This document shows positions 1 to 64,000 of a stretch of DNA of 64,000 nucleotides, piece by piece. The DNA lies in NCBI GenBank assembly GCA_900472785.1, contig UCJH01000020.1, forward strand, positions 2,388-66,387. Direction: 5' to 3'. Every line of letters starts with the position of its first letter. The stretch's first letter is position 1. Source of the DNA: Hyphomicrobiales bacterium. GTDB lineage: Bacteria > Pseudomonadota > Alphaproteobacteria > Rhizobiales > Rhizobiaceae. The notes under the pieces were generated by a model. That model did no database searches and was not told the origin of the DNA. It was given only the letters and a program-made list of their open reading frames with translations. The translations under genes were made by a program, and so were the position numbers.

Positions 1-239
1 GAGAGATCGATGCCGCCGGTCATGATGACGAAAGCCATGCCGAGCGCGATGAGCGCGAACATCGAATTGTAACGCAGGAAACTCAGGATGTTGAATGGCG
101 ACAGGAAGTAGTCGTAGCGCAGCGCACCGAATAGAAGGAGGCCGCCGAGCGCCAGGAGCACGCCGAGCCGTGAGAAATCCCCGGAGGATTTGGGAATGAA
201 AGTCCGCGAGACGGTGTTCAGAATTGCGTTCATGTCCAT
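1..239 (-). CDS. Ribose-type ABC transporter permease (partial, N-terminal part)
   Basis: Only the first ~80 codons lie in the window; the gene continues past base 1. The frame starts at 239 (ATG overlapping the TGA of the upstream permease as TGATG; a second ATG follows at 233). It reads a short cytoplasmic leader, a hydrophobic segment around residues 27-40, then a second membrane segment ending in TGGIDLS, the signature of RbsC/BPD_transp_2 permeases. It is the last gene of a minus-strand operon (binding protein, ATPase, permease, permease), so it should form the second half of the membrane channel. Family assignment is firm; the substrate is unknown. Confidence 0.85.
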   Translation of the reverse strand, partial: MDMNAILNTVSRTFIPKSSGDFSRLGVLLALGGLLLFGALRYDYFLSPFNILSFLRYNSMFALIALGMAFVIMTGGIDL

Positions 240-1234
240 CACACCTTGTCGGCACGTTGCTGGATGAAGACGGCAACAACGATCAGGCCGGCCTTGACGA
301 GAAGGGCCGCGGCATCCGGCACTCCGTTTGCGAGCAGCGTGTAGCGCACCAGCTGGATGACGAAGGCGCCGAGCAGCGTGCCGAGGATATTGGCGCGGCC
401 GCCCGTCAGCAGCGTGCCGCCAACCGCGACCGCCGCGATGGCGTCGAGTTCCATGCCGAGCCCGACGAGATTGGCATCGCTTGAGGAGTTGCGGGCAACG
501 ACGATGAGGCCGGCGAGAGCCGCCAGCGCGCCGCTGATGACATAGACGAAGGTCTTGACGCGCTTCACCGGAATGCCGGTCAGACGCGCGGCCTTCTCGT
601 TGCCGCCGACAGCGATGATCTGCCGGCCGACGACGGAGTAGCGGATCAGGCAGTAGGCCGCGAGCGCCACGACGATCATGATGATGACCTGGGCCGGAAT
701 GCCCAGAATACGGCCCATGCCGATAAACTGGAAGGCATCGTTCTTGAACACCTGAAGGTTGCCGTTGGTGGCGACCTGCGCAATGCCGCGTCCGGCAATG
801 AACAGGACCAGCGTCGCGACGATCGGCTGGATCGAGAAATGCGTGACGAGAAAGCCGTTGAACCAGCCGAAGCCCATGACGATGATGATCGGCACGATGA
901 AGGACAGGGCAACGGCAAGCGCCATGTTATCGATCGGGAACAGCTTGCCCATGAAGATCATCGGGGCGATTGCGCCGGAAATCGCCATCAGCGAGCCGAC
1001 GGACAGATCGATGCCGCCGGTGGCGATCACCAGCGTCATTCCCGTTGCCACGATGACGATGGTCGCCACCTGCGTCAGGTTTACGTTGAGTGTTTGCCAG
1101 GACAGGAAATTGGGTGTGACGACCACATTGAACAGCAGCAGCGCCAGAAAGGCGATGAAGGTGCCGTAGCGTCCGATCCATTCCATGGGTGTCAGCCGGG
1201 GCGGTGCGGATGTAGGGGTCTCAGTCACTGTCAT
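239..1234 (-). CDS. Ribose-type ABC transporter permease
   Basis: 331-residue inner-membrane permease of the RbsC/BPD_transp_2 family. It has about eight to ten hydrophobic segments and TGGIDLSVGSL near residue 72, the conserved permease motif of carbohydrate uptake type 2 transporters. GGNEKAARLTGIPV near residue 210 lies in the cytoplasmic loop that contacts the ATPase. It starts one base after the ATPase stop codon and its own stop overlaps the start of the second permease, so translation is coupled. The substrate is probably a pentose, hexose or polyol, but nothing in the sequence fixes it. Confidence 0.92.
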   Translation of the reverse strand: MTVTETPTSAPPRLTPMEWIGRYGTFIAFLALLLFNVVVTPNFLSWQTLNVNLTQVATIVIVATGMTLVIATGGIDLSVGSLMAISGAIAPMIFMGKLFPIDNMALAVALSFIVPIIIVMGFGWFNGFLVTHFSIQPIVATLVLFIAGRGIAQVATNGNLQVFKNDAFQFIGMGRILGIPAQVIIMIVVALAAYCLIRYSVVGRQIIAVGGNEKAARLTGIPVKRVKTFVYVISGALAALAGLIVVARNSSSDANLVGLGMELDAIAAVAVGGTLLTGGRANILGTLLGAFVIQLVRYTLLANGVPDAAALLVKAGLIVVAVFIQQRADKV

Positions 1235-1235
1235 G

Positions 1236-2729
1236 TCAATTCACCTGATGGGCCATTGCCGTCATCAGCGCGGTTTCGCTGAGTTCGGATTTCGGCAGCG
1301 TCGCGACCGACCGGCCGTCGCTGAGGACGGTGACGGTATCGGCGGCGGCCAGCAATTCTTCGAGTTCGGAAGAAATCATCAGCACGCTCAACCCGTCGTC
1401 GGCAAGCCGGCGCAGGAGTTTGAGGATCTCCGCCTTGGCGCCGATGTCGATGCCGCGCGTGGGCTCGTCGATGATCAGAATGCGGGGGTCGGTGCAGAGC
1501 CAGCGCGCCAGCAAAACCTTCTGCTGGTTGCCGCCGGAGAGTTCCTTGATCGGCTGGTCCGGCGAGGCGCATTTGACGCCCAGCGCCTTTATGTACCGGT
1601 CGACGATCTGCTGCTGGCGGGCGCGGTCGACGATGCCCGCTTTCTTCAGCTTCGGCAGCAGCGCCAGCGTCATGTTCTCGCGAATGCTCATCTCAGGAAC
1701 GATGCCGTCGATCTTGCGATCTTCGGAAACCAGCCCGATACCGTCGGCAATCGCGTCGGCCGGTTCGGAATAGGTCCGCTTTTTGCCATCCACCTTGATT
1801 AGGCCGTGCTCCAGCCTGTCGACACCGAAGATGATGCGGGCGGTTTCCGTCCTGCCCGAGCCGAGCAGTCCTGCAAGGCCGGAAATCTCGCCTTCACGCA
1901 CCGTGAGCGAGACATCGCGGACCCGCACGCCGGATCCCGCATTCTCGACGGAAAGACGCACCGGGCGCGTATTGTCGCTGCCGGCCTCACGTGCCATCCC
2001 TTCGAAGGCGGCAAGTTCCTTGCCGAGCATGTTGCGAACCAACTCGATTTTCGGCATGTCCCGCATCGGGCTTTTTGCAACGGTCTGGCCATCGCGCATG
2101 ATCGTCACGCGGTCGCAGATGGCATAGAGCTCATCGAGCCTGTGGCCGATGAACAGCACGGCAACGCCGTTCTTCTGAAACGTCCGGATGGTTTCGAACA
2201 GGATCCCCACTTCCTTCTCGTCGAGCGACGACGTCGGCTCGTCCATGATCACCAGCCGCGCCTTTTGGGTCACTGCGCGGGCAATGGCGATCATCTGGCG
2301 GGTGGCGGCACTAAAATGAGCGACGGGCATGTCGACGTCGATATCGAGATTGAAGGTTTTTAGCACAGCTGCGGCACCCTCTCGCATGGCGCGCCGATCG
2401 AGAAAGCCGAAAATCCGCGGCTCGCGCGACAGATAGATGTTCTCGGCCACGGAGCGCTGCGGCGCCAGGTTGATTTCCTGGTAGATGGTGGCGATGCCGC
2501 TTGCCTGGCTTTCGGCCGGCGACGCAAAGGAAATTTCTCGACCCTCGAAGATGATCGTTCCCTCGTCGCGCTGATACGCGCCGGTCAGAATCTTGATCAA
2601 CGTCGATTTGCCGGCGCCATTCTGGCCCACAAGCGCCATCACTTCACCGCCGTCGATTTCGAGCGATGCCGAGCGCAGCGCCGACACGCCGGAAAAAGCC
2701 TTGGAAATTCCCTGCATGGATAGCAGCAT
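1236..2729 (-). CDS. Sugar ABC transporter ATP-binding protein (two ABC domains)
   Basis: About 497 residues with duplicated RbsA/MglA-type ABC domains. The N-terminal domain has Walker A GQNGAGKS and Walker B VIMDEPTSSLDE. The C-terminal domain has a degenerate Walker A (GLLGSGRTETA), signature LSGGNQQK and Walker B LIIDEPTRGID. This asymmetry is normal for the family: one site hydrolyses, the other is structural. I chose ATG 2729 because GGGAGA lies about 11 bases upstream; ATG 2747 (leader MGENGT) with GAGAGA is a possible alternative. It energises the two permeases downstream and is separated from the binding-protein gene by a strong hairpin (2766-2796). Confidence 0.93.
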   Translation of the reverse strand: MLLSMQGISKAFSGVSALRSASLEIDGGEVMALVGQNGAGKSTLIKILTGAYQRDEGTIIFEGREISFASPAESQASGIATIYQEINLAPQRSVAENIYLSREPRIFGFLDRRAMREGAAAVLKTFNLDIDVDMPVAHFSAATRQMIAIARAVTQKARLVIMDEPTSSLDEKEVGILFETIRTFQKNGVAVLFIGHRLDELYAICDRVTIMRDGQTVAKSPMRDMPKIELVRNMLGKELAAFEGMAREAGSDNTRPVRLSVENAGSGVRVRDVSLTVREGEISGLAGLLGSGRTETARIIFGVDRLEHGLIKVDGKKRTYSEPADAIADGIGLVSEDRKIDGIVPEMSIRENMTLALLPKLKKAGIVDRARQQQIVDRYIKALGVKCASPDQPIKELSGGNQQKVLLARWLCTDPRILIIDEPTRGIDIGAKAEILKLLRRLADDGLSVLMISSELEELLAAADTVTVLSDGRSVATLPKSELSETALMTAMAHQVN

Positions 2730-2765
2730 GGTGCCGTTTTCTCCCATTCTCTCATCATAGAAAAG

Positions 2766-2796
2766 CCGGCCGGTTCGGAGTGTCCGAGCCGGCCGG
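2766..2796 (-). terminator. Intercistronic hairpin between binding-protein and ATPase genes
   Basis: Two 14-base arms (2766-2779 and 2783-2796) pair with a 3-base loop and one G-U pair. On the transcribed (minus) strand the stem is followed by CTTTTC, a short weak T run. It sits just after the binding-protein stop codon (2815-2817) and ahead of the ATPase gene. This is a typical place for an mRNA-stabilising or partly terminating hairpin that leaves periplasmic binding protein in excess over transporter. It is probably an attenuator, because the downstream genes have no other obvious promoter. Confidence 0.65.
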
Positions 2797-2814
2797 AGGT
2801 GCGATCTTGGGAGA

Positions 2815-3798
2815 TCAATAGGCGTTTGCGAGTTCCGCGGCGGCGTTGGAAGGATCGTAGAACTTGTCGGTGTTGATGACCCAGGGCTCGATCGTCTCGC
2901 CCTTGACGTAACGGGCCATGGTTTCGAATGCCTTGGGTCCGAAACGCGGGTTGCACTCAACAACCGCATTGATCTTGCCATCGACGACAGCCTGCACGGC
3001 TTCCTTGCCGCCGTCGATCGACAGCACGAGGATATCCTTGCCGGGCACCTTGCCTGCCGCTTCGATCGCGGCAATGGCGCCGATCGCCATTTCGTCGTTG
3101 TGGGCGTAGATCACATCTGCATCCGGATGCGCCTGCAGCAGGGCTTCGGCCACCTGGCGGCCCTTGTCGCGGGCGAAATCGCCGGTCTGCGAGGCAACGA
3201 TTTCAAAGCCGCCGGCAGCCATGATCGCTTCGTCGAAACCCTTCTTGCGGTCGTTGGCCGGCGAGGAACCGGTCGTGCCTTCGAGTTCGATGATCTTCGA
3301 CTTGCCATTGGCGTTTTTCGCCAGCCACTCGGCCACGCGCTTGCCTTCGTCGATGAAATCCGAGCCGATGAAGGTCAGGTAGTCTTCGCCGGCCTTGGCG
3401 AGGGCCTGGTCGACGTTGCGATCAAGCAGGATGACCGGAATGCCGGCCTTCTTGGCGGCCATGACGGCGGGGATCAGCGGCTTTTCTTCGCGCGGGGCGA
3501 GGAAGATGACATCGACGCCTTGGGCGATCATCGAGTTGACGTCGGCAACCTGTTTGGCGGCGGAGCCGGCAGCATCGGTGTAAACCAGCTGGTAGCCGAG
3601 CTTTTCGGCTTCTGCCTTCATGCTTTCGGTCTGGGCAATGCGCCAGGGATTGTTGGATTCGGTCTGCGCGAAGCCGACCTTGTAGGTGTCTTTCTGGGCG
3701 AGCTTCGGCAGCTCTGCGAACGCGACCGTACCGGCCAGCGCGACGGCGCTGACGGCTGTCGCAGCGAGCAGGAAAGTGCGGCGTGAAATCGTAGACAT
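2815..3798 (-). CDS. Periplasmic sugar-binding protein of ribose-type ABC importer
   Basis: 327-residue type I periplasmic binding protein (Peripla_BP_4, RbsB-like). ATG 3798 is preceded by GGAGGAG. An export signal covers residues 1 to ~28: SRRTFLLAA followed by a hydrophobic stretch ending in VAFA. The RR-x-F-L pattern is compatible with Tat export, although a Sec signal is also possible. Mature features include VGFAQTESNNPWR at the start of domain 1 and YAHNDEMAIGAIAAIEAAGK, a hinge/ligand region typical of ribose and galactose binders. It is the first gene of the minus-strand operon and is divergent from the LacI regulator at 3974, whose product probably controls it. Confidence 0.93.
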   Translation of the reverse strand: MSTISRRTFLLAATAVSAVALAGTVAFAELPKLAQKDTYKVGFAQTESNNPWRIAQTESMKAEAEKLGYQLVYTDAAGSAAKQVADVNSMIAQGVDVIFLAPREEKPLIPAVMAAKKAGIPVILLDRNVDQALAKAGEDYLTFIGSDFIDEGKRVAEWLAKNANGKSKIIELEGTTGSSPANDRKKGFDEAIMAAGGFEIVASQTGDFARDKGRQVAEALLQAHPDADVIYAHNDEMAIGAIAAIEAAGKVPGKDILVLSIDGGKEAVQAVVDGKINAVVECNPRFGPKAFETMARYVKGETIEPWVINTDKFYDPSNAAAELANAY

Positions 3799-3876
3799 CG
3801 GTATTTTCTCCTCCAGAGTTTCCCGGTACTCCTTGCCGGGCGTGAGCATTTTGTGCTTCACATAAGCAAATCTTGC

Positions 3877-3915
3877 GCTAATAATATGAGCAGTCAAGAG
3901 ATAATTTTATGAGCA
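3877..3915. promoter_or_regulatory. Tandem candidate LacI operators in divergent promoter region
   Basis: Two 16-base elements, GCTAATAATATGAGCA (3877-3892) and GATAATTTTATGAGCA (3900-3915), match at 13 of 16 positions. Their starts are 23 bp apart, about two helical turns. The first is an imperfect dyad (GCTAAT against ATGAGC). They lie between the binding-protein gene (start 3798, minus) and the LacI gene (start 3974, plus), where an operator for both transcription units would be expected. Assignment to the adjacent LacI protein is inference. Confidence 0.5.
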
Positions 3916-3973
3916 ACTGCAAAAAAATTATCTGGCATTGCAGCAAGAGAATCTAGGAAAGGTGGCGGGCGAC

Positions 3974-5056
3974 ATGGCCAGGGGAAACGGAAAAGGTGCC
4001 GATACCGGCGAGGATGCGGGCAGCGGTCGCCCGACCATGACCGATGTCGCGCGCGTTGCCGGTGTTTCCCAGTCGAGCGTGTCTCTCGTGTTGAATGAAA
4101 TGTCCGGCGCCCGCATATCCGCGGAAACGCAATCCCGTGTTCGCGAGGCTGCTCATAAAATAGGTTATAAATTACCAAACGTTCGCCGCGACATCGTCGA
4201 GGCGCCGGATGTCGAGAAGGATACGATCGCCTTTATCGTCGATGAGATCTCGACCAGTCCACATCCCGTCGTCAGTCTTGACGGCATTCGCGACTACGCG
4301 TTCGAGCAGGGATTGATGGTCTCCACCCATGTGACGCGCTCCAATCCGGATCTGCAGGATGCGGTAATGCGATCGGTGTTGCGCGACAAGTCGGTCATGG
4401 GCGTGATCTACGCCACGGTCTTCACACGCAAAGTGTCGGTTCCTTCGCAACTGAAGGGGATTCCGACCGTGCTTTTGAACTGCTACACCGAGCCGCGGCA
4501 GCATACAGCCATCGTGCCCGGAGAGGTGGCGGGCGGGTTTTCTGCCACGGCCCATCTGACGGCGCTGGGGCACAAGCGCATCGGTTTCATCAATGGCGAG
4601 CCCTGGATGGATGCGGCCGTCGATCGCCTGAAGGGTTACAAACAGGCGCTCGCCACGGCCGATATCGCCTTTAATGAAAATCTCGTGCGCAATGGCGACT
4701 GGCTCCCCTTGAGAGGGTACGAGGCGGGACTGGAATTGCTGTCGCTTGCCAATCCTCCGACGGCGATCTTCTGCGGTAACGATCTGATGGCCATCGGGGT
4801 CATGGAGGCGGCAGCTGAGCGTGGACTGCGCGTACCTGATGATCTGTCCGTTATGGGATATGACGATCAGGAACTGGCCCGGTATACGCACCCGCCGCTG
4901 TCAACGCTGGTATTGCCGAATTACGAGATGGGTCAAAAAGCAGCCGAAATGCTGATCGACATGGCGATCCATGGAAAGACGCTGCGCCCGATGACCATCA
5001 AGGTCGACGGCCCGATCGTTGTGCGAGGCTCGGTTGCACCGCCGGTGTCGGTTTAG
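3974..5056 (+). CDS. LacI-family transcriptional regulator of sugar importer
   Basis: About 360 residues. The N-terminal LacI helix-turn-helix reads MTDVARVAGVSQSSVSLVLN (residues ~22-41), followed by the hinge helix and a periplasmic-binding-protein-like effector domain with IFCGNDLMAIGVMEAA and a C-terminal dimerisation part. I chose ATG 3974 (AGGAAAGG upstream); a TTG 36 bases earlier is in frame but poorly placed. The gene is divergent from the sugar ABC operon and is presumably its ligand-responsive repressor. It is clearly paralogous to the LacI gene at 6096: both share VVLLNCYT or VLLNCYT, the TAIFC.ND block and the overall length. Confidence 0.92.
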   Translation: MARGNGKGADTGEDAGSGRPTMTDVARVAGVSQSSVSLVLNEMSGARISAETQSRVREAAHKIGYKLPNVRRDIVEAPDVEKDTIAFIVDEISTSPHPVVSLDGIRDYAFEQGLMVSTHVTRSNPDLQDAVMRSVLRDKSVMGVIYATVFTRKVSVPSQLKGIPTVLLNCYTEPRQHTAIVPGEVAGGFSATAHLTALGHKRIGFINGEPWMDAAVDRLKGYKQALATADIAFNENLVRNGDWLPLRGYEAGLELLSLANPPTAIFCGNDLMAIGVMEAAAERGLRVPDDLSVMGYDDQELARYTHPPLSTLVLPNYEMGQKAAEMLIDMAIHGKTLRPMTIKVDGPIVVRGSVAPPVSV

Positions 5057-5149
5057 CTTTCGCCGAGCAGGCGCCCGGCGACAGTGGTGATCTTTAATCC
5101 GTGACGACCGCCGTTTCCGCTGTCGCCACGAATTGCCGCAACGAGGCCG

Positions 5150-5986
5150 TCAGACGGGATCGGCACCCATCACCAAGCCCTCTATGTCGTGCTTCTGGGT
5201 AATCGGCACCAATTCATCGACGACACGGCAAACGAGATGATTGCGGGCAATCTCCGGCAAGGCGTCATACCAATCCCTGGTCACCATCATGTCGTGCAAC
5301 TCGGCATGACCGGCACCCGGGGCGTCGACACCCAAGACCATGACAGGACGGGCGATCGGGGAGAGGTGTTCAGTGCCTCGGTGGACGGTCAGTGCAGAGC
5401 GGCAGGAAATATCGCCCCGCTTGGGATATTTCCGGGTCGCGCGCCCTTGGAAAGGCTCCCACAGAGACTTGTCGGGAAACATTTCGTGTTTCCAATTCCG
5501 CCCGTCATCATATTGCGTGCCCGGAGCAATCTCGAACGGACCCATGTCTTCCGTGACATCGACGCCTGTCAGGTTGAAAGCGAGAGACGTGATCTTGCGG
5601 TCGCGATAGGTCTCGGGAGGCGAGGGGAAATCCCTGTGCCACGGCTGGTACTTGGCGCCCTGAAAGGGCACATCGAAGCCTATTTCCACGATCTGGTAAT
5701 CCGGACCGAGAACGCTCCTGCAGATATCGACCAGCCATGGATGGGTGACGAGATCGACAAAACCGCGGAAGTCTTGCGGATGGATTTCCACATACCAGCG
5801 CCGGGGGCCGCGGCCAACGGCTCCGCCAGGTCGTTGGATAGCCGACCAGAACGCCGTCATCATATCCTCGCGCATTTCGTCGGCCCATTCAGGGGCGAAA
5901 GCGCCTTTCAGGGCGATTATACCGTCTTCGGTAAGCGTCTTCATTTGTCCGGAAAGGTCGTATGCGGCGGGTTGGTGAATGGTCAT
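5150..5986 (-). CDS. Phytanoyl-CoA dioxygenase (PhyH) family Fe(II)/2-oxoglutarate oxygenase
   Basis: 278 residues. The double-stranded beta-helix iron site is visible: H117-x-D119 in YQPWHRDF and a distal His202 followed by Arg203 (TVHRGTEHLSP), which would bind 2-oxoglutarate. PhyH family members hydroxylate small molecules, lipids or side chains; the substrate here cannot be read from sequence. ATG 5986 has AGGAGGAC upstream. The gene is divergent from the LacI regulator at 6096 with a dyad between them. A LacI partner suggests a sugar-like or sugar-linked substrate, and the paralogous regulator of the neighbouring importer suggests the imported compound may be processed by this enzyme. 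That link is inference. Confidence 0.85.
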   Translation of the reverse strand: MTIHQPAAYDLSGQMKTLTEDGIIALKGAFAPEWADEMREDMMTAFWSAIQRPGGAVGRGPRRWYVEIHPQDFRGFVDLVTHPWLVDICRSVLGPDYQIVEIGFDVPFQGAKYQPWHRDFPSPPETYRDRKITSLAFNLTGVDVTEDMGPFEIAPGTQYDDGRNWKHEMFPDKSLWEPFQGRATRKYPKRGDISCRSALTVHRGTEHLSPIARPVMVLGVDAPGAGHAELHDMMVTRDWYDALPEIARNHLVCRVVDELVPITQKHDIEGLVMGADPV

Positions 5987-6021
5987 GGTGAGTCCTCCTT
6001 CTATGAGGGCAGCGTACCTTT

Positions 6022-6037
6022 ACTAATAAATATTAGT
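6022..6037. promoter_or_regulatory. Candidate LacI operator dyad between oxygenase and regulator
   Basis: ACTAAT (6022-6027) and ATTAGT (6032-6037) form a perfect 6-bp inverted repeat with a 4-bp AT spacer. It lies between the divergent PhyH-family gene (start 5986) and the LacI gene (start 6096). It shares the CTAAT core with the candidate operator at 3877-3892, as expected if the two LacI paralogues recognise related sites. Confidence 0.5.
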
Positions 6038-6095
6038 CAATGGATAATAATTTTGCATCCGGCTATGACTTGGTTCGAACTTTCCTGGAGGGGTC

Positions 6096-7163
6096 GTGAG
6101 CAGTCGAAAACTTCTAAAGCGCGTGACCATGATGGACGTGGCAAAGCTGGCCGGGTGTTCGCAGGCGACTGTTTCGGTCGTCTTGAACAACAGTGCAGAT
6201 ATCAAGATTTCCGCAGAGCTCAAGGCGCGGGTCGTGAATGCGGCGCGCTCCATCGGCTACGGTGCGGCGAGCCCGATCAGGCGCGCGGCTCTGCAGGAAT
6301 TGAAAGGCGGCTGTATCGCGTTCATCGTCGATCAACTTGCGACGACGCCTGAAGCTGTCAATGCCATCGAAGGTGCGCGCCAGGAATCCTGGGAAGATGA
6401 TGTCACGATCCTGATCGCCCAATGCCAAGGACGCGCGGATCAGGAGAAAAAAGCCGTCGACCGGCTGCTGCGGGCCGATGTACAGGGCATTGTCTATATG
6501 TCGATCTTCACGCGGCGTATCGCCCTGGACGCCTGCTTCTATGACCTGCCCGTTCCTGTTGTCCTGCTCAACTGCTACACAAGCGATAGCCGTTTTCCCT
6601 CCGTCGTTCCGGATGAAATCACAGGCGGGCGAAACGCAACGGCAGCTTTAATCGAGCTGGGTCACAAGAGGATTGCGACCATATCCGGCGAAACCTTCAT
6701 GGAGGCGGCGCAGGATCGCCTCATCGGATACAAAAAAGCCTTGCGGAAAGCGGGCCTGGCCTACGACAGCCGCTTGGTCGTCGAGGGAAACTGGACGGTG
6801 ACATCCGGGTATGAGGCGACCCGGAAGCTGCTTTCCCTTAGCGATCGACCGACGGCGATTTTTTGTCAAAACGACAAGATGGCGATGGGCTGCTTCACTG
6901 CGATCCGCGATGCCGGTCTCACGGTGCCGGGCGATATCTCCATCGTTGGATACGATGATGACGAGCTTGCCCGCCATCTTCGGCCCCAACTTACGACGCT
7001 CGATCTGCCGCACCGCTCCATGGGCGGGTGGGCTATCCGTCAGCTGGAGAACCGGATCGCCAAAGGCGGCGACCCGTTCGCGGTTCACAAAATGCCTTGT
7101 TCGCTGGTCGAACGCGCTTCAACGGCCCGCCCGGCTGAAGCGGCTTCACCGCTTGAGCCATAG
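6096..7163 (+). CDS. LacI-family transcriptional regulator
   Basis: 355 residues with a GTG start at 6096 preceded by GGAGGGG; the ATG codons at about 6129 lack a ribosome site. The helix-turn-helix is MMDVAKLAGCSQATVSVVLN near residue 12, followed by a ligand-binding domain with VVLLNCYT and TAIFCQNDKMAMGCF. It is paralogous to the regulator at 3974, so the two LacI genes probably arose by duplication together with their targets. It is divergent from the PhyH oxygenase and ends 10 bases before the convergent chemoreceptor gene. Confidence 0.9.
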   Translation: MSSRKLLKRVTMMDVAKLAGCSQATVSVVLNNSADIKISAELKARVVNAARSIGYGAASPIRRAALQELKGGCIAFIVDQLATTPEAVNAIEGARQESWEDDVTILIAQCQGRADQEKKAVDRLLRADVQGIVYMSIFTRRIALDACFYDLPVPVVLLNCYTSDSRFPSVVPDEITGGRNATAALIELGHKRIATISGETFMEAAQDRLIGYKKALRKAGLAYDSRLVVEGNWTVTSGYEATRKLLSLSDRPTAIFCQNDKMAMGCFTAIRDAGLTVPGDISIVGYDDDELARHLRPQLTTLDLPHRSMGGWAIRQLENRIAKGGDPFAVHKMPCSLVERASTARPAEAASPLEP

Positions 7164-7173
7164 CCCTAACCGG

Positions 7174-8916
7174 TCAGACTTCGTCCCAGTCATGGACGAC
7201 AGCGAGCGCCGCCGAACCAGAATATTGGGTGGAGATGCTCTTGCGTGCTTTTCCATAGCTGGATGCGGAACTGTTTCTTCCTGTTTTGAAGCCATCCAGC
7301 GACTGTCGAAGCGAGGCGGCCTGCGAAGCGAGATTGGTGCTTGCCGCCGTGCTTTCCTCGGCCATGGCGGCATTTTGCTGCGTTGCCTGATCCATGGAAT
7401 TCACCGCGACGTTGACTTCCTTCAGTCCGAGCGATTGCTCCCGCGCCGCCTCGACGATCGCCACCACGTTGGAGTTGATATCGCCAACCTGCTGCACGAT
7501 GAGCTCGAGTGAGCGGCCGGTCTGCCCAACGAGGTCGACGCCATTCTTGACGAGCTGGCTGGAGGTGCTGATCAGCGCCTTGATCTCCTTGGCAGCTTTT
7601 GCCGAACGCTGTGCAAGCTCGCGGACCTCCTGAGCGACGACCGCGAAGCCTTTTCCCGCTTCCCCGGCGCGCGCCGCCTCGACCCCCGCATTCAATGCCA
7701 GGAGGTTCGTCTGAAAGGCGATCTCGTCGATAACGCCGATGATACTGGTGATTTCGTTGGAAGACTTTTGAATGTCGTCCATGGCGGAAACGGCGTTTCG
7801 TACGACATCACCGGATGCCTCCGCGCCTTCCTTCGTGCGTGCCACCAGTTTTCCGGCTTCCTGCGCGCGCTCGCTTGAATCCCTGACCGTGGTCGTGATC
7901 TCTTCGAGCGCGGCTGCGGTTTCCTCGAGGGAGGCCGCCTGCTGCTCGGAGCGTTTCGAAAAACTGTCGGCATTCTCGCTGATTTCGCGCGATCCATCGG
8001 CGATTGCCGTCGCATTCTCGCCGATCGCATCAAGCGTTTCGCGCAGACGTATCAGGGTGGTGTTGAAGTTTCCCCTGAGCTCTTCCATCGATGGCACGAA
8101 CGGCGTGGAGAGCTGCGTTGTCAGCTCGCCTTCGGACATGGCTTTCAAACCGATACTGATTGCCTGGATGGCACTCATCCGCTCGGTGACGTCGGTCGCG
8201 AATTTGACGACTTTCGTCACCTTGCCCATGGAATTCAGGATGGGATTGTAGGCAGCCTGAATCCAGATTTCCTTCCCGGACTTTGCCACACGGACAAATT
8301 CGTTGGCGATGAACTCCCCTTGACCCAGCCGCTGCCAGAAGGATGCGTATTCCTGTGTCTCTGTATACTCCTTGCGACAGAAGATACGATGGTGTTTGCC
8401 GACGATCTCGTTAAGGTCGTAACCTAATGTCTGGCAGAAATTTCCGTTCGCCCACAGGATTTCGCCGGATGCAGTGAATTCGATGACAGCCTGAGAACGC
8501 GAAATCGCGTCCAGCTTGCCTGCATCCTCGATTGCCCGTTCCTTGGCCGCCGTGATGTCCGAAGCAAACTTGATCACCTTATAAGGTTTGTTGTTCCTGA
8601 AAACTGCGTTGTACGACGCCTGGATCCAGATTTCGCGGCCACCCTTGGCAATCCGTTTATAGGTGCCTGCGTCAAACGTGCCACCAGCCAGCCTCTTCCA
8701 GAACTCACGATACTCAGGCGAGGCAACCGTCGCGGGATCGCAGAACATGGCGTGGTGTTTGCCCACCATCTCTTCCAGAGAGTAGCCGAGCGCCTTGCAG
8801 AAATTTTCATTCGCGGTGAGAATCTTGCCTTCGAGATTGAACTCGATGACCGCCTGCGATTTTCCCATCGCCTTGATAATGTTTAAAGCGTCCCCAGACG
8901 CGCCATGTCCAAACAT
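7174..8916 (-). CDS. Soluble methyl-accepting chemotaxis protein with two PAS domains
   Basis: 580 residues. Two tandem PAS domains of near-identical pattern (~12-125 and ~135-245), each with SQAVIEF near the start and KEIWIQA or REIWIQA later, are followed by a HAMP-like linker (~250-300) and a long MCP signalling coiled coil (~310-545). The hairpin tip is [21 protein letters not shown], which binds CheA/CheW. No signal peptide or membrane segment is visible, so this is a cytoplasmic receptor probably sensing redox, oxygen or metabolic state through a PAS cofactor such as haem or flavin. The C-terminus HDWDEV only partly resembles the CheR/CheB-binding pentapeptide. ATG 8916 is preceded by GAGGATACT. 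Confidence 0.93.
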
Positions 8917-9116
8917 AGTATCCTCGAGAATTCAGCAATGGGAAAACTCTGGCCGTGTTGGGTTAACAAGTGCTTGCCACAACCTTACATCATTTGGTGG
9001 ATGACTTCCTGTACAACTCGAAGATGTCAATATTGTCAGAAATTGATTCGGCCGCCGTGTCGCACCGATCCGATCGCGGATAGCACCGTCCTTCGCATCC
9101 CCAGCAAAAGCGATTA

Positions 9117-10052
9117 CTAGAGTTCGGAGACAGGGCGCTCCGTCATCGCAGGTTTTTCCGCGGCCTCTGCCAGCCAGTCCTGAAAGAGACGGGAGGCTTC
9201 CGTCTGACGTCGTCTTTTTGGAACGACCGCAAAATAGGCATTTCTGGTTTTCACTGTAGATTCAGTCAGTTTGACCAGTCTGCCTTGAAGAAGAAGGTCT
9301 TCGACCAAGCGCCTCCATCCAAGCGTGATACCCTGTCCATTCAGCGCCGCATATATCGCTTCCGTGTAGAAACTGCATCGCAGCCCGGGCGTCCTTTTGG
9401 GCAGTTCGACGGAGAAGGCGGCCAGCCATTCGCTCCACCCCGTCCAGGTCGGATCATCAGCCGTATTTGAGATCAGAGGATAGGCAAGCAGATCACGAGG
9501 CGTTTCAATCCTCGCGGCGGATCGCGCGAATTGCGCACTGCAGACCGGAAAAATTTCGTCTTCGAAAAGAACATTGGCCCGTCCGTCGGGCCACATACCG
9601 CTTCCGAAACGGATCGCGATATCGAGTTCGCTCGATTCGATATTGGGAATATTGTCCTGCGTCAAAATCCTGAGGTTGATATTCGGGTGGCGTCTTGAGA
9701 AATCGGAAATTCGCGGCAGGAGCCAAAAGTGGGAGAACGCCACCGTCGCGGCGATCGTCAGATCTGTATCCTGATCCTCCTTTGTCATGTCCGAAAGGGT
9801 CGTGGCGATCAGATCGAACGCATCCTGGCTGGCTGCCGCCAGCATCCTACCCTTTTCCGTCAACTCGACCTTGCGATGGCGACGAATAAACAGCGGGAAC
9901 GCGAGAAATTCCTCAAGCTGATGGATCTGGCGGCTGACGGCTGCCTGAGTCACGCCCAGTTCCGTGGCCGCCCTTGTAAAGCTGGACAGGCGCGCCGCGG
10001 CCTCAAAAGCCGTCAATGCAGTCAGGGGTGGAAGCCGGCGCCTGATCCCCAT
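9117..10052 (-). CDS. LysR-family regulator, GcvA type
   Basis: 311 residues. The winged helix-turn-helix at ~7-65 (LTALTAFEAAARLSSFTRAA, then ELGVTQAAVSRQIHQLEE) is followed by a LysR substrate-binding domain (~95-295). GcvA-type proteins often regulate amino-acid and methylamine catabolism. The gene is divergent from the Rieske oxygenase at 10188 across ~135 bp, so it is the likely activator of that operon and perhaps of the flavoenzyme at 12751. ATG 10052 has a weak GGAT ribosome site. Confidence 0.9.
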   Translation of the reverse strand: MGIRRRLPPLTALTAFEAAARLSSFTRAATELGVTQAAVSRQIHQLEEFLAFPLFIRRHRKVELTEKGRMLAAASQDAFDLIATTLSDMTKEDQDTDLTIAATVAFSHFWLLPRISDFSRRHPNINLRILTQDNIPNIESSELDIAIRFGSGMWPDGRANVLFEDEIFPVCSAQFARSAARIETPRDLLAYPLISNTADDPTWTGWSEWLAAFSVELPKRTPGLRCSFYTEAIYAALNGQGITLGWRRLVEDLLLQGRLVKLTESTVKTRNAYFAVVPKRRRQTEASRLFQDWLAEAAEKPAMTERPVSEL

Positions 10053-10187
10053 GGTTTATCCGAGTGCCTCTGCGGTCATTCTGCTTTCTAGCATTACATT
10101 TCCTTATGGCAACGAGAATTATTTCTGACGTTGAGCGGCAGGTGTTTTGCGCCCATGCTTGATGCAATTAAAAGATACGGTGAGATT

Positions 10188-11441
10188 ATGCTCAACAAGT
10201 TTCCGTCCTCAATTACCTCTCTGCTCGACTCGCGTCTTGAAGGCCATTCGCTGCCGTCCGGACTTTATACCCGGGACGACGTCTTCCAGGCCGACCTCGA
10301 CGTGTTTTTTTCCAAGCACTGGATCTACGTCGGCCTCGAATGCGACGTTGCGGAGGCGGGCGATGCGGTCGTCATCGACATCGGCAATACGAGCCTGATC
10401 ATCTTGCGTGACGACGACAACGAAATTCGCGTTGTTCGCAATGTCTGTCGTCATCGCGGCTCCCGCCTTCTGAACGAAGGCCCGACGGTCGTTTCCAAGC
10501 TCGTCTGTCCCTATCACCAGTGGACCTACGAACTGACGGGCGAGTTGAGCTACGCGCCTCACATGGGCAAGGATTTCGACAAAAGCTGCAAAAGCCTTAA
10601 GTCGGTCAACTTCAAATCGATTGGCGGGCTCATCTATGTCTGTCTTTCCGACAATCCGCCCACGGACATCGCCGATCTCGATCAGGTTATGCTTGAGCGC
10701 CTTGCCCCCTACGATCTCCGGAACACGAAGGTCGCTCATCAGGTGGATGTCATCGAAAAGGGCAACTGGAAGCTCACGATGGAGAACAACCGCGAGTGCT
10801 ACCACTGCTCGGCAAACCATCCGGAGCTTTGCGTCTCGTTTGTGGATCTCGATTTCGGATACGATCCCGAAAGCCTCAGCCCCGAAGACCGCGAAGAGGC
10901 GGAAGCGCATTTTGCGATGTACGGGGAGCGCACCAGGGCTTGGGAAAACGACGGATTCCCATCGGCAGCCGTAGAGCATACCAGGAACGTCGAGACGAAC
11001 TTCCGCAGCCAGCGCCTCATTATCGCCGGTGCAGGGGAATCCCAGACGGAAGATGCGACCGCCGCCTCGTCAAAGCTGCTCGGTCACATCACCCGCAAGG
11101 ACCTCGGCGACATGCATCTGTGGGGACACAACAGCTGGAACCACTTCATGGGGGACCATGCCGTCACCGCGATCGTGATTCCGCTTTCGGCGGATACAAC
11201 GCTCGTCCGCACCAAATGGCTCGTCCACAAGGACGCCGTCGAAGGTGTCGACTACGATCTCGAAAAGCTGATCCATGTCTGGGTCGAAACCACGGAACAG
11301 GACGCCGAGCTCGTCGCCCGCTCGCATGCCGGCATTCAGGACCCGGCCTACGAGCCTGGCCCCTACTCGGCATTCAGCGAAGGTGCACTCAACGATTTCG
11401 CGACCTGGTACATCGATCGGATGCGCGCCCATGGCTATTGA
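10188..11441 (+). CDS. Rieske non-haem iron oxygenase, betaine-demethylase type (GbcA/Stc2-like)
   Basis: 417 residues from ATG 10188 (GGTGAG upstream; ATG 10155 also in frame). The Rieske [2Fe-2S] ligands are Cys87, His89, Cys107 and His110 (CRHRGSR and CPYHQW). The catalytic domain shows NRECYHCSANH, giving the two iron histidines His206 and His211. Sequence style and context match glycine-betaine (GbcA) and stachydrine (Stc2) monooxygenases, which remove an N-methyl group as formaldehyde. It takes electrons from the reductase encoded immediately downstream, whose start overlaps this stop. Rieske class is certain; the betaine substrate is inferred, and other quaternary amines such as carnitine are possible. 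Confidence 0.88.
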   Translation: MLNKFPSSITSLLDSRLEGHSLPSGLYTRDDVFQADLDVFFSKHWIYVGLECDVAEAGDAVVIDIGNTSLIILRDDDNEIRVVRNVCRHRGSRLLNEGPTVVSKLVCPYHQWTYELTGELSYAPHMGKDFDKSCKSLKSVNFKSIGGLIYVCLSDNPPTDIADLDQVMLERLAPYDLRNTKVAHQVDVIEKGNWKLTMENNRECYHCSANHPELCVSFVDLDFGYDPESLSPEDREEAEAHFAMYGERTRAWENDGFPSAAVEHTRNVETNFRSQRLIIAGAGESQTEDATAASSKLLGHITRKDLGDMHLWGHNSWNHFMGDHAVTAIVIPLSADTTLVRTKWLVHKDAVEGVDYDLEKLIHVWVETTEQDAELVARSHAGIQDPAYEPGPYSAFSEGALNDFATWYIDRMRAHGY

Positions 11442-12513
11442 GCTTCCCTTGATGACCAACAACACAATCAATACCGGAGTTTGGAACCCGGACACCGACG
11501 ACAGCTTGGTTTGCATCGACGTCCACGACGAAACCCATGACGTCAAGAGCTTCACCTTCGTATCGCCGGACCGCAAACAGATCGTCTTCAGCGCCGGCCA
11601 ATATTTCATGTTTGAGCCGGGTGCCGATGCCGACATCGACGGACGCTGCTACAGCATCTCGTCGTCGCCTCATCGCAGAAACGCAATCACGATCACGGTG
11701 AAACGGGTACCGGGAGGGCAGGTCTCCAACTGGCTGCATGACAATCTGGCGCCAAACACGATCCTGCGGGCGTCTGGGCCGCTCGGGAAATTCGTTCGCC
11801 CGCCGGCTAAAAAATATCTGTTTATGTCCGGTGGATCGGGCGTTACCCCTGTCATGTCGATGGTGCGCGAATTCGCCGATGCCTCGGAACCCGTCGATGT
11901 GGTTTTTCTCCATGCTGGCCGATCGCCGAAGGACTTCATCTTCCGATCCGAATTGGCGACCCTTTCCGAGAAGATGAAAGGATTAAGGCTGCTCTTCCTG
12001 CCGGAAGACACCTCCAACGAGCGATCCTGGCCGGGAGTGACCGGAAGGATTTCAAAAGAGCTGCTGCAACTTGCCGTGCCGGATATTGCCGAGCGCGTCG
12101 TCATGTGTTGCGGTCCCGCGCCCTTCATGCGTGCTGCAAAAAGCATCAGTGCCGAACTGGGTGTTCCGGAAAAGAACTATCACGAGGAAAGTTTCGACGC
12201 CGCGGTGATCGAGGAAGCGCCTGCGCCGATTGCAGAGGCGGTTGAGGCGAAGGTATTCACAGTCCAGTTTTCAAAGCAGGGCAAATCTGTCGAGGTACGC
12301 GCGGACCAGACCGTGCTGGCCTGCGCAAAAAAATCAGGCGTCCGCCTTCCGTCGTCCTGCGCGAATGGAATATGCGGCACATGCAAGTCAAAGCTTGTCA
12401 GCGGCAATGTCGATATGAAGCATGACGGCGGCATCCGCCAGCGCGAGATCGATGCGGGTTTTTTCCTGCCGTGCTGTTCGAAACCTCTGAGTGACTTGGT
12501 CGTCGAGCGCTGA
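11431..12513 (+). CDS. Ferredoxin/flavin reductase component of Rieske oxygenase (GbcB-like)
   Basis: About 360 residues. It has an N-terminal FAD domain (RCYSISSSPHRRNAIT, the R-x-Y-S motif), an NAD domain (MSGGSGVTPVMSM and CCGPAPFM) and a C-terminal plant-type [2Fe-2S] domain with CANGICGTCKSK plus a later CC. This order is that of hybrid-cluster-type and GbcB/Stc reductases. ATG 11431 overlaps the oxygenase stop by 11 bases; ATG 11452 is an alternative, and neither has a strong ribosome site. It passes electrons from NAD(P)H to the Rieske centre of the upstream oxygenase. Confidence 0.9.
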   Translation: MAIELPLMTNNTINTGVWNPDTDDSLVCIDVHDETHDVKSFTFVSPDRKQIVFSAGQYFMFEPGADADIDGRCYSISSSPHRRNAITITVKRVPGGQVSNWLHDNLAPNTILRASGPLGKFVRPPAKKYLFMSGGSGVTPVMSMVREFADASEPVDVVFLHAGRSPKDFIFRSELATLSEKMKGLRLLFLPEDTSNERSWPGVTGRISKELLQLAVPDIAERVVMCCGPAPFMRAAKSISAELGVPEKNYHEESFDAAVIEEAPAPIAEAVEAKVFTVQFSKQGKSVEVRADQTVLACAKKSGVRLPSSCANGICGTCKSKLVSGNVDMKHDGGIRQREIDAGFFLPCCSKPLSDLVVER

Positions 12514-12750
12514 GGCGCACGACGGAGCAAATATTTGCCGCATCTGTTCCGGCTGGGTGGTCCCTTTAGAGGGGCCTGCCTTCCTGCTGTCGTCGGTCTA
12601 TTTTCGGAAAGGCAGACTTATCCCCTGTCCTGACCTGCGACGGTGCCTGTTTGCGTTCCCGCCAGAATCTCGCATTCCGTCTAAAGGAAACATTCCCCGC
12701 ATTCGGTCGCGGAACGACGAATGCAGGGAATTTGGCATGCGTGGTAACGG
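12514..12750. other. Convergent intergenic gap with a 12-bp palindrome
   Basis: The reductase (plus) and the flavoenzyme (minus) converge here. The gap holds GCAAATATTTGC (12527-12538, perfect palindrome) and a small G-C hairpin near 12559-12577, but no stem followed by a T run and no convincing gene. Confidence 0.4.
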
Positions 12751-14787
12751 TCAGATATCCTTGGCCAAGCGCAAGGCATCGTAGATCGCCGCGTGCGTAT
12801 TTCTGGCGGCGACGGCATCGCCGATCCGGAAGAGCTGGTATTTCCCTTCAGGATTTCGAACCACCGTTTGCGGTTGCCCCGCAAGCAGTTCGTCGTACGA
12901 AACCTCGCCCAGGTTGCTCGAGTTTGGCTTCAGCTGGAAATAGATATCGTCCAGCGGGAGGGTCCCGTGGTTGATAACGACCTGATCGACCGTGCGCTGT
13001 TTGCTGACGCCGCCATAGTCGCTGCCCACCTGGGCGATCAGCTGATTGCCGTTCCGTTCGACCGATTCAAGCCGGTAGGTGACGGTAAAGGTGACATCCA
13101 GTTTTTGAAGCGAACGCATGTAGGGCACGAGGTTCATGGCCATGACCTCGGGCGAGAACGACCGGTCCGGCGTCATGATTTCGACTTTCGCTCCAGCCGT
13201 CGCCAAAAATTCGGCTGCCTGCAACGCGGCGGGGTCGCCGGCGTCATCGAAGATCAGGACATTCGATCCCGGCTTCACGTCACCTGAAATAATGTCCCAA
13301 GACGAAACCACCAGATCGTTGCCCTTTGTCAGGACCTCTGTATGCGCGATGCCGCCCGTCGCGATGATAACGACATCCGGATTTTCGGCTTCGATCGTAT
13401 CGGCTTCCGCCCAGGTGTTGAAATGAATGACGACGCCGAGTTTCTCGCACTGCGCCATGCGCCAGTCGATGATGCTCATCATCTCCTTGCGGCGGGGGCT
13501 TTGGGCTGTCAGCCGAATTTGACCACCGGGGTTGCCTGCGGCCTCGAACACGACGACCTCATGGCCGCGCTCGGCGGACACTCTGGCCGCCTCCAGACCC
13601 GCGGGACCCGCGCCGACGATGACGATCTTCTTTCGGATGTCGGCCTTGGGAATATCGTGCGGCATGGTCTCTTCGCGGCCGGTCGCGGCATTGTGAATGC
13701 AGAATGCCAGTCCCCCCTGATAGATGCGATCGAGACAGTAGTTTGCGCCGACGCAGGGCCGGATATCGTCCTCGCGCTTTTCGATGATCTTTCGGACGAT
13801 GTGCGGGTCGGTCATGTGGGCGCGAGTCATGCCCACCATGTCCACCTTTCCGGAAGCGATTGCATGGCGCGCTGTTGCCACGTCCGGGATTTTTGCCGCG
13901 TGAAACACCGGAAATTGCGTGGCCGCGCGGACTTCGCCGGCAAAATCGAGATGCGGCGAGTTGGCCATGCCCTGGATCGGGATGACGTCCGTCAGCCCTG
14001 GGTCGGTGTCGATGTGGCCGCGAACGACATTGAGATAGTCGATCAGGCCGCTGTCGCGGAGCTTTTTTGAGATTTCCATCCCGTCCGCCTTGTCTGTTCC
14101 TCCAGGAAGGCGCTCATCGGCCGTGTACCTGACGCCCAGGATGAATTCCTTTCCAACCCTTTCGCGCATCGCTCGGAATACGTCGAGACAGAACCGCATG
14201 CGGTTGTCGAGAGAGCCGCCATAAGGGCCGTCCAGTTCGTTCGTCAAAGGGGAGGTGAACTGGTCGATGAGATGGCCGTAGGCTTCCAGCTCCACACCGT
14301 CCATGCCGCCGGCTTTCATCCGTTCGGCGGCGTCGGCAAAGTCCTTTATGATCCGCTCGATGTCCCATTCTTCCAGCTTCTTCGGGAACGCGCGGTGCGC
14401 GGCCTCGCGATGATGGGAGGGAGCGACAACCGGGAGCCAGTCGCCTTTATCCCAGCGTGTCCGCCGACCGAGATGGGTCAACTGAATCATGATGGCCGCG
14501 CCCTGTTCGTGAACGGCGTCCGTCATGTTCCGGATCCAGGGAACGATCTCGTCCTTGTAGGCCAGCAGGTTGTTGAAGACCGGGGGGCTATCCTTCGAGA
14601 CCGCTGCCGAGCCTGCGGTCATCGTCAGAGCGACCCCGCCCTTTGCCCGCTCGACGGTATATCGCCGATAGCGCTCTTTCGGCATCCCGTCTTCCGGATA
14701 TGCGGGCTCGTGGGACGTCACGATAATGCGGTTTCGCAGCGTCAGGTGCTTGAGTTTGTATGGCTGCAGCAAGGGATCGGTCGACAT
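12751..14787 (-). CDS. TMADH/OYE-type flavoenzyme, probable N-methyl-amino-acid demethylase (DgcA/StcD-like)
   Basis: 678 residues. It has an N-terminal FMN-binding OYE-like TIM barrel (~1-330), an Fe-S segment (~345-363), and C-terminal FAD/NAD(P) domains starting with KKIVIVGAGPAGLEAARV. The family includes trimethylamine dehydrogenase, dimethylglycine dehydrogenase DgcA and N-methylproline demethylase. The canonical four-Cys [4Fe-4S] pattern is altered: Cys345, Ala348, Cys351 and Cys363, with Ala where the second Cys is expected. I chose ATG 14787 (GGAG 7-8 bases upstream) over the TTG at 14805. Next to a betaine-type Rieske system it probably performs the second demethylation. Confidence 0.85.
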   Translation of the reverse strand: MSTDPLLQPYKLKHLTLRNRIIVTSHEPAYPEDGMPKERYRRYTVERAKGGVALTMTAGSAAVSKDSPPVFNNLLAYKDEIVPWIRNMTDAVHEQGAAIMIQLTHLGRRTRWDKGDWLPVVAPSHHREAAHRAFPKKLEEWDIERIIKDFADAAERMKAGGMDGVELEAYGHLIDQFTSPLTNELDGPYGGSLDNRMRFCLDVFRAMRERVGKEFILGVRYTADERLPGGTDKADGMEISKKLRDSGLIDYLNVVRGHIDTDPGLTDVIPIQGMANSPHLDFAGEVRAATQFPVFHAAKIPDVATARHAIASGKVDMVGMTRAHMTDPHIVRKIIEKREDDIRPCVGANYCLDRIYQGGLAFCIHNAATGREETMPHDIPKADIRKKIVIVGAGPAGLEAARVSAERGHEVVVFEAAGNPGGQIRLTAQSPRRKEMMSIIDWRMAQCEKLGVVIHFNTWAEADTIEAENPDVVIIATGGIAHTEVLTKGNDLVVSSWDIISGDVKPGSNVLIFDDAGDPAALQAAEFLATAGAKVEIMTPDRSFSPEVMAMNLVPYMRSLQKLDVTFTVTYRLESVERNGNQLIAQVGSDYGGVSKQRTVDQVVINHGTLPLDDIYFQLKPNSSNLGEVSYDELLAGQPQTVVRNPEGKYQLFRIGDAVAARNTHAAIYDALRLAKDI

Positions 14788-14832
14788 CGCAAGGCTCCGC
14801 TTCAAGGATAATCATGAGACACTACGACAAAA

Positions 14833-14891
14833 TGTACATAAGTGTCAAGAAAGCAGGCATCATAGTCTTCAAGAGCGACAGTCCTGTACAT
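14833..14891. promoter_or_regulatory. Paired TGTACAT elements in divergent promoter region
   Basis: TGTACAT occurs at 14833-14839 (inside the palindrome ATGTACAT) and at 14885-14891, 52 bp or about five helical turns apart. The region lies between the flavoenzyme (start 14787, minus) and the TetR gene (start ~14933, plus). An additional GACACT/AGTGTC inverted repeat flanks the first copy. These are candidate sites for the adjacent TetR protein; that assignment is inference. Confidence 0.35.
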
Positions 14892-14932
14892 TACGGTTGT
14901 CCTGAAGCGGCCGGTTTGGTAGATTGCGGCTC

Positions 14933-15568
14933 ATGGAACAGGCTTTGAACGACAGCGGCTGGCGCGGCTCGTCAGAATTATGGCTTCAGGCAGCGTATGA
15001 AAGCTTCTTGGAATCGGGCATCGACAGCGTGAAAATTCTCCCGCTGGCCAAGAAACTGGGGCTATCGCGAACGAGCTTCTACTGGTTCTTCAAGGATCGG
15101 GAGCAGTTGCTTGAAGATCTGCTTGTGCGCTGGCGTGAGAAAAACTCCGGTAATTTGGTAAAGCGGGCGGAGGCATATGCCGAATCGGTGGCGGAGGCGA
15201 TGCTCAATGTCTTTGATTGCTGGATCGACGAAGCGCTTTTCGATTCCAAGTTCGAATTCGCCGTGCGCAGTTGGGCGCTTCAAGCTCCGGAAATTCTGGA
15301 TGAGGTGAAAGAGGCGGATCAAACACGGCTGGAGGCGTTGAAACGCATATTCCTGAGGTTCGGTGAACAGGATATCGCTGCGGATGTTCGTGCCAGAACG
15401 ATCTACCTCGTCCAGATCGGTTACATATCCATGCAATCGAAGGAAGAGTTGTCTGTTCGTATGAAGCGCATTCCGGAATATGTCCGGATTTTCACCGGCC
15501 TTGCCCCGCAACAACGGGAGCTTGACCGTTTTTTTGCCAGGCATGGCTATGCGCCGAACGACCCGTAA
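14933..15568 (+). CDS. TetR-family transcriptional regulator
   Basis: About 211 residues. The N-terminal TetR helix-turn-helix is at ~12-55 (WLQAAYESFLESGIDSVKI, then LAKKLGLSRTSFYWFFKDRE), with an all-helical C-terminal ligand domain. ATG 14933 is chosen over a TTG nine bases upstream; neither has a strong ribosome site. It is divergent from the flavoenzyme and probably represses it in response to a methylated amine or a downstream metabolite. Confidence 0.88.
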   Translation: MEQALNDSGWRGSSELWLQAAYESFLESGIDSVKILPLAKKLGLSRTSFYWFFKDREQLLEDLLVRWREKNSGNLVKRAEAYAESVAEAMLNVFDCWIDEALFDSKFEFAVRSWALQAPEILDEVKEADQTRLEALKRIFLRFGEQDIAADVRARTIYLVQIGYISMQSKEELSVRMKRIPEYVRIFTGLAPQQRELDRFFARHGYAPNDP

Positions 15569-16083
15569 TTGAGGCTATAGCGGCGTAGCTGGTCTCGCCG
15601 ACCGTTAGGTCACTGGATCGTCACGGTCATGCGCGTGCCGTCCATCACCGGCCTGTTTGCAGGTGTGCCTGCTTTCCACCATGGCGTCGCCGATGCATGT
15701 ATGTCGCCGGACGCGAAGATCTGCTGCTGAAGCCCGTCGGTGTCGCTCATCCGGTCCAGAGCCCGCATGTCGGCTCGCGGCGAATCTGCGCGCGATCGCC
15801 GGTACGATGAACGAGTATTCGGACCTTAAGACGCTTTGGATTAACTCCAGCCCAATCTCCAAAACTGAACCGATCCAATCCTTCCTACTCGCTGTCAGCT
15901 TCGCATGCTTGCGCAGTTGAAAGCCTTTGGTCGGGATCTGAAATATCAATTGGATAACTGATATAATTCAATGTAATGCAAGATTTTTACGCAGTTTTTA
16001 AGTGCTATGGACATTTAATTCTCGGTCTGATATATCACAAGAATGCATTCCAACAGGCTCTGCCTCCAGCCAAGGAGATTACC
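15569..16083. other. Intergenic region before the DapA-family gene
   Basis: About 515 bases without a confident gene. The first 250 bases are GC-rich and contain a possible 3' gene remnant on the minus strand (15610-15768). The last 200 bases are AT-rich and probably hold the promoter of the lyase at 16084. No hairpin with a T run was seen. Confidence 0.5.
15610..15768 (-). pseudogene. Possible 3' remnant of an unrecognised gene
   Basis: A short minus-strand frame (52 codons from ATG 15768, open back to a TAA near 15826) reads MRALDRMSDTDGLQQQ, then IFASGDIHASATPWWKAG, and ends MTVTIQ. The composition looks protein-like rather than random, but there is no ribosome site and I recognise no family. 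It could be the tail of a gene cut off by a rearrangement. Confidence is low. Confidence 0.2.
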
Positions 16084-17016
16084 ATGACGGCAAATGTGTT
16101 CAGCGGCTGTATCCCCGCACTGATGACCCCTTGCAATCCCGACCGCACACCGAATTTCGATTTGCTTGCACGCAAGGGCAAGGATCTGATCGCCGCCGGC
16201 ATGTCCGCCGTGGTCTATTGCGGCTCCATGGGTGACTGGCCGCTGCTGACCGACGCGGAAAGGCAGGAAGGTGTGCGCAGGCTGGTCGAGGCCGGCGTGC
16301 CTGTGATTGTCGGCACCGGTGCGATCAATACGCGATCGGCCGCCAGTCATGCGGCACATGCTGCCAAAGTCGGCGCCAAGGGGCTGATGGTCATTCCGCG
16401 CGTGCTTTCGCGCGGCACGTCCGTGGCTGCACAGCGCGACCATTTCTCAGCCGTCCTCGCGGCCGCCAAGGATCTGCCGGCGGTTATCTACAACAGTCCC
16501 TATTATGGCTTTGCCACCCGCGCCGATCTGTTCTTCGACCTGCGTGCCCGTTTCCCCAACCTGGTCGGCTTCAAGGAATTCGGCGGCAAGCAGGACATGA
16601 CCTACGCGGCGGAAAACATCACCTCCGGCGACGACAGCCTGACCCTGATGGTCGGTGTCGACACCGGTGTCTATCACGGCTTTGTCAACTGCGGCGCCGG
16701 TGGCGCCATCACCGGGATAGGCAACGCACTGCCGAAGGAAGTGCTGCATCTGGTGTCGCTGTGCGAGCTTGCAGCCAAGGGCGATGCGACCGCGCGTCGC
16801 GAAGCGCTGGAGCTGGAGGAGGCGCTGACCGTGCTCTCCACTTATGATGAAGGTCCGGACCTCGTGCTTCATTACAAGCATCTGATGGTGCTCAACGGTG
16901 ACACGGAATACCAGTTGCACTTCAACGAAACCGATAAACTGAGCGCCTCACAGCGACGGCATCTGGAAAATCAGTTCGCGCTCTTCAAGGCCTGGTATGC
17001 GGCGCGCTACGCCTGA
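16084..17016 (+). CDS. DapA/NAL-family lyase, probable pyrroline-4-hydroxy-2-carboxylate deaminase (HypD-like)
   Basis: 310-residue class I aldolase fold. The Schiff-base lysine is Lys164 (VGFKEFGG) and the catalytic tyrosine is Tyr136 (YNSPYYG). The usual GTTGE motif is GSMGDWPLLT, a variant I associate with rhizobial HypD proteins. HypD deaminates and dehydrates pyrroline-4-hydroxy-2-carboxylate to 2-oxoglutarate semialdehyde in hydroxyproline catabolism. ATG 16084 has AAGGAG at ideal spacing. Proximity to the betaine-demethylase genes supports a hydroxyproline-betaine route. The general DHDPS family call is certain; the specific function is moderately supported. Confidence 0.85.
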   Translation: MTANVFSGCIPALMTPCNPDRTPNFDLLARKGKDLIAAGMSAVVYCGSMGDWPLLTDAERQEGVRRLVEAGVPVIVGTGAINTRSAASHAAHAAKVGAKGLMVIPRVLSRGTSVAAQRDHFSAVLAAAKDLPAVIYNSPYYGFATRADLFFDLRARFPNLVGFKEFGGKQDMTYAAENITSGDDSLTLMVGVDTGVYHGFVNCGAGGAITGIGNALPKEVLHLVSLCELAAKGDATARREALELEEALTVLSTYDEGPDLVLHYKHLMVLNGDTEYQLHFNETDKLSASQRRHLENQFALFKAWYAARYA

Positions 17017-17591
17017 GGTGAAGTCGAGCTTGACCGCGAAACACGTGCAGCCCTGAAAACAATAGCCGTGCACGAAACCGAACGCCGGATGAAAGAAGAG
17101 GCTTTTCATCGACGGCTGGTTTCGCGAGACCCAATCCGCCGAGTGTTGTGTGGCTGCACTCGGCGCCACTTCGTGCCCGGTTGCAAAGGCGTGGCACACG
17201 ATCTTCAGGCAGGCGTCCAGGGTCTGATTGCGGAACCCAGGTTGCTAAGGCAAATCTCTGTTGCTCTTTACATCCACCTATGAGGGGAGCCTGAACGGCG
17301 CTCCCTATTTCTCGTGGTTCTTTCGCTGCCAGACAGCTCCGCTGCCCAGGGAAAGGTGACGAAAGCACCTGTCGAAACGGAACAGAGGATCGATCGAACC
17401 TGATGCCGGTCGAATGACTGCTGTTGCCGCGACGATCCGTGCATGGCATCTTCCCTGACGGAGGAGGCAACGTTCGCTTCTCTCGACGTGATCTTTTTCA
17501 TTGTGAAGGACCAGAGACCGCTGCTGGAAACCTCTCGGGATCAGCTCCTATCGTGATCCTTGCTCAACCTGTTTTGCCGCCGGAGATTCGA
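17017..17591. other. Intergenic region with two small hairpins
   Basis: About 575 bases with no gene I can support. An 8-bp perfect inverted repeat with an 11-base loop lies at 17138-17145/17157-17164. A 6-bp GGGAGC/GCTCCC stem lies at 17285-17290/17300-17305, followed only by TATTTCT. Neither is a convincing intrinsic terminator. The downstream part should carry the promoter of the DUF808 gene. Confidence 0.45.
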
Positions 17592-18614
17592 ATGAGTGTT
17601 GGCCTGATCGCCCTTCTTGACGATATTGCCGCTTTGGCCAAGGTGGCCGCTGCGTCGCTGGACGATATTGCCACTCAAGCCGCCAAGGCCGGTGCGAAGG
17701 CGGCAGGCGTCGTCATCGACGATGCCGCCGTCACCCCGCGCTACGTCACCGGGTTCTCGGCTGCACGCGAATTGCCGATCATCGGCAGGATCGCGCTCGG
17801 TTCGCTGAAGAACAAGCTGCTGATCCTGCTCCCTGCCGCGCTGATCCTCAGTCTCGTTGCGCCGATGGCGATTACGCCGCTGCTGATGATCGGCGGGCTC
17901 TATCTGTGCTACGAGGGTGTGGAGAAGGTCTATGCCTTCGTTTTGCCGCATGCGGCTCATGCCCATGAATCGACGCTTGAAACGGCAAGCCTCGACCCAC
18001 AGTCGCTCGAAGACGAAAAGATTGCCGGTGCCATCAAGACCGATTTCATCCTTTCGGCCGAAATCATGGCGATCACCCTCAGCGCCGTGCCCTCCGGCAG
18101 CATCTTCACGCAAGCTCTGATCCTTGCCGTCGTCGGCATAGGCATAACGGTGGCGGTCTATGGCGGGGTGGCGCTGATCGTCAAGGCCGACGATCTCGGC
18201 CTGATGATGGCGCGCAGCGGAATGCGGCCACCAGTGGGCTCGTTGCTGCGAACCCTCGGCCGCGGGCTTGTGACCGGCATGCCCTATTTTCTGAAGGTCC
18301 TCGGTGTTGTCGGCACCGCGGCGATGATCTGGGTTGGCGGCGGCATCATCGTTCATGGGCTGGAGGCTTATGGTTTCGATGGTCTTGCGCATATCATCCA
18401 TGATGCCGGCGAGACGGCGTCGCATGCCGTTCCGTCTCTTGCGTCCGCCGTGCGCTGGATCGTCGAGGCGGCGGGTGCCGGTGTTGTCGGCATCGTCGCC
18501 GGTTTGATCGCCATCCCGGCGGCGAGCCACGGAATCTCGCCGATATGGCGTTTTCTCAAATCCGTTTTGCCGCGGCGCCGGCGCAAAACAGCGGTTGCTG
18601 AAGGCCGGGATTGA
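17592..18614 (+). CDS. DUF808 family inner-membrane protein (YedI-like)
   Basis: About 340 residues. It opens with MSVGLIALLDDIAALAK and DDIATQAAKAGAKAAGVVIDD, the hallmark of the DUF808/YedI family, followed by GVEKV and several hydrophobic segments (~70-110, 180-215, 235-275 and 290-325). The biochemical role of the family is unknown. ATG 17592 is preceded by CGGAGA. It stands alone between the lyase and the leucine cluster, with no sign of co-transcription. Confidence 0.88.
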   Translation: MSVGLIALLDDIAALAKVAAASLDDIATQAAKAGAKAAGVVIDDAAVTPRYVTGFSAARELPIIGRIALGSLKNKLLILLPAALILSLVAPMAITPLLMIGGLYLCYEGVEKVYAFVLPHAAHAHESTLETASLDPQSLEDEKIAGAIKTDFILSAEIMAITLSAVPSGSIFTQALILAVVGIGITVAVYGGVALIVKADDLGLMMARSGMRPPVGSLLRTLGRGLVTGMPYFLKVLGVVGTAAMIWVGGGIIVHGLEAYGFDGLAHIIHDAGETASHAVPSLASAVRWIVEAAGAGVVGIVAGLIAIPAASHGISPIWRFLKSVLPRRRRKTAVAEGRD

Positions 18615-18899
18615 GCCTGCGCCAGCCCCGTCCCCGGCTTGTACTCATTCCCAAAGCCCGCGCCGTTTCAAAAATCTGCAATGACGTCTTTGTCTGCATC
18701 GTGTTAGAACGAGCCACCAAACGGCTTTTTTGAGGAGATAAGCCATAGGTTTTCACCATCCGGACTTGGCTTCGTGGTCACCGTTGGCGATCGGGATTCC
18801 GGCCGGGCTCGACTATCCGTAAACCCGATATTTGTGCTGCTTTCCAGGATGCGGCTCTGAACGATCCGGGCAACGCGGTAGCTATCTGACGGAGGAGCA

Positions 18900-20045
18900 A
18901 TGTTCGATTTTTCACTGGGTGATACCGCCAACGCGATTCGGGACATGACTGCGAAATTTGCCGCCGACCGGATCGCGCCTATCGCCGCCGGAGTGGACGA
19001 AACCAACATGTTTCCGCGTCATCTCTGGCCCGAAATGGGTGCGCTTGGGCTTCACGGCATCACCGTTGAGGAAGAATTCGGTGGTTCGGGCCTTGGTTAC
19101 CTCGATCATGTCATCGCGATGGAAGAGATTTCCCGGGCGTCCGCCTCCGTCGGCTTGAGCTATGGCGCCCACTCGAACCTCTGTATCAACCAGATCCGCC
19201 GGTGGGCGACGACGGAACAGAAAAACAAGTATCTTCCAAGGCTGATCAGCGGAGAGCATGTGGGTTCGCTCGCCATGTCCGAGGCGGGCTCAGGTTCGGA
19301 CGTAGTTTCCATGCGCCTTGCGGCGATCCGGAAGGACGATCGCTACGTGCTGGACGGCACGAAGTTCTGGATTACCAATGCGCCGCAGGCCGACGTTCTG
19401 GTCGTCTACGCGAAGACGGCGCAGGATGCAGGCCCCAAAGGCATTTCAGCCTTCCTCGTCGAGAAAGGCACGCCGGGGTTCACCGTTTCCAAAAAGCTGG
19501 ACAAGATGGGCATGCGCGGCAGCGATACCGCGGAACTCGTTTTCCAGGATTGCGAAATACCGGCGGAGAACCTGATCGGCAAGGAAGGCGAAGGCGTCAG
19601 GATATTGATGTCGGGCCTCGACTACGAGCGCGCCGTTCTCGCCGGCGGTCCGTTGGGGATCATGCAGGCCTGTCTCGATGTCGTGCTTCCCTACGTCCGG
19701 GATCGCAAGCAGTTCGGCAGGCCGATCGGCGAGTTCCAGCTGATCCAGGCAAAGATCGCCGACATGTATGTCGCGCTCAACTCGGCAAGGTCCTATGTCT
19801 ATTCGGTTGCGCGCGCCTGCGACGAGGGCCGCACGACCCGCGCCGATGCGGCGGCGGCCATCCTGCTCGCAAGCCAGAATGCGGTGACCGTTTCGCTTGA
19901 AGCGGTGCAGGCTCTGGGCGGAGCGGGGTATACGAAGGAGTGGCCTGTGGAACGATATGTGCGGGATGCCAAGCTCTACGATATCGGGGCGGGCACCAAT
20001 GAAATCCGCAGATACCTCATCGGGCGGGAGCTGATCGGATCATGA
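18900..20045 (+). CDS. ivd: Isovaleryl-CoA dehydrogenase
   Basis: 381-residue FAD acyl-CoA dehydrogenase that oxidises isovaleryl-CoA to 3-methylcrotonyl-CoA in leucine catabolism. It shows the isovaleryl-type features: [13 protein letters not shown] near residue 87, the catalytic glutamate at Glu243 ([10 protein letters not shown]) on helix G, and glycine at the position where other acyl-CoA dehydrogenases carry the base ([11 protein letters not shown]). GGAGGAGCA precedes ATG 18900. Its TGA overlaps the ATG of the carboxylase beta gene, so this is the first gene of a five-gene coupled operon. Confidence 0.95.
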
Positions 20046-21652
20046 GCGTCATCAGGAGTGCACTGGACGCCACCGGACTGGAATTCGCGGCCAATCGCCA
20101 ACTCAATATCGAGCTGGTCGAGCAATTGCAGGAACACGTCTCTCTCTCACGCGGCGGAGGTGGTGAAAAAGCGGCGGCAAGGCACGCATCCAAAGGCAAG
20201 ATGCTACCGCGGGACCGGGTACAGGCATTGCTCGACATCGGCAGCCCGTTTCTCGAAATCGCTCCACTGGCTGCCAACGGAATGTATGATGGCGAGGCAC
20301 CGAGCGCCGGTGTCATCACCGGCATCGGGCGTGTTGCGGGACGTGAAGTGATGATCGTCGCGAACGATGCCACCGTCAAAGGCGGCGCGTACTTCCCGAT
20401 GACGGTAAAAAAGCACCTGAGAGCGCAGGAAATCGCGCTCCAGAACCATCTCCCTTGCATTTACCTGGTCGATAGCGGCGGCGCGAACCTGCCTCACCAG
20501 GCCGACGTCTTCCCGGACCGCGACCATTTCGGGGCTATTTTCTACAACCAGGCGCAGATGTCGTCCCAAGGCATCCCGCAGATCGCCTGCGTGATGGGAA
20601 GCTGCACGGCCGGCGGCGCCTATGTTCCGGCCATGTCGGACGAAACCGTGATCGTCCGCAACCAGGGAACCATCTTCCTCGCCGGCCCGCCGCTCGTGAA
20701 GGCAGCGACGGGCGAAGTGATCAGCGCGGAGGAACTCGGCGGTGCGGACACACATGGACGGAAATCCGGCGTCGTTGATCACGTGGCGGAAAACGACGAG
20801 CATGCGTTGCTGATCGTCAGGGACATCGTTCGGACGCTGAACAAGGTAAAATCGCCGGATATCGAATTGGCGGCGCCGCGCCCGCCGGTGCTCGATCCGG
20901 AAGAAATTTACGGCGTGATACCCTCCGATGTTCGATCACCCTATGATGTCCGCGAGGTCATCGGCCGCATCGTCGATGGTTCGGAAATGCATGAATTCAA
21001 GCCGCTTTATGGCACGACCCTTGTGTGCGGCTTTGCGCGCATCTGGGGTATTCCTGTCGCAATTCTGGCCAACAATGGCGTGCTTTTTTCCGAGAGTGCA
21101 GAGAAGGGCGCGCATTTCATCGAACTCGCCTGCCAGCGCAGGATCCCGCTTCTCTTCCTGCAGAACGTTTCCGGCTTCATGGTCGGTGGAAAATACGAAG
21201 CCGGCGGCATCGCAAAGGATGGCGCCAAGCTCGTCACCGCTGTTGCCACCGCAAGCGTGCCCAAGATAACCGTCCTCATCGGCGGAAGCTTCGGCGCCGG
21301 AAACTACGGCATGTGCGGCCGTGCGTACCGCCCGCGGTTCCTCTTCACCTGGCCGAACAGTCGCATCAGCGTCATGGGCGGCGAACAGGCTGCCTCCGTG
21401 CTCGCCACCATCAAGCGGGACGCCATGGAGGCGAGGGGCGAAAGCTGGGCCGTAGAAGACGAGGATGCTTTTAAGGCGCCGATCAGGGACCGGTACGAGA
21501 CGGAGGGGAGCCCCTACTTCGCGACGGCAAGGCTCTGGGATGACGGGATCATCGACCCGCTGCAGACCAGGGATGTGCTGGGATTGGCCTTCTCGACGAC
21601 ATTGAACGCGCCCATCCCGCCAACCCCGCGCTTCGGCGTCTTCAGAATGTAG
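20042..21652 (+). CDS. mccB: Methylcrotonyl-CoA carboxylase beta subunit (carboxyltransferase)
   Basis: 536 residues with the tandem crotonase-like N and C carboxyltransferase domains of acyl-CoA carboxylases. [20 protein letters not shown] and [15 protein letters not shown] are typical of methylcrotonyl-CoA carboxylase, and [16 protein letters not shown] is the conserved C-domain loop. It transfers CO2 from biotin to 3-methylcrotonyl-CoA. Translation is coupled to isovaleryl-CoA dehydrogenase (ATGA overlap), and the alpha subunit follows. Confidence 0.96.
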
Positions 21653-21665
21653 GGTGAGAATGTTC

Positions 21666-23531
21666 ATGCTGGAAAGTCTGCTGATTGCCAATCGCGGCGA
21701 AATCGCCCGCCGGATCATCCGGACGGCACGACGAATGGGGATTCGAACCATTGCCGTCTATTCGGAAGCGGATGCAGGACTGCCGTTCGTCCGGGAGGCC
21801 GACGAGGCCGTTTTCATCGGTCCGTCGCCGGCGCGGGACAGCTATCTGCGCCAGGACAAGATCATCGACGCAGCCTTGCAGACGGGAGCATCGGCCATTC
21901 ATCCCGGTTATGGTTTTCTGTCGGAAAACGCCGAATTTGCGGAGGCCGTTCAGGCAGCCGGTATTGTCTGGGTTGGCGCGCCGCCCGCCTCCATCAGGGC
22001 GATGGGCCTCAAGGACGCCGCCAAGCAGCTGATGATCGAGGCCGGCGTTCCGGTCACGCCGGGATATATGGGCGCCGACCAGTCGTTTGAACGGCTGCGG
22101 CAGGAGGCCGAGATTATCGGCTATCCGGTGCTCATAAAGGCAGTCGCAGGCGGCGGCGGCAAGGGAATGCGGCGGGTGGATGTCGCGAGCGATTTCGTCG
22201 AGAATCTCGAATCCTGTCGGAGGGAAGCAAAGGCGTCGTTCGGCGACGATCGGGTCCTCATCGAAAAATACATTCTCAATCCGCGCCATATCGAAGTTCA
22301 GATATTTGCGGACATGCAGGGGAACTGCGTCCACCTGTTCGAACGGGATTGCTCCGTCCAGCGCCGGCACCAGAAGGTGATCGAGGAAGCGCCGGCACCG
22401 GGCATGGACGAGAGAACCCGAGAAACGATATGCCGGGCCGCGGTGCGCGCCGCGCAGGCCGTATCCTATGTCGGCGCCGGAACGATCGAGTTCATTGCGG
22501 ATTCGTCCGAGGGTTTGCGTGCCGATCGCATCTGGTTCATGGAAATGAACACCCGCCTTCAGGTGGAGCATCCGGTGACCGAGGCCATTACGGGGCAGGA
22601 TCTGGTGCAATGGCAGCTCGATGTCGCCGCGGGCAAGCCACTTCCGAAGACACAGGATGAACTGCGGATCAGGGGATGGGCCGTCGAAGGCCGCCTTTAT
22701 GCGGAGAATCCGGCCGTTGGTTATCTGCCATCGACCGGCTACCTCGATCATCTGCGCCTGCCCGGCGATATCCGGGTCGATAGCGGTGTGGAGCAAGGCG
22801 ACGAGATCACCTCCTTCTATGATCCGATGATCGCGAAACTGATCGCCTATGCGCCGGATCGCGAAACGGCACTTGCACGGCTGTCGGCATCCTGCGAGCG
22901 GGTCGAAATCTGGCCCGTGAAATCCAATGCGAACCTTCTCGCCAAAATCGCATCGGATCCGGATTTTATTGCGGGTGCGGTCGATACGGGTTTTCTCGAA
23001 CGGCATGACACCCGTCTCGTAACAAAGGCTCCGGACGAACGCGCTGGCGCGCTGGCGTTTTCCGCCTTGACGCGCAAGCTCCCTGAAGATCCATGGAACG
23101 CGCTCCCGGGCTTCCGCGTCGCCGCGAACCGGGATTTTCGCGCCAGACTGTCCGTCGGAGGCCACGCCATGTGGGCGGACGGGGTTGGCGATACCTCGGC
23201 GTCTTCTTCGTTCATCGACGGATCGCGTGTTCTGTTCGAGCGCGGGAACGCCTGGGAAATACGGGAGCTTTCCACGGAAACAGCTCATGCCGCATCCACC
23301 GCGACAGACGGGTCGGTGCTGTCGCCGATGCCGGGTCTGATTACGTTTGTCGATGCGGAGCCGAACCAGAGAGTTGCCAAGGGAGACCGCCTGGTCGTCG
23401 TCGAGGCGATGAAGATGGAGCACACGCTGCGCGCGCCGTTCGACGGTGTCGTGGATGCCGTCAAGGTCTCGGTCGGAACGAAAGTCACCGAAGGGCAGAC
23501 GGCGGTGATTGTCAGAAGCGGAGAGGACTGA
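21666..23531 (+). CDS. mccA: Methylcrotonyl-CoA carboxylase alpha subunit (biotin carboxylase plus BCCP)
   Basis: About 621 residues: biotin carboxylase domain (MLESLLIANRGEIARRIIRTA, ATP-grasp GGGGKGMR, EMNTRLQVEHPVTE), a linker, and a C-terminal biotinyl domain with VVEAMKMEHTL, in which Lys583 is biotinylated. It carboxylates biotin with bicarbonate and ATP for the beta subunit. ATG 21666 gives the family-standard N-terminus with GGTGAG upstream; GTG 21654 and ATG 21660 are possible. The stop overlaps the next start (TGATG). Confidence 0.96.
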   Translation: MLESLLIANRGEIARRIIRTARRMGIRTIAVYSEADAGLPFVREADEAVFIGPSPARDSYLRQDKIIDAALQTGASAIHPGYGFLSENAEFAEAVQAAGIVWVGAPPASIRAMGLKDAAKQLMIEAGVPVTPGYMGADQSFERLRQEAEIIGYPVLIKAVAGGGGKGMRRVDVASDFVENLESCRREAKASFGDDRVLIEKYILNPRHIEVQIFADMQGNCVHLFERDCSVQRRHQKVIEEAPAPGMDERTRETICRAAVRAAQAVSYVGAGTIEFIADSSEGLRADRIWFMEMNTRLQVEHPVTEAITGQDLVQWQLDVAAGKPLPKTQDELRIRGWAVEGRLYAENPAVGYLPSTGYLDHLRLPGDIRVDSGVEQGDEITSFYDPMIAKLIAYAPDRETALARLSASCERVEIWPVKSNANLLAKIASDPDFIAGAVDTGFLERHDTRLVTKAPDERAGALAFSALTRKLPEDPWNALPGFRVAANRDFRARLSVGGHAMWADGVGDTSASSSFIDGSRVLFERGNAWEIRELSTETAHAASTATDGSVLSPMPGLITFVDAEPNQRVAKGDRLVVVEAMKMEHTLRAPFDGVVDAVKVSVGTKVTEGQTAVIVRSGED

Positions 23532-23983
23532 TGGCTGGCAGATATTTTGAGGACTGGAAAATCGGCGATTGCCTTGTTCACGAGATCAGGCGAACGGTAA
23601 CCGAAACGGACAATCTGTTGTTCACGACTTTGTCCCACAATCCTCAACCGTTGCATCTCGATGCCGAATACGCGGCTGGAACCGAATTTGGCAGGATCGT
23701 CGTCAACGGCACATTCACCTTTGCCCTGACCATCGGCCTTTCGGTTGGCGACACGACGCTGGGTACGCTTGTCGCCAATCTTGGCTACGACAAGGTGACG
23801 ATGCCGAAACCCGTCTTCATCGGCGATACGCTGCACACGGAAACCGAGACCGTCGAGCTTCGCCCCTCGAAGTCCCGGCCGGAGGCAGGGATCGTCACAT
23901 TTCGGCATACGACCATCAACCAGCGCGACGAAGCGGTTTGCCAATGCCTCAGGACGGCATTGATCAAAAGGAAGCCGCGATGA
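23531..23983 (+). CDS. MaoC-family hot-dog dehydratase/hydratase
   Basis: 150 residues with a single MaoC hot-dog domain. It shows MAGRYFEDWKIGD, the active-site stretch LSHNPQPLHLDAEYA (Asp/His hydratase dyad) and VNGTFTFALTIGLSVGDTTLGT. Family members hydrate enoyl-CoA thioesters, including mesaconyl-CoA-like branched substrates. In leucine operons the next step, hydration of 3-methylglutaconyl-CoA, is normally done by the crotonase-fold LiuC, which is absent here, so this protein may replace it. It overlaps both neighbours (TGATG and ATGA), which argues for co-function. Confidence 0.85.
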   Translation: MAGRYFEDWKIGDCLVHEIRRTVTETDNLLFTTLSHNPQPLHLDAEYAAGTEFGRIVVNGTFTFALTIGLSVGDTTLGTLVANLGYDKVTMPKPVFIGDTLHTETETVELRPSKSRPEAGIVTFRHTTINQRDEAVCQCLRTALIKRKPR

Positions 23984-24834
23984 ACCTGCGCTCTCTGCTG
24001 TTCGTTCCCGGCGATCGTCCGGAGCGATTCGAAAAAGCCGAAAACTCCGGTGCAGACGCCATCATCATCGACATGGAAGACTCGGTGTCCCCGGCAAACA
24101 AGGCGAAAGCGCGGGAGGCCGTCGCCTCATACGCCGCCAGCCGCCAAGCCGTGGCGGCGCTGTTCATTCGCATCAACCCGTTGACCTCGCATCAACTTGA
24201 CGAAGATATCAATGTCGTCCGCGCGGCGAGGCCGGATGGCGTCGTGCTTCCCAAATGCGAAGGGGGGGAAACGGTGGTTATGCTGTCGGAACGGCTCGAT
24301 GCTGCGGGTTGCGCAGCGACGACGATCCTGCCGATTGCCACCGAAACGCCGTCGGCCATCTTCAAGCTCGGCAGTTTCGGCGCGGTCAAGGACAGAATCT
24401 GCGGGCTTACCTGGGGCGCCGAAGACCTCCCGGCTGCGATAGGCGCCGCCACGTCACGCGAAATCGACGGCCGTTACACAGCGCCCTACGAAATGGTCAG
24501 GTCACTGGCGCTGTTTGCTGCCCACGCTGCAGGCGTGCAGGCGATCGAGACGGTCTTTCCGGACCTTCGCAATCCGGAGGCCCTTCGTGCCTACGCCGAA
24601 AGGGGCCGGCGCGACGGCTTTACGGGAATGATGGCCATTCACCCAGATCAGGTGCCCATCATCAACGAAGCTTTCATGCCTGATGATGCGGAGATCGCAA
24701 AAGCGCAAGCCGTTGTCGAAGCATTTCAGGCCAATCCCGGAGCAGGTGTCATCGAACTGGACGGGCGAATGCTCGACTTGCCGCATCTGAAGGCCGCGAT
24801 GCAGGTTCTGTCGATCGGGAAGCGGGCACGCTGA
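23980..24834 (+). CDS. CitE/HpcH-family CoA lyase
   Basis: 284-residue TIM-barrel lyase of the HpcH/HpaI-CitE family. MNLRSLLFVPGDRPERFEKA opens the protein; IIDMEDSV carries acidic residues near the Mg site; TETPSAIFKLGSF and LTWGAEDLPAAIGA follow. Relatives cleave citryl-, malyl-, methylmalyl- or citramalyl-CoA. In the leucine pathway the final C-C cleavage of HMG-CoA is usually done by the unrelated LiuE lyase, which is missing here. This gene is the last of the coupled operon and could supply that step or a related one. Confidence 0.87.
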   Translation: MNLRSLLFVPGDRPERFEKAENSGADAIIIDMEDSVSPANKAKAREAVASYAASRQAVAALFIRINPLTSHQLDEDINVVRAARPDGVVLPKCEGGETVVMLSERLDAAGCAATTILPIATETPSAIFKLGSFGAVKDRICGLTWGAEDLPAAIGAATSREIDGRYTAPYEMVRSLALFAAHAAGVQAIETVFPDLRNPEALRAYAERGRRDGFTGMMAIHPDQVPIINEAFMPDDAEIAKAQAVVEAFQANPGAGVIELDGRMLDLPHLKAAMQVLSIGKRAR

Positions 24835-24908
24835 TACAACTGAAGCGCGACAGCGATCGGCCGACCGCAATCCCGCTCCCAGCTTCGCGATGTTTGATCG
24901 TTGCTTGG

Positions 24909-25931
24909 CTAGGGCGCCGCTTGTTTGCCTGCGGATGCAGCGGTCTCTCGCCTGAAGGCGCTCGGGCTCTTTGTCGTCCATTTGCGGAAAGCACGATGAA
25001 ACGCGCTGGGTTCGGAATAGCCGAGTTGGGTTGCGATGTCGCTGACACTGCCTTTGCCCTGAAGCAACAACTCAATGGCAAGACCGCGGCGGATTTCGTC
25101 CTTGATCGCGGCGTAACTTTGCCCTTCCGCCTGCAGCCGGTGGCGAAGGGTCGAGGACGACATTCGCATCTGCATGGCAAGATCGCTGAGGCTCGACCAG
25201 GCGGAAGGTGCAGTCTGGCGCAAGCGCTGGCGCACGCTGGCGGCCAGACCGGCGTCATAGCGGTACCGCACAAGAATATTGGCAGGTGCGCCGCGAAGAA
25301 ATTGCTTCAAGGCCTGTTCTGTTCGCGCGATGGGCAGCTTGAGTACGGTGCGATCGAAAGCGAGGCGGCTGACAGGGTGAGAAAACCGGACCGGAGCGCC
25401 AAAAAAAAGGCGGTAATCCGCGCCTTGTCGCGGCTCGGCGCAGCGGAAATCCACGCTGCGGATCGGAATGCGCCGGCCGACCAGCCAGCAGGCGATACCG
25501 TGCAGCAGGATCCAGTAGGTCCGGTAGGCAAAGGCAGAGCGGGCCTCGCCCTTGTCCGTCAGCACGATCTCGGCCAGCCCGTCGCGGATGACAAGTTCGC
25601 CGGTCGGATCTTCGAGCACGATGCCGAGAAATCGCAAGGCGCGGCGTAGCGCCTGTTCCAGGGTCTTTGCATGCAGCACGCAGTGGCAAAGCAGCGTGAA
25701 GCTGCCGCTGCGCATCGGCCGCTCGCCCATGCCGAAGAACTCGTCATCGACCTCGGCCGCGACGGCGAGCCACAGAGCGCCGTAAGTCTCGGCGGAAATC
25801 GGCCTGTCGACCATGGGCGGCAAACCCAGCGACGCCAGAACCGGCGCCGTCGGCTTGCCCCGGCGGTGCAGGCAGTCGAGTGCTTCCTCGACGAAGGAGG
25901 GCGAGATCATGCGCCGGTCGGCATCGGTCAT
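24909..25931 (-). CDS. AraC-family transcriptional regulator
   Basis: 340 residues. An N-terminal arabinose-binding-domain-like sensor (~15-210) is followed by two C-terminal AraC helix-turn-helix motifs (~240-330), with [29 protein letters not shown] as the second. GAGGACC precedes ATG 25931. It is divergent from the large branched-chain amino-acid operon starting at 26128 and is the obvious candidate activator for it, perhaps responding to a branched 2-oxoacid or acyl-CoA. It converges with the CitE-type gene. Confidence 0.92.
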
Positions 25932-26127
25932 CGATGGTCCTCAAGTGGCAAAAGTGGCCGAAAAAGGAAAGACACTTCTGTCATCGCTTGCAATATCGCA
26001 CCGGCGTAGACTTCGGCAAGATGATACGGCTGAAAAGCCGATAGCTTCGATTAAACGCGGCAGGGGAGGGCTGTATGAGGAATCAAAGAATATCGTCCGC
26101 ACGTCGCCTGGCAGAGACCGGTTTGCC

Positions 26128-26895
26128 ATGCTGATCGCCGGCAAGGTTTTTGTGGTCACGGGTGGCGGGTCAGGCCTCGGTGCTGCTGTCGCCCGCCGGC
26201 TGGTCGAGGCCGGTGCCAAAATTGTCGTCGCCGATGTCAACAGCGAAGCAGGCGGGCAGGTGGCTGCCGCATTGGAAGCAAGCGCGTGCTTCGTGCGCAC
26301 GGATGTCACCAGCGAAGCAGACGGGCGTGCGGCGGTCGATGCAGCGCTGGAAACCTTTGGACACCTGCATGGACTTGTGAATTGCGCGGGTATCGCACCC
26401 AGCGAAAAAGTTCTTGGGCGCGACGGTCCCCATCGTCTGGACAGTTTTGCCCGTGCCATCGGCATCAATCTCGTCGGATCCTTCAACATGATCCGTCTGG
26501 CTGCCGCCGCAATCCAGAAAGAGGAACCGGACGACGAAGGCGAGCGCGGCGTCATCATAAACACGGCCTCTGTCGCAGCCTTCGACGGGCAGATCGGGCA
26601 GGCTGCCTATGCCGCTTCCAAGGGCGGCGTCGTCGGCATGACGCTGCCGATTGCCCGCGAACTTGCCCGCCATGGCATCCGCGTCGTCACGATCGCGCCC
26701 GGAATTTTCGAAACGCCGATGATGGCAGGCATGCCGCCGGAGACGCAGGAAGCCCTTGGCAAGAGTGTGCCCTTTCCGCCGCGTCTCGGCCGCCCCGATG
26801 AATTTGCCGCATTGGTGCGCCATATCTGTGAGAACAGCATGCTGAACGGCGAAGTCATCCGTCTTGACGGCGCGCTGCGCATGGCGCCGCGATGA
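26128..26895 (+). CDS. Short-chain dehydrogenase, 2-methyl-3-hydroxybutyryl-CoA dehydrogenase type (HSD10-like)
   Basis: 255-residue classical SDR. It has nucleotide motif VTGGGSGLG (residues 10-18), catalytic Tyr161 and Lys165 (YAASKGG), and [14 protein letters not shown]. The closest pattern is HSD17B10, which oxidises 2-methyl-3-hydroxybutyryl-CoA in isoleucine catabolism. The thiolase that would act next is 18 bases downstream, in keeping with that role. ATG 26128 is chosen because upstream sequence does not fit the SDR N-terminus; its ribosome site is weak. Confidence 0.9.
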
Positions 26896-26913
26896 TGCGG
26901 TTCGGAGGTTGAA

Positions 26914-28101
26914 ATGACAGCGCATGATCCCATTGTCATTGTCGGTTCGGCCCGCACGCCCATTGGCGGGTTCCAGGGCGATTTGAATGATGTAGCAGCG
27001 TCTCAGCTTGGCGCAGCCGCCATTCGCGCGGCCCTGGAGCGCAGTGGAGTCGCTCCGGAGGCGGTGGAGGAAGTCGTCTTCGGCTGCGTTTTGCCGGCAG
27101 GGCAGGGGCAGGCGCCGGCGCGCCAAGCGGCGATCGGCGCAGGGCTGCCCTTCGCGACAGGCGCCACCACCGTCAACAAGATGTGCGGCTCGGGCATGAA
27201 GGCGGTCATGCTGGCCCACGACCTGATCGCGGCTGGCAGTGCCAATGTCGCTGTTGCCGGCGGAATGGAAAGCATGAGCAATGCGCCCTATCTGCTCGAT
27301 CGTGCGCGCGGCGGCTATCGGCTCGGCCACGGCCGGATCATCGACCACATGTTCCTCGACGGGCTGGAGGATGCCTATGACAAGGGCAGGTTGATGGGCA
27401 CATTTGCCGAGGATTGCGCCGAAGCCTATCAGTTCACCCGCCCCGCCCAAGACGATTTTGCCGTGACCTCGCTGACCCGCGCGCAGAAAGCGATCCACGA
27501 GGGCTTTTTCGATCCTGAAATGACGCCTGTGCCGGTAAAGACCGGGAAGACGGAGCAGGTGGTCAGCCGCGACGAGCAGCCGGGAAAGGCGCGGCTCGAA
27601 AAAATCCCGACCCTGAAACCCGCTTTCCGCGAAAACGGCACGGTGACGGCCGCCAATGCCAGTTCGATTTCCGACGGCGCGGCGGCGCTGGTGCTGATGC
27701 GCCGCTCCGAGGCCGAGCGTCGAGGCGTGGCACCGCTTGCCACCATCATCGGCCACTCGACCCATGCGCAGGCACCCAACCTGTTTGCAACGGCGCCGAT
27801 TGGCGCACTGAAAAAGCTGAGCGAGCGAACAGGATGGGATCTCAAGGATGTCGATCTGTTCGAGATCAACGAGGCCTTCGCCGTCGTCGCCATGGCGGCG
27901 ATGCGCGATCTTGACCTGCCGCATGATGCAGTCAACGTCCATGGCGGTGCCTGCGCGCTCGGCCACCCGATCGGCGCATCCGGCGCCCGCGTCATCGTCA
28001 CACTGTTGGCAGCTCTCGAGCGATACGATCTGAAACGTGGCATGGCCACGCTCTGCATCGGCGGCGGCGAGGCGACGGCCATCGCGGTCGAGCGGCACTG
28101 A
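26914..28101 (+). CDS. Acetyl-CoA acyltransferase (thiolase)
   Basis: 395 residues. The acyl-binding cysteine is Cys91 (NKMCGSGMKAV), the C-terminal His motif is NVHGGACALGHPIGASG, and the terminal Cys motif is LCIGGGEATA. GGAGGTTGAA gives an excellent ribosome site. In this operon it probably splits 2-methylacetoacetyl-CoA into acetyl-CoA and propionyl-CoA (isoleucine branch); acetoacetyl-CoA is another possible substrate. Confidence 0.94.
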   Translation: MTAHDPIVIVGSARTPIGGFQGDLNDVAASQLGAAAIRAALERSGVAPEAVEEVVFGCVLPAGQGQAPARQAAIGAGLPFATGATTVNKMCGSGMKAVMLAHDLIAAGSANVAVAGGMESMSNAPYLLDRARGGYRLGHGRIIDHMFLDGLEDAYDKGRLMGTFAEDCAEAYQFTRPAQDDFAVTSLTRAQKAIHEGFFDPEMTPVPVKTGKTEQVVSRDEQPGKARLEKIPTLKPAFRENGTVTAANASSISDGAAALVLMRRSEAERRGVAPLATIIGHSTHAQAPNLFATAPIGALKKLSERTGWDLKDVDLFEINEAFAVVAMAAMRDLDLPHDAVNVHGGACALGHPIGASGARVIVTLLAALERYDLKRGMATLCIGGGEATAIAVERH

Positions 28102-28125
28102 ACGGCTTTTGGGAGGAGGCCGCTT

Positions 28126-29253
28126 ATGATCCTGTCGGAACAGCAAATCCAGATCCGCGATATGGCCCGCGATTTCGCCCGCGAGCGTCTTATGCCGGGC
28201 GCCGCCGAGCGGGACGTGTCGCACGCGTTTCCCAAGGACGAATTGCGGGAAATGGGCGATCTCGGTTTCCTCGGCATGCTGGTGCCGGAGGCCTATGGCG
28301 GCTCGGAAACGGGCACTGTCGCTTATGCCGTGGCGCTCGAGGAGATCGCCGCCGGTGACGGTCCCTGCTCGACCATTATGAGTGTGCATAGCTCCGTCGG
28401 ATGCGTGCCGATCCTGAAATTCGGCACCGAGGAACAGAAGCAGCGCTTCCTGCCAAAACTGGCATCCGGCGAATGGATCGGCGGTTTTGCCCTAACCGAG
28501 CCGCAGGCCGGCTCCGACGCGTCGAACCTGCGCACCCGCGCCCGCCGCGATGGTGACCATTATGTACTCGATGGTGCCAAGCAGTTCATAACCTCGGGCA
28601 AGAACGGCAATGTCATCATCGTTTTCGCCGTCACCGATCCCGATGCCGGCAAGAAGGGCATCACCGCCTTCATCGTGCCGACGGACACGCCGGGCTATGA
28701 GGTCGTCCGCGTCGAGCACAAGCTCGGCCTGCATTCCTCCGATACCTGCCAGATCGCCTTTGCCAACATGCGCATTCCGGCCGAGTTGCGGCTGGGCGAA
28801 GAGGGCGAGGGCTATAGGATCGCGCTCGCCAATCTGGAAGGCGGCCGCATCGGCATTGCCGCGCAATCGGTCGGTATGGCGCGGGCTGCCTTCGAGGCGG
28901 CGCGCGACTATGCCCGCGAACGCATCGCCTTCGGCAAGCCCATCATCGAGCATCAGGCCGTCGCCTTCCGCCTTGCCGACATGGCGACACAGATCACGGT
29001 GGCGCGCCAGATGGTTCTGCATGCCGCTGCGCTGAAAGAGGCGGGCGAACCCTGCCTGACGGAGGCATCGATGGCCAAGCTCTTCGCTTCCGAAATGGCC
29101 GAGAAGGTCTGCTCGGATGCGATCCAGACCCATGGCGGCTACGGCTACATGTCGGACTATCCGGTCGAGCGCATCTATCGTGATGTGCGCATCTGCCAGA
29201 TCTACGAGGGAACCAGCGACGTGCAGCGTATCGTGATTGCGCGTAGTCTATAA
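28126..29253 (+). CDS. Short/branched-chain acyl-CoA dehydrogenase
   Basis: 375 residues with all-helical and beta acyl-CoA dehydrogenase domains. [17 protein letters not shown] and the catalytic glutamate in [11 protein letters not shown] (near residue 362) follow the short- and branched-chain type, unlike the isovaleryl enzyme at 18900. It should oxidise isobutyryl-CoA and/or 2-methylbutyryl-CoA produced by the dehydrogenase complex encoded next. GGGAGGAGG precedes ATG 28126. Confidence 0.93.
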
Positions 29254-30552
<1,299 letters not shown>

Positions 30553-30553
30553 C

Positions 30554-31567
30554 ATGGCCAGAATGACGATGATCGAGGCCGTGCGCAGCGCCATGGATGT
30601 CTCGATGGAGCGTGACGACGATGTCGTCGTGTTCGGTGAGGATGTCGGCTATTTCGGGGGCGTCTTCCGCTGCACCCAAGGGCTCCAGGCGAAATACGGC
30701 AAGACCCGCTGCTTCGACGCGCCGATCAGCGAAAGCGGCATCGTCGGCACCGCGATCGGCATGGCCGCTTACGGCCTGAAACCCTGCGTCGAGATCCAGT
30801 TCGCCGATTACATGTACCCGGCCTACGACCAGATCACCCAGGAGGCCGCCCGCATCCGATATCGCTCGAACGGCGACTTTACCTGCCCGATCGTGCTGCG
30901 CATGCCGACGGGCGGCGGCATTTTCGGTGGCCAGACGCACAGCCAGAGCCCGGAAGCGCTGTTTACCCATGTCTGCGGCCTGAAAGTCGTCGTGCCCTCC
31001 AACCCCTATGACGCCAAGGGCCTGCTGATCGCCTCCATCGAAGACCCCGACCCGGTGATGTTCCTCGAACCGAAGCGTCTCTATAACGGCCCCTTCGACG
31101 GCCATCACGACAGGCCGGTGACGCCGTGGTCGAAGCACGAGCTGGGTGAGGTGCCGGAAGGCCATTACAGCATCCCGATCGGCAAGGCGGAAATCCGCCG
31201 GCCAGGCTCGGCCGTCACCGTCATCGCCTATGGCACAATGGTGCATGTGGCGCTGGCGGCGGTAGAAGAAATGGGCGTTGATGCCGAAGTCATCGACCTG
31301 CGCAGCCTGTTGCCGCTTGATCTCGATACGATCGTGCAATCGGTGACCAAGACCGACCGCTGCGTCGTTGTGCACGAAGCAACACTGACTTCGGGTTACG
31401 GCGCGGAACTCGCGGCGCTGGTGCAGGAACATTGCTTCTATCATCTGGAAGCGCCGGTGGTTCGCGTCACGGGCTGGGATACGCCTTATCCTCACGCACA
31501 GGAGTGGGATTATTTCCCCGGACCCGGTCGGGTCGGGCGTGCGCTTGCCGAAGTGATGGAGGCGTGA
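30554..31567 (+). CDS. bkdA2: Branched-chain 2-oxoacid dehydrogenase E1 beta subunit
   Basis: 337 residues with transketolase pyrimidine-binding and C-terminal domains: VFGEDVGYFGGVFRCT, the FDAPISESGIVGTAIGMA loop, and RMPTGGGIFGGQTHSQSPEA. It completes the alpha2beta2 E1 heterotetramer and follows the alpha gene with a single-base gap. ATG 30554 matches the conserved N-terminus MARMTMIEAVRSAMD. Confidence 0.96.
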   Translation: MARMTMIEAVRSAMDVSMERDDDVVVFGEDVGYFGGVFRCTQGLQAKYGKTRCFDAPISESGIVGTAIGMAAYGLKPCVEIQFADYMYPAYDQITQEAARIRYRSNGDFTCPIVLRMPTGGGIFGGQTHSQSPEALFTHVCGLKVVVPSNPYDAKGLLIASIEDPDPVMFLEPKRLYNGPFDGHHDRPVTPWSKHELGEVPEGHYSIPIGKAEIRRPGSAVTVIAYGTMVHVALAAVEEMGVDAEVIDLRSLLPLDLDTIVQSVTKTDRCVVVHEATLTSGYGAELAALVQEHCFYHLEAPVVRVTGWDTPYPHAQEWDYFPGPGRVGRALAEVMEA

Positions 31568-31569
31568 CC

Positions 31570-32856
31570 ATGGGCGAATTCATCATCAAGATGCCGGATG
31601 TCGGCGAAGGTGTTGCCGAGGCAGAACTTGTCGAATGGCACTGCAAGGTCGGCGATCCCGTCCGCGAGGACATGATCCTTGCCGCAGTTATGACCGATAA
31701 GGCGACCGTCGAAATCCCGTCTCCGGTGAGCGGCACTGTGCTCTGGCTGGGCGCCGAGATCGGCGACATCGTCGCCGTGAAGGCGCCGTTGGTGCGGATC
31801 GAGGTGGTGGGCGAGGGCGGCGAGGCGGAAGCGGTTCCGACGGCGGAAACGGTGACAGCCGAGCCTGATGAACAGGTTACGCGAAAGGCTGGAAGCCTTC
31901 CACCGGTCGAGAGGGAAAAGCCGGCTGGAACCGCACCGGTTATGAAGGCCGCGACTGCCAAGCCTCCGGTTCAGGCCGTTGCCGACAAGCCGCTGGCATC
32001 GCCGGCCGTCCGCCTGCGGGCGCAGGATGGCGGCATCGACCTGCGGCAGGTCACGGGCACTGGCCCGGCCGGCCGCATCACCCATGACGATCTCGACCAG
32101 TTTCTCGCCCGTGGCGCGCAGCCGCAGGCAGCATCGACCGGTCTCGCCAAGCGGACCGCGGTCGAGGAGATCAAGGTCACCGGCCTGCGCCGCCGCATTT
32201 CGGAAAAGATGGTGCTGGCCACCTCACGTATTCCGCACATTACCTATGTCGAGGAGATCGACGTTACCGATCTGGAGGATTTGCGCGCGACAATGAATGC
32301 CGGCCGCAAGCCGGACCAGACCAAGCTGACGATCTTGCCCTTCCTGATGCGGGCCATGGTGAAAGCCATCGACGAGCAGCCGGTCGTCAACGCCACTTTC
32401 GACGATGATGCGGGCATCATCAGCCGGCATGCAGCCGTCCATATCGGCATCGCCACCCAGACGCCGGCAGGTCTCACCGTCCCCGTGGTGCGTCATACGG
32501 AAGCGCGCGGCATCTGGGATTGCGCGGCGGAAGTCGTCCGGCTGGCCGATGCCGCCCGGACAGGTTCTGCTCTGCGCGAAGAACTGTCCGGCTCGACCAT
32601 CACCATCACCTCGCTCGGCGCCATGGGCGGTATCGCCACGACGCCGATCATCAACCATCCGGAAGTGGCGATCGTTGGGGTCAACAAGATCATGATCCGG
32701 CCGGTCTGGGATGGCAGCCAGTTCATTCCGCGCAAGATGATGAACCTGTCCTCCAGCTTCGATCACCGGGTGGTGGACGGCTGGGATGCGGCGACCTTCG
32801 TGCAGCGGATCAAGGCGCTGCTCGAAACGCCAGCGCTGATTTTCATTGAAAGCTGA
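31570..32856 (+). CDS. bkdB: Branched-chain 2-oxoacid dehydrogenase E2 (lipoamide acyltransferase)
   Basis: 428 residues: one lipoyl domain (~2-80, lipoylated Lys44 in MTDKATVEIP), a Pro/Ala/Lys-rich linker, a peripheral-subunit-binding domain (~145-180, SPAVRLRAQDGGIDL) and a catalytic acyltransferase domain (~205-428) ending with SSSFDHRVVDGWDA, which carries the catalytic His-x3-Asp-Gly. It moves the acyl group from E1 to CoA. It begins two bases after the E1 beta stop. Confidence 0.96.
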   Translation: MGEFIIKMPDVGEGVAEAELVEWHCKVGDPVREDMILAAVMTDKATVEIPSPVSGTVLWLGAEIGDIVAVKAPLVRIEVVGEGGEAEAVPTAETVTAEPDEQVTRKAGSLPPVEREKPAGTAPVMKAATAKPPVQAVADKPLASPAVRLRAQDGGIDLRQVTGTGPAGRITHDDLDQFLARGAQPQAASTGLAKRTAVEEIKVTGLRRRISEKMVLATSRIPHITYVEEIDVTDLEDLRATMNAGRKPDQTKLTILPFLMRAMVKAIDEQPVVNATFDDDAGIISRHAAVHIGIATQTPAGLTVPVVRHTEARGIWDCAAEVVRLADAARTGSALREELSGSTITITSLGAMGGIATTPIINHPEVAIVGVNKIMIRPVWDGSQFIPRKMMNLSSSFDHRVVDGWDAATFVQRIKALLETPALIFIES

Positions 32857-32860
32857 GCCC

Positions 32861-34252
32861 ATGAAAGAGATCGTCTGCAAACTTCTCGTCATCGGTGCCG
32901 GTCCGGGCGGCTATATCTGTGCCATCCGGGCCGGTCAGCTCGGGGTCGATACCGTCATCGTCGAAGCCGTTAAGGCCGGCGGCACCTGTCTCAATATAGG
33001 CTGCATCCCCTCCAAGGCGCTGATCCATGCGGCGGAGGAATTCGAGAAGGTCAGCCATATGGCTGGTGGCAAGAGCCCGCTCGGCATTTCCCTCGATGCA
33101 CCGAAACTCGATCTGGCCAAAACAATCGCCTGGAAGGACGGTATCGTTGGCCGTTTGAACAGCGGCGTGCTGGGATTGCTGCGCAAGGCCCGGGTCAAGA
33201 TCGTCCATGGTCGTGCGAAGTTTCGGGACGGCAAGACCATCGAGGTCGAGACGGAAACGGGATTACAGGTCATCCGCGCCGAGACCGTGGTGATCGCCAC
33301 TGGTTCCGAGCCGGTCGAACTGCCGTTTTTGCCCTTCGGCGGCCCGGTGATCTCCTCGACCGAAGCTCTGTCTCTGAAAACCGTTCCGCAAAAGCTGGTC
33401 GTTGTCGGCGGTGGCTATATCGGGCTTGAGCTCGGCACCGCCTTTGCAAAGATGGGTTCGTCGGTGACGGTTGTGGAAGCCACCCCGCAAATCCTGCCGC
33501 AATATGATGCCGACCTGGTCAAGCCGGTGGCCAACCGCCTTGCCGATCTCGGCATTCGTGTGCTGACCGGCGCCAAGGCCGAGGGGCTTTCGGGCGGTAC
33601 GTTGCTGATCGAGACTGCGGAAGGCGCAGAAGAGCAGCTTTCCGCCGACAAAATCCTGGTGACCGTCGGTCGCAAGCCGCGCACGGAAGGTTGGGGGTTG
33701 GACGAACTGGACCTTGATCGCGCCGGCAAATTCCTGCGCGTCGACGACCGCTGCCGGACATCCATGCGCGGCATCCATGCGATCGGCGATATTACCGGTG
33801 AGCCGATGCTCGCCCACCGCGCCATGGCGCAAGGCGAGATGGTGGCGGAGATCGTCGCAGGCAAAAAGCGGACTTGGGACAAGCGCTGCATTCCGGCCGT
33901 TTGTTTTACCGATCCGGAAATCGTCACCGCAGGCCTATCGCCGGACGAGGCGCGGGCGCAAGGCTACGAGATCCGTGTCGGGCAGTTCCCTTTCAACGCC
34001 AATGGGCGTGCCATGACCATGCTGTCCGAGGAGGGCTTCGTGCGGATCGTAGCGCGCGCCGATAGCAATCTCGTCCTCGGCGTGCAGGCGGTCGGCGCCG
34101 GCGTTTCGGAACTCTCGAGCGCCTTCGCGTTGGCGATCGAAATGGGCGCGCGTCTAGAAGACATCGCGGCGACAATCCACGCCCATCCAACCCGTAGCGA
34201 AGGCTTTCAGGAAGCCGCGATGAAAGCACTTGGCCATGCCCTCCATGTCTGA
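32861..34252 (+). CDS. lpdV: Dihydrolipoamide dehydrogenase (E3) of branched-chain complex
   Basis: 463 residues. FAD motif GAGPGGYICA, redox disulfide Cys43-Cys48 (GGTCLNIGCIPSKAL), NAD-binding VVGGGYIGLELG and C-terminal HAHPTRSEGF, whose His-Glu pair belongs to the partner's active site. As the operon-encoded E3 it reoxidises the lipoyl group of E2 and makes NADH. It starts four bases after the E2 stop and overlaps the hydrolase gene at its end. Confidence 0.96.
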   Translation: MKEIVCKLLVIGAGPGGYICAIRAGQLGVDTVIVEAVKAGGTCLNIGCIPSKALIHAAEEFEKVSHMAGGKSPLGISLDAPKLDLAKTIAWKDGIVGRLNSGVLGLLRKARVKIVHGRAKFRDGKTIEVETETGLQVIRAETVVIATGSEPVELPFLPFGGPVISSTEALSLKTVPQKLVVVGGGYIGLELGTAFAKMGSSVTVVEATPQILPQYDADLVKPVANRLADLGIRVLTGAKAEGLSGGTLLIETAEGAEEQLSADKILVTVGRKPRTEGWGLDELDLDRAGKFLRVDDRCRTSMRGIHAIGDITGEPMLAHRAMAQGEMVAEIVAGKKRTWDKRCIPAVCFTDPEIVTAGLSPDEARAQGYEIRVGQFPFNANGRAMTMLSEEGFVRIVARADSNLVLGVQAVGAGVSELSSAFALAIEMGARLEDIAATIHAHPTRSEGFQEAAMKALGHALHV

Positions 34253-35339
34253 CCCCAGCACATCGCAAGCTGAAACGCTGGCCGAGCGCAAGGGTGCGCT
34301 CGGCTGCATCCGGCTCAATCGTCCGAAGGCGCTCAACAGCCTGACTTTGGGAATGGTGCGCGATATCGAAAAGGCACTCGATGATTTCGAGCGCGATCCC
34401 GCTATAGCCGCCGTCCTCGTGACGGGCGAGGGTGAGCGCGGACTTTGCGCCGGCGGCGATATCCGCGCCATCTATGACGGCGGCAAGGCGGGCTCCGACG
34501 CGCCGGCGACTTTCTGGCGCGAAGAATACAGGCTCAATGCCCGCATCGGCGGCTACCCGAAACCGTATATCGCGGTTATGGACGGCATCGTCATGGGCGG
34601 CGGTGTCGGCATTTCCGTCTATGGCAGCCATCGCATTGTCACCGAGCGCACCCGTTTCGCAATGCCGGAGACGGGCATCGGCTTCTTCCCGGATATCGGC
34701 GCGTCCTGGTTCCTGACGCGGCAGGACAATGAGCTTGGAACCTTTGTCGGTTTGGCGGGCGAGCCATTGGGTGCCGGCGACGCCATCCTTGTGGGCCTCG
34801 CCGATGTTTTCGTGCCCTCCGATCGGCTGGCGGCGATGGCGCAAGCCCTGGCATCGTTGCCGGCGGGGAGGTCGCCATCGGCAGTTTCCCAGGCAATCGA
34901 AAACTTTTGCGAACCGCCACCTTCTGGTGGTCTCAAGCCCCAACAGGACTTGATCAATCGCCTTTTTGCATTCGACACCATCGAGAAGATTTTCGCCGCC
35001 CTGTGCGCTGACAGCGACCCTTTCGCCGAAAAGCTTCTCTCGGTTCTTTCTGCCAAATCGCCGCTCAGTCTTAACGTTACGCTGCGGCTGCTGCGGCTCG
35101 GCCGACAAACGAAAGAGCTGGAGGATTGCCTTGAGCGGGAGTTTGCGGCCACCGCCGCAGTCTTGCGCAGCCATGATTTTTACGAGGGCGTCCGCGCCGC
35201 CGTCATTGACAAGGACCGCAATCCGCAATGGCGGCCGGCGCAGCTTGCCGATGTTACCGCTGCAGACATCGATGCTTATTTCCGGCCCTCCGCTCGCCCG
35301 CTCTTTGCAGACAACTCCACGGAAGGATCACGCATATGA
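34236..35339 (+). CDS. 3-hydroxyisobutyryl-CoA hydrolase (crotonase superfamily)
   Basis: About 367 residues, longer than ordinary enoyl-CoA hydratases (~260) and matching HIBYL-CoA hydrolases. It has GEGERGLCAGGDIRAIYDGG and the characteristic MPETGIGFFPDIGASWFL with the catalytic glutamate. It releases 3-hydroxyisobutyrate for the dehydrogenase encoded next (ATGA overlap). ATG 34236 and ATG 34245 are both possible starts inside the E3 gene; neither has a clear ribosome site, so it probably relies on coupling. Confidence 0.9.
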   Translation: MPSMSDPSTSQAETLAERKGALGCIRLNRPKALNSLTLGMVRDIEKALDDFERDPAIAAVLVTGEGERGLCAGGDIRAIYDGGKAGSDAPATFWREEYRLNARIGGYPKPYIAVMDGIVMGGGVGISVYGSHRIVTERTRFAMPETGIGFFPDIGASWFLTRQDNELGTFVGLAGEPLGAGDAILVGLADVFVPSDRLAAMAQALASLPAGRSPSAVSQAIENFCEPPPSGGLKPQQDLINRLFAFDTIEKIFAALCADSDPFAEKLLSVLSAKSPLSLNVTLRLLRLGRQTKELEDCLEREFAATAAVLRSHDFYEGVRAAVIDKDRNPQWRPAQLADVTAADIDAYFRPSARPLFADNSTEGSRI

Positions 35340-36226
35340 CGATCGGTTTTATCGGTCTTGGTCACATGGGCGGCCCGATGGCCGCCAATCTCGTCAAGGC
35401 TGGTTCTGCGGTTCAGGGGTTCGATCTGTCGCAACCTCTGCTGGGCGACGCGCGCGACAAGGGCGTGACTGCCTGCGCATCGCTTGCCGAGGCGGTTGCC
35501 GGCGTCGATACGGTGATCACCATGCTGCCTGCCGGCAAGCATGTGCTGTCGGTCTGGGAGGAACTGGTGGCATCTGTCCCGTCCGGCACGCTGCTGATCG
35601 ACTGCTCGACCATCGACATCGACAGCGCCCTAAAGGCGCATGAGATGGCTGCCGCAAAGGGTTGCCCATCGCTCGACGCGCCGGTATCCGGTGGCACCGG
35701 CGGTGCGGCTGCCGGCACGCTGACCTTCATGATCGGCGGTGCGGAACAGGCCTTTGCGGACGCGGCACCGATCTTCCAGGCCATGGGCAAGAAGATCATT
35801 CACTGCGGCGGCGCGTCGGCGGGGCAGGCGGCGAAGATCTGCAACAACATGATCCTCGGCATCAGCATGATTGCTGTCGGAGAGGCCTTCGTGCTGGGCG
35901 AAAAGCTTGGCCTTTCACATCAGGCGCTGTTCGATGTCGCCTCGGTTTCATCCGGCCAGTGCTGGTCCCTGACCACCTATTGCCCCGTGCCGGGACCGGT
36001 CCCGACATCACCGGCGAACAATGGGTATAAGCCGGGCTTTGCCGGCGCCCTGATGCTCAAAGACCTGAAGCTGGCGCAGGAGGCGGCGCAATCCGCCGGC
36101 GCGACAACGCCGCTCGGCGCCAAGGCTGCTGAACTCTATGCGTTGTTCAACGAGCTTGGAAACGGCGACAGGGATTTTTCCGGCATCATCGACATGCTGC
36201 GGCAACAATCCGCTGCCAAGCCCTGA
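35336..36226 (+). CDS. mmsB: 3-hydroxyisobutyrate dehydrogenase
   Basis: 296 residues. NAD motif [19 protein letters not shown], substrate loop [19 protein letters not shown] and catalytic lysine in [10 protein letters not shown] are all standard. It oxidises 3-hydroxyisobutyrate to methylmalonate semialdehyde in valine breakdown. ATG 35336 has GGAAGGA and overlaps the hydrolase stop. The enzyme for the next step (MmsA) is not in the window. Confidence 0.95.
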
Positions 36227-36249
36227 AATCCGCGCAAGAGGATCATCCC

Positions 36250-37020
36250 ATGGAAAAACCGATCATCGTCGAACAGCAGGACCGCGTCGTCATCGTCACG
36301 CTGAACAGGCCGGCGGCCCGCAACGCGCTGAATTCCGGTATCATGAACGCGCTCGCCTCCGAGCTGGCGCCGCTCGATCGTGATCCCGGCGTCGGTTGCT
36401 TTGTGCTCACGGGATCGGAAAAGGCCTTTGCCGCCGGAGCCGATATCAAGGAGATGGCCGACAGGTCTTTTCCGGACATGTTCGGCGAGGACTTCTTTGC
36501 CGCCTGGGACCGGTTCGCATCGTTCCGGACGCCGAAGATCGCTGCCGTCTCCGGTTATGCGCTGGGCGGCGGCTGCGAGTTGGCGATGATGTGCGATATG
36601 ATCTTCGCGTCGGAAACCGCTATGTTCGGCCAGCCAGAGATCAAGCTCGGCGTCATCCCCGGCATGGGTGGCTCGCAGCGGCTGACAAAGCTTGTCGGCA
36701 AGGCGAAGGCGATGGATATGATCCTGACCGGCCGGATGATGGACGCGATCGAAGCCGAACGCTGCGGCCTCGTCGCCCGGGTGCTTCCGGCCGACAAGCT
36801 GATGAACGAAACTCTGGCTGCGGCCAAGACGATCGCCGGCTACGGCAAGCTCGCAACCATGGCTGCGCGCGAGGCTGTCGACAGGGCGCTGGAGAGTGGC
36901 CTGCGGGAGGGCATCCTGTTCGAGCGCCGGATTTTCCACGGCCTGTTCGCGACCGACGACCAGAAGGAAGGCATGGCCGCCTTCATCGAGAAACGGCAAC
37001 CGCAATTCCAGGGCAAATGA
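36250..37020 (+). CDS. Enoyl-CoA hydratase
   Basis: 256-residue crotonase. [12 protein letters not shown] forms the oxyanion hole, and both catalytic glutamates are present: Glu110 ([11 protein letters not shown]) and Glu130 ([14 protein letters not shown]). It would hydrate methacrylyl-CoA and tiglyl-CoA, the products of the acyl-CoA dehydrogenase at 28126. It is the last gene of the eleven-gene branched-chain operon, 23 bases after mmsB. Confidence 0.94.
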
Positions 37021-37109
37021 AGCGAGCGGCCTGGGTTCCGGGCTGATTTTTCCACTGTCCATCGTCCATTTGAAAATCCATTCCTCGGCAACTCCAAAAA
37101 TCTATTTAA

Positions 37110-37127
37110 GCTATAGATATTATTAAT
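37110..37127 (+). promoter_or_regulatory. AT-rich regulon element, copy 1
   Basis: GCTATAGATATTATTAAT, 33 bases upstream of the binding-protein start at 37161. It matches the shared spaced pattern CTAT, two bases, A, three bases, TAT, two bases, A that recurs ahead of the other sulfur-island transcription units. This copy ends AT rather than AC. Candidate operator or promoter-overlapping activator site. Confidence 0.5.
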
Positions 37128-37160
37128 TTCTACATTGGTTCGTTGGTCGAAAAGTGGGGT

Positions 37161-38174
37161 ATGATGGATAACGAAGAAAAGTCCGGCTTTGGCCGGCGTG
37201 AATTGCTGAAGCTCTCGGTTCTTGCCGGAACTGTCGCCGCAGGTGCGGGTCTTCTGAGGCCACAGCCGGCCTTTGCGCAGGCAGGCGAGCTTTCGCTCAA
37301 GGGGAAACGCATCGGAATCAGCACGGCGGGAACCGATCATTTCTTCGATCTGCAGGCCTACAACGCGCAGATCGAGGAAGTGAAACGACTGGGGGGCGAG
37401 CCGATCGCCGTCGATGCGGGCAGAAACGACGGCAAGCTTGTCGCGCAGCTGCAGACGCTGATCGCCCAGAAGCCCGATGCGATCGTACAGCTGCTTGGCA
37501 CGCTCACGGTCATCGATCCCTGGCTCAAGAAGGCGCGTGATGCAGGCATCCCGGTTCTGACGATCGACGTCGGATCGACGAATTCGCTCAACAACTCGAC
37601 CTCCGACAACTGGGGGATCGGCAAGGATCTCGCGCTGCAGCTGGTCTCGGATATCGGCGGTGAAGGCAATATCGTGGTCTTCAACGGCTTCTACGGCGTT
37701 ACACCCTGCGCCATCCGATACGATCAGCTGGTCAATGTGGTGAAGTATTTCCCGAAGGTCAAAATCATCCAGCCGGAACTACGCGACGTGATCCCGAATA
37801 CGGTTCAGGACGCCTTTACGCAGATTACGGCAATTCTCAACAAGTATCCGGAAAAGGGTTCGATCAAGGCAGTCTGGTCGGCCTGGGACATACCGCAACT
37901 CGGCGCCACGCAGGCGCTGACGGCGGCTGGCCGCACCGAGATCAAGACCTATGGCGTCGATGGCAGTCCGGAGGTGCTTCAGCTTGTGGCCGATCCGTCC
38001 TCGCCGGCGGCGGCCGATGTTGCCCAGCAACCGGCCGAACTCGGCCGCGTCGCCATTCAGAACGTCGCGCGCCTGCTGGCGGGCGAGACGCTGCCCCGGG
38101 AAACCTACATACCGGCAATCCTCGCCAACAAGGCGAACGTCAAAGAGGTCTCCAAGAAACTCGGCATCGGCTGA
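37161..38174 (+). CDS. Sugar-type periplasmic binding protein with Tat-like signal
   Basis: About 337 residues, type I periplasmic binding protein (Peripla_BP_4). The signal region has GFGRRELLKLSVLAGTV and ends PAFAQA, a twin-arginine-like leader. The mature part includes ISTAGTDHFFDLQAYNAQIEE and VWSAWDIPQLGATQAL. ATG 37161 (or ATG 37164) follows GTGGGG; an upstream TTG is unlikely. It is the first gene of a plus-strand operon with an RbsA-type ATPase and two permeases, and a DszA-type monooxygenase lies downstream. The regulon element in front and the monooxygenase behind suggest a sulfur-containing ligand rather than an ordinary sugar; this is inference. Confidence 0.9.
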   Translation: MMDNEEKSGFGRRELLKLSVLAGTVAAGAGLLRPQPAFAQAGELSLKGKRIGISTAGTDHFFDLQAYNAQIEEVKRLGGEPIAVDAGRNDGKLVAQLQTLIAQKPDAIVQLLGTLTVIDPWLKKARDAGIPVLTIDVGSTNSLNNSTSDNWGIGKDLALQLVSDIGGEGNIVVFNGFYGVTPCAIRYDQLVNVVKYFPKVKIIQPELRDVIPNTVQDAFTQITAILNKYPEKGSIKAVWSAWDIPQLGATQALTAAGRTEIKTYGVDGSPEVLQLVADPSSPAAADVAQQPAELGRVAIQNVARLLAGETLPRETYIPAILANKANVKEVSKKLGIG

Positions 38175-38194
38175 CATTGAAGCTTCTCTATCTT

Positions 38195-38227
38195 CGTCTG
38201 GGCGCTTCCGTGCCCAGACGTTTTTTT
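38195..38227 (+). terminator. Intrinsic terminator/attenuator after binding-protein gene
   Basis: Perfect 9-bp stem CGTCTGGGC/GCCCAGACG (38195-38203 and 38212-38220) with an 8-base loop, followed directly by seven T's (38221-38227). It is 20 bases after the binding-protein stop and 32 before the ATPase start. It should terminate most transcripts, leaving read-through for the transporter genes. This is the best-formed terminator in the window. Confidence 0.85.
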
Positions 38228-38258
38228 CTTCAAGCAGAAATGGATATTGGAGGTCGAT

Positions 38259-39800
38259 GTGAGCCAACCATCTCCGCAGGGCGCAACGGCGCTTGCCTTG
38301 AATATTCGGGGTGCCGTCAAGCATTTCGGCGGCGCGCGCGCCCTGTCCGGTGCCTCGCTTGCCGTCCGCCGCGGTACGGTTCACGGTCTCGTCGGCCAGA
38401 ACGGCGCCGGAAAATCCACGCTGATCAAGCTGCTCGCCGGACTGCACACGCTGGATGAAGGGGTGATCGAGATCGAGGGGCAGGCCCAAGACACCTTGAC
38501 GCCACACCTCGCAGAGGAACTCGGCATTCATTTCATTCATCAGGACCGGCTTCTTGTGCCTACATTCACTGTCGGCGAGGCCCTGTTTCTCGGCCGCGAA
38601 CCGCGTATTGCGGGAACGCCGTTTCTTGACAGGCGCGCCATGCAAAGGCAGGCGGCCGCGATCCTCGACCGCTATTTCGGTATACGCCTGCCGAACAGTG
38701 CCCTGATCGCCGATCTCAGCACCGCCGAAAAACAGATCGTCCAGATCACACGGGCCCTTCTTCACAGTCCGAAGATCCTCGTCTTCGACGAGCCGACGGC
38801 CGCACTGGTGCGCCGGGAAGCCGATATCCTCTTCAGCCTCATTCGACGACTGAAGGAGGAGGGGATCACGATCATCTATATCTCGCACTATCTTGGCGAG
38901 ATCGAAGCGCTTTGCGATACCGTGACCATCCTGAGAAACGGTATCGATGTGGCGACGCTCGCGGTTCGCGATACGTCCGCAGCCGCCATCGCCTCGCTGA
39001 TGATCGAGCGCGACATCGAAGAAATGTTTCCGAAGCGCACGGTCGCAATCGGCGATCCTGTCCTGTCGGTCAGCCGTCTATCTTCTCCGGGCAAGTATCA
39101 CGATATTTCCTTCACCGTGAGGCGAGGCGAGGTCCTAGGTGTGACAGGCCTTCTTGGTTCTGGCGCAAAGGAGCTTCTCCGCACGCTTTTCGGGCTTGAA
39201 CCAGCACTTTCGGGCGAAATTCTTGCCGGCGGCAAGGCCGTGCGCTTCAAACGGCCGTCGGATGCCGTGCGCGACCATCTGGCGCTGGTGCCGGAAGATC
39301 GGCGTGGTAACGGCGTTGCGCTCGACCTGAGCGTGACGGAAAATACCACGCTTGCCGGTTTGAAGCGTTTTACCCGTCTGGGATTTCTCGATCCGGCTCG
39401 CGAACGGGCGGAGGTCGATGGGCTGATCGAAAGGCTGCAGGTCAAGACGAGCGGGCGGGACGCGCTTTTGCGGGCGCTATCAGGCGGCAACCAGCAGAAG
39501 GTGGCGATCGCCAAGTGGCTGAGCCGCCAGTCAGAGATTTATCTGCTCGACGAACCGACGGTCGGTGTCGATGTGGGCTCGAAGGTCGAGATATACAAGC
39601 TGATCGGCGAGCTCGCGGAGCGCGGCGCAGGCGTACTCGTCCTGTCTTCGGATCTCGCGGAGCTTGTCGGGATTACGGACCGTATTCTGGTTCTTTTCCG
39701 CGGGCGTGTCGTGAAGGAATTCGTTTCATCGGACACATCACCGGATGCCGTGCTCGCAGAGGCAACCGGCTCGCTGGAAGGACGCCGCCATGTCGGTTGA
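38259..39800 (+). CDS. Sugar-type ABC transporter ATP-binding protein (two ABC domains)
   Basis: About 513 residues, RbsA-like. First domain: Walker A GQNGAGKS and Walker B LVFDEPTAALV. Second domain: degenerate Walker A GLLGSGAKELL, signature LSGGNQQK and LLDEPTVGVDVGSK. GTG 38259 is the start because GGAGGTCGAT immediately precedes it; a TTG 12 bases earlier is inferior. It overlaps the first permease gene by 11 bases. Confidence 0.93.
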   Translation: MSQPSPQGATALALNIRGAVKHFGGARALSGASLAVRRGTVHGLVGQNGAGKSTLIKLLAGLHTLDEGVIEIEGQAQDTLTPHLAEELGIHFIHQDRLLVPTFTVGEALFLGREPRIAGTPFLDRRAMQRQAAAILDRYFGIRLPNSALIADLSTAEKQIVQITRALLHSPKILVFDEPTAALVRREADILFSLIRRLKEEGITIIYISHYLGEIEALCDTVTILRNGIDVATLAVRDTSAAAIASLMIERDIEEMFPKRTVAIGDPVLSVSRLSSPGKYHDISFTVRRGEVLGVTGLLGSGAKELLRTLFGLEPALSGEILAGGKAVRFKRPSDAVRDHLALVPEDRRGNGVALDLSVTENTTLAGLKRFTRLGFLDPARERAEVDGLIERLQVKTSGRDALLRALSGGNQQKVAIAKWLSRQSEIYLLDEPTVGVDVGSKVEIYKLIGELAERGAGVLVLSSDLAELVGITDRILVLFRGRVVKEFVSSDTSPDAVLAEATGSLEGRRHVG

Positions 39801-40821
39801 CGTATCCTTCACACCTACCCTTGGTGCAGAGAACGCAGCGCCGCAATCCAGGCGCCGCAGCTGGGGCGGTCAGGCCGCCGCCATCGCGCTACGGGGTGGT
39901 TCCTTCGTGGCTTTCGCAGCCATTCTCCTTTATTTTTCGCTGGCAGCACCATTTTTCTTCACGCTGGGAAACATCGGCAACGTGCTGGGGCAATCGGCGA
40001 TCCTCGGGGTGTTGGCGATCGGCCTGACGGTTGTCATCATCGCCGGCGGCTCCAACGTCGTTACCGGCGGCATAGACCTCTCGGTCGCCGCCAATATGGG
40101 ATTTAGCGCCGCCGTCTATGCCAGCGTAATTCAGCTCGGCTATGGTGACGGACCGGCGGTCCTCGCCAGCCTTTCAACCGGCGCGCTCATCGGTGCCGTC
40201 AATGCTTTCGCGGTGGTCGTCGTCGGTGTCGTCCCACTCCTGGCGACGCTTGCCGTCATGAATGTCGTGGCGGGACTGGAGCTGGTGCTGACCCAGAACA
40301 CTGTTGTTCCCGCGACCACCGACTTTCTATCGTTCCTTTCTGCCGCCGGGCCTTTCGGCCTGCCGGTGCTCGCTTATGGTCTTCTCGCTTTCACCGCCGT
40401 TGCAACGGCGGTTGTCCAGTTCACCCCGACGGGTCTGCGACTGTATGCAACAGGCGAATTTCCGGATGCGGCCCGCGCCGCCGGTCTCCCGGTCAGGCGG
40501 CTTATAGCCGGATCGTTCCTTGCAAGCGGTGTCTGCGCGGGACTGGCCGGCATCCTGTCGGTTTCTTATCTGAGCGGCAGCACGACCGGTGCCGGGGACA
40601 TGCTCCTGCCGGTCGTCGTGACGGCCCTTCTCGGCACGGTATTTTCGCGCCGGCTTGTCCCAACCATCACCGGCACATTGCTTTCGGCGCTGCTTGTCGG
40701 CTTTCTGGTGAACGGCTTCCAACTCATGAATATTTCCAGCACGCTGGTGAATGGCGTCCAAGGGCTCCTGATCATTCTCGTGGTGTCCGCGACCACGCTT
40801 CTGCGCAGACAGGAGGCCTGA
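39790..40821 (+). CDS. Ribose-type ABC transporter permease
   Basis: 343 residues, RbsC/BPD_transp_2 family, with a ~35-residue cytoplasmic leader and then eight or more hydrophobic segments. VTGGIDLSVAANMG (~residue 94) is the family motif, and ATGEFPDAARAAGLPV the ATPase-contact loop. GGAAGGACG precedes ATG 39790, inside the end of the ATPase gene. It pairs with the next gene to form the channel. Confidence 0.92.
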   Translation: MSVDVSFTPTLGAENAAPQSRRRSWGGQAAAIALRGGSFVAFAAILLYFSLAAPFFFTLGNIGNVLGQSAILGVLAIGLTVVIIAGGSNVVTGGIDLSVAANMGFSAAVYASVIQLGYGDGPAVLASLSTGALIGAVNAFAVVVVGVVPLLATLAVMNVVAGLELVLTQNTVVPATTDFLSFLSAAGPFGLPVLAYGLLAFTAVATAVVQFTPTGLRLYATGEFPDAARAAGLPVRRLIAGSFLASGVCAGLAGILSVSYLSGSTTGAGDMLLPVVVTALLGTVFSRRLVPTITGTLLSALLVGFLVNGFQLMNISSTLVNGVQGLLIILVVSATTLLRRQEA

Positions 40822-40825
40822 ATTC

Positions 40826-41824
40826 ATGCCCTCAACTATTCTATACGGCGGCGCAAGCCGTGGTCGGCACCTTCTGGATCACCTCGTCCGGTATGCGCTC
40901 ATCGCGGCGATCGTCACGGTCTTTGCGGCTTTTTCCGCAGCGGCGCCGACCTTTCTCGCACCTGCGAACCTGCAGAGCATTCTCGTCAACAATTTCACCT
41001 TGCTCGCCATCGTCGCTATCGCCATGACATTTGCCGTTTCGGCCGGCGGCATCGATCTCTCGGTGGGAACGGCCATCGATTTTGCCAGCTTTACCTTTGT
41101 CTCCCTCGTGCTTGCAGGGCAACCGGTTCCGCTGGCCGTGCTCGCCGGAATCGCAAGCGGCGCGCTTGTTGGGGTCTTCAATGCCGCCCTCATCGCCGGT
41201 ATCGGCATTTCGCCGTTCCTGGCAACGCTTGGCACCCTCTTCATCGGGCGCAGTCTGCAGCAGCTTCTCACCAATGGCGGCAATCCCGTCTATCTTCCAC
41301 CTGCCGGCGTTCCAGAGGCATTCCGGTTCATCGGTCATGGAACTGTCTTCGGCATTCCCTTTCCGCTTGTCGTGGTCTTTCTCGTGATCGTCGGCAGTGG
41401 CGTTGCGCTGTCGAAAACGCGCTTTGGTCGCGTCGTCACCGCGATCGGTATCCAGACCAGCGTGGCGCGCTATTCGGGTGTTGCGGTGCCGGCGCACATC
41501 GCCGTCACCTATGTTTTGACCGGTGCGGTCGCGGCCATCGCCGGACTGATCCTGACGTCGACGGTGACCGTGTACATTCCCTCATCCGGCAACGCCTTCC
41601 TGCTCAATGCCATCGGAGCGACATTTATCGGCACGACCCTCAGCCCGCTCGGACGCCCCAATATTCCCGGGACCGTACTCGGTGTTCTTCTCCTGAGCAT
41701 CGTCGCCAACGGGTTGCTGTTGACCGGCCTGAACTTCTACTGGCAACAGGTCGGCACGGGCCTCTTGATCTTTGTGGTTCTGTCGATCAGCTTCATCAAT
41801 CAGAAAGCCAAGCGACGGGCGTGA
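40826..41824 (+). CDS. Ribose-type ABC transporter permease
   Basis: 332-residue partner permease of the same family, with SAGGIDLSVGTAIDF near residue 72 and a loop ending SVARYSGVAVPAH. AGGAGGCC gives a good ribosome site four bases after the previous stop codon. Two different permeases per system is a common arrangement in rhizobial carbohydrate importers of this class. Confidence 0.92.
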   Translation: MPSTILYGGASRGRHLLDHLVRYALIAAIVTVFAAFSAAAPTFLAPANLQSILVNNFTLLAIVAIAMTFAVSAGGIDLSVGTAIDFASFTFVSLVLAGQPVPLAVLAGIASGALVGVFNAALIAGIGISPFLATLGTLFIGRSLQQLLTNGGNPVYLPPAGVPEAFRFIGHGTVFGIPFPLVVVFLVIVGSGVALSKTRFGRVVTAIGIQTSVARYSGVAVPAHIAVTYVLTGAVAAIAGLILTSTVTVYIPSSGNAFLLNAIGATFIGTTLSPLGRPNIPGTVLGVLLLSIVANGLLLTGLNFYWQQVGTGLLIFVVLSISFINQKAKRRA

Positions 41825-41911
41825 TTTCCGGCTTGCTTCCCGCGGCGCCTGCAACGGTCAACGTGGCATATCCGGATCGCGCAGACCTTTGAACTTCATG
41901 CAAGGACTAAC

Positions 41912-43273
41912 GTGGCCAGACCTATCCAGCTCTACGCCTTCGACATGAATTGCGTCGGGCACATCAATCACGGCCTCTGGACGCATCCGCGCGACAGTTC
42001 GCTGCGCTATACCGACCTTGACTACTGGACCGATCTTGCGAAAACCGCAGAGCGGGGAAAGTTCGATGGGATATTCCTTGCGGATATCGTCGGCGTCTAC
42101 GACGTCTATCAGAACCGCCCGGATGCAGCCATTCGTGCCGCCGCGCAGATCCCGGTCAATGATCCGCTGATTCCCCTGTCTGCGATGGCGCTCGTGACCC
42201 AGCATCTCGGCTTCGGGGTGACGGTCAACACAACATATGAGCCCCCCTTTCTCTTCGCGCGCCGGATGTCGACGCTCGACCATTTGACGAAGGGCCGGAT
42301 CGGCTGGAACATCGTCACCGGCTATCTCGACAGCGCTGCCCGCAGCATGGGACTGGCGCGACAGCCCGAGCACGATGCCCGATACGAGGCCGCCGAGGAG
42401 TATCTCGAAGTCCTCTACAAGCTCTGGGAGGGCAGTTGGGCGGATGATGCCGTTCTGCGTGACCAGAAAGGGCGCGTGTTCGCCGATCCCGCGCGGGTCC
42501 GCGCCGTTCGGCATGAGGGGCAGCACTATCGGGTCGATGGCATCCACCTCAGCGAGCCCTCGCCGCAGCGGACGCCAGTGCTGTTTCAGGCCGGGGCCTC
42601 CAGCCGGGGCCAGGACTTCGCGGCACGCCACGCCGAAACTGTTTTCGTCGCCAGTTCATCGCCGAAATCGGCACGTGTGCTTGTCGATGGCCTGCACAAG
42701 CGCGCTGCCGAGCTGGGTCGATCGGGTGGTGCAATCAAGGTGCTGAACCTGGTGACGGTCGTTACCGGTCGTACGGAGCGCGAGGCGCAGGAAAAGGTCG
42801 AGGACTATCGACGACATGCCAGCGCCGAAGCGTCGCTTGCGCATTACTCGAGCTCGATCGGTATCGATCTTTCACAGTTTGCGCTGGATGAGCCGATCCT
42901 CGACACGCAAACGAATGCCAATCAATCCGCTCTTGCCGCTCTGACAGGGGGACGGGAAGGAGCGACGATGCGGCAGGTCATTGATCAGATGGTGCTCGGG
43001 AGCCGGCAGAAGCCGATTGTCGGTAGCCCGGAACAGATTGCCGATCATTTCCAGACATGGATGGAGGAGGGCGGGATCGATGGTTTCAATCTTGCCCGGA
43101 CGGTTGCGCCGGAGAGCCTGACGGATTTTGTCGATCTTGTGGTGCCGGTGCTGCAGGAGCGCGGCCTGTTCAAGCACGATTATGCGCCGGGCACCCTGCG
43201 GCAGAAACTGTTCGGCGGAGATACGGGACGCCTGCCCGAAAATCACCCGGCTGCGGCCTACCGGTTCCGATAG
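41912..43273 (+). CDS. FMN-dependent monooxygenase, NtaA/SnaA/DszA family
   Basis: 453 residues of the bacterial luciferase-like superfamily. AFDMNCVGHINHGLWTHP, LDYWTDLAKTAERGKFDGIF, the flavin region TLDHLTKGRIGWNIVTGYLDSA and LSEPSPQRTPVLFQAGASSRGQDFA identify the NtaA/SnaA/DszA group, which includes dibenzothiophene-sulfone and dimethyl-sulfide monooxygenases. It needs reduced FMN from a separate reductase; the likely partner is encoded at 55159. GTG 41912 is preceded by AAGGACTAAC. It lies 87 bases after the importer genes on the same strand, so the imported compound may be its substrate. It is close kin to the protein at 52192. Confidence 0.9.
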   Translation: MARPIQLYAFDMNCVGHINHGLWTHPRDSSLRYTDLDYWTDLAKTAERGKFDGIFLADIVGVYDVYQNRPDAAIRAAAQIPVNDPLIPLSAMALVTQHLGFGVTVNTTYEPPFLFARRMSTLDHLTKGRIGWNIVTGYLDSAARSMGLARQPEHDARYEAAEEYLEVLYKLWEGSWADDAVLRDQKGRVFADPARVRAVRHEGQHYRVDGIHLSEPSPQRTPVLFQAGASSRGQDFAARHAETVFVASSSPKSARVLVDGLHKRAAELGRSGGAIKVLNLVTVVTGRTEREAQEKVEDYRRHASAEASLAHYSSSIGIDLSQFALDEPILDTQTNANQSALAALTGGREGATMRQVIDQMVLGSRQKPIVGSPEQIADHFQTWMEEGGIDGFNLARTVAPESLTDFVDLVVPVLQERGLFKHDYAPGTLRQKLFGGDTGRLPENHPAAAYRFR

Positions 43274-43288
43274 GCTGCAGCCTTACAA

Positions 43289-43945
43289 TCAGGCCCGGTG
43301 ATCGATACGGGCGACAAGACGGTCGCCCAGCCACTGGATCCCGCAAACGATCACAATGAGAACGATGACGACCGCGATCATCACGCCGGTCTCGAAACGC
43401 TGGTAGCCGTAGCGGATTGCCAGATCTCCGAGGCCGCCGGCGCCGATGGCACCTGCCATGGCCGATGCGCCGATCAGAGTGACAAGCGTCACGGTAAAAC
43501 CGGCGACGATGCCCGGCAGAGCTTCCGGCACCAGCACCTCGCGGATGATGGTCCAGCGATTGCCGCCCATGGCGCGGACGGCTTCGATCAGGCCGCGATC
43601 GACTTCCCGGAGCGAAACCTCCGCGATCCGGGCGTAATAGGGTGTAGCAGCGATCGCCAGCGGTACGATAGCCGCCCAGGTTCCGAGCGCCGTTCCGACA
43701 ATCAGGCGGGTGACGGGAATGAGGGCGACCAAAAGGATGATGAAGGGCACCGAGCGAAAGCCGTTGACGATCGCGCCGAGCAGCCGGCTGATCCAGAGAT
43801 TTTCGGCGATGCCGCCGCGATCGGTGGCAACGAGTGCTAATCCGAGCGGCAGGCCGGCAATCAGCGAAATCAGGCCTGACGCGCCGGTCATCAGCAGGGT
43901 CTCCCAGATCGAACGGAGAAGCAGATCAAACAGGACGGGCGTCAT
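43289..43945 (-). CDS. metI: Methionine-type ABC transporter permease
   Basis: About 218 residues with five to six membrane segments and the EAA loop EAVRAMGGNRWTIIREVLVPEALPG (~140-165) typical of MetI. ATG 43945 has GGAGG nine bases upstream; a TTG six bases earlier is unlikely. The start lies inside the end of metN, so the two are coupled. It is third in a minus-strand metQ-metN-metI operon that converges with the DszA-type gene. Confidence 0.93.
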   Translation of the reverse strand: MTPVLFDLLLRSIWETLLMTGASGLISLIAGLPLGLALVATDRGGIAENLWISRLLGAIVNGFRSVPFIILLVALIPVTRLIVGTALGTWAAIVPLAIAATPYYARIAEVSLREVDRGLIEAVRAMGGNRWTIIREVLVPEALPGIVAGFTVTLVTLIGASAMAGAIGAGGLGDLAIRYGYQRFETGVMIAVVIVLIVIVCGIQWLGDRLVARIDHRA

Positions 43946-45008
43946 AACCAAGGACCTCCACGCGAGCCGAGCGGCCCTTCAAGAATTGCAGAACGGAGTC
44001 CAGACGAGACGGATCAGGCACGCCAATGAAGAATCGCGCAACCGGTTGCTCCTGGATGTGGTCGATGCCGCCATGGATCAACCGGAAGGCATGCGGCAAT
44101 GCAGCCGAGAGATCGGCAAACAGCGGCGCGTTGGCGTCCGGCCCGGCCAGATCGACGCTGAGTACCGCTTCGCCGACCGGGTTCTGGGTAAGGCTTTGGC
44201 CAATATGATCGGGCAGTTGCGGCCGGATGGTGTTCAGGAGGCTTTTCGTGGTTTCGCTTCGTGGATCGGCAAAGACCGACCAGACCGCTCCTTCCTCGAC
44301 GATGCGCCCGCCGTCGATGACCGCGACCCGATCGGCGATGTTGCGCACTACTTCCATCTCATGGGTGATCAGGAGAATGGTGAGGTCGAGCTTTTTGTTG
44401 ATGTCCTTGAGAAGCGTCAGGATCGCATGGGTGGTCTCCGGATCAAGCGCCGATGTCGCTTCATCCGAGAGAAGCAGGGCGGGTCTTGCGGCCAGTGCGC
44501 GGGCGATGCCGACACGCTGCTTCTGCCCACCGGAAAGCGACGAGGGATAGGCCCTTGCCTTTTCCGAAAGCCCGACCAAGTCCAGCAGTTCCGCCGCACG
44601 TTGCAGCCGGGCGGCCTTCGGCAGGCCTTCGATCTTCAACGGCAGGGCGACATTTTCCTCGACCGTCTTGGCCGACAGCAGATTGAAGTGCTGAAAGATC
44701 ATACCGATCTTGCGCCGGAGCGGCTGCAACTGGCTCTCCGAAAGGCCGGTGATGTCGCGGCCCTCGATAAGGACCTGCCCCGAATCGGGCCGTTCCAGCC
44801 CGTTGAGGCAGCGTATGAGCGTGGATTTGCCGGCACCGCTGCGACCGATGATGCCCAGAATTTCGCCTTTGCGGACGCTAAGCGAAACCCCATCAAGAGC
44901 CGCCGTCTTGCCGAAGTGGCGCCTGACATCTATCAAGCTGACGACATCCGGCCTTTCCTGGGCATCTCGAAGCGTGGCAATTGGGGCCACGTTGGTGTGG
45001 GAATTCAT
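43926..45008 (-). CDS. metN: Methionine-type ABC transporter ATP-binding protein
   Basis: About 360 residues. Walker A GRSGAGKS, signature LSGGQKQR, Walker B LLLSDEATSALD and H-loop THEMEV lie in the first ~240 residues. The C-terminal ~80 residues form the NIL/ACT-like domain through which methionine inhibits MetN proteins. ATG 45008 has AAAGGACG upstream. The surrounding genes suggest it may carry methionine, methionine sulfoxide or another sulfur compound. Confidence 0.94.
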   Translation of the reverse strand: MNSHTNVAPIATLRDAQERPDVVSLIDVRRHFGKTAALDGVSLSVRKGEILGIIGRSGAGKSTLIRCLNGLERPDSGQVLIEGRDITGLSESQLQPLRRKIGMIFQHFNLLSAKTVEENVALPLKIEGLPKAARLQRAAELLDLVGLSEKARAYPSSLSGGQKQRVGIARALAARPALLLSDEATSALDPETTHAILTLLKDINKKLDLTILLITHEMEVVRNIADRVAVIDGGRIVEEGAVWSVFADPRSETTKSLLNTIRPQLPDHIGQSLTQNPVGEAVLSVDLAGPDANAPLFADLSAALPHAFRLIHGGIDHIQEQPVARFFIGVPDPSRLDSVLQFLKGRSARVEVLGYDARPV

Positions 45009-45111
45009 GGAACGTCCTTTCCGCTTGCGCGGCAATCGTGGTCAATGCCAAAGGCGGCCCGGACGTAAAGCCCGACGACCGCCTCGACAATGTGTTTGTA
45101 CCTGGTGCGTA

Positions 45112-45960
45112 TCAGTATGCGCTGATGCCGGTACCCTTGTAGACGCGATCGAACTCGGCCTTGACCGTTTCGTTCTGGTAGGCTGATACAAGGGTCTTCA
45201 CCCAGGCTTCCTTCTCGTTGCCTTCCTTGACTGCAATGAAGTTGCGGTAGGGGTTGTCGTTAACCGGCTCCTGCGCAATGCGGTTTTCCGGTGTCAGACC
45301 GCTTTTCAGAGCCCAGTCGGTGTTGACGACGGCGCCATCCAGATCCTCGATGGCGCGGCCAACAACGCCGGCATCCAGTTCCTTGATCTCGATCTTCTTC
45401 GGATTCTCGACGATGTCGGCGATCGTTGCCAGAATGCCGGTGCCGTCCTTCAGCTTGATCAGTCCCTCATTCTGCAACACGCGCAGGGCGCGGCCCTCGT
45501 TCGACGGATCGTTCGGGACGCCGATGACCGCACCTTCCGGAAGGGCAGCGATTTCGGTAAATTTCTTCGAATAGAGGCCGATCGGCCAGACGCCGGTGTA
45601 GCCGACGGGAACGATCTTGTAGCCGTGCGTCTTGATCTGGTTTTCAAGATAGGGGAGATGCTGGAAGGCATTGGCGTCGATCTCGCCACGGTCGAGCGCT
45701 TCGTTGGGTTGCGTATAGTCGTTGAAAACCACGGTTTCGATGGTCAGGTTCTGTTTGGCCGCCTCAGCCGTGACGACGCGCCAGACGTCTTCGTCCTCGC
45801 CGCTGATGATGCCGACCTTGATCGATTTTGCCTCCTGGGCAAAGGACGTGTCAGGGAGCGAGGAGACCGTGACGGCGAATGTCGAGGCGAGCAGGGCCGC
45901 AAGCGCTGTGCGGCGCGACAGCGTTGTCGCCTTGAAAAGGGATGTGATAATGTTGCTCAT
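45112..45960 (-). CDS. metQ: Methionine-type periplasmic binding protein (NlpA family)
   Basis: 282 residues. The signal peptide spans ~1-42 (SRRTALAALLASTFAVTV, ending TSFAQEA). There is no lipobox cysteine, so unlike enterobacterial MetQ it should be a soluble periplasmic protein. The mature domain carries VGIISGEDEDVWRV, DANAFQHLPYLENQ and VNTDWALKSGL, the NlpA/MetQ ligand-site motifs. It is the first gene of the operon, and a regulon element lies at 46127, 167 bases upstream. Confidence 0.92.
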   Translation of the reverse strand: MSNIITSLFKATTLSRRTALAALLASTFAVTVSSLPDTSFAQEAKSIKVGIISGEDEDVWRVVTAEAAKQNLTIETVVFNDYTQPNEALDRGEIDANAFQHLPYLENQIKTHGYKIVPVGYTGVWPIGLYSKKFTEIAALPEGAVIGVPNDPSNEGRALRVLQNEGLIKLKDGTGILATIADIVENPKKIEIKELDAGVVGRAIEDLDGAVVNTDWALKSGLTPENRIAQEPVNDNPYRNFIAVKEGNEKEAWVKTLVSAYQNETVKAEFDRVYKGTGISAY

Positions 45961-46234
45961 GAAGGTTTCCTATACAAGTCCTGGGAGGATGAAATCCGAA
46001 ACACGGGAGGAATGTTTCTGCGGATAAGATCGCAAATGCCCGTTTGATGACCCAAGCATGATTATTTGTTGTGCAGTTTGATGTGGGAAAAACCTTCTCC
46101 TTGCCGCCTCAAATGGCGACCAATATTCCATAAAATTTATGTACTATTCGCCTGACTGTCATTCCTGTTGCCAATGGCGTGTGGCGTTTCGCAAGCCATG
46201 ATGTCGTGGAACTTTGTGCAGGTGATGGTAGAAT
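45961..46234. other. Promoter region upstream of metQ
   Basis: A 274-base gap between metQ and the stop codon of the upstream permease gene, both on the minus strand. It turns AT-rich from 46050 and carries regulon element copy 2. No gene or terminator was recognised. Confidence 0.5.
46127..46144 (-). promoter_or_regulatory. AT-rich regulon element, copy 2
   Basis: TCCATAAAATTTATGTAC (plus-strand reading), matching copy 4 (49036) at 13 of 18 positions. It lies in the only intergenic region that can serve metQ. The core CATAAAATTTATG is itself a perfect 13-base dyad apart from the central base, consistent with a dimeric regulator. Confidence 0.5.
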
Positions 46235-47287
46235 TCAGCGCGTGTTGCGCCCGAGCCCGTAGGTGAGTGCCAGGGCGCCGACCAGAACGGCGCCCTTGAC
46301 GAAGTCCTGGGTGTAATAGGGTGCGTTTAGCATCGTCAGGCCGTTCAGCAGAATGCCGACGAAGACGGCGCCGACGATTGTCCCGAAGACGTTGGGGCGC
46401 CGCAGGCCGAGAACCGCAAATCCGATCAGCGATGCGGCAACCGCATCCATCAGCAGCGATCCTCCGGAAGAGACATCGCCACGTCCCACGCGGGCGGCAA
46501 CGATGACGCCGCCAAGCGAGGCAAGGGTGCCGGAGAGCACATAGGCGAGTGTTTTGAGGCGTGGAACCGAGGCGCCCGCAAGCCGCGTTGCAACCTCGTT
46601 GCCGCCGGTGGCAAACAAAAGGCGGCCAATGCGGGTGTGCTCCGTCAAGATGTAAAGCGCGAGCGCGACCAGAAGCATGACCACGACCGGGACGGGAACG
46701 ACACCGAACAAAGCGGACCGGCCGATCAGCAGGAATGCCGGATCGTAGCTGCCGGTTGCCGTCGATCCGTCGGGAAGAATGAGCCCGGATGAAATTGAGC
46801 GGCCTGCCGTCGGGATCAGCTGGAGACCGCTCAGCAGGAACATCACGGCGAGCGTTGCAAGAAGGTCGGGCACTCTCAGCTTGACGATCAGAAAGGCGTT
46901 GAAAAGCCCGACGATGGCGCCGAAGGCGAGAACCAGCGGCACGGTGAGCGGCGCATTCAGCCCCCAGACGATCATTGCATAACTTGCCGCCATGACGCTG
47001 GACGCCGCAACCGCGCCAATCGACAGGTCGAAGCCGCCGACAGCCAGAGTGACTGTGACGCCGGTGCCAAGAATGGCGACCACCGATACGGCCTGCAAAA
47101 TGCTCATCTGGTTGGCGAGATTGATGAAAGCGGGCTGCGCGATCGAGAAACCGACGATCATGGCGGCCAACAGGATGAAGACGGCGCCGGTGCGCACGAG
47201 TGTCCGCAACCGATCGAAGGAGATCGATAGCGCGCCGGCGCTCAAGGCCGGCGTTTGGGCCGATGTCTGGTGATCGATCGGTGTCAT
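46235..47287 (-). CDS. Ribose-type ABC transporter permease
   Basis: 350 residues, RbsC family, with a ~30-residue leader, about eight to ten membrane segments, VGGFDLSIGAVAASS (the family motif with F for I) near residue 83, and ATGGNEVATRLAGASV as the ATPase-contact loop. It is the only permease of this minus-strand unit, so it presumably works as a homodimer. Its ATG overlaps the ATPase stop codon (ATGA). Confidence 0.91.
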   Translation of the reverse strand: MTPIDHQTSAQTPALSAGALSISFDRLRTLVRTGAVFILLAAMIVGFSIAQPAFINLANQMSILQAVSVVAILGTGVTVTLAVGGFDLSIGAVAASSVMAASYAMIVWGLNAPLTVPLVLAFGAIVGLFNAFLIVKLRVPDLLATLAVMFLLSGLQLIPTAGRSISSGLILPDGSTATGSYDPAFLLIGRSALFGVVPVPVVVMLLVALALYILTEHTRIGRLLFATGGNEVATRLAGASVPRLKTLAYVLSGTLASLGGVIVAARVGRGDVSSGGSLLMDAVAASLIGFAVLGLRRPNVFGTIVGAVFVGILLNGLTMLNAPYYTQDFVKGAVLVGALALTYGLGRNTR

Positions 47288-48768
47288 CCTGCTGCTGCCT
47301 CGTATGTGGGCGCCGATACCGGGCTGAAAGTTGCCGGTTTCAACGTGTGATGGTCGATGAAGAGAATCCGGTCGGCGACTTCGAGAGCCTCCTCCGGATC
47401 GGATGTCGCGATCAGCGTGGCGCGCTCGGAATTGGCGCGGATCGCCGCAATGATGTCATGGCGGGCGCCGACATCGACGCCTTGGAAAGGTTCGTCGAGC
47501 AAAAGAAGGCGACTGGGTTCCGCGTTCCACCGTCCGAGAATAACCTTTTGCTGATTGCCGCCGGACAGGGAGGCCATCGCGGCGTTCGGGCCGGATGCCC
47601 TTATGCCGAGCCGATGAATGGCGCGTTCGGCTTCCGTCTGTTCGCGCCGGCCGAGAAGAAATCCGGAAGGAAACCAGGTTGAAAGATGGGGCATGCTGAT
47701 GGTCGCGGCGAGCGAGTTTCCCGGCCAATCCGCAGGCATGAGGGAGGAACGATGCCTGTCTTCCGCAGCCATATACACCCCGGCATCGATCGCTTCGCGA
47801 ACGCTTCCGGGCGCATAGGGACGACCATCGAGATACATGGTGCCGCCGGCAAGCCTTTTGTCACCGAAAATCGCCGAGAGAAGACGGCTCTTTCCCGCGC
47901 CGAGCACGCCGGAAATCGCGACGACCTCACCAGCGTGAACTTCGAAACCGAAGGGCGCCGCACCGGGCAGGAGTGCGGCGTTCCGCATTTCGAAGATTGG
48001 TCCGCCCGCCGCCTTGCGTATGTCCGGACGCGCTGAGCGGAGGGGGCGGCCGATCATTGCTTCGATGGCCTTTTCAAAATCGACGGGGCGATGAAAGTTC
48101 CCGACGACCTGGCCGCCGCGCATGACGACAACCCTGTCCGCCAGCGCTTGCAGATCGGCTGTCCGGTGGGAGATATAAAGAATAGCCATTCCTTCGCCGC
48201 GCAAGCGTTTCAGGATCCGATAAAGCCGCTCCGATTCCGGTCCGGAGATGCTGGCTGTCGGCTCGTCGAGAATGAGGACCGACGCCTTGCGGGCCACGGC
48301 ACGGGCGATCGCAACCAGTTGCCGGTCAGCCGCCGACAGATCTGCGAAGTCCAGATCCAACGGAAGATCGAAACCCGCTTCCGTCAAAATCTCGCGCGCC
48401 TGGCGCCGGACGGTCCTACGGCTCACGAAAAACGGTGCCGAGCGGTCGGCATAGCGGTTGAGCAGCACCGCGTCCGCCACGGTCAAGCCCGGTGCACCGA
48501 CCCGATCGGTGGATTGATGAACGGTGACGATACCTGCGCGGCCGGCTTCTGCCGGAGATCTCGCTTTATAGGGAGACCCGCCAAATATGATCTGGCCGCT
48601 GTCAGCCTCAAGAGCGCCGGACAGGATGTTCACAAGGGTCGATTTGCCGGCGCCGTTCGCGCCCATCAGGGCGACGATTTCTCCGGATTCCAACTCGAGA
48701 CTTGTCTCCGCAAGCGCTCGGGTCGGCCCGAAGGACCGGGACAGTCTGTCAATTTTCAAAAGGGGCAT
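47284..48768 (-). CDS. Sugar-type ABC transporter ATP-binding protein (two ABC domains)
   Basis: 494 residues, RbsA-like. First domain: Walker A GANGAGKS and Walker B LILDEPTASIS. Second domain: GVLGAGKSRLL (a more intact Walker A than usual), LSGGNQQK and LLLDEPFQGVDVGA. ATG 48768 gives the conserved start MPLLKIDRLSRSFG; the ribosome site is weak. It is divergent from its probable binding protein at 49117, an arrangement different from the other two sugar-type systems here. A regulon element lies 29 bases upstream. Confidence 0.92.
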   Translation of the reverse strand: MPLLKIDRLSRSFGPTRALAETSLELESGEIVALMGANGAGKSTLVNILSGALEADSGQIIFGGSPYKARSPAEAGRAGIVTVHQSTDRVGAPGLTVADAVLLNRYADRSAPFFVSRRTVRRQAREILTEAGFDLPLDLDFADLSAADRQLVAIARAVARKASVLILDEPTASISGPESERLYRILKRLRGEGMAILYISHRTADLQALADRVVVMRGGQVVGNFHRPVDFEKAIEAMIGRPLRSARPDIRKAAGGPIFEMRNAALLPGAAPFGFEVHAGEVVAISGVLGAGKSRLLSAIFGDKRLAGGTMYLDGRPYAPGSVREAIDAGVYMAAEDRHRSSLMPADWPGNSLAATISMPHLSTWFPSGFLLGRREQTEAERAIHRLGIRASGPNAAMASLSGGNQQKVILGRWNAEPSRLLLLDEPFQGVDVGARHDIIAAIRANSERATLIATSDPEEALEVADRILFIDHHTLKPATFSPVSAPTYEAAAG

Positions 48769-48797
48769 GAACCAACCGACCAATGCTGCAATAATTA

Positions 48798-48815
48798 GTC
48801 TATAGAATATATAGG
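48798..48815 (-). promoter_or_regulatory. AT-rich regulon element, copy 3
   Basis: On the minus strand it reads CCTATATATTCTATAGAC, 29 bases before the ATPase start at 48768. It matches copy 4 at 13 of 18 positions and has visible dyad arms (CTATA and TATAG). Confidence 0.55.
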
Positions 48816-49035
48816 TATTTAAGGCGCGCCAGCCTGTCTGCCGAAAGAGGCTTCCAAACTTTTGCGCGTCGCAACAAATTCGTTCTGGCCGGACGCCTCG
48901 TTGCGCAACAACCGACCGCGGATGTCGGTGTTCCATGTTGCGTCGTCGCGATTGCCTGTTCTGCCAAGCTTCCCGTTCGGAGATGAAATTTCTCCAGAGA
49001 CGATCAAAAACGGAAGCGGATATTTTCATATAAAA

Positions 49036-49053
49036 CCTATAAAAAATATATAC
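49036..49053 (+). promoter_or_regulatory. AT-rich regulon element, copy 4
   Basis: CCTATAAAAAATATATAC, 63 bases before the binding-protein start at 49117. It is used here as the reference copy: copies 2, 3, 5 and 7 each match it at 13 of 18 positions. Confidence 0.55.
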
Positions 49054-49116
49054 TAATATTGTGGATCCCGAGATGGATCGACGCGCTATTTGAAGTGATC
49101 AAGAAGGGATCAGACA

Positions 49117-50163
49117 ATGCGACATCTTTTTTCGGGACTGGCGTCCGCTGCATTCATAACGTTTGGTCTGATGGGCAGCGCCCATGCCGACGGCCTGCCC
49201 GGCGCGCCTGCGCCGTTCGACAAGGGCGGGGTGAAGGTCGCGCTGATCGCTTATATTTCGGGCGGGGATTTCTTCCAGGCCTACCAGGCCGGTGCCGAGG
49301 CTCAAGCCAAGGCGCTGGGGATTGATCTGCGGGTGTTTCCGGGTAAGCAAAATGCCGCCGAACAGCGCGAGCAGATCAGCCAGGCCATCAATCTCGGTGT
49401 CCAGGGCATTGTGATCGACCATGGTCAGCCGGAAGCGATCAGCGATGTGGCGCAGCAGGCGGTTGACGCCGGCATCAAGGTCGTGGCGTTCGACGTCAAC
49501 CTCAACAACAAGGCCATCCCGCAGGTCGAGCAGAGCGACCACGAATTGTCGCGCCTTGCGCTCGAGCAGGTCGTCAAGGACAACGGCACCAGCTTCAATG
49601 CCGGCTATGCCTATGTCGCGGGGTTTGCGCCGCTCGACCGCCGCAACGAGGTCTGGGAGAAATTCAAGGCCGAAAACAAGGGTGTCGTCGAAAAGGCAAA
49701 GTTCGGCGTTGTCAACGACACGACCGCGACCAGCACCGCCGATCAGGCGAAGGCGGTGCTGACGGCCAATCCGGATATCGGTGTCGTCTTCGCGCCCTAT
49801 GACGAATTCGCCCGCGGCGTGAAGCTGGCCGCCGCCGATCTCGGCATCTCCGGCAAGCTGAAGATCTATTCTGCCGATGTCTCGACGGCCGATATCCAGG
49901 AAATCGTCGAGGAAGGCAGCCCTTGGGTTGCCACCGTTGCGACCAACCCTGCCGTCGTCGGTGCGGTCTCCGTTCGCGCCGTGGCGCTCCAGATCGCCGG
50001 CCAGGACGTTCCGGCCCAGATTCTCGTGAAGCCGGCATTGTTGACCCAGGCACAGCTGCGCGAAGCCGGTGTCAAGTCGATCGAGGAATTGGCGGCCAAG
50101 GTGCCGGCGTTCAGCGAAAGTGATGCAGTCACCGCGGACTGGATCCCCGCCAAGCTGTACTGA
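49117..50163 (+). CDS. Sugar-type periplasmic binding protein
   Basis: 348 residues with a Sec signal peptide (~1-24, ending GSAHA) and a Peripla_BP_4 domain: VALIAYISGGDFFQAYQAG, GIVIDHGQPEAISDVAQQAVDAG and VVFAPYDEFARGVKLAA. AAGGGA precedes ATG 49117. It is the probable ligand receptor for the ATPase/permease pair encoded divergently at 48768-46235. Position inside the sulfur island and the regulon elements on both sides point to a sulfur-bearing ligand; this is inference. Confidence 0.9.
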   Translation: MRHLFSGLASAAFITFGLMGSAHADGLPGAPAPFDKGGVKVALIAYISGGDFFQAYQAGAEAQAKALGIDLRVFPGKQNAAEQREQISQAINLGVQGIVIDHGQPEAISDVAQQAVDAGIKVVAFDVNLNNKAIPQVEQSDHELSRLALEQVVKDNGTSFNAGYAYVAGFAPLDRRNEVWEKFKAENKGVVEKAKFGVVNDTTATSTADQAKAVLTANPDIGVVFAPYDEFARGVKLAAADLGISGKLKIYSADVSTADIQEIVEEGSPWVATVATNPAVVGAVSVRAVALQIAGQDVPAQILVKPALLTQAQLREAGVKSIEELAAKVPAFSESDAVTADWIPAKLY

Positions 50164-50174
50164 TCTTCATCTGG

Positions 50175-50211
50175 CCCGGCAGTGCGCGATCTACCACGAG
50201 CGGCTGCCGGG
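50175..50211 (+). terminator. Hairpin after binding-protein gene
   Basis: CCCGGCAG (50175-50182) pairs perfectly with CTGCCGGG (50204-50211) across a 21-base loop, 12 bases after the stop codon, followed by TCTTCC. There is no strong T run, so it may act as a 3'-stabilising or partly terminating structure before the Rrf2 gene. Confidence 0.45.
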
Positions 50212-50279
50212 TCTTCCATCGGCTCACGATCAACCCAACGGGCCTTTAACGGCGATAGTCATCGAAAGAGTTCTCCGGG

Positions 50280-50738
50280 ATGCTGACAAAAAAGGGCAAG
50301 TATGGGCTGAAGGCCCTTGTCGATCTTGCGCATCTCAAACCGTCGGAAACCGCTTTCGTGAGCGAAATTGCTCAACGCAACAATATCCCGAAGAAGTTTC
50401 TCGACACCATTCTTCTGGATTTGCGCAAGGCGGGAATATTGCGATCCAAGAAAGGGCCTGGCGGTGGCTACTGTTTGTCGCGCCCAGCATCCGAAATCCA
50501 CATTGGGCAGGTCATCCGTACGCTCGACGGTCCCCTAGCGCCCATTCGCTGCGCCAGCCGGACCGCTTTCGAGGCTTGTGATGATTGTTCTGATCCCGCA
50601 GGCTGTCATGTCCGCAGTTCGATGAGCGATGTTCGCGATGCCATCGCATACGTTCTCGACAATATGACGTTGGAACAATTCGTGACGAGTGACCGAACCG
50701 ATACAGCGGACGTGCACCGCGAAATCCCGGCCATTTGA
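50280..50738 (+). CDS. Rrf2-family transcriptional regulator with four-cysteine segment
   Basis: 152 residues. The N-terminal winged helix (LTKKGKYGLKALVDLAHL, then IPKKFLDTILLDLRKAGIL and GPGGGYCLSRP) is typical of Rrf2/IscR/CymR proteins. The central segment IRCASRTAFEACDDCSDPAGC has four cysteines (spacing 9, 2 and 5), compatible with an Fe-S cluster as in IscR, RirA or NsrR. In the middle of an organosulfur island it is the natural candidate for the factor binding the shared AT-rich elements, sensing cysteine or Fe-S status. ATG 50280; GAAAGAG upstream. Confidence 0.9.
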   Translation: MLTKKGKYGLKALVDLAHLKPSETAFVSEIAQRNNIPKKFLDTILLDLRKAGILRSKKGPGGGYCLSRPASEIHIGQVIRTLDGPLAPIRCASRTAFEACDDCSDPAGCHVRSSMSDVRDAIAYVLDNMTLEQFVTSDRTDTADVHREIPAI

Positions 50739-50835
50739 GCCCGGCTGGTGGCTGACCCTTTATGCGGCGGCCGCCACGCACATCGGCAGCAGATTTTGCC
50801 GATTGACGGCGATATGAAATAAAATTCCTGTTTAA

Positions 50836-50853
50836 TCTATGTAATTTATATAC
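50836..50853 (+). promoter_or_regulatory. AT-rich regulon element, copy 5
   Basis: TCTATGTAATTTATATAC, 36 bases before the SfnB/DszC-type start at 50890. It matches copy 4 at 13 of 18 positions. Confidence 0.55.
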
Positions 50854-50889
50854 ATTGACCTGATCGACACCGATACGGAGACAGTGGTG

Positions 50890-52101
50890 ATGAGTGATGT
50901 GCAAATTTTGCGCAATCCCCGGCAAGAGGACGAATTGGCGGCGTTGTTCGCGCGGGCCGAAAACATCTCGGCGGATCTGACGGCACGCGGTGCCGCGCTG
51001 GATGCAGCGGGCAGGCCACCGGTGGAGGAAATCCAGACATTGAAAATGGCCGGGCTGCTCAATGCCCTTCATGGCAAGGACATTGGCGGCAGCGGGATTG
51101 ACTGGGTGTCAGCGCTCCAGCTCGTGCGCATCCTGTCGCGGGGCGAAAGCTCGATCGGCCAGCTTCTCGGCTATCACTATGTCAACAGCCAGTACATCTA
51201 CTGGGGTGCCTCGGATCCGGCCAAGGCAAGGGCACTGGGTATCGAGACGGTCGCCCGCAATCTTTACTGGGGCGCTGCCGTCAATCCGCGCGATCCCGGC
51301 CTCGTACTGTCCCGCAATGGGGATGGCTACGTTTTGAACGGCCGCAAGACCTTCTCGACAGGCGCGCGCGTGTCAGATCGCATCAATGTCAATGCCACGA
51401 TCGAGGGCAAGATCGCAAATTTCGTCATTCCGACGGACCGTCCCGGCTACATTACCAATGATGATTGGGACAATATCGGTCAGCGCTTGTCCGATAGCGG
51501 CAGTGTCGAATTCCGTGATTTTCCGGTGACGCAGGACGATTTCATTCAGTCGCCTGCCGATCCCCAGGATAAGCCGCCGGTGCTGGCGACGTTCAACACG
51601 CCGCTGATCCAGCTCGTTTTCGTCAATTTTTATCTTGGAACGGCTGAGGGCGCCTTGAACGCGGCCCTTGACTATGTGCGCACGACAACGCGTCCGTGGA
51701 TTACATCCGGTGTGGAGAAGGCATCCGACGACCCATACATCCTCGAGCGTATCGGTGAATATCGCTCGACCCTCAAGGCCTCCATTGCTCTTGCCGACCA
51801 GGCAGCGAGCGTCGTGCAGAATGCGCTCGCCCGCGGCAGATCTGTCACCGAGTGGCAGCGCGGCGAGGCGGCGATCGAGGCCTATGAAGCCAAGGTTCAC
51901 TCCACCCATGTCGCGCTCGACATCACTTCCAAGGTGTTTGAACTGATGGGTGCCCGCGCTACGGCCGCGCATTACGGCTTCGATCGCTACTGGCGCAATG
52001 TGCGGACACACACCTTGCACGACCCCGTCTTCTACAAGGCCCGCGAAGTCGGCGACTTCGCACTGAACGGGCGGATTCCCGAGGTCAGTCTCTACAGCTG
52101 A
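50890..52101 (+). CDS. SfnB/DszC-type flavin oxidoreductase (acyl-CoA-dehydrogenase fold)
   Basis: 403 residues with acyl-CoA dehydrogenase N-, M- and C-domains, but the C-terminal YWRNVRTHTLHDPVFYKAREVG is the signature of dibenzothiophene monooxygenase DszC and SfnB sulfur-acquisition proteins. No acyl-CoA dehydrogenase catalytic glutamate motif is visible. It probably uses reduced flavin and O2 to oxygenate an organosulfur compound. ATG 50890 (GGAGA upstream) is chosen over the two preceding GTG codons. It is a monocistronic unit ending at a bidirectional terminator. Confidence 0.88.
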   Translation: MSDVQILRNPRQEDELAALFARAENISADLTARGAALDAAGRPPVEEIQTLKMAGLLNALHGKDIGGSGIDWVSALQLVRILSRGESSIGQLLGYHYVNSQYIYWGASDPAKARALGIETVARNLYWGAAVNPRDPGLVLSRNGDGYVLNGRKTFSTGARVSDRINVNATIEGKIANFVIPTDRPGYITNDDWDNIGQRLSDSGSVEFRDFPVTQDDFIQSPADPQDKPPVLATFNTPLIQLVFVNFYLGTAEGALNAALDYVRTTTRPWITSGVEKASDDPYILERIGEYRSTLKASIALADQAASVVQNALARGRSVTEWQRGEAAIEAYEAKVHSTHVALDITSKVFELMGARATAAHYGFDRYWRNVRTHTLHDPVFYKAREVGDFALNGRIPEVSLYS

Positions 52102-52125
52102 TCTCGAAGGTCGAATACTGGACCA

Positions 52126-52169
52126 AACACAAAGACACCGGGAAACATGTTTCCCGGTGTCTTTGTGTT
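52126..52169. terminator. Perfect 44-bp palindrome, bidirectional terminator
   Basis: Two 22-base arms are perfectly complementary around CATG (52146-52149) with no mismatch. The outer arms are A-rich on the left and T-rich on the right, so each strand's stem ends in a U-containing tract. It lies between the converging genes ending at 52101 (plus) and 52192 (minus), where a shared terminator is expected. Confidence 0.85.
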
Positions 52170-52191
52170 GCTGCACTAACAAACTTTGCCC

Positions 52192-53592
52192 TCAGTTTTG
52201 TCCCGATGCGATCCTCGAATTCCGTCCCGAGAGATCGCGGAAGTTGACGGCGGGGTGCGGTGCCTGAAGCCTCGGGCCCTGGCCGAAGAGCTTTTCACGC
52301 AGCGTGCCTTTTGCGTAATCGGTCTTGTAGACGCCGCGCTTCTGCAGTTCGGGCACCAGCAGATCGACGGTGTCCTCGAAGGTTTCCGGCGTGACGGCAT
52401 AGGCGAGGTTGAAGCCGTCGACATCCGTATCCTCGACCCATTCCTGCAGCAGGTCGGCCACCGTCTGCGGCGAGCCGACGAAGACCGGGCCGAAGCCGCC
52501 GATGCCGACCCAGTCGGCCATTTCACGCACGGTCCAGACCTTGTCCGGGTCAATCGTGGTGAAGGTTTCGACGGCGGATTGGACGGCGTTGGTATAGCGG
52601 TGGCGCAGGGGTTCGTCCGGTGCGAACTGGCCGAAATCGATGCCGGTCCAGCCGGAGATCAAGGTCAATGCACCCTCGTAGGAGACATGCTTGCGATACT
52701 CGTCGAACTTCTTCTTCGCTTCCGCGTCGGTCTCACCGAGAATGACGGTCTGCAGGTTGAAGGCGAGAATATCGCGCGGATTGCGCCCGGCGCGCTCTGC
52801 GGCTTCGCGGACGTTTGAAACGTAGCGCTTCAAAACGGGCTTGGATGGCGCTGCGACGAAGATGCATTCGGCATTGGCGCCGGCGAAATCCTTGCCCCGG
52901 CTCGATGCGCCCGCCTGGTAGAGAACCGGCGTGCGCTGTGGCGACGGCTCACTCAGATGGATGCCGGGAACCTTGAAATACTGGCCGTCATGGCGGATGG
53001 GATGCACTTTTTCCGGATGCGTGAAGATGCCGCTTGCCCGATCCCGGACCACCGCGTCTTCCTCCCAGCTGCCTTCCCAGAGCTTGTAGCAGACCTCGAG
53101 ATATTCCTCGGCGACGTCGTAGCGGTCGTCATGCTTGATCTGTTGCGCCTGGCCGATGTTGAGCGCGCCGGAGTTCAGATAGGAGGTAACGATGTTCCAG
53201 CCGACGCGGCCCTTGGTCAGGTGATCAAGCGTCGAAATCCGCCGTGCGAAGGTGTAGGGATGCTCAAAGGACAGGGACGCCGTCAAACCGAAACCCAGAT
53301 GCTCGGTGACATAGGCCATGGTCGGCACGAGCTGCAGCGGATCGTTCACGGGAACCTGTGCGGAATGCTTCAGCGCCGCGTTGGTGTTGCCGTTCAGCAC
53401 GTCATAAACGCCGAGAACATCGGCTATGAACAATCCGTCGAACTTGCCGCGCTCCAGTGTCTTGGCAAGATGCACCCAGTAGTCGAGATCCTTGTATTTA
53501 TGTGACTGGTCGCGCGGATGCGTCCAGAGGCCCGGCGACTGGTGACCGACGCAATTCATGTCGAAGGCATTCAGGCGTATTTCGCGGCTCAT
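52192..53592 (-). CDS. FMN-dependent monooxygenase, NtaA/SnaA/DszA family
   Basis: 466-residue luciferase-like monooxygenase with the same landmarks as the protein at 41912: AFDMNCVGHQSPGLWTHP, TLDHLTKGRVGWNIVTSYLNSG and LSEPSPQRTPVLYQAGASSRGKDFA. It follows the SfnB/DszC-type gene at 53613 by 20 bases on the same strand. DszC- and DszA-like genes are thus co-transcribed, as in the dibenzothiophene pathway, where DszC makes the sulfone and DszA opens it. The substrate here is more likely a simple sulfide or sulfone. The ribosome site is weak. Confidence 0.9.
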   Translation of the reverse strand: MSREIRLNAFDMNCVGHQSPGLWTHPRDQSHKYKDLDYWVHLAKTLERGKFDGLFIADVLGVYDVLNGNTNAALKHSAQVPVNDPLQLVPTMAYVTEHLGFGLTASLSFEHPYTFARRISTLDHLTKGRVGWNIVTSYLNSGALNIGQAQQIKHDDRYDVAEEYLEVCYKLWEGSWEEDAVVRDRASGIFTHPEKVHPIRHDGQYFKVPGIHLSEPSPQRTPVLYQAGASSRGKDFAGANAECIFVAAPSKPVLKRYVSNVREAAERAGRNPRDILAFNLQTVILGETDAEAKKKFDEYRKHVSYEGALTLISGWTGIDFGQFAPDEPLRHRYTNAVQSAVETFTTIDPDKVWTVREMADWVGIGGFGPVFVGSPQTVADLLQEWVEDTDVDGFNLAYAVTPETFEDTVDLLVPELQKRGVYKTDYAKGTLREKLFGQGPRLQAPHPAVNFRDLSGRNSRIASGQN

Positions 53593-53612
53593 GATCGTGC
53601 GTTCCCGGGATT

Positions 53613-54830
53613 TCAGAGGGCGCCGTTGCGCGGCGGCAAGGTGTCGTTCAGGTGATAGTCGCCAACGACGTGATACTTCCAGCGCACGGGGTCATGCAGC
53701 GTGTGCGTGCGGGCATTGCGCCAGTGGCGATCGAGGTTGAGCCCGACCTTGGTCGAGGACGTGCCGGCGAGTTCGAACAGCGTATTGGTAGCCTCGAGTG
53801 CGATTTCGGTGGTCAGCACCTTGGCGCCGGCGACGGCCAGCGTCGCTTGAAGGGTGTTTTCCGCCGTCGGATTGACCTGGGCGACGTCGACCTTATGCCC
53901 GGCTCGCTCCACCAGGGCGGAAGCTGCTTCGAGGCGTATCGCCAGATTGCCGACCTTTGCGATGGTCAATGGGTCCTGCGAGGCCCGCTCGACGCCACTG
54001 TTCATCCAGGGACGAGCCTTGTTGCGGACAAAATCGATGGTTTCCTTGAAGGCTGCGCGCGCAATGCCAAGGTCTATGCCCGCATGGATGATCTGGCCAA
54101 CGGAGCCGATCGTCGTTGCCCGCTCGAAACCACGATGATGACGGACGACTGCATCGGCATTGACGTAGACGTTCTGCAGAACCGTTGTGCCGCTGCCGGT
54201 GGTACGCTGCCCGAAACCGTCCCAGTCGTCGATGATCTGAAGGCCTTCGGTGTTGCGTGGAACGAAAGACATCGTGATCTGGTCTTCCGCGTCTATTGCG
54301 AAGACGACGACCCACTCGGCGAACAAAACGCCCGTTGAATAGAACTTGCGGCCATTGATCCTGTAACCGATGCCGTCGGCGGTGAGGCGCGTGTTGTAAT
54401 CGCCGACCGTTTTCGTTCCCGTTTCAGACAGCGCATTGCCGAACCGGTCTCCCGCCAGCGCCCGGCCGAAAAAGAACCTCTTCTGCTCTTCGCTCCCGTC
54501 GGTACGCAATGCTTCGAGAATGTAGAAATGATTCTGCGGAATCTGGCCGATCGAACCGTCGGCCTCGGAGAGAATAGCAATGATCTCGGCCAGGACGGCA
54601 TTCGAGACATCTGCGCCGCCATATTCGTCCGGCACTGTTATTCCGAGCAATCCGGACTGCGCGAGAAGGTCGATCTCATCATAGGGAATGATACGATTGA
54701 TATCGCGCTCGCTCGCGCGTTCGGAGAAGACGGTTGCGAGGCGGCGCGCCGCCTCCAGGGCTTCTTCTTCCGTGGTGAGCCTGTGTGCCGTGGGGCGAGT
54801 GCGCTCGGAAAGATGGGACACAGTTGCCAT
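53613..54830 (-). CDS. SfnB/DszC-type flavin oxidoreductase (acyl-CoA-dehydrogenase fold)
   Basis: 405 residues from ATG 54830 (GGAAGCGA upstream). Acyl-CoA dehydrogenase fold with TVPDEYGGADVSNAV, SIGQIPQNHFYILEAL, SETGTKTVGDYNTRL and C-terminal HWRNARTHTLHDPVRWKYHVVG, the DszC/SfnB signature. It is a distant paralogue of the protein at 50890. First gene of a two-gene operon with the DszA-type monooxygenase; regulon element copy 6 lies ~70 bases upstream. Likely role: flavin-dependent S-oxygenation of an organosulfur compound. Confidence 0.88.
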   Translation of the reverse strand: MATVSHLSERTRPTAHRLTTEEEALEAARRLATVFSERASERDINRIIPYDEIDLLAQSGLLGITVPDEYGGADVSNAVLAEIIAILSEADGSIGQIPQNHFYILEALRTDGSEEQKRFFFGRALAGDRFGNALSETGTKTVGDYNTRLTADGIGYRINGRKFYSTGVLFAEWVVVFAIDAEDQITMSFVPRNTEGLQIIDDWDGFGQRTTGSGTTVLQNVYVNADAVVRHHRGFERATTIGSVGQIIHAGIDLGIARAAFKETIDFVRNKARPWMNSGVERASQDPLTIAKVGNLAIRLEAASALVERAGHKVDVAQVNPTAENTLQATLAVAGAKVLTTEIALEATNTLFELAGTSSTKVGLNLDRHWRNARTHTLHDPVRWKYHVVGDYHLNDTLPPRNGAL

Positions 54831-55158
54831 GAATCGCTTCCAATCCTGTGAGGGTGGACAATCAGTGCCGGAAAGCCGGCAGTTCAGGAAGGGTGGATAT
54901 TCTATCGATTTTATCGATAAAGAATTTTCTTTCCTCACGGAGGTTTTCAGCCGTCGCCATGGTTGAGCGTCTGACTGAATTTACGCCGCGTGCTTTCGCG
55001 AAGCGCACCTACCGGACGCGATCCACTTCGGATCAATGCCCGAACGACGATTGCCATTCGCAAGCCTTGTCGTCGCCACCCGTTGAGCAGTCGGCATCGG
55101 TTCGAGCAGATAAGCGAACGGTAGACAGCATACCCGCTTTCGCTTTCCGGATCGTCCG
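54831..55158. other. Promoter region between SfnB/DszC-type and flavin reductase genes
   Basis: 328 bases holding regulon element copy 6 and otherwise GC-rich sequence after the flavin reductase stop codon. No gene or clear terminator was seen. Confidence 0.5.
54901..54918. promoter_or_regulatory. AT-rich regulon element, copy 6 (weaker match)
   Basis: TCTATCGATTTTATCGAT keeps all invariant columns of the set (C2, A4, T5, A8, TAT at 12-14, A17) but differs elsewhere. It sits 71 bases upstream of the start at 54830. It also contains overlapping ATCGAT dyads, so it could be a separate site. Confidence 0.4.
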
Positions 55159-55701
55159 TCAGATTTCCGCGAGGAAACGACCGTATTGCCCGCTGTTGTA
55201 GACCAGCGAGCGCCCATCGCCTGTCGAAATCGACAAAACCCGGCCGATGATGATGCCGTGGCTGTGGCGCTCGATGATTTCCTCCACCTCGCAGTCGATC
55301 GCGGCAAGCGCATCGAGCAGGACCGGCGCGCCGCTGGCCAGCGTCGTCCAATTGGCGCCCTGGTAGCGCTCAGCCCCCTTGAGGCCATCCCGGCCGGCAA
55401 AACGTTCGGCGACGTGCTGCTGTTCGACCGACAGGATGTTGACGCAAAAATGGCCGTAGCGGCTGATGACGGGATAGCTGGAAGACGTCCGGTTGATGTT
55501 GACGATCATGGTTGGCGGCTCGACGGACAGGGCTGTTGCCGATGTAACCGTAGCGCCTGTCCTCTCGCTGCCGACGCCTGCGGTCACGACGGAAACGCCC
55601 CCCGACATGCGGCGCATGGCAAGCTTCAGATCTGTATCCCGAGCTGCCGCAACAATGTTCTGGGCAGCCGCATTTTCGCTGGTTCGAAGTGCAAAGGGCA
55701 T
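55159..55701 (-). CDS. FMN/flavin reductase (HpaC/DszD-type)
   Basis: 180 residues with a flavin-reductase-like split barrel. MRRMSGGVSVVTAGVGSERTGATVTSATALSVEPPTMIVNI is the usual N-terminal pattern, followed by GHFCVNILSVEQQHVAERFAGR and a terminal GDGRSLVYNSGQYG. It supplies reduced FMN to two-component monooxygenases, here the SsuD, DszA-type and DszC-type enzymes. ATG 55701 is preceded by AAGGAAA. It is divergent from ssuD with regulon element copy 7 between them. Confidence 0.9.
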   Translation of the reverse strand: MPFALRTSENAAAQNIVAAARDTDLKLAMRRMSGGVSVVTAGVGSERTGATVTSATALSVEPPTMIVNINRTSSSYPVISRYGHFCVNILSVEQQHVAERFAGRDGLKGAERYQGANWTTLASGAPVLLDALAAIDCEVEEIIERHSHGIIIGRVLSISTGDGRSLVYNSGQYGRFLAEI

Positions 55702-55804
55702 CGGGTTTCCTTTTCCAATCTCAGTCCGCGGCACGCTGCTCGTCCATGGATGGGCCGGCCGAAACATCTCAATAAACATGAAACTGCATGCCGATTTTTC
55801 CATT

Positions 55805-55823
55805 GTCAATAAATTTTATAGAC
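55805..55823. promoter_or_regulatory. AT-rich regulon element, copy 7 (near-perfect dyad)
   Basis: GTCAATAAATTTTATAGAC is a 19-bp dyad whose 9-base arms match at 8 of 9 positions. On the minus strand its last 18 bases match copy 4 at 13 positions. It lies between flavin reductase (start 55701) and ssuD (start 55912) and could control both. Confidence 0.55.
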
Positions 55824-55911
55824 TATATTGTTTTGAAGCTTGAATTTTCTGCGTTAGAATGAGCCCAGGTTAGAAAGCCGCTATCATTCTGAAAAATTGG
55901 AGTTTTTTCTC

Positions 55912-57081
55912 ATGACCACCGTCCCGGAAAAAATCGACGTTCTGTGGTTTCTGCCCACGCACGGCGATAGTCGCTATCTCGGCACGTCTATTGGTGGTCG
56001 CAATGTCGATCTCAATTATCTCAAACAAGTGGCGCAGGCGGCGGACAGTCTGGGTTACTTTGGCGTCCTGATCCCGACAGGGCGAAGCTGCGAGGACAGT
56101 TGGGTCGTGGCTTCGGCGCTCGCGCCGCTGACGGAGAAACTGCGCTTTCTGGTCGCGGTCCGTCCCGGCCTGCTTTCGCCTACGTTGGCGGCCCGCATGA
56201 CCGCGACGCTCGACCGGTTGTCCGGCGGTCGATTGCTGATCAACGTGGTCACCGGCGGTGATCCGATCGAGAACAAGGGGGATGGCATTCATTCCTCGCA
56301 TGCCGAGCGTTATGAGGTGACGGAAGAGTTCCTGAACATCTACAAGGCTGTGCTGCGCGGGGAGGATGTGACCTTCAAAGGCAAACACTACGACATCGAG
56401 GACGGCAAGCTTCTCTTTCGTCCGCATCAGGATCCGCATCCGCCGCTTTATTTCGGCGGCTCATCGGGTGTCGGGCAGCAGATCGCCGCCCGAACGATCG
56501 ACAAATATCTGACCTGGGGCGAGCCGCCCGAGGATGTGGAAAAGAAGGTTGCGGAGGTCCGCGCGCTTGCGCAGGCGGAAGGCCGGGACGTTACCTTCGG
56601 GATACGGCTGCACGTTATTGTCCGTGAAACCGCCAAGGAGGCATGGGCAGCGGCCGATTCTCTCATTCAATATGTCGATGAAGACACGATCGCGGCAGCG
56701 CAGAAGGTCTTTGCACGCATGGATTCCGTCGGACAGAGCCGCATGAGCCGGCTTCACGGCGGGAGCAAGGACAAACTCGAGATCAGCCCGAACCTCTGGG
56801 CCGGTGTGGGTCTCGTTCGCGGCGGTGCCGGAACGGCGCTTGTCGGCGACCCCGATCAGGTGAAGGCCCGCATCGAAGAGTATCGCCAGATCGGCATCGA
56901 TACGTTCATCATGTCAGGCTACCCGCATCTGGAAGAGGCTTACAGCTTCGGAGAATTGGTCCTGCCGAATTTGCCCTTGAACCATCCGGTCAAGTTGAAG
57001 GAAACGACCGCCAACACAGGTCCATTCGGCGAGACGATTGCAGGGGACCACCGGCCTAGGCTGAAGGTGTCCCAGTCTTGA
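55912..57081 (+). CDS. ssuD: FMNH2-dependent alkanesulfonate monooxygenase
   Basis: 389 residues, luciferase-like. [15 protein letters not shown], the catalytic-region stretch [51 protein letters not shown] and [13 protein letters not shown] are SsuD hallmarks. It cleaves sulfonates to aldehyde and sulfite for assimilation. GGAG precedes ATG 55912. No SsuABC-type importer is next to it; the sugar-type importers of the island are the only nearby transport candidates apart from MetNIQ. Confidence 0.95.
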
Positions 57082-57106
57082 CTGGAGTGACGGACGGTAG
57101 GAACCG

Positions 57107-58534
57107 ATGAGACCGCCCGAAAAAGGCTTGACCGTGGCCATTGTCGGCGGCGGCTTTAGCGGCGGAGCCGTTGCCGCCCATCTGGCACGGCACGAAGCCT
57201 TTCGGCATGGGCAGATCATCGTCTTCGAGCCGCGTGCGCATCTCGGGCGTGGGCTTGCCTACGATACGGACAATGACGCGCACCGTGTCAACGTGCCGGC
57301 AAATCACATGAGCCTTGACGTCGATGATGACGATCATTTTCTCCGGTGGCTTGAACGCCACGACGAGATCGTCCGTGATCCGGCGGCGCTTGCATCGGAC
57401 GGGAAGGTCTATCCGCGGCGCGGGGCTTTCGGACGCTATGTCAGCGACTATGTGAAGCCGTTTCTGCTGAGCGGTGTTGTCCGGCATGAGAAAAGCCGCA
57501 TTATCGAAGCGCGGCGTGAGGCGTTCGGCTGGCTGGTGGTCGCGGAAAACGGTACGCGCCTCGCGGCCGATATCCTTGTTATCGCCACGAGCCATCCCGC
57601 GCCGCAAGCGCCGCGCGGGTTTGACCATGTTTTGGCGGGGCATCCGCGCTACGTCCGCGACCCCACCGTTCCGCATGCGCTCGATGCGATCCGACCCGAG
57701 GATCGTGTTCTCGTCGTTGGCGCCGGACTGACATCCGCAGACATTGTTTCGACACTTGAACAGCGCGGTCATGTCGGGCCGGTCACGGTTTTCTCGCGGC
57801 GGGGACTGCGCTCGCGCGGCCATGCGCCCGTCATCCAGGAGCCCTTCGGCGATTTTTCATCGCAACCTTTCCGCACTGCGCTGGGGCTCGTTCGTCGGGT
57901 TCGGGCGTTGATTGAGGTAGCCAAAACCCAAGGCTTGACCTGGCACGCTGTCTTGGATGCCCTACGGGCGCAGGGCGGGCTGGTCTGGCGACGGATGCCG
58001 CTTGCGGAGCGCCGCAAGCTTGTCCGTCACATCCGGCCCTTCTGGGACGTGCACCGCTTCCGGATCGCGCCGCAGGTCGAAGCTGTCTGGGAGGGCTGGT
58101 CGAATTCCGGCAGGCTCCGGCTTCTCGCCGCATCCTTGATGGGCGTAGAACGCAAGGGAGAGGCGATCAACGTCAGCCTGCGCCAGCGCACCGGTGGCAT
58201 CAATCGCAACACCTATGATGCGGTCGTGATAACGACGGGGCCTGCCCATGGCGGTATCCTGGCCAGCCAGGAATGGCTGTCGAGGCTGGGCGAGGCGGGT
58301 CTGTTGCATGGTGACGAAACGGGTCTCGGCCTTGCCTGCGACGACGAAAGCCGGGCGCTTGATCGTGAAGGAAACGCAATCCCCGGCCTCTTCATTTCCG
58401 GGCCACTCGCGAGAGGGACGTTCGGCGAACTGATGGGGCTGCCCCAGGTCAACGAGCACGCGATCCTTGTCGCCAATGGCATAGCGCTCAGTGCCATTGA
58501 CGATATCAGCCAGCGACATTTCGGTGTGGTTTAA
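57107..58534 (+). CDS. FAD/NAD(P)-binding protein (YdhS-like)
   Basis: 475 residues. An N-terminal Rossmann motif TVAIVGGGFSGGAVAAHLA is followed by LGRGLAYDTDNDAHRVNVPANHMSLDVDD and a second nucleotide-binding site VLVVGAGLTSADIVSTL, with C-terminal FISGPLARGTFGELMGLPQVN. This is the FAD-NAD(P)-binding family of YdhS; no biochemical function is firmly known. TAGGAA precedes ATG 57107, 25 bases after ssuD, so it is probably co-transcribed and may act in redox handling of sulfur compounds. Confidence 0.85.
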   Translation: MRPPEKGLTVAIVGGGFSGGAVAAHLARHEAFRHGQIIVFEPRAHLGRGLAYDTDNDAHRVNVPANHMSLDVDDDDHFLRWLERHDEIVRDPAALASDGKVYPRRGAFGRYVSDYVKPFLLSGVVRHEKSRIIEARREAFGWLVVAENGTRLAADILVIATSHPAPQAPRGFDHVLAGHPRYVRDPTVPHALDAIRPEDRVLVVGAGLTSADIVSTLEQRGHVGPVTVFSRRGLRSRGHAPVIQEPFGDFSSQPFRTALGLVRRVRALIEVAKTQGLTWHAVLDALRAQGGLVWRRMPLAERRKLVRHIRPFWDVHRFRIAPQVEAVWEGWSNSGRLRLLAASLMGVERKGEAINVSLRQRTGGINRNTYDAVVITTGPAHGGILASQEWLSRLGEAGLLHGDETGLGLACDDESRALDREGNAIPGLFISGPLARGTFGELMGLPQVNEHAILVANGIALSAIDDISQRHFGVV

Positions 58535-58964
58535 TCCTCTCAACGATCCGCCGTATCAGATCCAAGTCTGCTTCTCCGCACAGGCCGAGCGAAGCCGCAT
58601 GGAAGCCATGAGCGTTCTCCGGCGTCCTGCTTAAGGACTGCTAGAGACGTGGCGGCAGGCCAAACTCTTGCTTTTGCGGCGTTCGAACATCTGTGCGGCC
58701 GGGTTCAATTTTCCCTGACCCCGTTTTACAAATCCACTACTGTGGCCCATGGGTGCCATCGAGTTCGTCAGCGACCGCGACGGCAGTGCGCTCCGTCATG
58801 GACGAGCTTGTCAGCGACGGACAAAAAATCTGACACCAATTCGGCCGGGCCGGCAAACCAGTTCGATTGCGCCGGTTGACTCACCTGGAGGAACGAATCT
58901 CACTGAGATTTCGTATCGAAAACGATCCGTTGGGAGCGTATGCACCGCCCTGTCGCGTGGGGGA
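58535..58964. other. Gene-poor gap
   Basis: 430 bases with no gene, hairpin or repeat I can support. It separates the sulfur island from the decayed LysR/monooxygenase pair. Confidence 0.5.
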
Positions 58965-59843
58965 TCATACTGCCAAGGCGGGCGAATGAACGCTCACCAT
59001 GCACTGTTGGGTAAACCATGTTTTGAACGACGTGACGACGGGGCGTTGAGCACTGCGCTGCGGTAGCGTGATGCAATAGGGGTTCGCGAGCGGGATTTTC
59101 CTCGTTGTCGCCAAAACCAGACGGCCCGTCTCGATCATACTGGCGCAGAACAGCCCCTGCCCAAGCACGATACCCAGACCGCCACAAGCCAGATCGATCG
59201 CCGCCATGGAGGAATTTGCGGTGATGCCTCGCTGTATCCGGTTATCCGGTGTTAAGCCTACCTTTTCAAACCATGTTCGCCACGACGGGAACTGTGCGCT
59301 GGAAGGCCCCCAATCCGTATGGATCAGAGGTGTTCCAGACATGTCGGCAGCACTGATCGAATGACGATACTCGGCAAGAAAAGCCGGTGAGCAGACCGGG
59401 TACACCGCATCGGTGACGATCTCTTCGACGTGATGCTGGGGATAGTGCGAGCGTCCGTAGGACAGACGGAAATCGATCCGTTCGCGCTCGAAGGGAACAG
59501 GGTCATCCTCTCCGCGCAAGGAAACGTCGACAGGGCCGAATGAGCGAATAAAGTCGGGAAGGCGCGACGAAAGCCATCCCATAGCCACCGACGGCGCTAC
59601 GGATATGACAAGGGAAGACCGACGTTCGCCGCCATTGAACTCGCGCGCGACGCTGCGTAAGTCGCCGAAGGCATTGAGAAGCTGGGGAAACACGTCCATT
59701 CCCGCTTCGGTCAGCACCACACGGCGGTTGGTCCGATGAAAAAGCTTACGTCCGACCTGCTCTTCAAGGGTGCGGATAAGTTGACTGACGGCGGCGGCCG
59801 TGATGCCCAGTTCCTCGGACGCAGCAATGTCGCGCCGAAACAT
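58965..59843 (-). pseudogene. LysR-family regulator lacking its N-terminal helix
   Basis: About 292 residues from ATG 59843. It begins inside the DNA-binding domain: MFRRDIAASEELGITAAAVSQ, where a complete LysR protein has ~25 more residues before ELGIT. The rest is normal: LIRTLEEQVGRKLFHRTNRRVV, then a full effector domain. The sequence upstream belongs to the start of the divergent DszA-type gene, so the original 5' end and intergenic promoter appear deleted. It is probably non-functional in DNA binding, or at least severely altered. Confidence 0.7.
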
Positions 59844-61158
59844 GATCCTGGCTGCCTTCTTCTTCAATCCGCAGGGGGACCACCGTATGTCCTGGCGGCA
59901 TCCGCGTGCGCCGCGCCACGAATTCCTCAACCTCGACTACTACCGACGGCTGGCGAACATCGCCGAGCAAGCCAAGCTGGATGCGATCTTCATCGCCGAT
60001 CACCTTGGGATCTGGGATACCTATGGCAGCGGGCTCACCCATTATGCCAATCCGCGGCTCGAACCGCTCTCTCCGGTTTCGGCGCTTTCGGCCGTCACCA
60101 AAGACATCGCTTTCATGGTCACGGCATCGACCTCCTATACGGAGCCGTTCAATACCGCACGGATGTTTGCCTCGATCGACCACATCAGCCGAGGTCGCGT
60201 GAGCTGGAACGTGGTCACGTCGGCGCTTGAGGAAGAAGCCGTCAACTTCGGCCGCGATGCCAATATCGACCATGCGACACGGTATGAGCGCGCCGGCGAA
60301 TTTCTGGATGTCGCAAAAGCGCTGTGGGACAGCTGGGAAGACGATGCACTGGTGATCGACAAGGACTCTGGCGTTTTCGCCGATTGAGACCAGGTGCATG
60401 CGCTTAACCATCACGGAAAGCATTTCAAGATCAAGGGCCCGCTCAATGTTCCGCGTCCGCCGCAGGGGCATCCCGTCATCGTTCAGGCCGGATCTTCTGA
60501 TGCTGGCAGAAATCTTGCCGCCGCGCATGCCGAGGTGCATTTCGCGGTTGTCCGCGACAAGCAGGAGGGATGCGCCTACCGCGCCGATATGAACGACCGG
60601 CTTGCAAGGCATGGCCGCAAGCCCGAAAGCTTCAAATTGCTGCCGGGCATTCTGCCGATCGTGGCGTCATCCAGATCCGAGGCCGAGGAAAAGCAGGCCT
60701 ATCTGGAAACCTTGATGCTGGACGAAGTAGCCGTCGATCTTTTGTCGAGCTGGGCCGGGACCGATCTGTCGATCTATCCGCTGGACGGTCCGGTGCCGGA
60801 ACTGCCTGAGGTCGCCGGCTATAACGGCTGGCGAACCTGGCTCGCACTCGTGCGGAACGAGGAAAACAGGGGACTTAGCATCCGCCAACTGGCACGCAAG
60901 ATCGCCAACACCGGCTCAGTCCCGCTTGTGGCCGGTACCCCTCATCAGGTGGCGGACGAATTGGAAGCATGGTTTGTTTCGGGAGGCGCGGATGGGTTTA
61001 ATCTTATGTTCCCGCTGCTTCCGGAGGATTGGGAAAACTTCATGATTCAAGTCGTGCCGGAGTTGCAAAGACGTGGCCTTTTCCGGACCGAGTACGAACC
61101 TGGAACGCTACGCGACCGTCTCGGATTGGAACGACCAAACCGGCCATCTGCACGGTAG
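59827..61158 (+). pseudogene. DszA/NtaA-type FMN monooxygenase interrupted by in-frame TGA
   Basis: A ~443-codon reading frame split by TGA at 60385-60387. The first half (MILAAFFFNPQGDHRMSWRHP, then FASIDHISRGRVSWNVVTSA) and the second half (HALNHHGKHFKIKGPLNVPR to GLFRTEYEPGTLRDRLG) are in the same frame and together make a full-length family member. A CGA-to-TGA transition would explain it. The start (ATG 59827 or 59842) lies within the truncated LysR gene, so the native promoter is probably lost too. It is a third DszA-type gene, now decayed. Confidence 0.85.
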
Positions 61159-61207
61159 GGAACTTGTTGTGGATGCCGACAACGGCCGGATAACCGTCCG
61201 ACATCAT

Positions 61208-61651
61208 TCAACGCTTTATCAACAGTTCCAGCAATTTGACGAGTTCTGCAGCCGTTGTTTCTCCGAGTTCTGCTCTCAGCTTTCCATCATACTCGTTTGC
61301 TCGACGACCCAGATCAAGGAACACAATTTGCCCTTCCTGGGTCAGATTCAGGATTTCGGCCCGCCGGTCGTCCTTGCTGGGAGCGCGCAGGAGTAAACCT
61401 GCGGATTCCAGCATTGCAACGGCGCGACTAACCTTGGTCTTTTCGATATGGGAGATGACGCATATGTCCTTTGCCGTCATTGCACCGAATTTGCCAAGAT
61501 TGGCCATTACCCGCCACTGAGTTCGGGTCATGCCATAAAGATCTCGATACACAGCATGGAAAGAGCGAGAGGTTGCCTCCGCCGCTTGATTCAAAAGATA
61601 GGGAAGAAATTCCTCAAGGTCGAACTCGGGCTCGGTGCTCAGATCTGTCAT
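61208..61651 (-). CDS. MarR-family transcriptional regulator
   Basis: About 147 residues from ATG 61651 (GGAT six bases upstream); ATG 61699 would add 16 residues. The winged helix includes MTRTQWRVMANLGKFGAMTA, KTKVSRAVAMLESAGLL and the wing APSKDDRRAEILNLT. MarR proteins typically respond to small aromatic or oxidising ligands. It converges with the decayed monooxygenase and has no obvious intact target beside it. Confidence 0.9.
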   Translation of the reverse strand: MTDLSTEPEFDLEEFLPYLLNQAAEATSRSFHAVYRDLYGMTRTQWRVMANLGKFGAMTAKDICVISHIEKTKVSRAVAMLESAGLLLRAPSKDDRRAEILNLTQEGQIVFLDLGRRANEYDGKLRAELGETTAAELVKLLELLIKR

Positions 61652-62076
61652 TGCGATATCCATTGCCTTGCGACTGAACACTGCCACAAGGCAATTCATA
61701 AGTCACGATTGCGCACGCGCTCTGTCCGAATGGGCGGACCTGAACGCCGCCACTGCCTCAAGCCGTTGTGATATGGCGTTTGTTATCGGAAATTGATCTA
61801 TCTCCACAGTCCAGCGCCGGGCATTGTAAATCTGCGGCACCAAACAGATATGGGCACCGTTGTGGTGTCGTTATAGCAACAGAGACTGTCCGACGCGACG
61901 CGCGATGCCCTGACCCGGATGAACAGGCGGTTGTGAAACCGGTTGTCCAATCCACAGGAAAGGCCTGGCCTGGGCGAATGTCAGGCCCCAACGTCGAGTA
62001 AGAACAGTTTCACATCGGTTCTTCGCGCCTTGATTAAGTTCCATAATTCACATTATCTGATTTGCCTGGAATAGGT
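61652..62076. other. Intergenic region before the IS element
   Basis: About 425 bases without a gene I can support, becoming AT-rich from 62010. It should hold the MarR promoter and the insertion flank of the IS30 element. Confidence 0.45.
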
Positions 62077-63151
62077 GGTACATTCTATTTCCAAGTGCGA
62101 CATGCCAATGATTACAACGGCTTCACTTTGGAGATTTGGCATGTCTCGATGCCATACGCAGATCACCCTCGCCGATCGACGGCGTCTCCATCACCTTGTC
62201 GAGCGTAAAGTCCCGATCAATGAGATGGCCCGCCAGCTCGGGCACCATCGTTCGACGATTTTCCGCGAGCTCAGACGCAATACGTTCGAGGATCAGCAGA
62301 TGCCGGATCTCAACGGCTACTACTGCGTGACGGCGAATGCGATGGCACGTGAGCGACGTGCCAAGCTGCGTAAGCTTGCGCGGTTCTCGCATCTGCGTCA
62401 GTCGGTTATCGACCGCATCCTGCATGGCTGGTCGCCGCAGCAGATTGCCGGCCGGATGCGACTGGAGCGGCATCCGATCTGCGTCAGTCATGAGACGATC
62501 TACAAGTTCGCCTATTCAGTGGACGGCCATGCGATCAAGCTGTGGCGACATCTGCCGGAACATCGTGCCAGACGCCGGCCGCGGTATGCCATGCGCCGCC
62601 ATGGCCAGCGTTTTAGCCCGGAGGTCAACATTCTGTATCGCCCCGACGTGGTCGCTGAACGCAAGCAGTTCGGGCATTGGGAATGCGATCTGATTCAGTT
62701 CCGAAAGAAATTCGGAAAGGCCAATGTGACGTCGCTGGTCGAACGGGTCAGCCGATTTGCCGTCTTTCTGCGCAACAACGACCGACAATCCAGACCGGTG
62801 ATGGACGGCCTGATCCAGGTGCTGCAATCCCTGCCCCACCTCGCCCGTCGTTCGATCACCTTCGACCGAGGCACCGAATTCACCGACTGGCCCTACCTGC
62901 AGGCAAGCATCGGAACACAGACATGGTTCTGCGATCCGCAATCGCCCTGGCAGAAAGGTACCGTCGAAAACACAAACGGACGGGCTAGGAAATGGCTTTC
63001 GAGAGAGGTCAACCCGCTGTCGCTCAGCGACCACGATCTCACCGATATCTGCAATCACCTGAACGCAACGCCACGCAAATGCCTCGGCTACAAAACACCA
63101 GCTGAAGTCTTCCGCCAGAAACTCCGCGCCCAAATCAGGCGCACCGGTTAG
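62077..63151 (+). mobile_element. IS30-family insertion sequence (right end not defined)
   Basis: The left end is placed near 62077, where GGTACATTCTATTTCC followed by AAGTGCGACA resembles the terminal repeats of IS30 elements. The transposase fills the element from 62141. I could not find a convincing matching inverted repeat after the transposase stop at 63151, so the right boundary is a minimum. The element lies between the decayed genes and the ABC ATPase. Confidence 0.6.
62141..63151 (+). CDS. IS30-family transposase
   Basis: 336 residues. The N-terminal helix-turn-helix has ITLADRRRLHHLVERKVPIN and MARQLGHHRSTIFRELRRN. The DDE catalytic core is complete: FGHWECDLI (first Asp), SITFDRGTEF (second Asp) and PWQKGTVENTNGRARKWL (Glu). 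ATG 62141 follows GGAGA at good spacing; the frame is open upstream to 62075. The frame is intact, so it may be active. Confidence 0.93.
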   Translation: MSRCHTQITLADRRRLHHLVERKVPINEMARQLGHHRSTIFRELRRNTFEDQQMPDLNGYYCVTANAMARERRAKLRKLARFSHLRQSVIDRILHGWSPQQIAGRMRLERHPICVSHETIYKFAYSVDGHAIKLWRHLPEHRARRRPRYAMRRHGQRFSPEVNILYRPDVVAERKQFGHWECDLIQFRKKFGKANVTSLVERVSRFAVFLRNNDRQSRPVMDGLIQVLQSLPHLARRSITFDRGTEFTDWPYLQASIGTQTWFCDPQSPWQKGTVENTNGRARKWLSREVNPLSLSDHDLTDICNHLNATPRKCLGYKTPAEVFRQKLRAQIRRTG

Positions 63152-63261
63152 CCTCTGTCAGCCCGCAAGTCGCGGTTCGCCATGGACTCACAGGTTCCCC
63201 CAGATTCTCCAGCAACATTTTTTCATAGAACGACGAGTGGCTCAATTGACGCCGATTGTCG

Positions 63262-64000
63262 TCAGCCGCAGAAGACATGCGCGGTTTCAGGATCGAAATC
63301 GAGCGAGACCGTGTCGCCGCGGGACAGGCCGGAGGTTGCCTCATGGCCGAAGGGAAGCCTGACCGAGATCGTTTCGCCGGACGGCGCTGCAGCCGCGACA
63401 TGGATGCTGCTGCCGAGAAAGGTGATGTCGGTGACGCTGGCTGAAAGACCGGAGGTCCCTTCTCTTGCTGCTTCGCGCCTCAAGGATAAACGCTCGGGCC
63501 GCAGCATCAGGGCCGCCGTTCCACCCGCTACCGCTGTGCCATGCACCGGCACGCCGCTGATCGAGGCGCCGGCACCGATCGACAGGTCGGCCCGTCCATC
63601 CTTTGCCGACAGGATCCTGCAGGTGACGAAGTCGCTGTCGCCGATGAATTCCGCCACGAAGCGGGTGGCAGGATCGGCGTAGAGTTCCGGCCCCGTCCCG
63701 ATCTGGTCGATCACGCCCTTCGAGAAAACCGCGATGCGGTCCGAAAGCCGCAGCGCCTCTTCCTGATCATGGGTGACATAAAGGATCGTCACCTCCGTTT
63801 CCTGGTGAATCCGGCGGATCTCGTGCTGGATTTCCTCGCGAAGCTTCTTGTCGAGCGCCGACAACGGTTCATCCATCAGAAGCACCGGCGGGTCATAGGC
63901 CAGCGCGCGGGCGAGCGCCACGCGCTGCTGCTGTCCGCCCGACATCTGCGCCGGCTTGCGATCCTCGAACCCCTCGAGCCGCACCAGTTGCAGCATCTTC
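63262..64000 (-). CDS. PotA/UgpC-type ABC transporter ATP-binding protein (partial)
   Basis: About 245 C-terminal residues; the 5' part lies beyond base 64000. Visible are signature MSGGQQQRVALARAL, Walker B VLLMDEPLSALDKK, H-loop YVTHDQEEALRLSD and a C-terminal TOBE domain (~120-245), the layout of spermidine/putrescine, iron or glycerol-phosphate importer ATPases. The stop at 63262 is 110 bases from the IS30 transposase. Further transporter genes are probably upstream, outside the window. Confidence 0.92.
   Translation of the reverse strand, partial: KMLQLVRLEGFEDRKPAQMSGGQQQRVALARALAYDPPVLLMDEPLSALDKKLREEIQHEIRRIHQETEVTILYVTHDQEEALRLSDRIAVFSKGVIDQIGTGPELYADPATRFVAEFIGDSDFVTCRILSAKDGRADLSIGAGASISGVPVHGTAVAGGTAALMLRPERLSLRREAAREGTSGLSASVTDITFLGSSIHVAAAAPSGETISVRLPFGHEATSGLSRGDTVSLDFDPETAHVFCG

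Follow-up and report, generated by a model that had tools for sequence, protein, structure and literature searches.

Rrf2-family regulators act as dimers. Within this family, CymR of Bacillus subtilis and Staphylococcus aureus is the master repressor of cysteine metabolism, controls a regulon of sulfur acquisition genes and has CysK as a partner, and IscR, NsrR and RirA are Fe-S regulators carrying a Cys cluster. An extended inverted repeat of the 11-3-11 type is characteristic of Rrf2 sites, according to the available portion of PMC5015018. In the desulfurising bacterium Rhodococcus qingshengii IGTS8, an actinobacterium, a CymR/Rrf2 candidate has been put forward as sulfur regulator from proteomics and homology, and the accessible excerpts of that paper report no sulfur genes immediately around its gene, unlike the case presented here (PMC8557817). 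For rhizobia, a master regulator of organosulfur scavenging was not found in the accessible parts of the open-licence literature, the sole related item (PMC4254191, seen in part) dealing with a Sinorhizobium meliloti promoter that depends on taurine. The letters of the half-site described below led, in the same literature, to nothing on this regulon.

The locus lies in a 64-kb stretch of DNA from a soil bacterium (the window) and comprises seven sites which are very probably the operators of an organosulfur-scavenging regulon read by an Rrf2-family dimer, most likely a CymR-like repressor. The motif and the regulon are well supported. Seven 18-mers are present at the positions and strands given in the preliminary description (37110, 46127, 48798 minus, 49036, 50836, 54901 and 55805 minus), with C2, A4, T5, A8, T12-A13-T14 and A17 identical in all copies and T3 in six of them; four copies match the one at 49036 in 13 of 18 positions and the remaining two are weaker (11 and 9 of 18). 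By our own gene calls, the distance from site edge to start codon is 29-166 bases, in agreement with the preliminary description.

The first site (37101..37127; matrix score 29.2, centre 37109) precedes the operon of importer 1, a ribose-type ABC system of SBP1, ATPase and two permeases (37161..41824, plus strand) assigned by NCBIfam at the family level, none of its proteins exceeding an equivalog cut-off. Its better palindrome, 37101-37117, overlaps the previously described 37110-37127, and a second shifted register is centred at 37118 (18.1). NtaA1, an NtaA/DmoA-family FMN monooxygenase, follows (41912..43273, plus; TIGR03860 above cut-off). The second site (46127..46144; 25.1) is upstream of the genes identified as metQ, metN and metI (43289..45960, minus) and the third (48798..48815; 31.4) of the ribose-type permease and ATPase of importer 2 (46235..48768, minus; NCBIfam, gene calls). 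The fourth (49036..49053; 28.4, shifted register 49035 with 18.5) precedes SBP2, the periplasmic binding protein of importer 2 (49117..50163, plus), and then an Rrf2-family gene (50280..50738, plus). This gene was overlooked in the preliminary description, where no regulator was named. The fifth site (50836..50853; 28.6) is upstream of a DszC/SfnB-like flavin monooxygenase (50890..52101, plus) scoring under the cut-offs of both families. The sixth (54901..54918; 23.7) precedes, on the minus strand, an SfnB-family sulfur acquisition oxidoreductase (53613..54830; TIGR04022, 607.8 bits, cut-off 430.9) and NtaA2, of the NtaA/DmoA family (52192..53592; TIGR03860 above cut-off). The seventh (55805..55822; 36.5) is common to a divergent flavin reductase (55159..55701, minus; several flavin-reductase families matched, none above cut-off) and ssuD, the alkanesulfonate monooxygenase gene (55912..57081, plus; TIGR03565, 610.5 bits, cut-off 518.2), downstream of which lies a gene for an FAD-NAD(P)-binding protein (PF13454; 57107..58534, plus). 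Because this last site serves both directions, the seven transcription units originally proposed become eight promoters, while the number of sites stands.

The element is a 17-bp palindrome, TCTAYA-N5-TRTAGA, centred on position 9 of the 18-mer and lying within an AT-flanked 25-bp site (full consensus wwwNTCTAYAAAWTTTRTAGANwww). In a 29-bp matrix derived from 71 sites that lie in other genomes, conserved bases span -12 to +12 around the dyad. This extent fits the 11-3-11 Rrf2 operator as given in the available portion of PMC5015018, the link between protein and site being genomic and not biochemical.

The 71 sites came only from fetched stretches (loci L069 and above, except L082), none of them present in the window or in loci of its own genome, and were deduplicated by context to give 69 distinct 29-mers. 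Across the 64 kb, this matrix, whose sites had been chosen with a window-derived pattern, put exactly the seven sites first (23.7-36.5), followed by their own shifted overlaps and then by 3.8 for the next independent place. In leave-one-out scans of the 64 kb the held-out sites scored 15.4-27.2, each above every non-site position (best 8.6-11.7). Dinucleotide shuffling of 6,170 intergenic bases (200 shuffles) gave 0.005 places per shuffle at a score of at least 20, with a maximum of 20.6. Two looser patterns proved uninformative, each matching the genome less often than its reversed control did: CTATANNNNNTAT with 32 matches vs 97, and TCTATANNNNNTATAGA, when 3 mismatches or fewer were allowed, with 323 vs 928 per strand. 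Simple patterns in 39 unidirectional promoters of 79 oriented ones placed no -35/-10 element in fixed relation to the site, and therefore site position cannot tell a repressor from an activator.

The genome and its relatives were scanned with IUPAC patterns, the matrix being applied to the fetched stretches only, and the outcome supports the sulfur regulon proposed earlier. Five of the seven own-genome sites outside the window (at most 2 mismatches) precede sulfur genes, and in relatives sites are conserved upstream of the same kinds of genes. Downstream of sites elsewhere in the genome lie metY, a cysE operon, NtaA-type monooxygenases, a tauA-type importer and a ytm-like operon. The operon on contig C89, with MsnO8-type and NtaA monooxygenases, M20, GNAT and an amino-acid-type ABC system, is similar to the CymR-controlled ytmI operon of B. 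subtilis. Two strong own-genome sites, C97:22847 (38.1) and C50:52570 (21.9), are located between convergent genes and not upstream of a sulfur gene; C37:15230 (21.5) and C55:105574 (19.0) are further strong sites whose flanking genes carry no assigned identity. In the same genus, 28 sites with at most 1 mismatch were counted by hand in 14 of 26 genomes, vs 2 for the reversed control; the other 12 had no site at this threshold, yet each of them has a homologue of the Rrf2 gene, which in two cases is split or partial. By our own reading, a neighbour at 17 of 31 fetched loci matches a regulon protein of the window's genome (ssuD, metY, ssu-type ABC, SBP1, SBP2, metQ, NtaA types or sfnB-like); at the other 14 no regulon-type neighbour was recognised, two of these having a rhodanese gene.

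The preliminary description attributed coordination to one dimeric regulator, and the co-occurrence and co-localisation of the dimer-forming Rrf2 family with the sites support this. Among 199 genomes of the family, a homologue (E at most 1e-30) was identified in 36 of the 41 with a near-perfect site and in 58 of the 158 without one (Fisher p 3e-9). In 18 of these 36 genomes, or 17 of 35 when the window's own is set aside, the gene for the homologue has a site no more than 10 kb away, vs 0.32 expected, a test that omits five site-bearing genomes without homologue (G075, G125, G163, G206 and G210). Counted by hand, sites and control matches were 58 and 2 in the 36 genomes, 8 and 6 in the five omitted ones, and 66 and 25 in all 199. 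The linkage is also present in G028, G046, S. meliloti, S. medicae, S. americanum and a Shinella plasmid, there next to tauA, and Rrf2 homologues adjoin sulfur genes in several genera, including on named Sinorhizobium and Shinella plasmids. Sixteen linkage loci, selected for holding both a site and an Rrf2 gene, were inspected: by our own reading a sulfur-type reference protein is clearly matched at seven (L238-L241, L243, L244 and L248), only weakly, at 27-34% identity, at six (L245-L247 and L249-L251), and not at all at three (L236, L237 and L242). In a plasmid cluster of Rhizobium sp. BT03 sites are present with no Rrf2 gene within the 19.7 kb read.

The window's Rrf2 protein (152 aa) belongs to the Rrf2 superfamily by PF02082 (E 1.2e-37; 129.4 bits, cut-off 30) and TIGR00738 (112.7, cut-off 73.3). 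It falls below the equivalog models of CymR (NF047409; 84.4 bits, cut-off 195), IscR (81.3, cut-off 207.55), NsrR (59, cut-off 182) and RirA (46, cut-off 193), and a separate gene of the same genome encodes RirA (294.2). Among solved structures CymR is by sequence the nearest named sulfur regulator (2y75, E 1e-16), although its aligned region lacks the four Cys of the window's protein (C91, C100, C103 and C109), which is alphaproteobacterial and for which no partner enzyme is known. These Cys are invariant in all 26 aligned homologues, enough in number for the cluster-binding loop of Fe-S Rrf2 regulators, in which at least three Cys are conserved; the spacing here is C-X8-C-X2-C-X5-C, the last interval being one residue shorter in one clade. 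The group of Cys lies in the protein part corresponding to that of IscR, NsrR and RirA, but the genome's own RirA has three Cys spaced C-X7-C-X5-C, and the identified neighbours of the sites are mostly sulfur genes and not iron genes.

The linkage strongly suggests that this protein is the reader of the sites. A core-genome paralogue on contig C141, 79% identical, whose orthologue in G001 sits between secDF and a kpsF-like gene, could instead be the only reader, with the window copy redundant or of other specificity. In G001, G003 and G015 a homologue was seen only at this core place and sites are still present, and in the tree the window copy does not group with the core copies, its own placement being left unsettled. 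Against this, within the stretch RNNIPKKFLDTILLxLRxAGILRSKKGPGGGY the two proteins differ only at the x positions, and in many genera the site-linked Rrf2 copy is one near the sites; exclusive reading by the paralogue is rather unlikely. Much less probable is a LysR-type (CysB-like) reader, even though CTAT-N7-ATAG in the sites fits the T-N11-A box that is general for LysR proteins. Some sulfur genes are under LysR control (by CysL, YtlI and CmbR; PMC2940859, available in part), and the LysR gene inspected here, a GcvA-like one, is present in the window at 58965-59867, but this gene lies beyond the span of the sites, adjoining an interrupted gene and IS30, and the linkage of Rrf2 genes to the sites is far above chance. 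An XRE-cupin regulator of the SutR kind was considered and rejected because the window's genome, which carries the sites, has no close homologue (best match 30% identical over about 100 aa). The accessible literature on SutR offered nothing useful. A TCGATAAAATTTGTAGA site does lie about 0.2 kb upstream of an XRE-cupin gene in G025 and G010, and G002 has two sites at distances of 3.3 and 4.2 kb from such a gene; a homologue of at least 80% identity was, however, identified in only 3 of 31 searched genomes besides the query's source, and this reader is very improbable. Mere AT-rich promoter likeness, with a half-site resembling an alphaproteobacterial -10 element and with column-shuffled 18-bp matrices (n=300; mean 1.8 clusters at 13 or above) reaching the true number of seven at least once, is for practical purposes refuted by the matrix ranking, the Rrf2 linkage and a two-fold symmetry of fixed spacing (N5 spacer, 31 matches vs 9 for its control; one base longer, 14 vs 10, near chance).

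Under the favoured Rrf2 reading, a dimer of the window's protein, of the C141 paralogue or of both would bind the 25-bp palindrome and, as in CymR, occupy the promoters when cysteine or sulfur is ample. Sulfur limitation would cause it to leave, and the importers, the two-component flavin monooxygenases with their flavin reductase and metQNI would be produced jointly. Sensing may proceed through the four invariant Cys, by an Fe-S cluster or by thiol chemistry. A wider proposal, which we advance tentatively, is that much of the Rhizobiaceae shares a sulfur-starvation regulon under an undescribed Rrf2 subfamily that senses sulfur directly by Fe-S occupancy or persulfide at the four Cys, combining IscR-type sensing with a CymR-type regulon; if so, the ribose-type importers would be organosulfur importers. 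With the gene, the operator sequence and the target list now available, together with S. meliloti relatives, the regulation is directly testable. The regulon further suggests that orphan flavin monooxygenases, FAD proteins and ABC importers take part in sulfur metabolism.

The seven 18-mers at 37110, 46127, 48798 (minus), 49036, 50836, 54901 and 55805 (minus) lie where the preliminary description placed them, and its conserved positions and pairwise match counts are correct on recount. It also reported no further copies in the window. In a leave-one-out analysis every held-out site scores above all non-site positions of the window. The element is an imperfect palindrome, TCTATA-N5-TATAGA, with position 9 of the 18-mer as its centre. 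For site 1 the best-fitting palindrome spans 37101-37117, 9 bases to the left of the start originally given. Shifted palindrome registers, offset by nine bases, overlap three sites (37109/37118, 49035/49044 and 55814/55823), and these double registers could correspond to two dimers or to cooperative binding. A 29-bp matrix of 71 sites from other genomes, collected with a pattern derived from the window itself, ranks exactly the seven sites at the top of the window; it adds an AT preference at +-10 to 12, and site conservation in it is 25 bp long.

According to gene calls based on codon usage, the seven sites fall in six intergenic gaps, each upstream of genes, as had been described for the transcription units. 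The downstream units are the binding protein SBP1 and importer 1 with the NtaA/DmoA-family monooxygenase NtaA1; metQNI; the ATPase/permease of importer 2; its binding protein SBP2; a DszC-like gene; an SfnB gene together with NtaA2; and ssuD with the flavin reductase divergent to it. A PF13454 FAD protein is encoded downstream of ssuD. MetI exceeds the cut-off of its subfamily and MetQ barely exceeds the one for the MetQ/NlpA lipoprotein subfamily; MetN, at 342.8 bits against a cut-off of 499.7, is named by best match. The two ribose-type (CUT2-like) ABC importers (37161-41824 and 46235-50163) belong to the sulfur regulon and may take up sugars that contain sulfur or other kinds of organosulfur compound; the place of importer 2 beside the NtaA2, DszC and SfnB genes is kept in relatives (loci L089 and L252). 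Another luciferase-like monooxygenase gene (59827-61158), broken by an in-frame TGA, has as neighbours a LysR gene of GcvA-like type and, at 62141-63151, an IS30 transposase.

In the whole genome, the refined pattern TCTAYAWAWTWTRTAGA with up to 3 mismatches was identified in 31 places vs 9 for the reversed control, and with one extra base in 14 vs 10. Ten places have at most 2 mismatches, three inside the window and seven outside, and 5 of the latter precede sulfur genes, so that the genome scan proposed in the preliminary description supports its inference of a sulfur regulon. C50:7490 and C50:7642 (contig:position) have an O-acetylhomoserine sulfhydrylase on one side, 338 and 490 bases off, and a carbonic anhydrase-like/NtaA/serine acetyltransferase operon on the other; C89:5328 is upstream of an NtaA gene and ABC permease; C89:40818 is upstream of MsnO8-type LLM, NtaA, M20, GNAT and amino-acid-type ABC genes; and C84:14612 has a taurine-type ABC operon to one side of it and a di-haem peroxidase to the other. 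The two not assigned to sulfur genes are C37:15230 and C97:22847 (L041 5348-5364), the last in a convergent gap with a gene start nowhere near and with the top matrix score (38.1) among the scanned stretches of this genome. Two places with 3 mismatches each, C50:13774 and C113:20915, are upstream of PF13454 genes. These FAD-NAD(P)-binding proteins (window 57107-58534; L053 10835-13694; L057 2885-4330) and their homologues repeatedly adjoin sites, both here and across many of the loci fetched from relatives.

Sites with at most 1 mismatch are found in 14 of the 26 same-genus genomes (28 sites vs 2 control, hand sums). The 31 loci that were read come mostly but not entirely from the same genus. 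In 17 of them a neighbouring gene matches a regulon protein of the window's genome; the matches include ssuD (three loci, at 89-90% identity), metY (95%), SBP1 (92%), SBP2 (86%), NtaA types and ssu-type ABC genes, as well as SfnB at a weak level. In the other 14 no regulon-type neighbour was seen by reading; two have a rhodanese gene and two an XRE-cupin gene. In L095 the site (6005-6021) directly precedes a small ORF and an XRE-cupin regulator gene (6234-6839), an arrangement found in genomes G025 and G010; this is perhaps a second regulator inside the regulon.

Sulfur genes of Firmicutes are under CymR control, and the genome was therefore searched for Rrf2 proteins. This identified a gene within the window (50280-50738), downstream of SBP2 and separated from it by a 116-base gap; the gene probably lies behind site 4. 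Its product matches PF02082 (1.2e-37), and the closest solved structures are a BadM/Rrf2-family protein (4cic) and CymR. A 72-82% homologue is present in 26/26 genus genomes, although the G013 and G018 copies are split or partial; in G001 it is flanked by secDF and a kpsF-like gene (Pfam), with the same surrounding gene sizes in the other genus members examined.

Among 199 family genomes, which are not independent, the homologue is present in 36 of 41 site-bearing genomes vs 58 of 158 others. Homologue and site are at most 10 kb apart in 18 of those 36 (expected 0.32, computed for the Rrf2 homologue), spanning more than a dozen genera by genus label. Hand counts gave 66 sites vs 25 control matches in all 199 genomes, 58 vs 2 in the 36 with the homologue, and 8 vs 6 in the five site-bearing genomes without it. 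Sulfur-type matches are clear in 7 and only weak in 6 of 16 loci with a site and the Rrf2 gene, and in G028 and G046 the homologue is amid organosulfur genes carrying sites. On a Sinorhizobium americanum plasmid it lies amid ssuD, flavin reductase, sulfate and sulfonate transporters and a TauD-type gene (best site 29.3); on S. meliloti pSymB (24.0) and an S. medicae plasmid (17.1) it adjoins sfnB-like and FAD genes, and on a Shinella zoogloeoides plasmid tauA (23.6). In G036 a 43% relative adjoins a sulfate-binding protein gene. A family of ~108-aa proteins recurs in the vicinity of sites and Rrf2 gene at seven of the 16 loci (L237, L245, L247, L248, L249, L250 and L251), the L245 member belonging to the BRA0787 family (NCBIfam).

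Cysteines C91, C100, C103 and C109 are invariant in 26/26 aligned Rrf2 homologues. CymR, in contrast, has zero cysteines in the region aligned to this stretch, and the RirA of the same genome has a different cysteine spacing. Fe-S binding in IscR, NsrR and RirA is marked by three conserved cysteines (excerpt of PMC5863699), and from its sequence the window protein could plausibly sense via a labile cluster or thiol switch. Equally possible, by analogy, would be a CysK-like partner, as CymR has its cysteine pool reported by CysK (excerpts of PMC2940859 and PMC9338935). Neither the motif nor a Rhizobiaceae Rrf2 sulfur regulator was found described among the open-licence papers covered by text searches. 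The regulator would act as a repressor, an assumption carried over from CymR and RirA; site position relative to promoters gives no verdict on repression. On contig C141 a weaker site (score 22.8; L173 5355-5375) occurs in the interval from secDF to the core Rrf2 paralogue, ~0.6-0.7 kb upstream of the paralogue with a small ORF intervening; with site 4 before the window gene, both copies may therefore be autoregulated.
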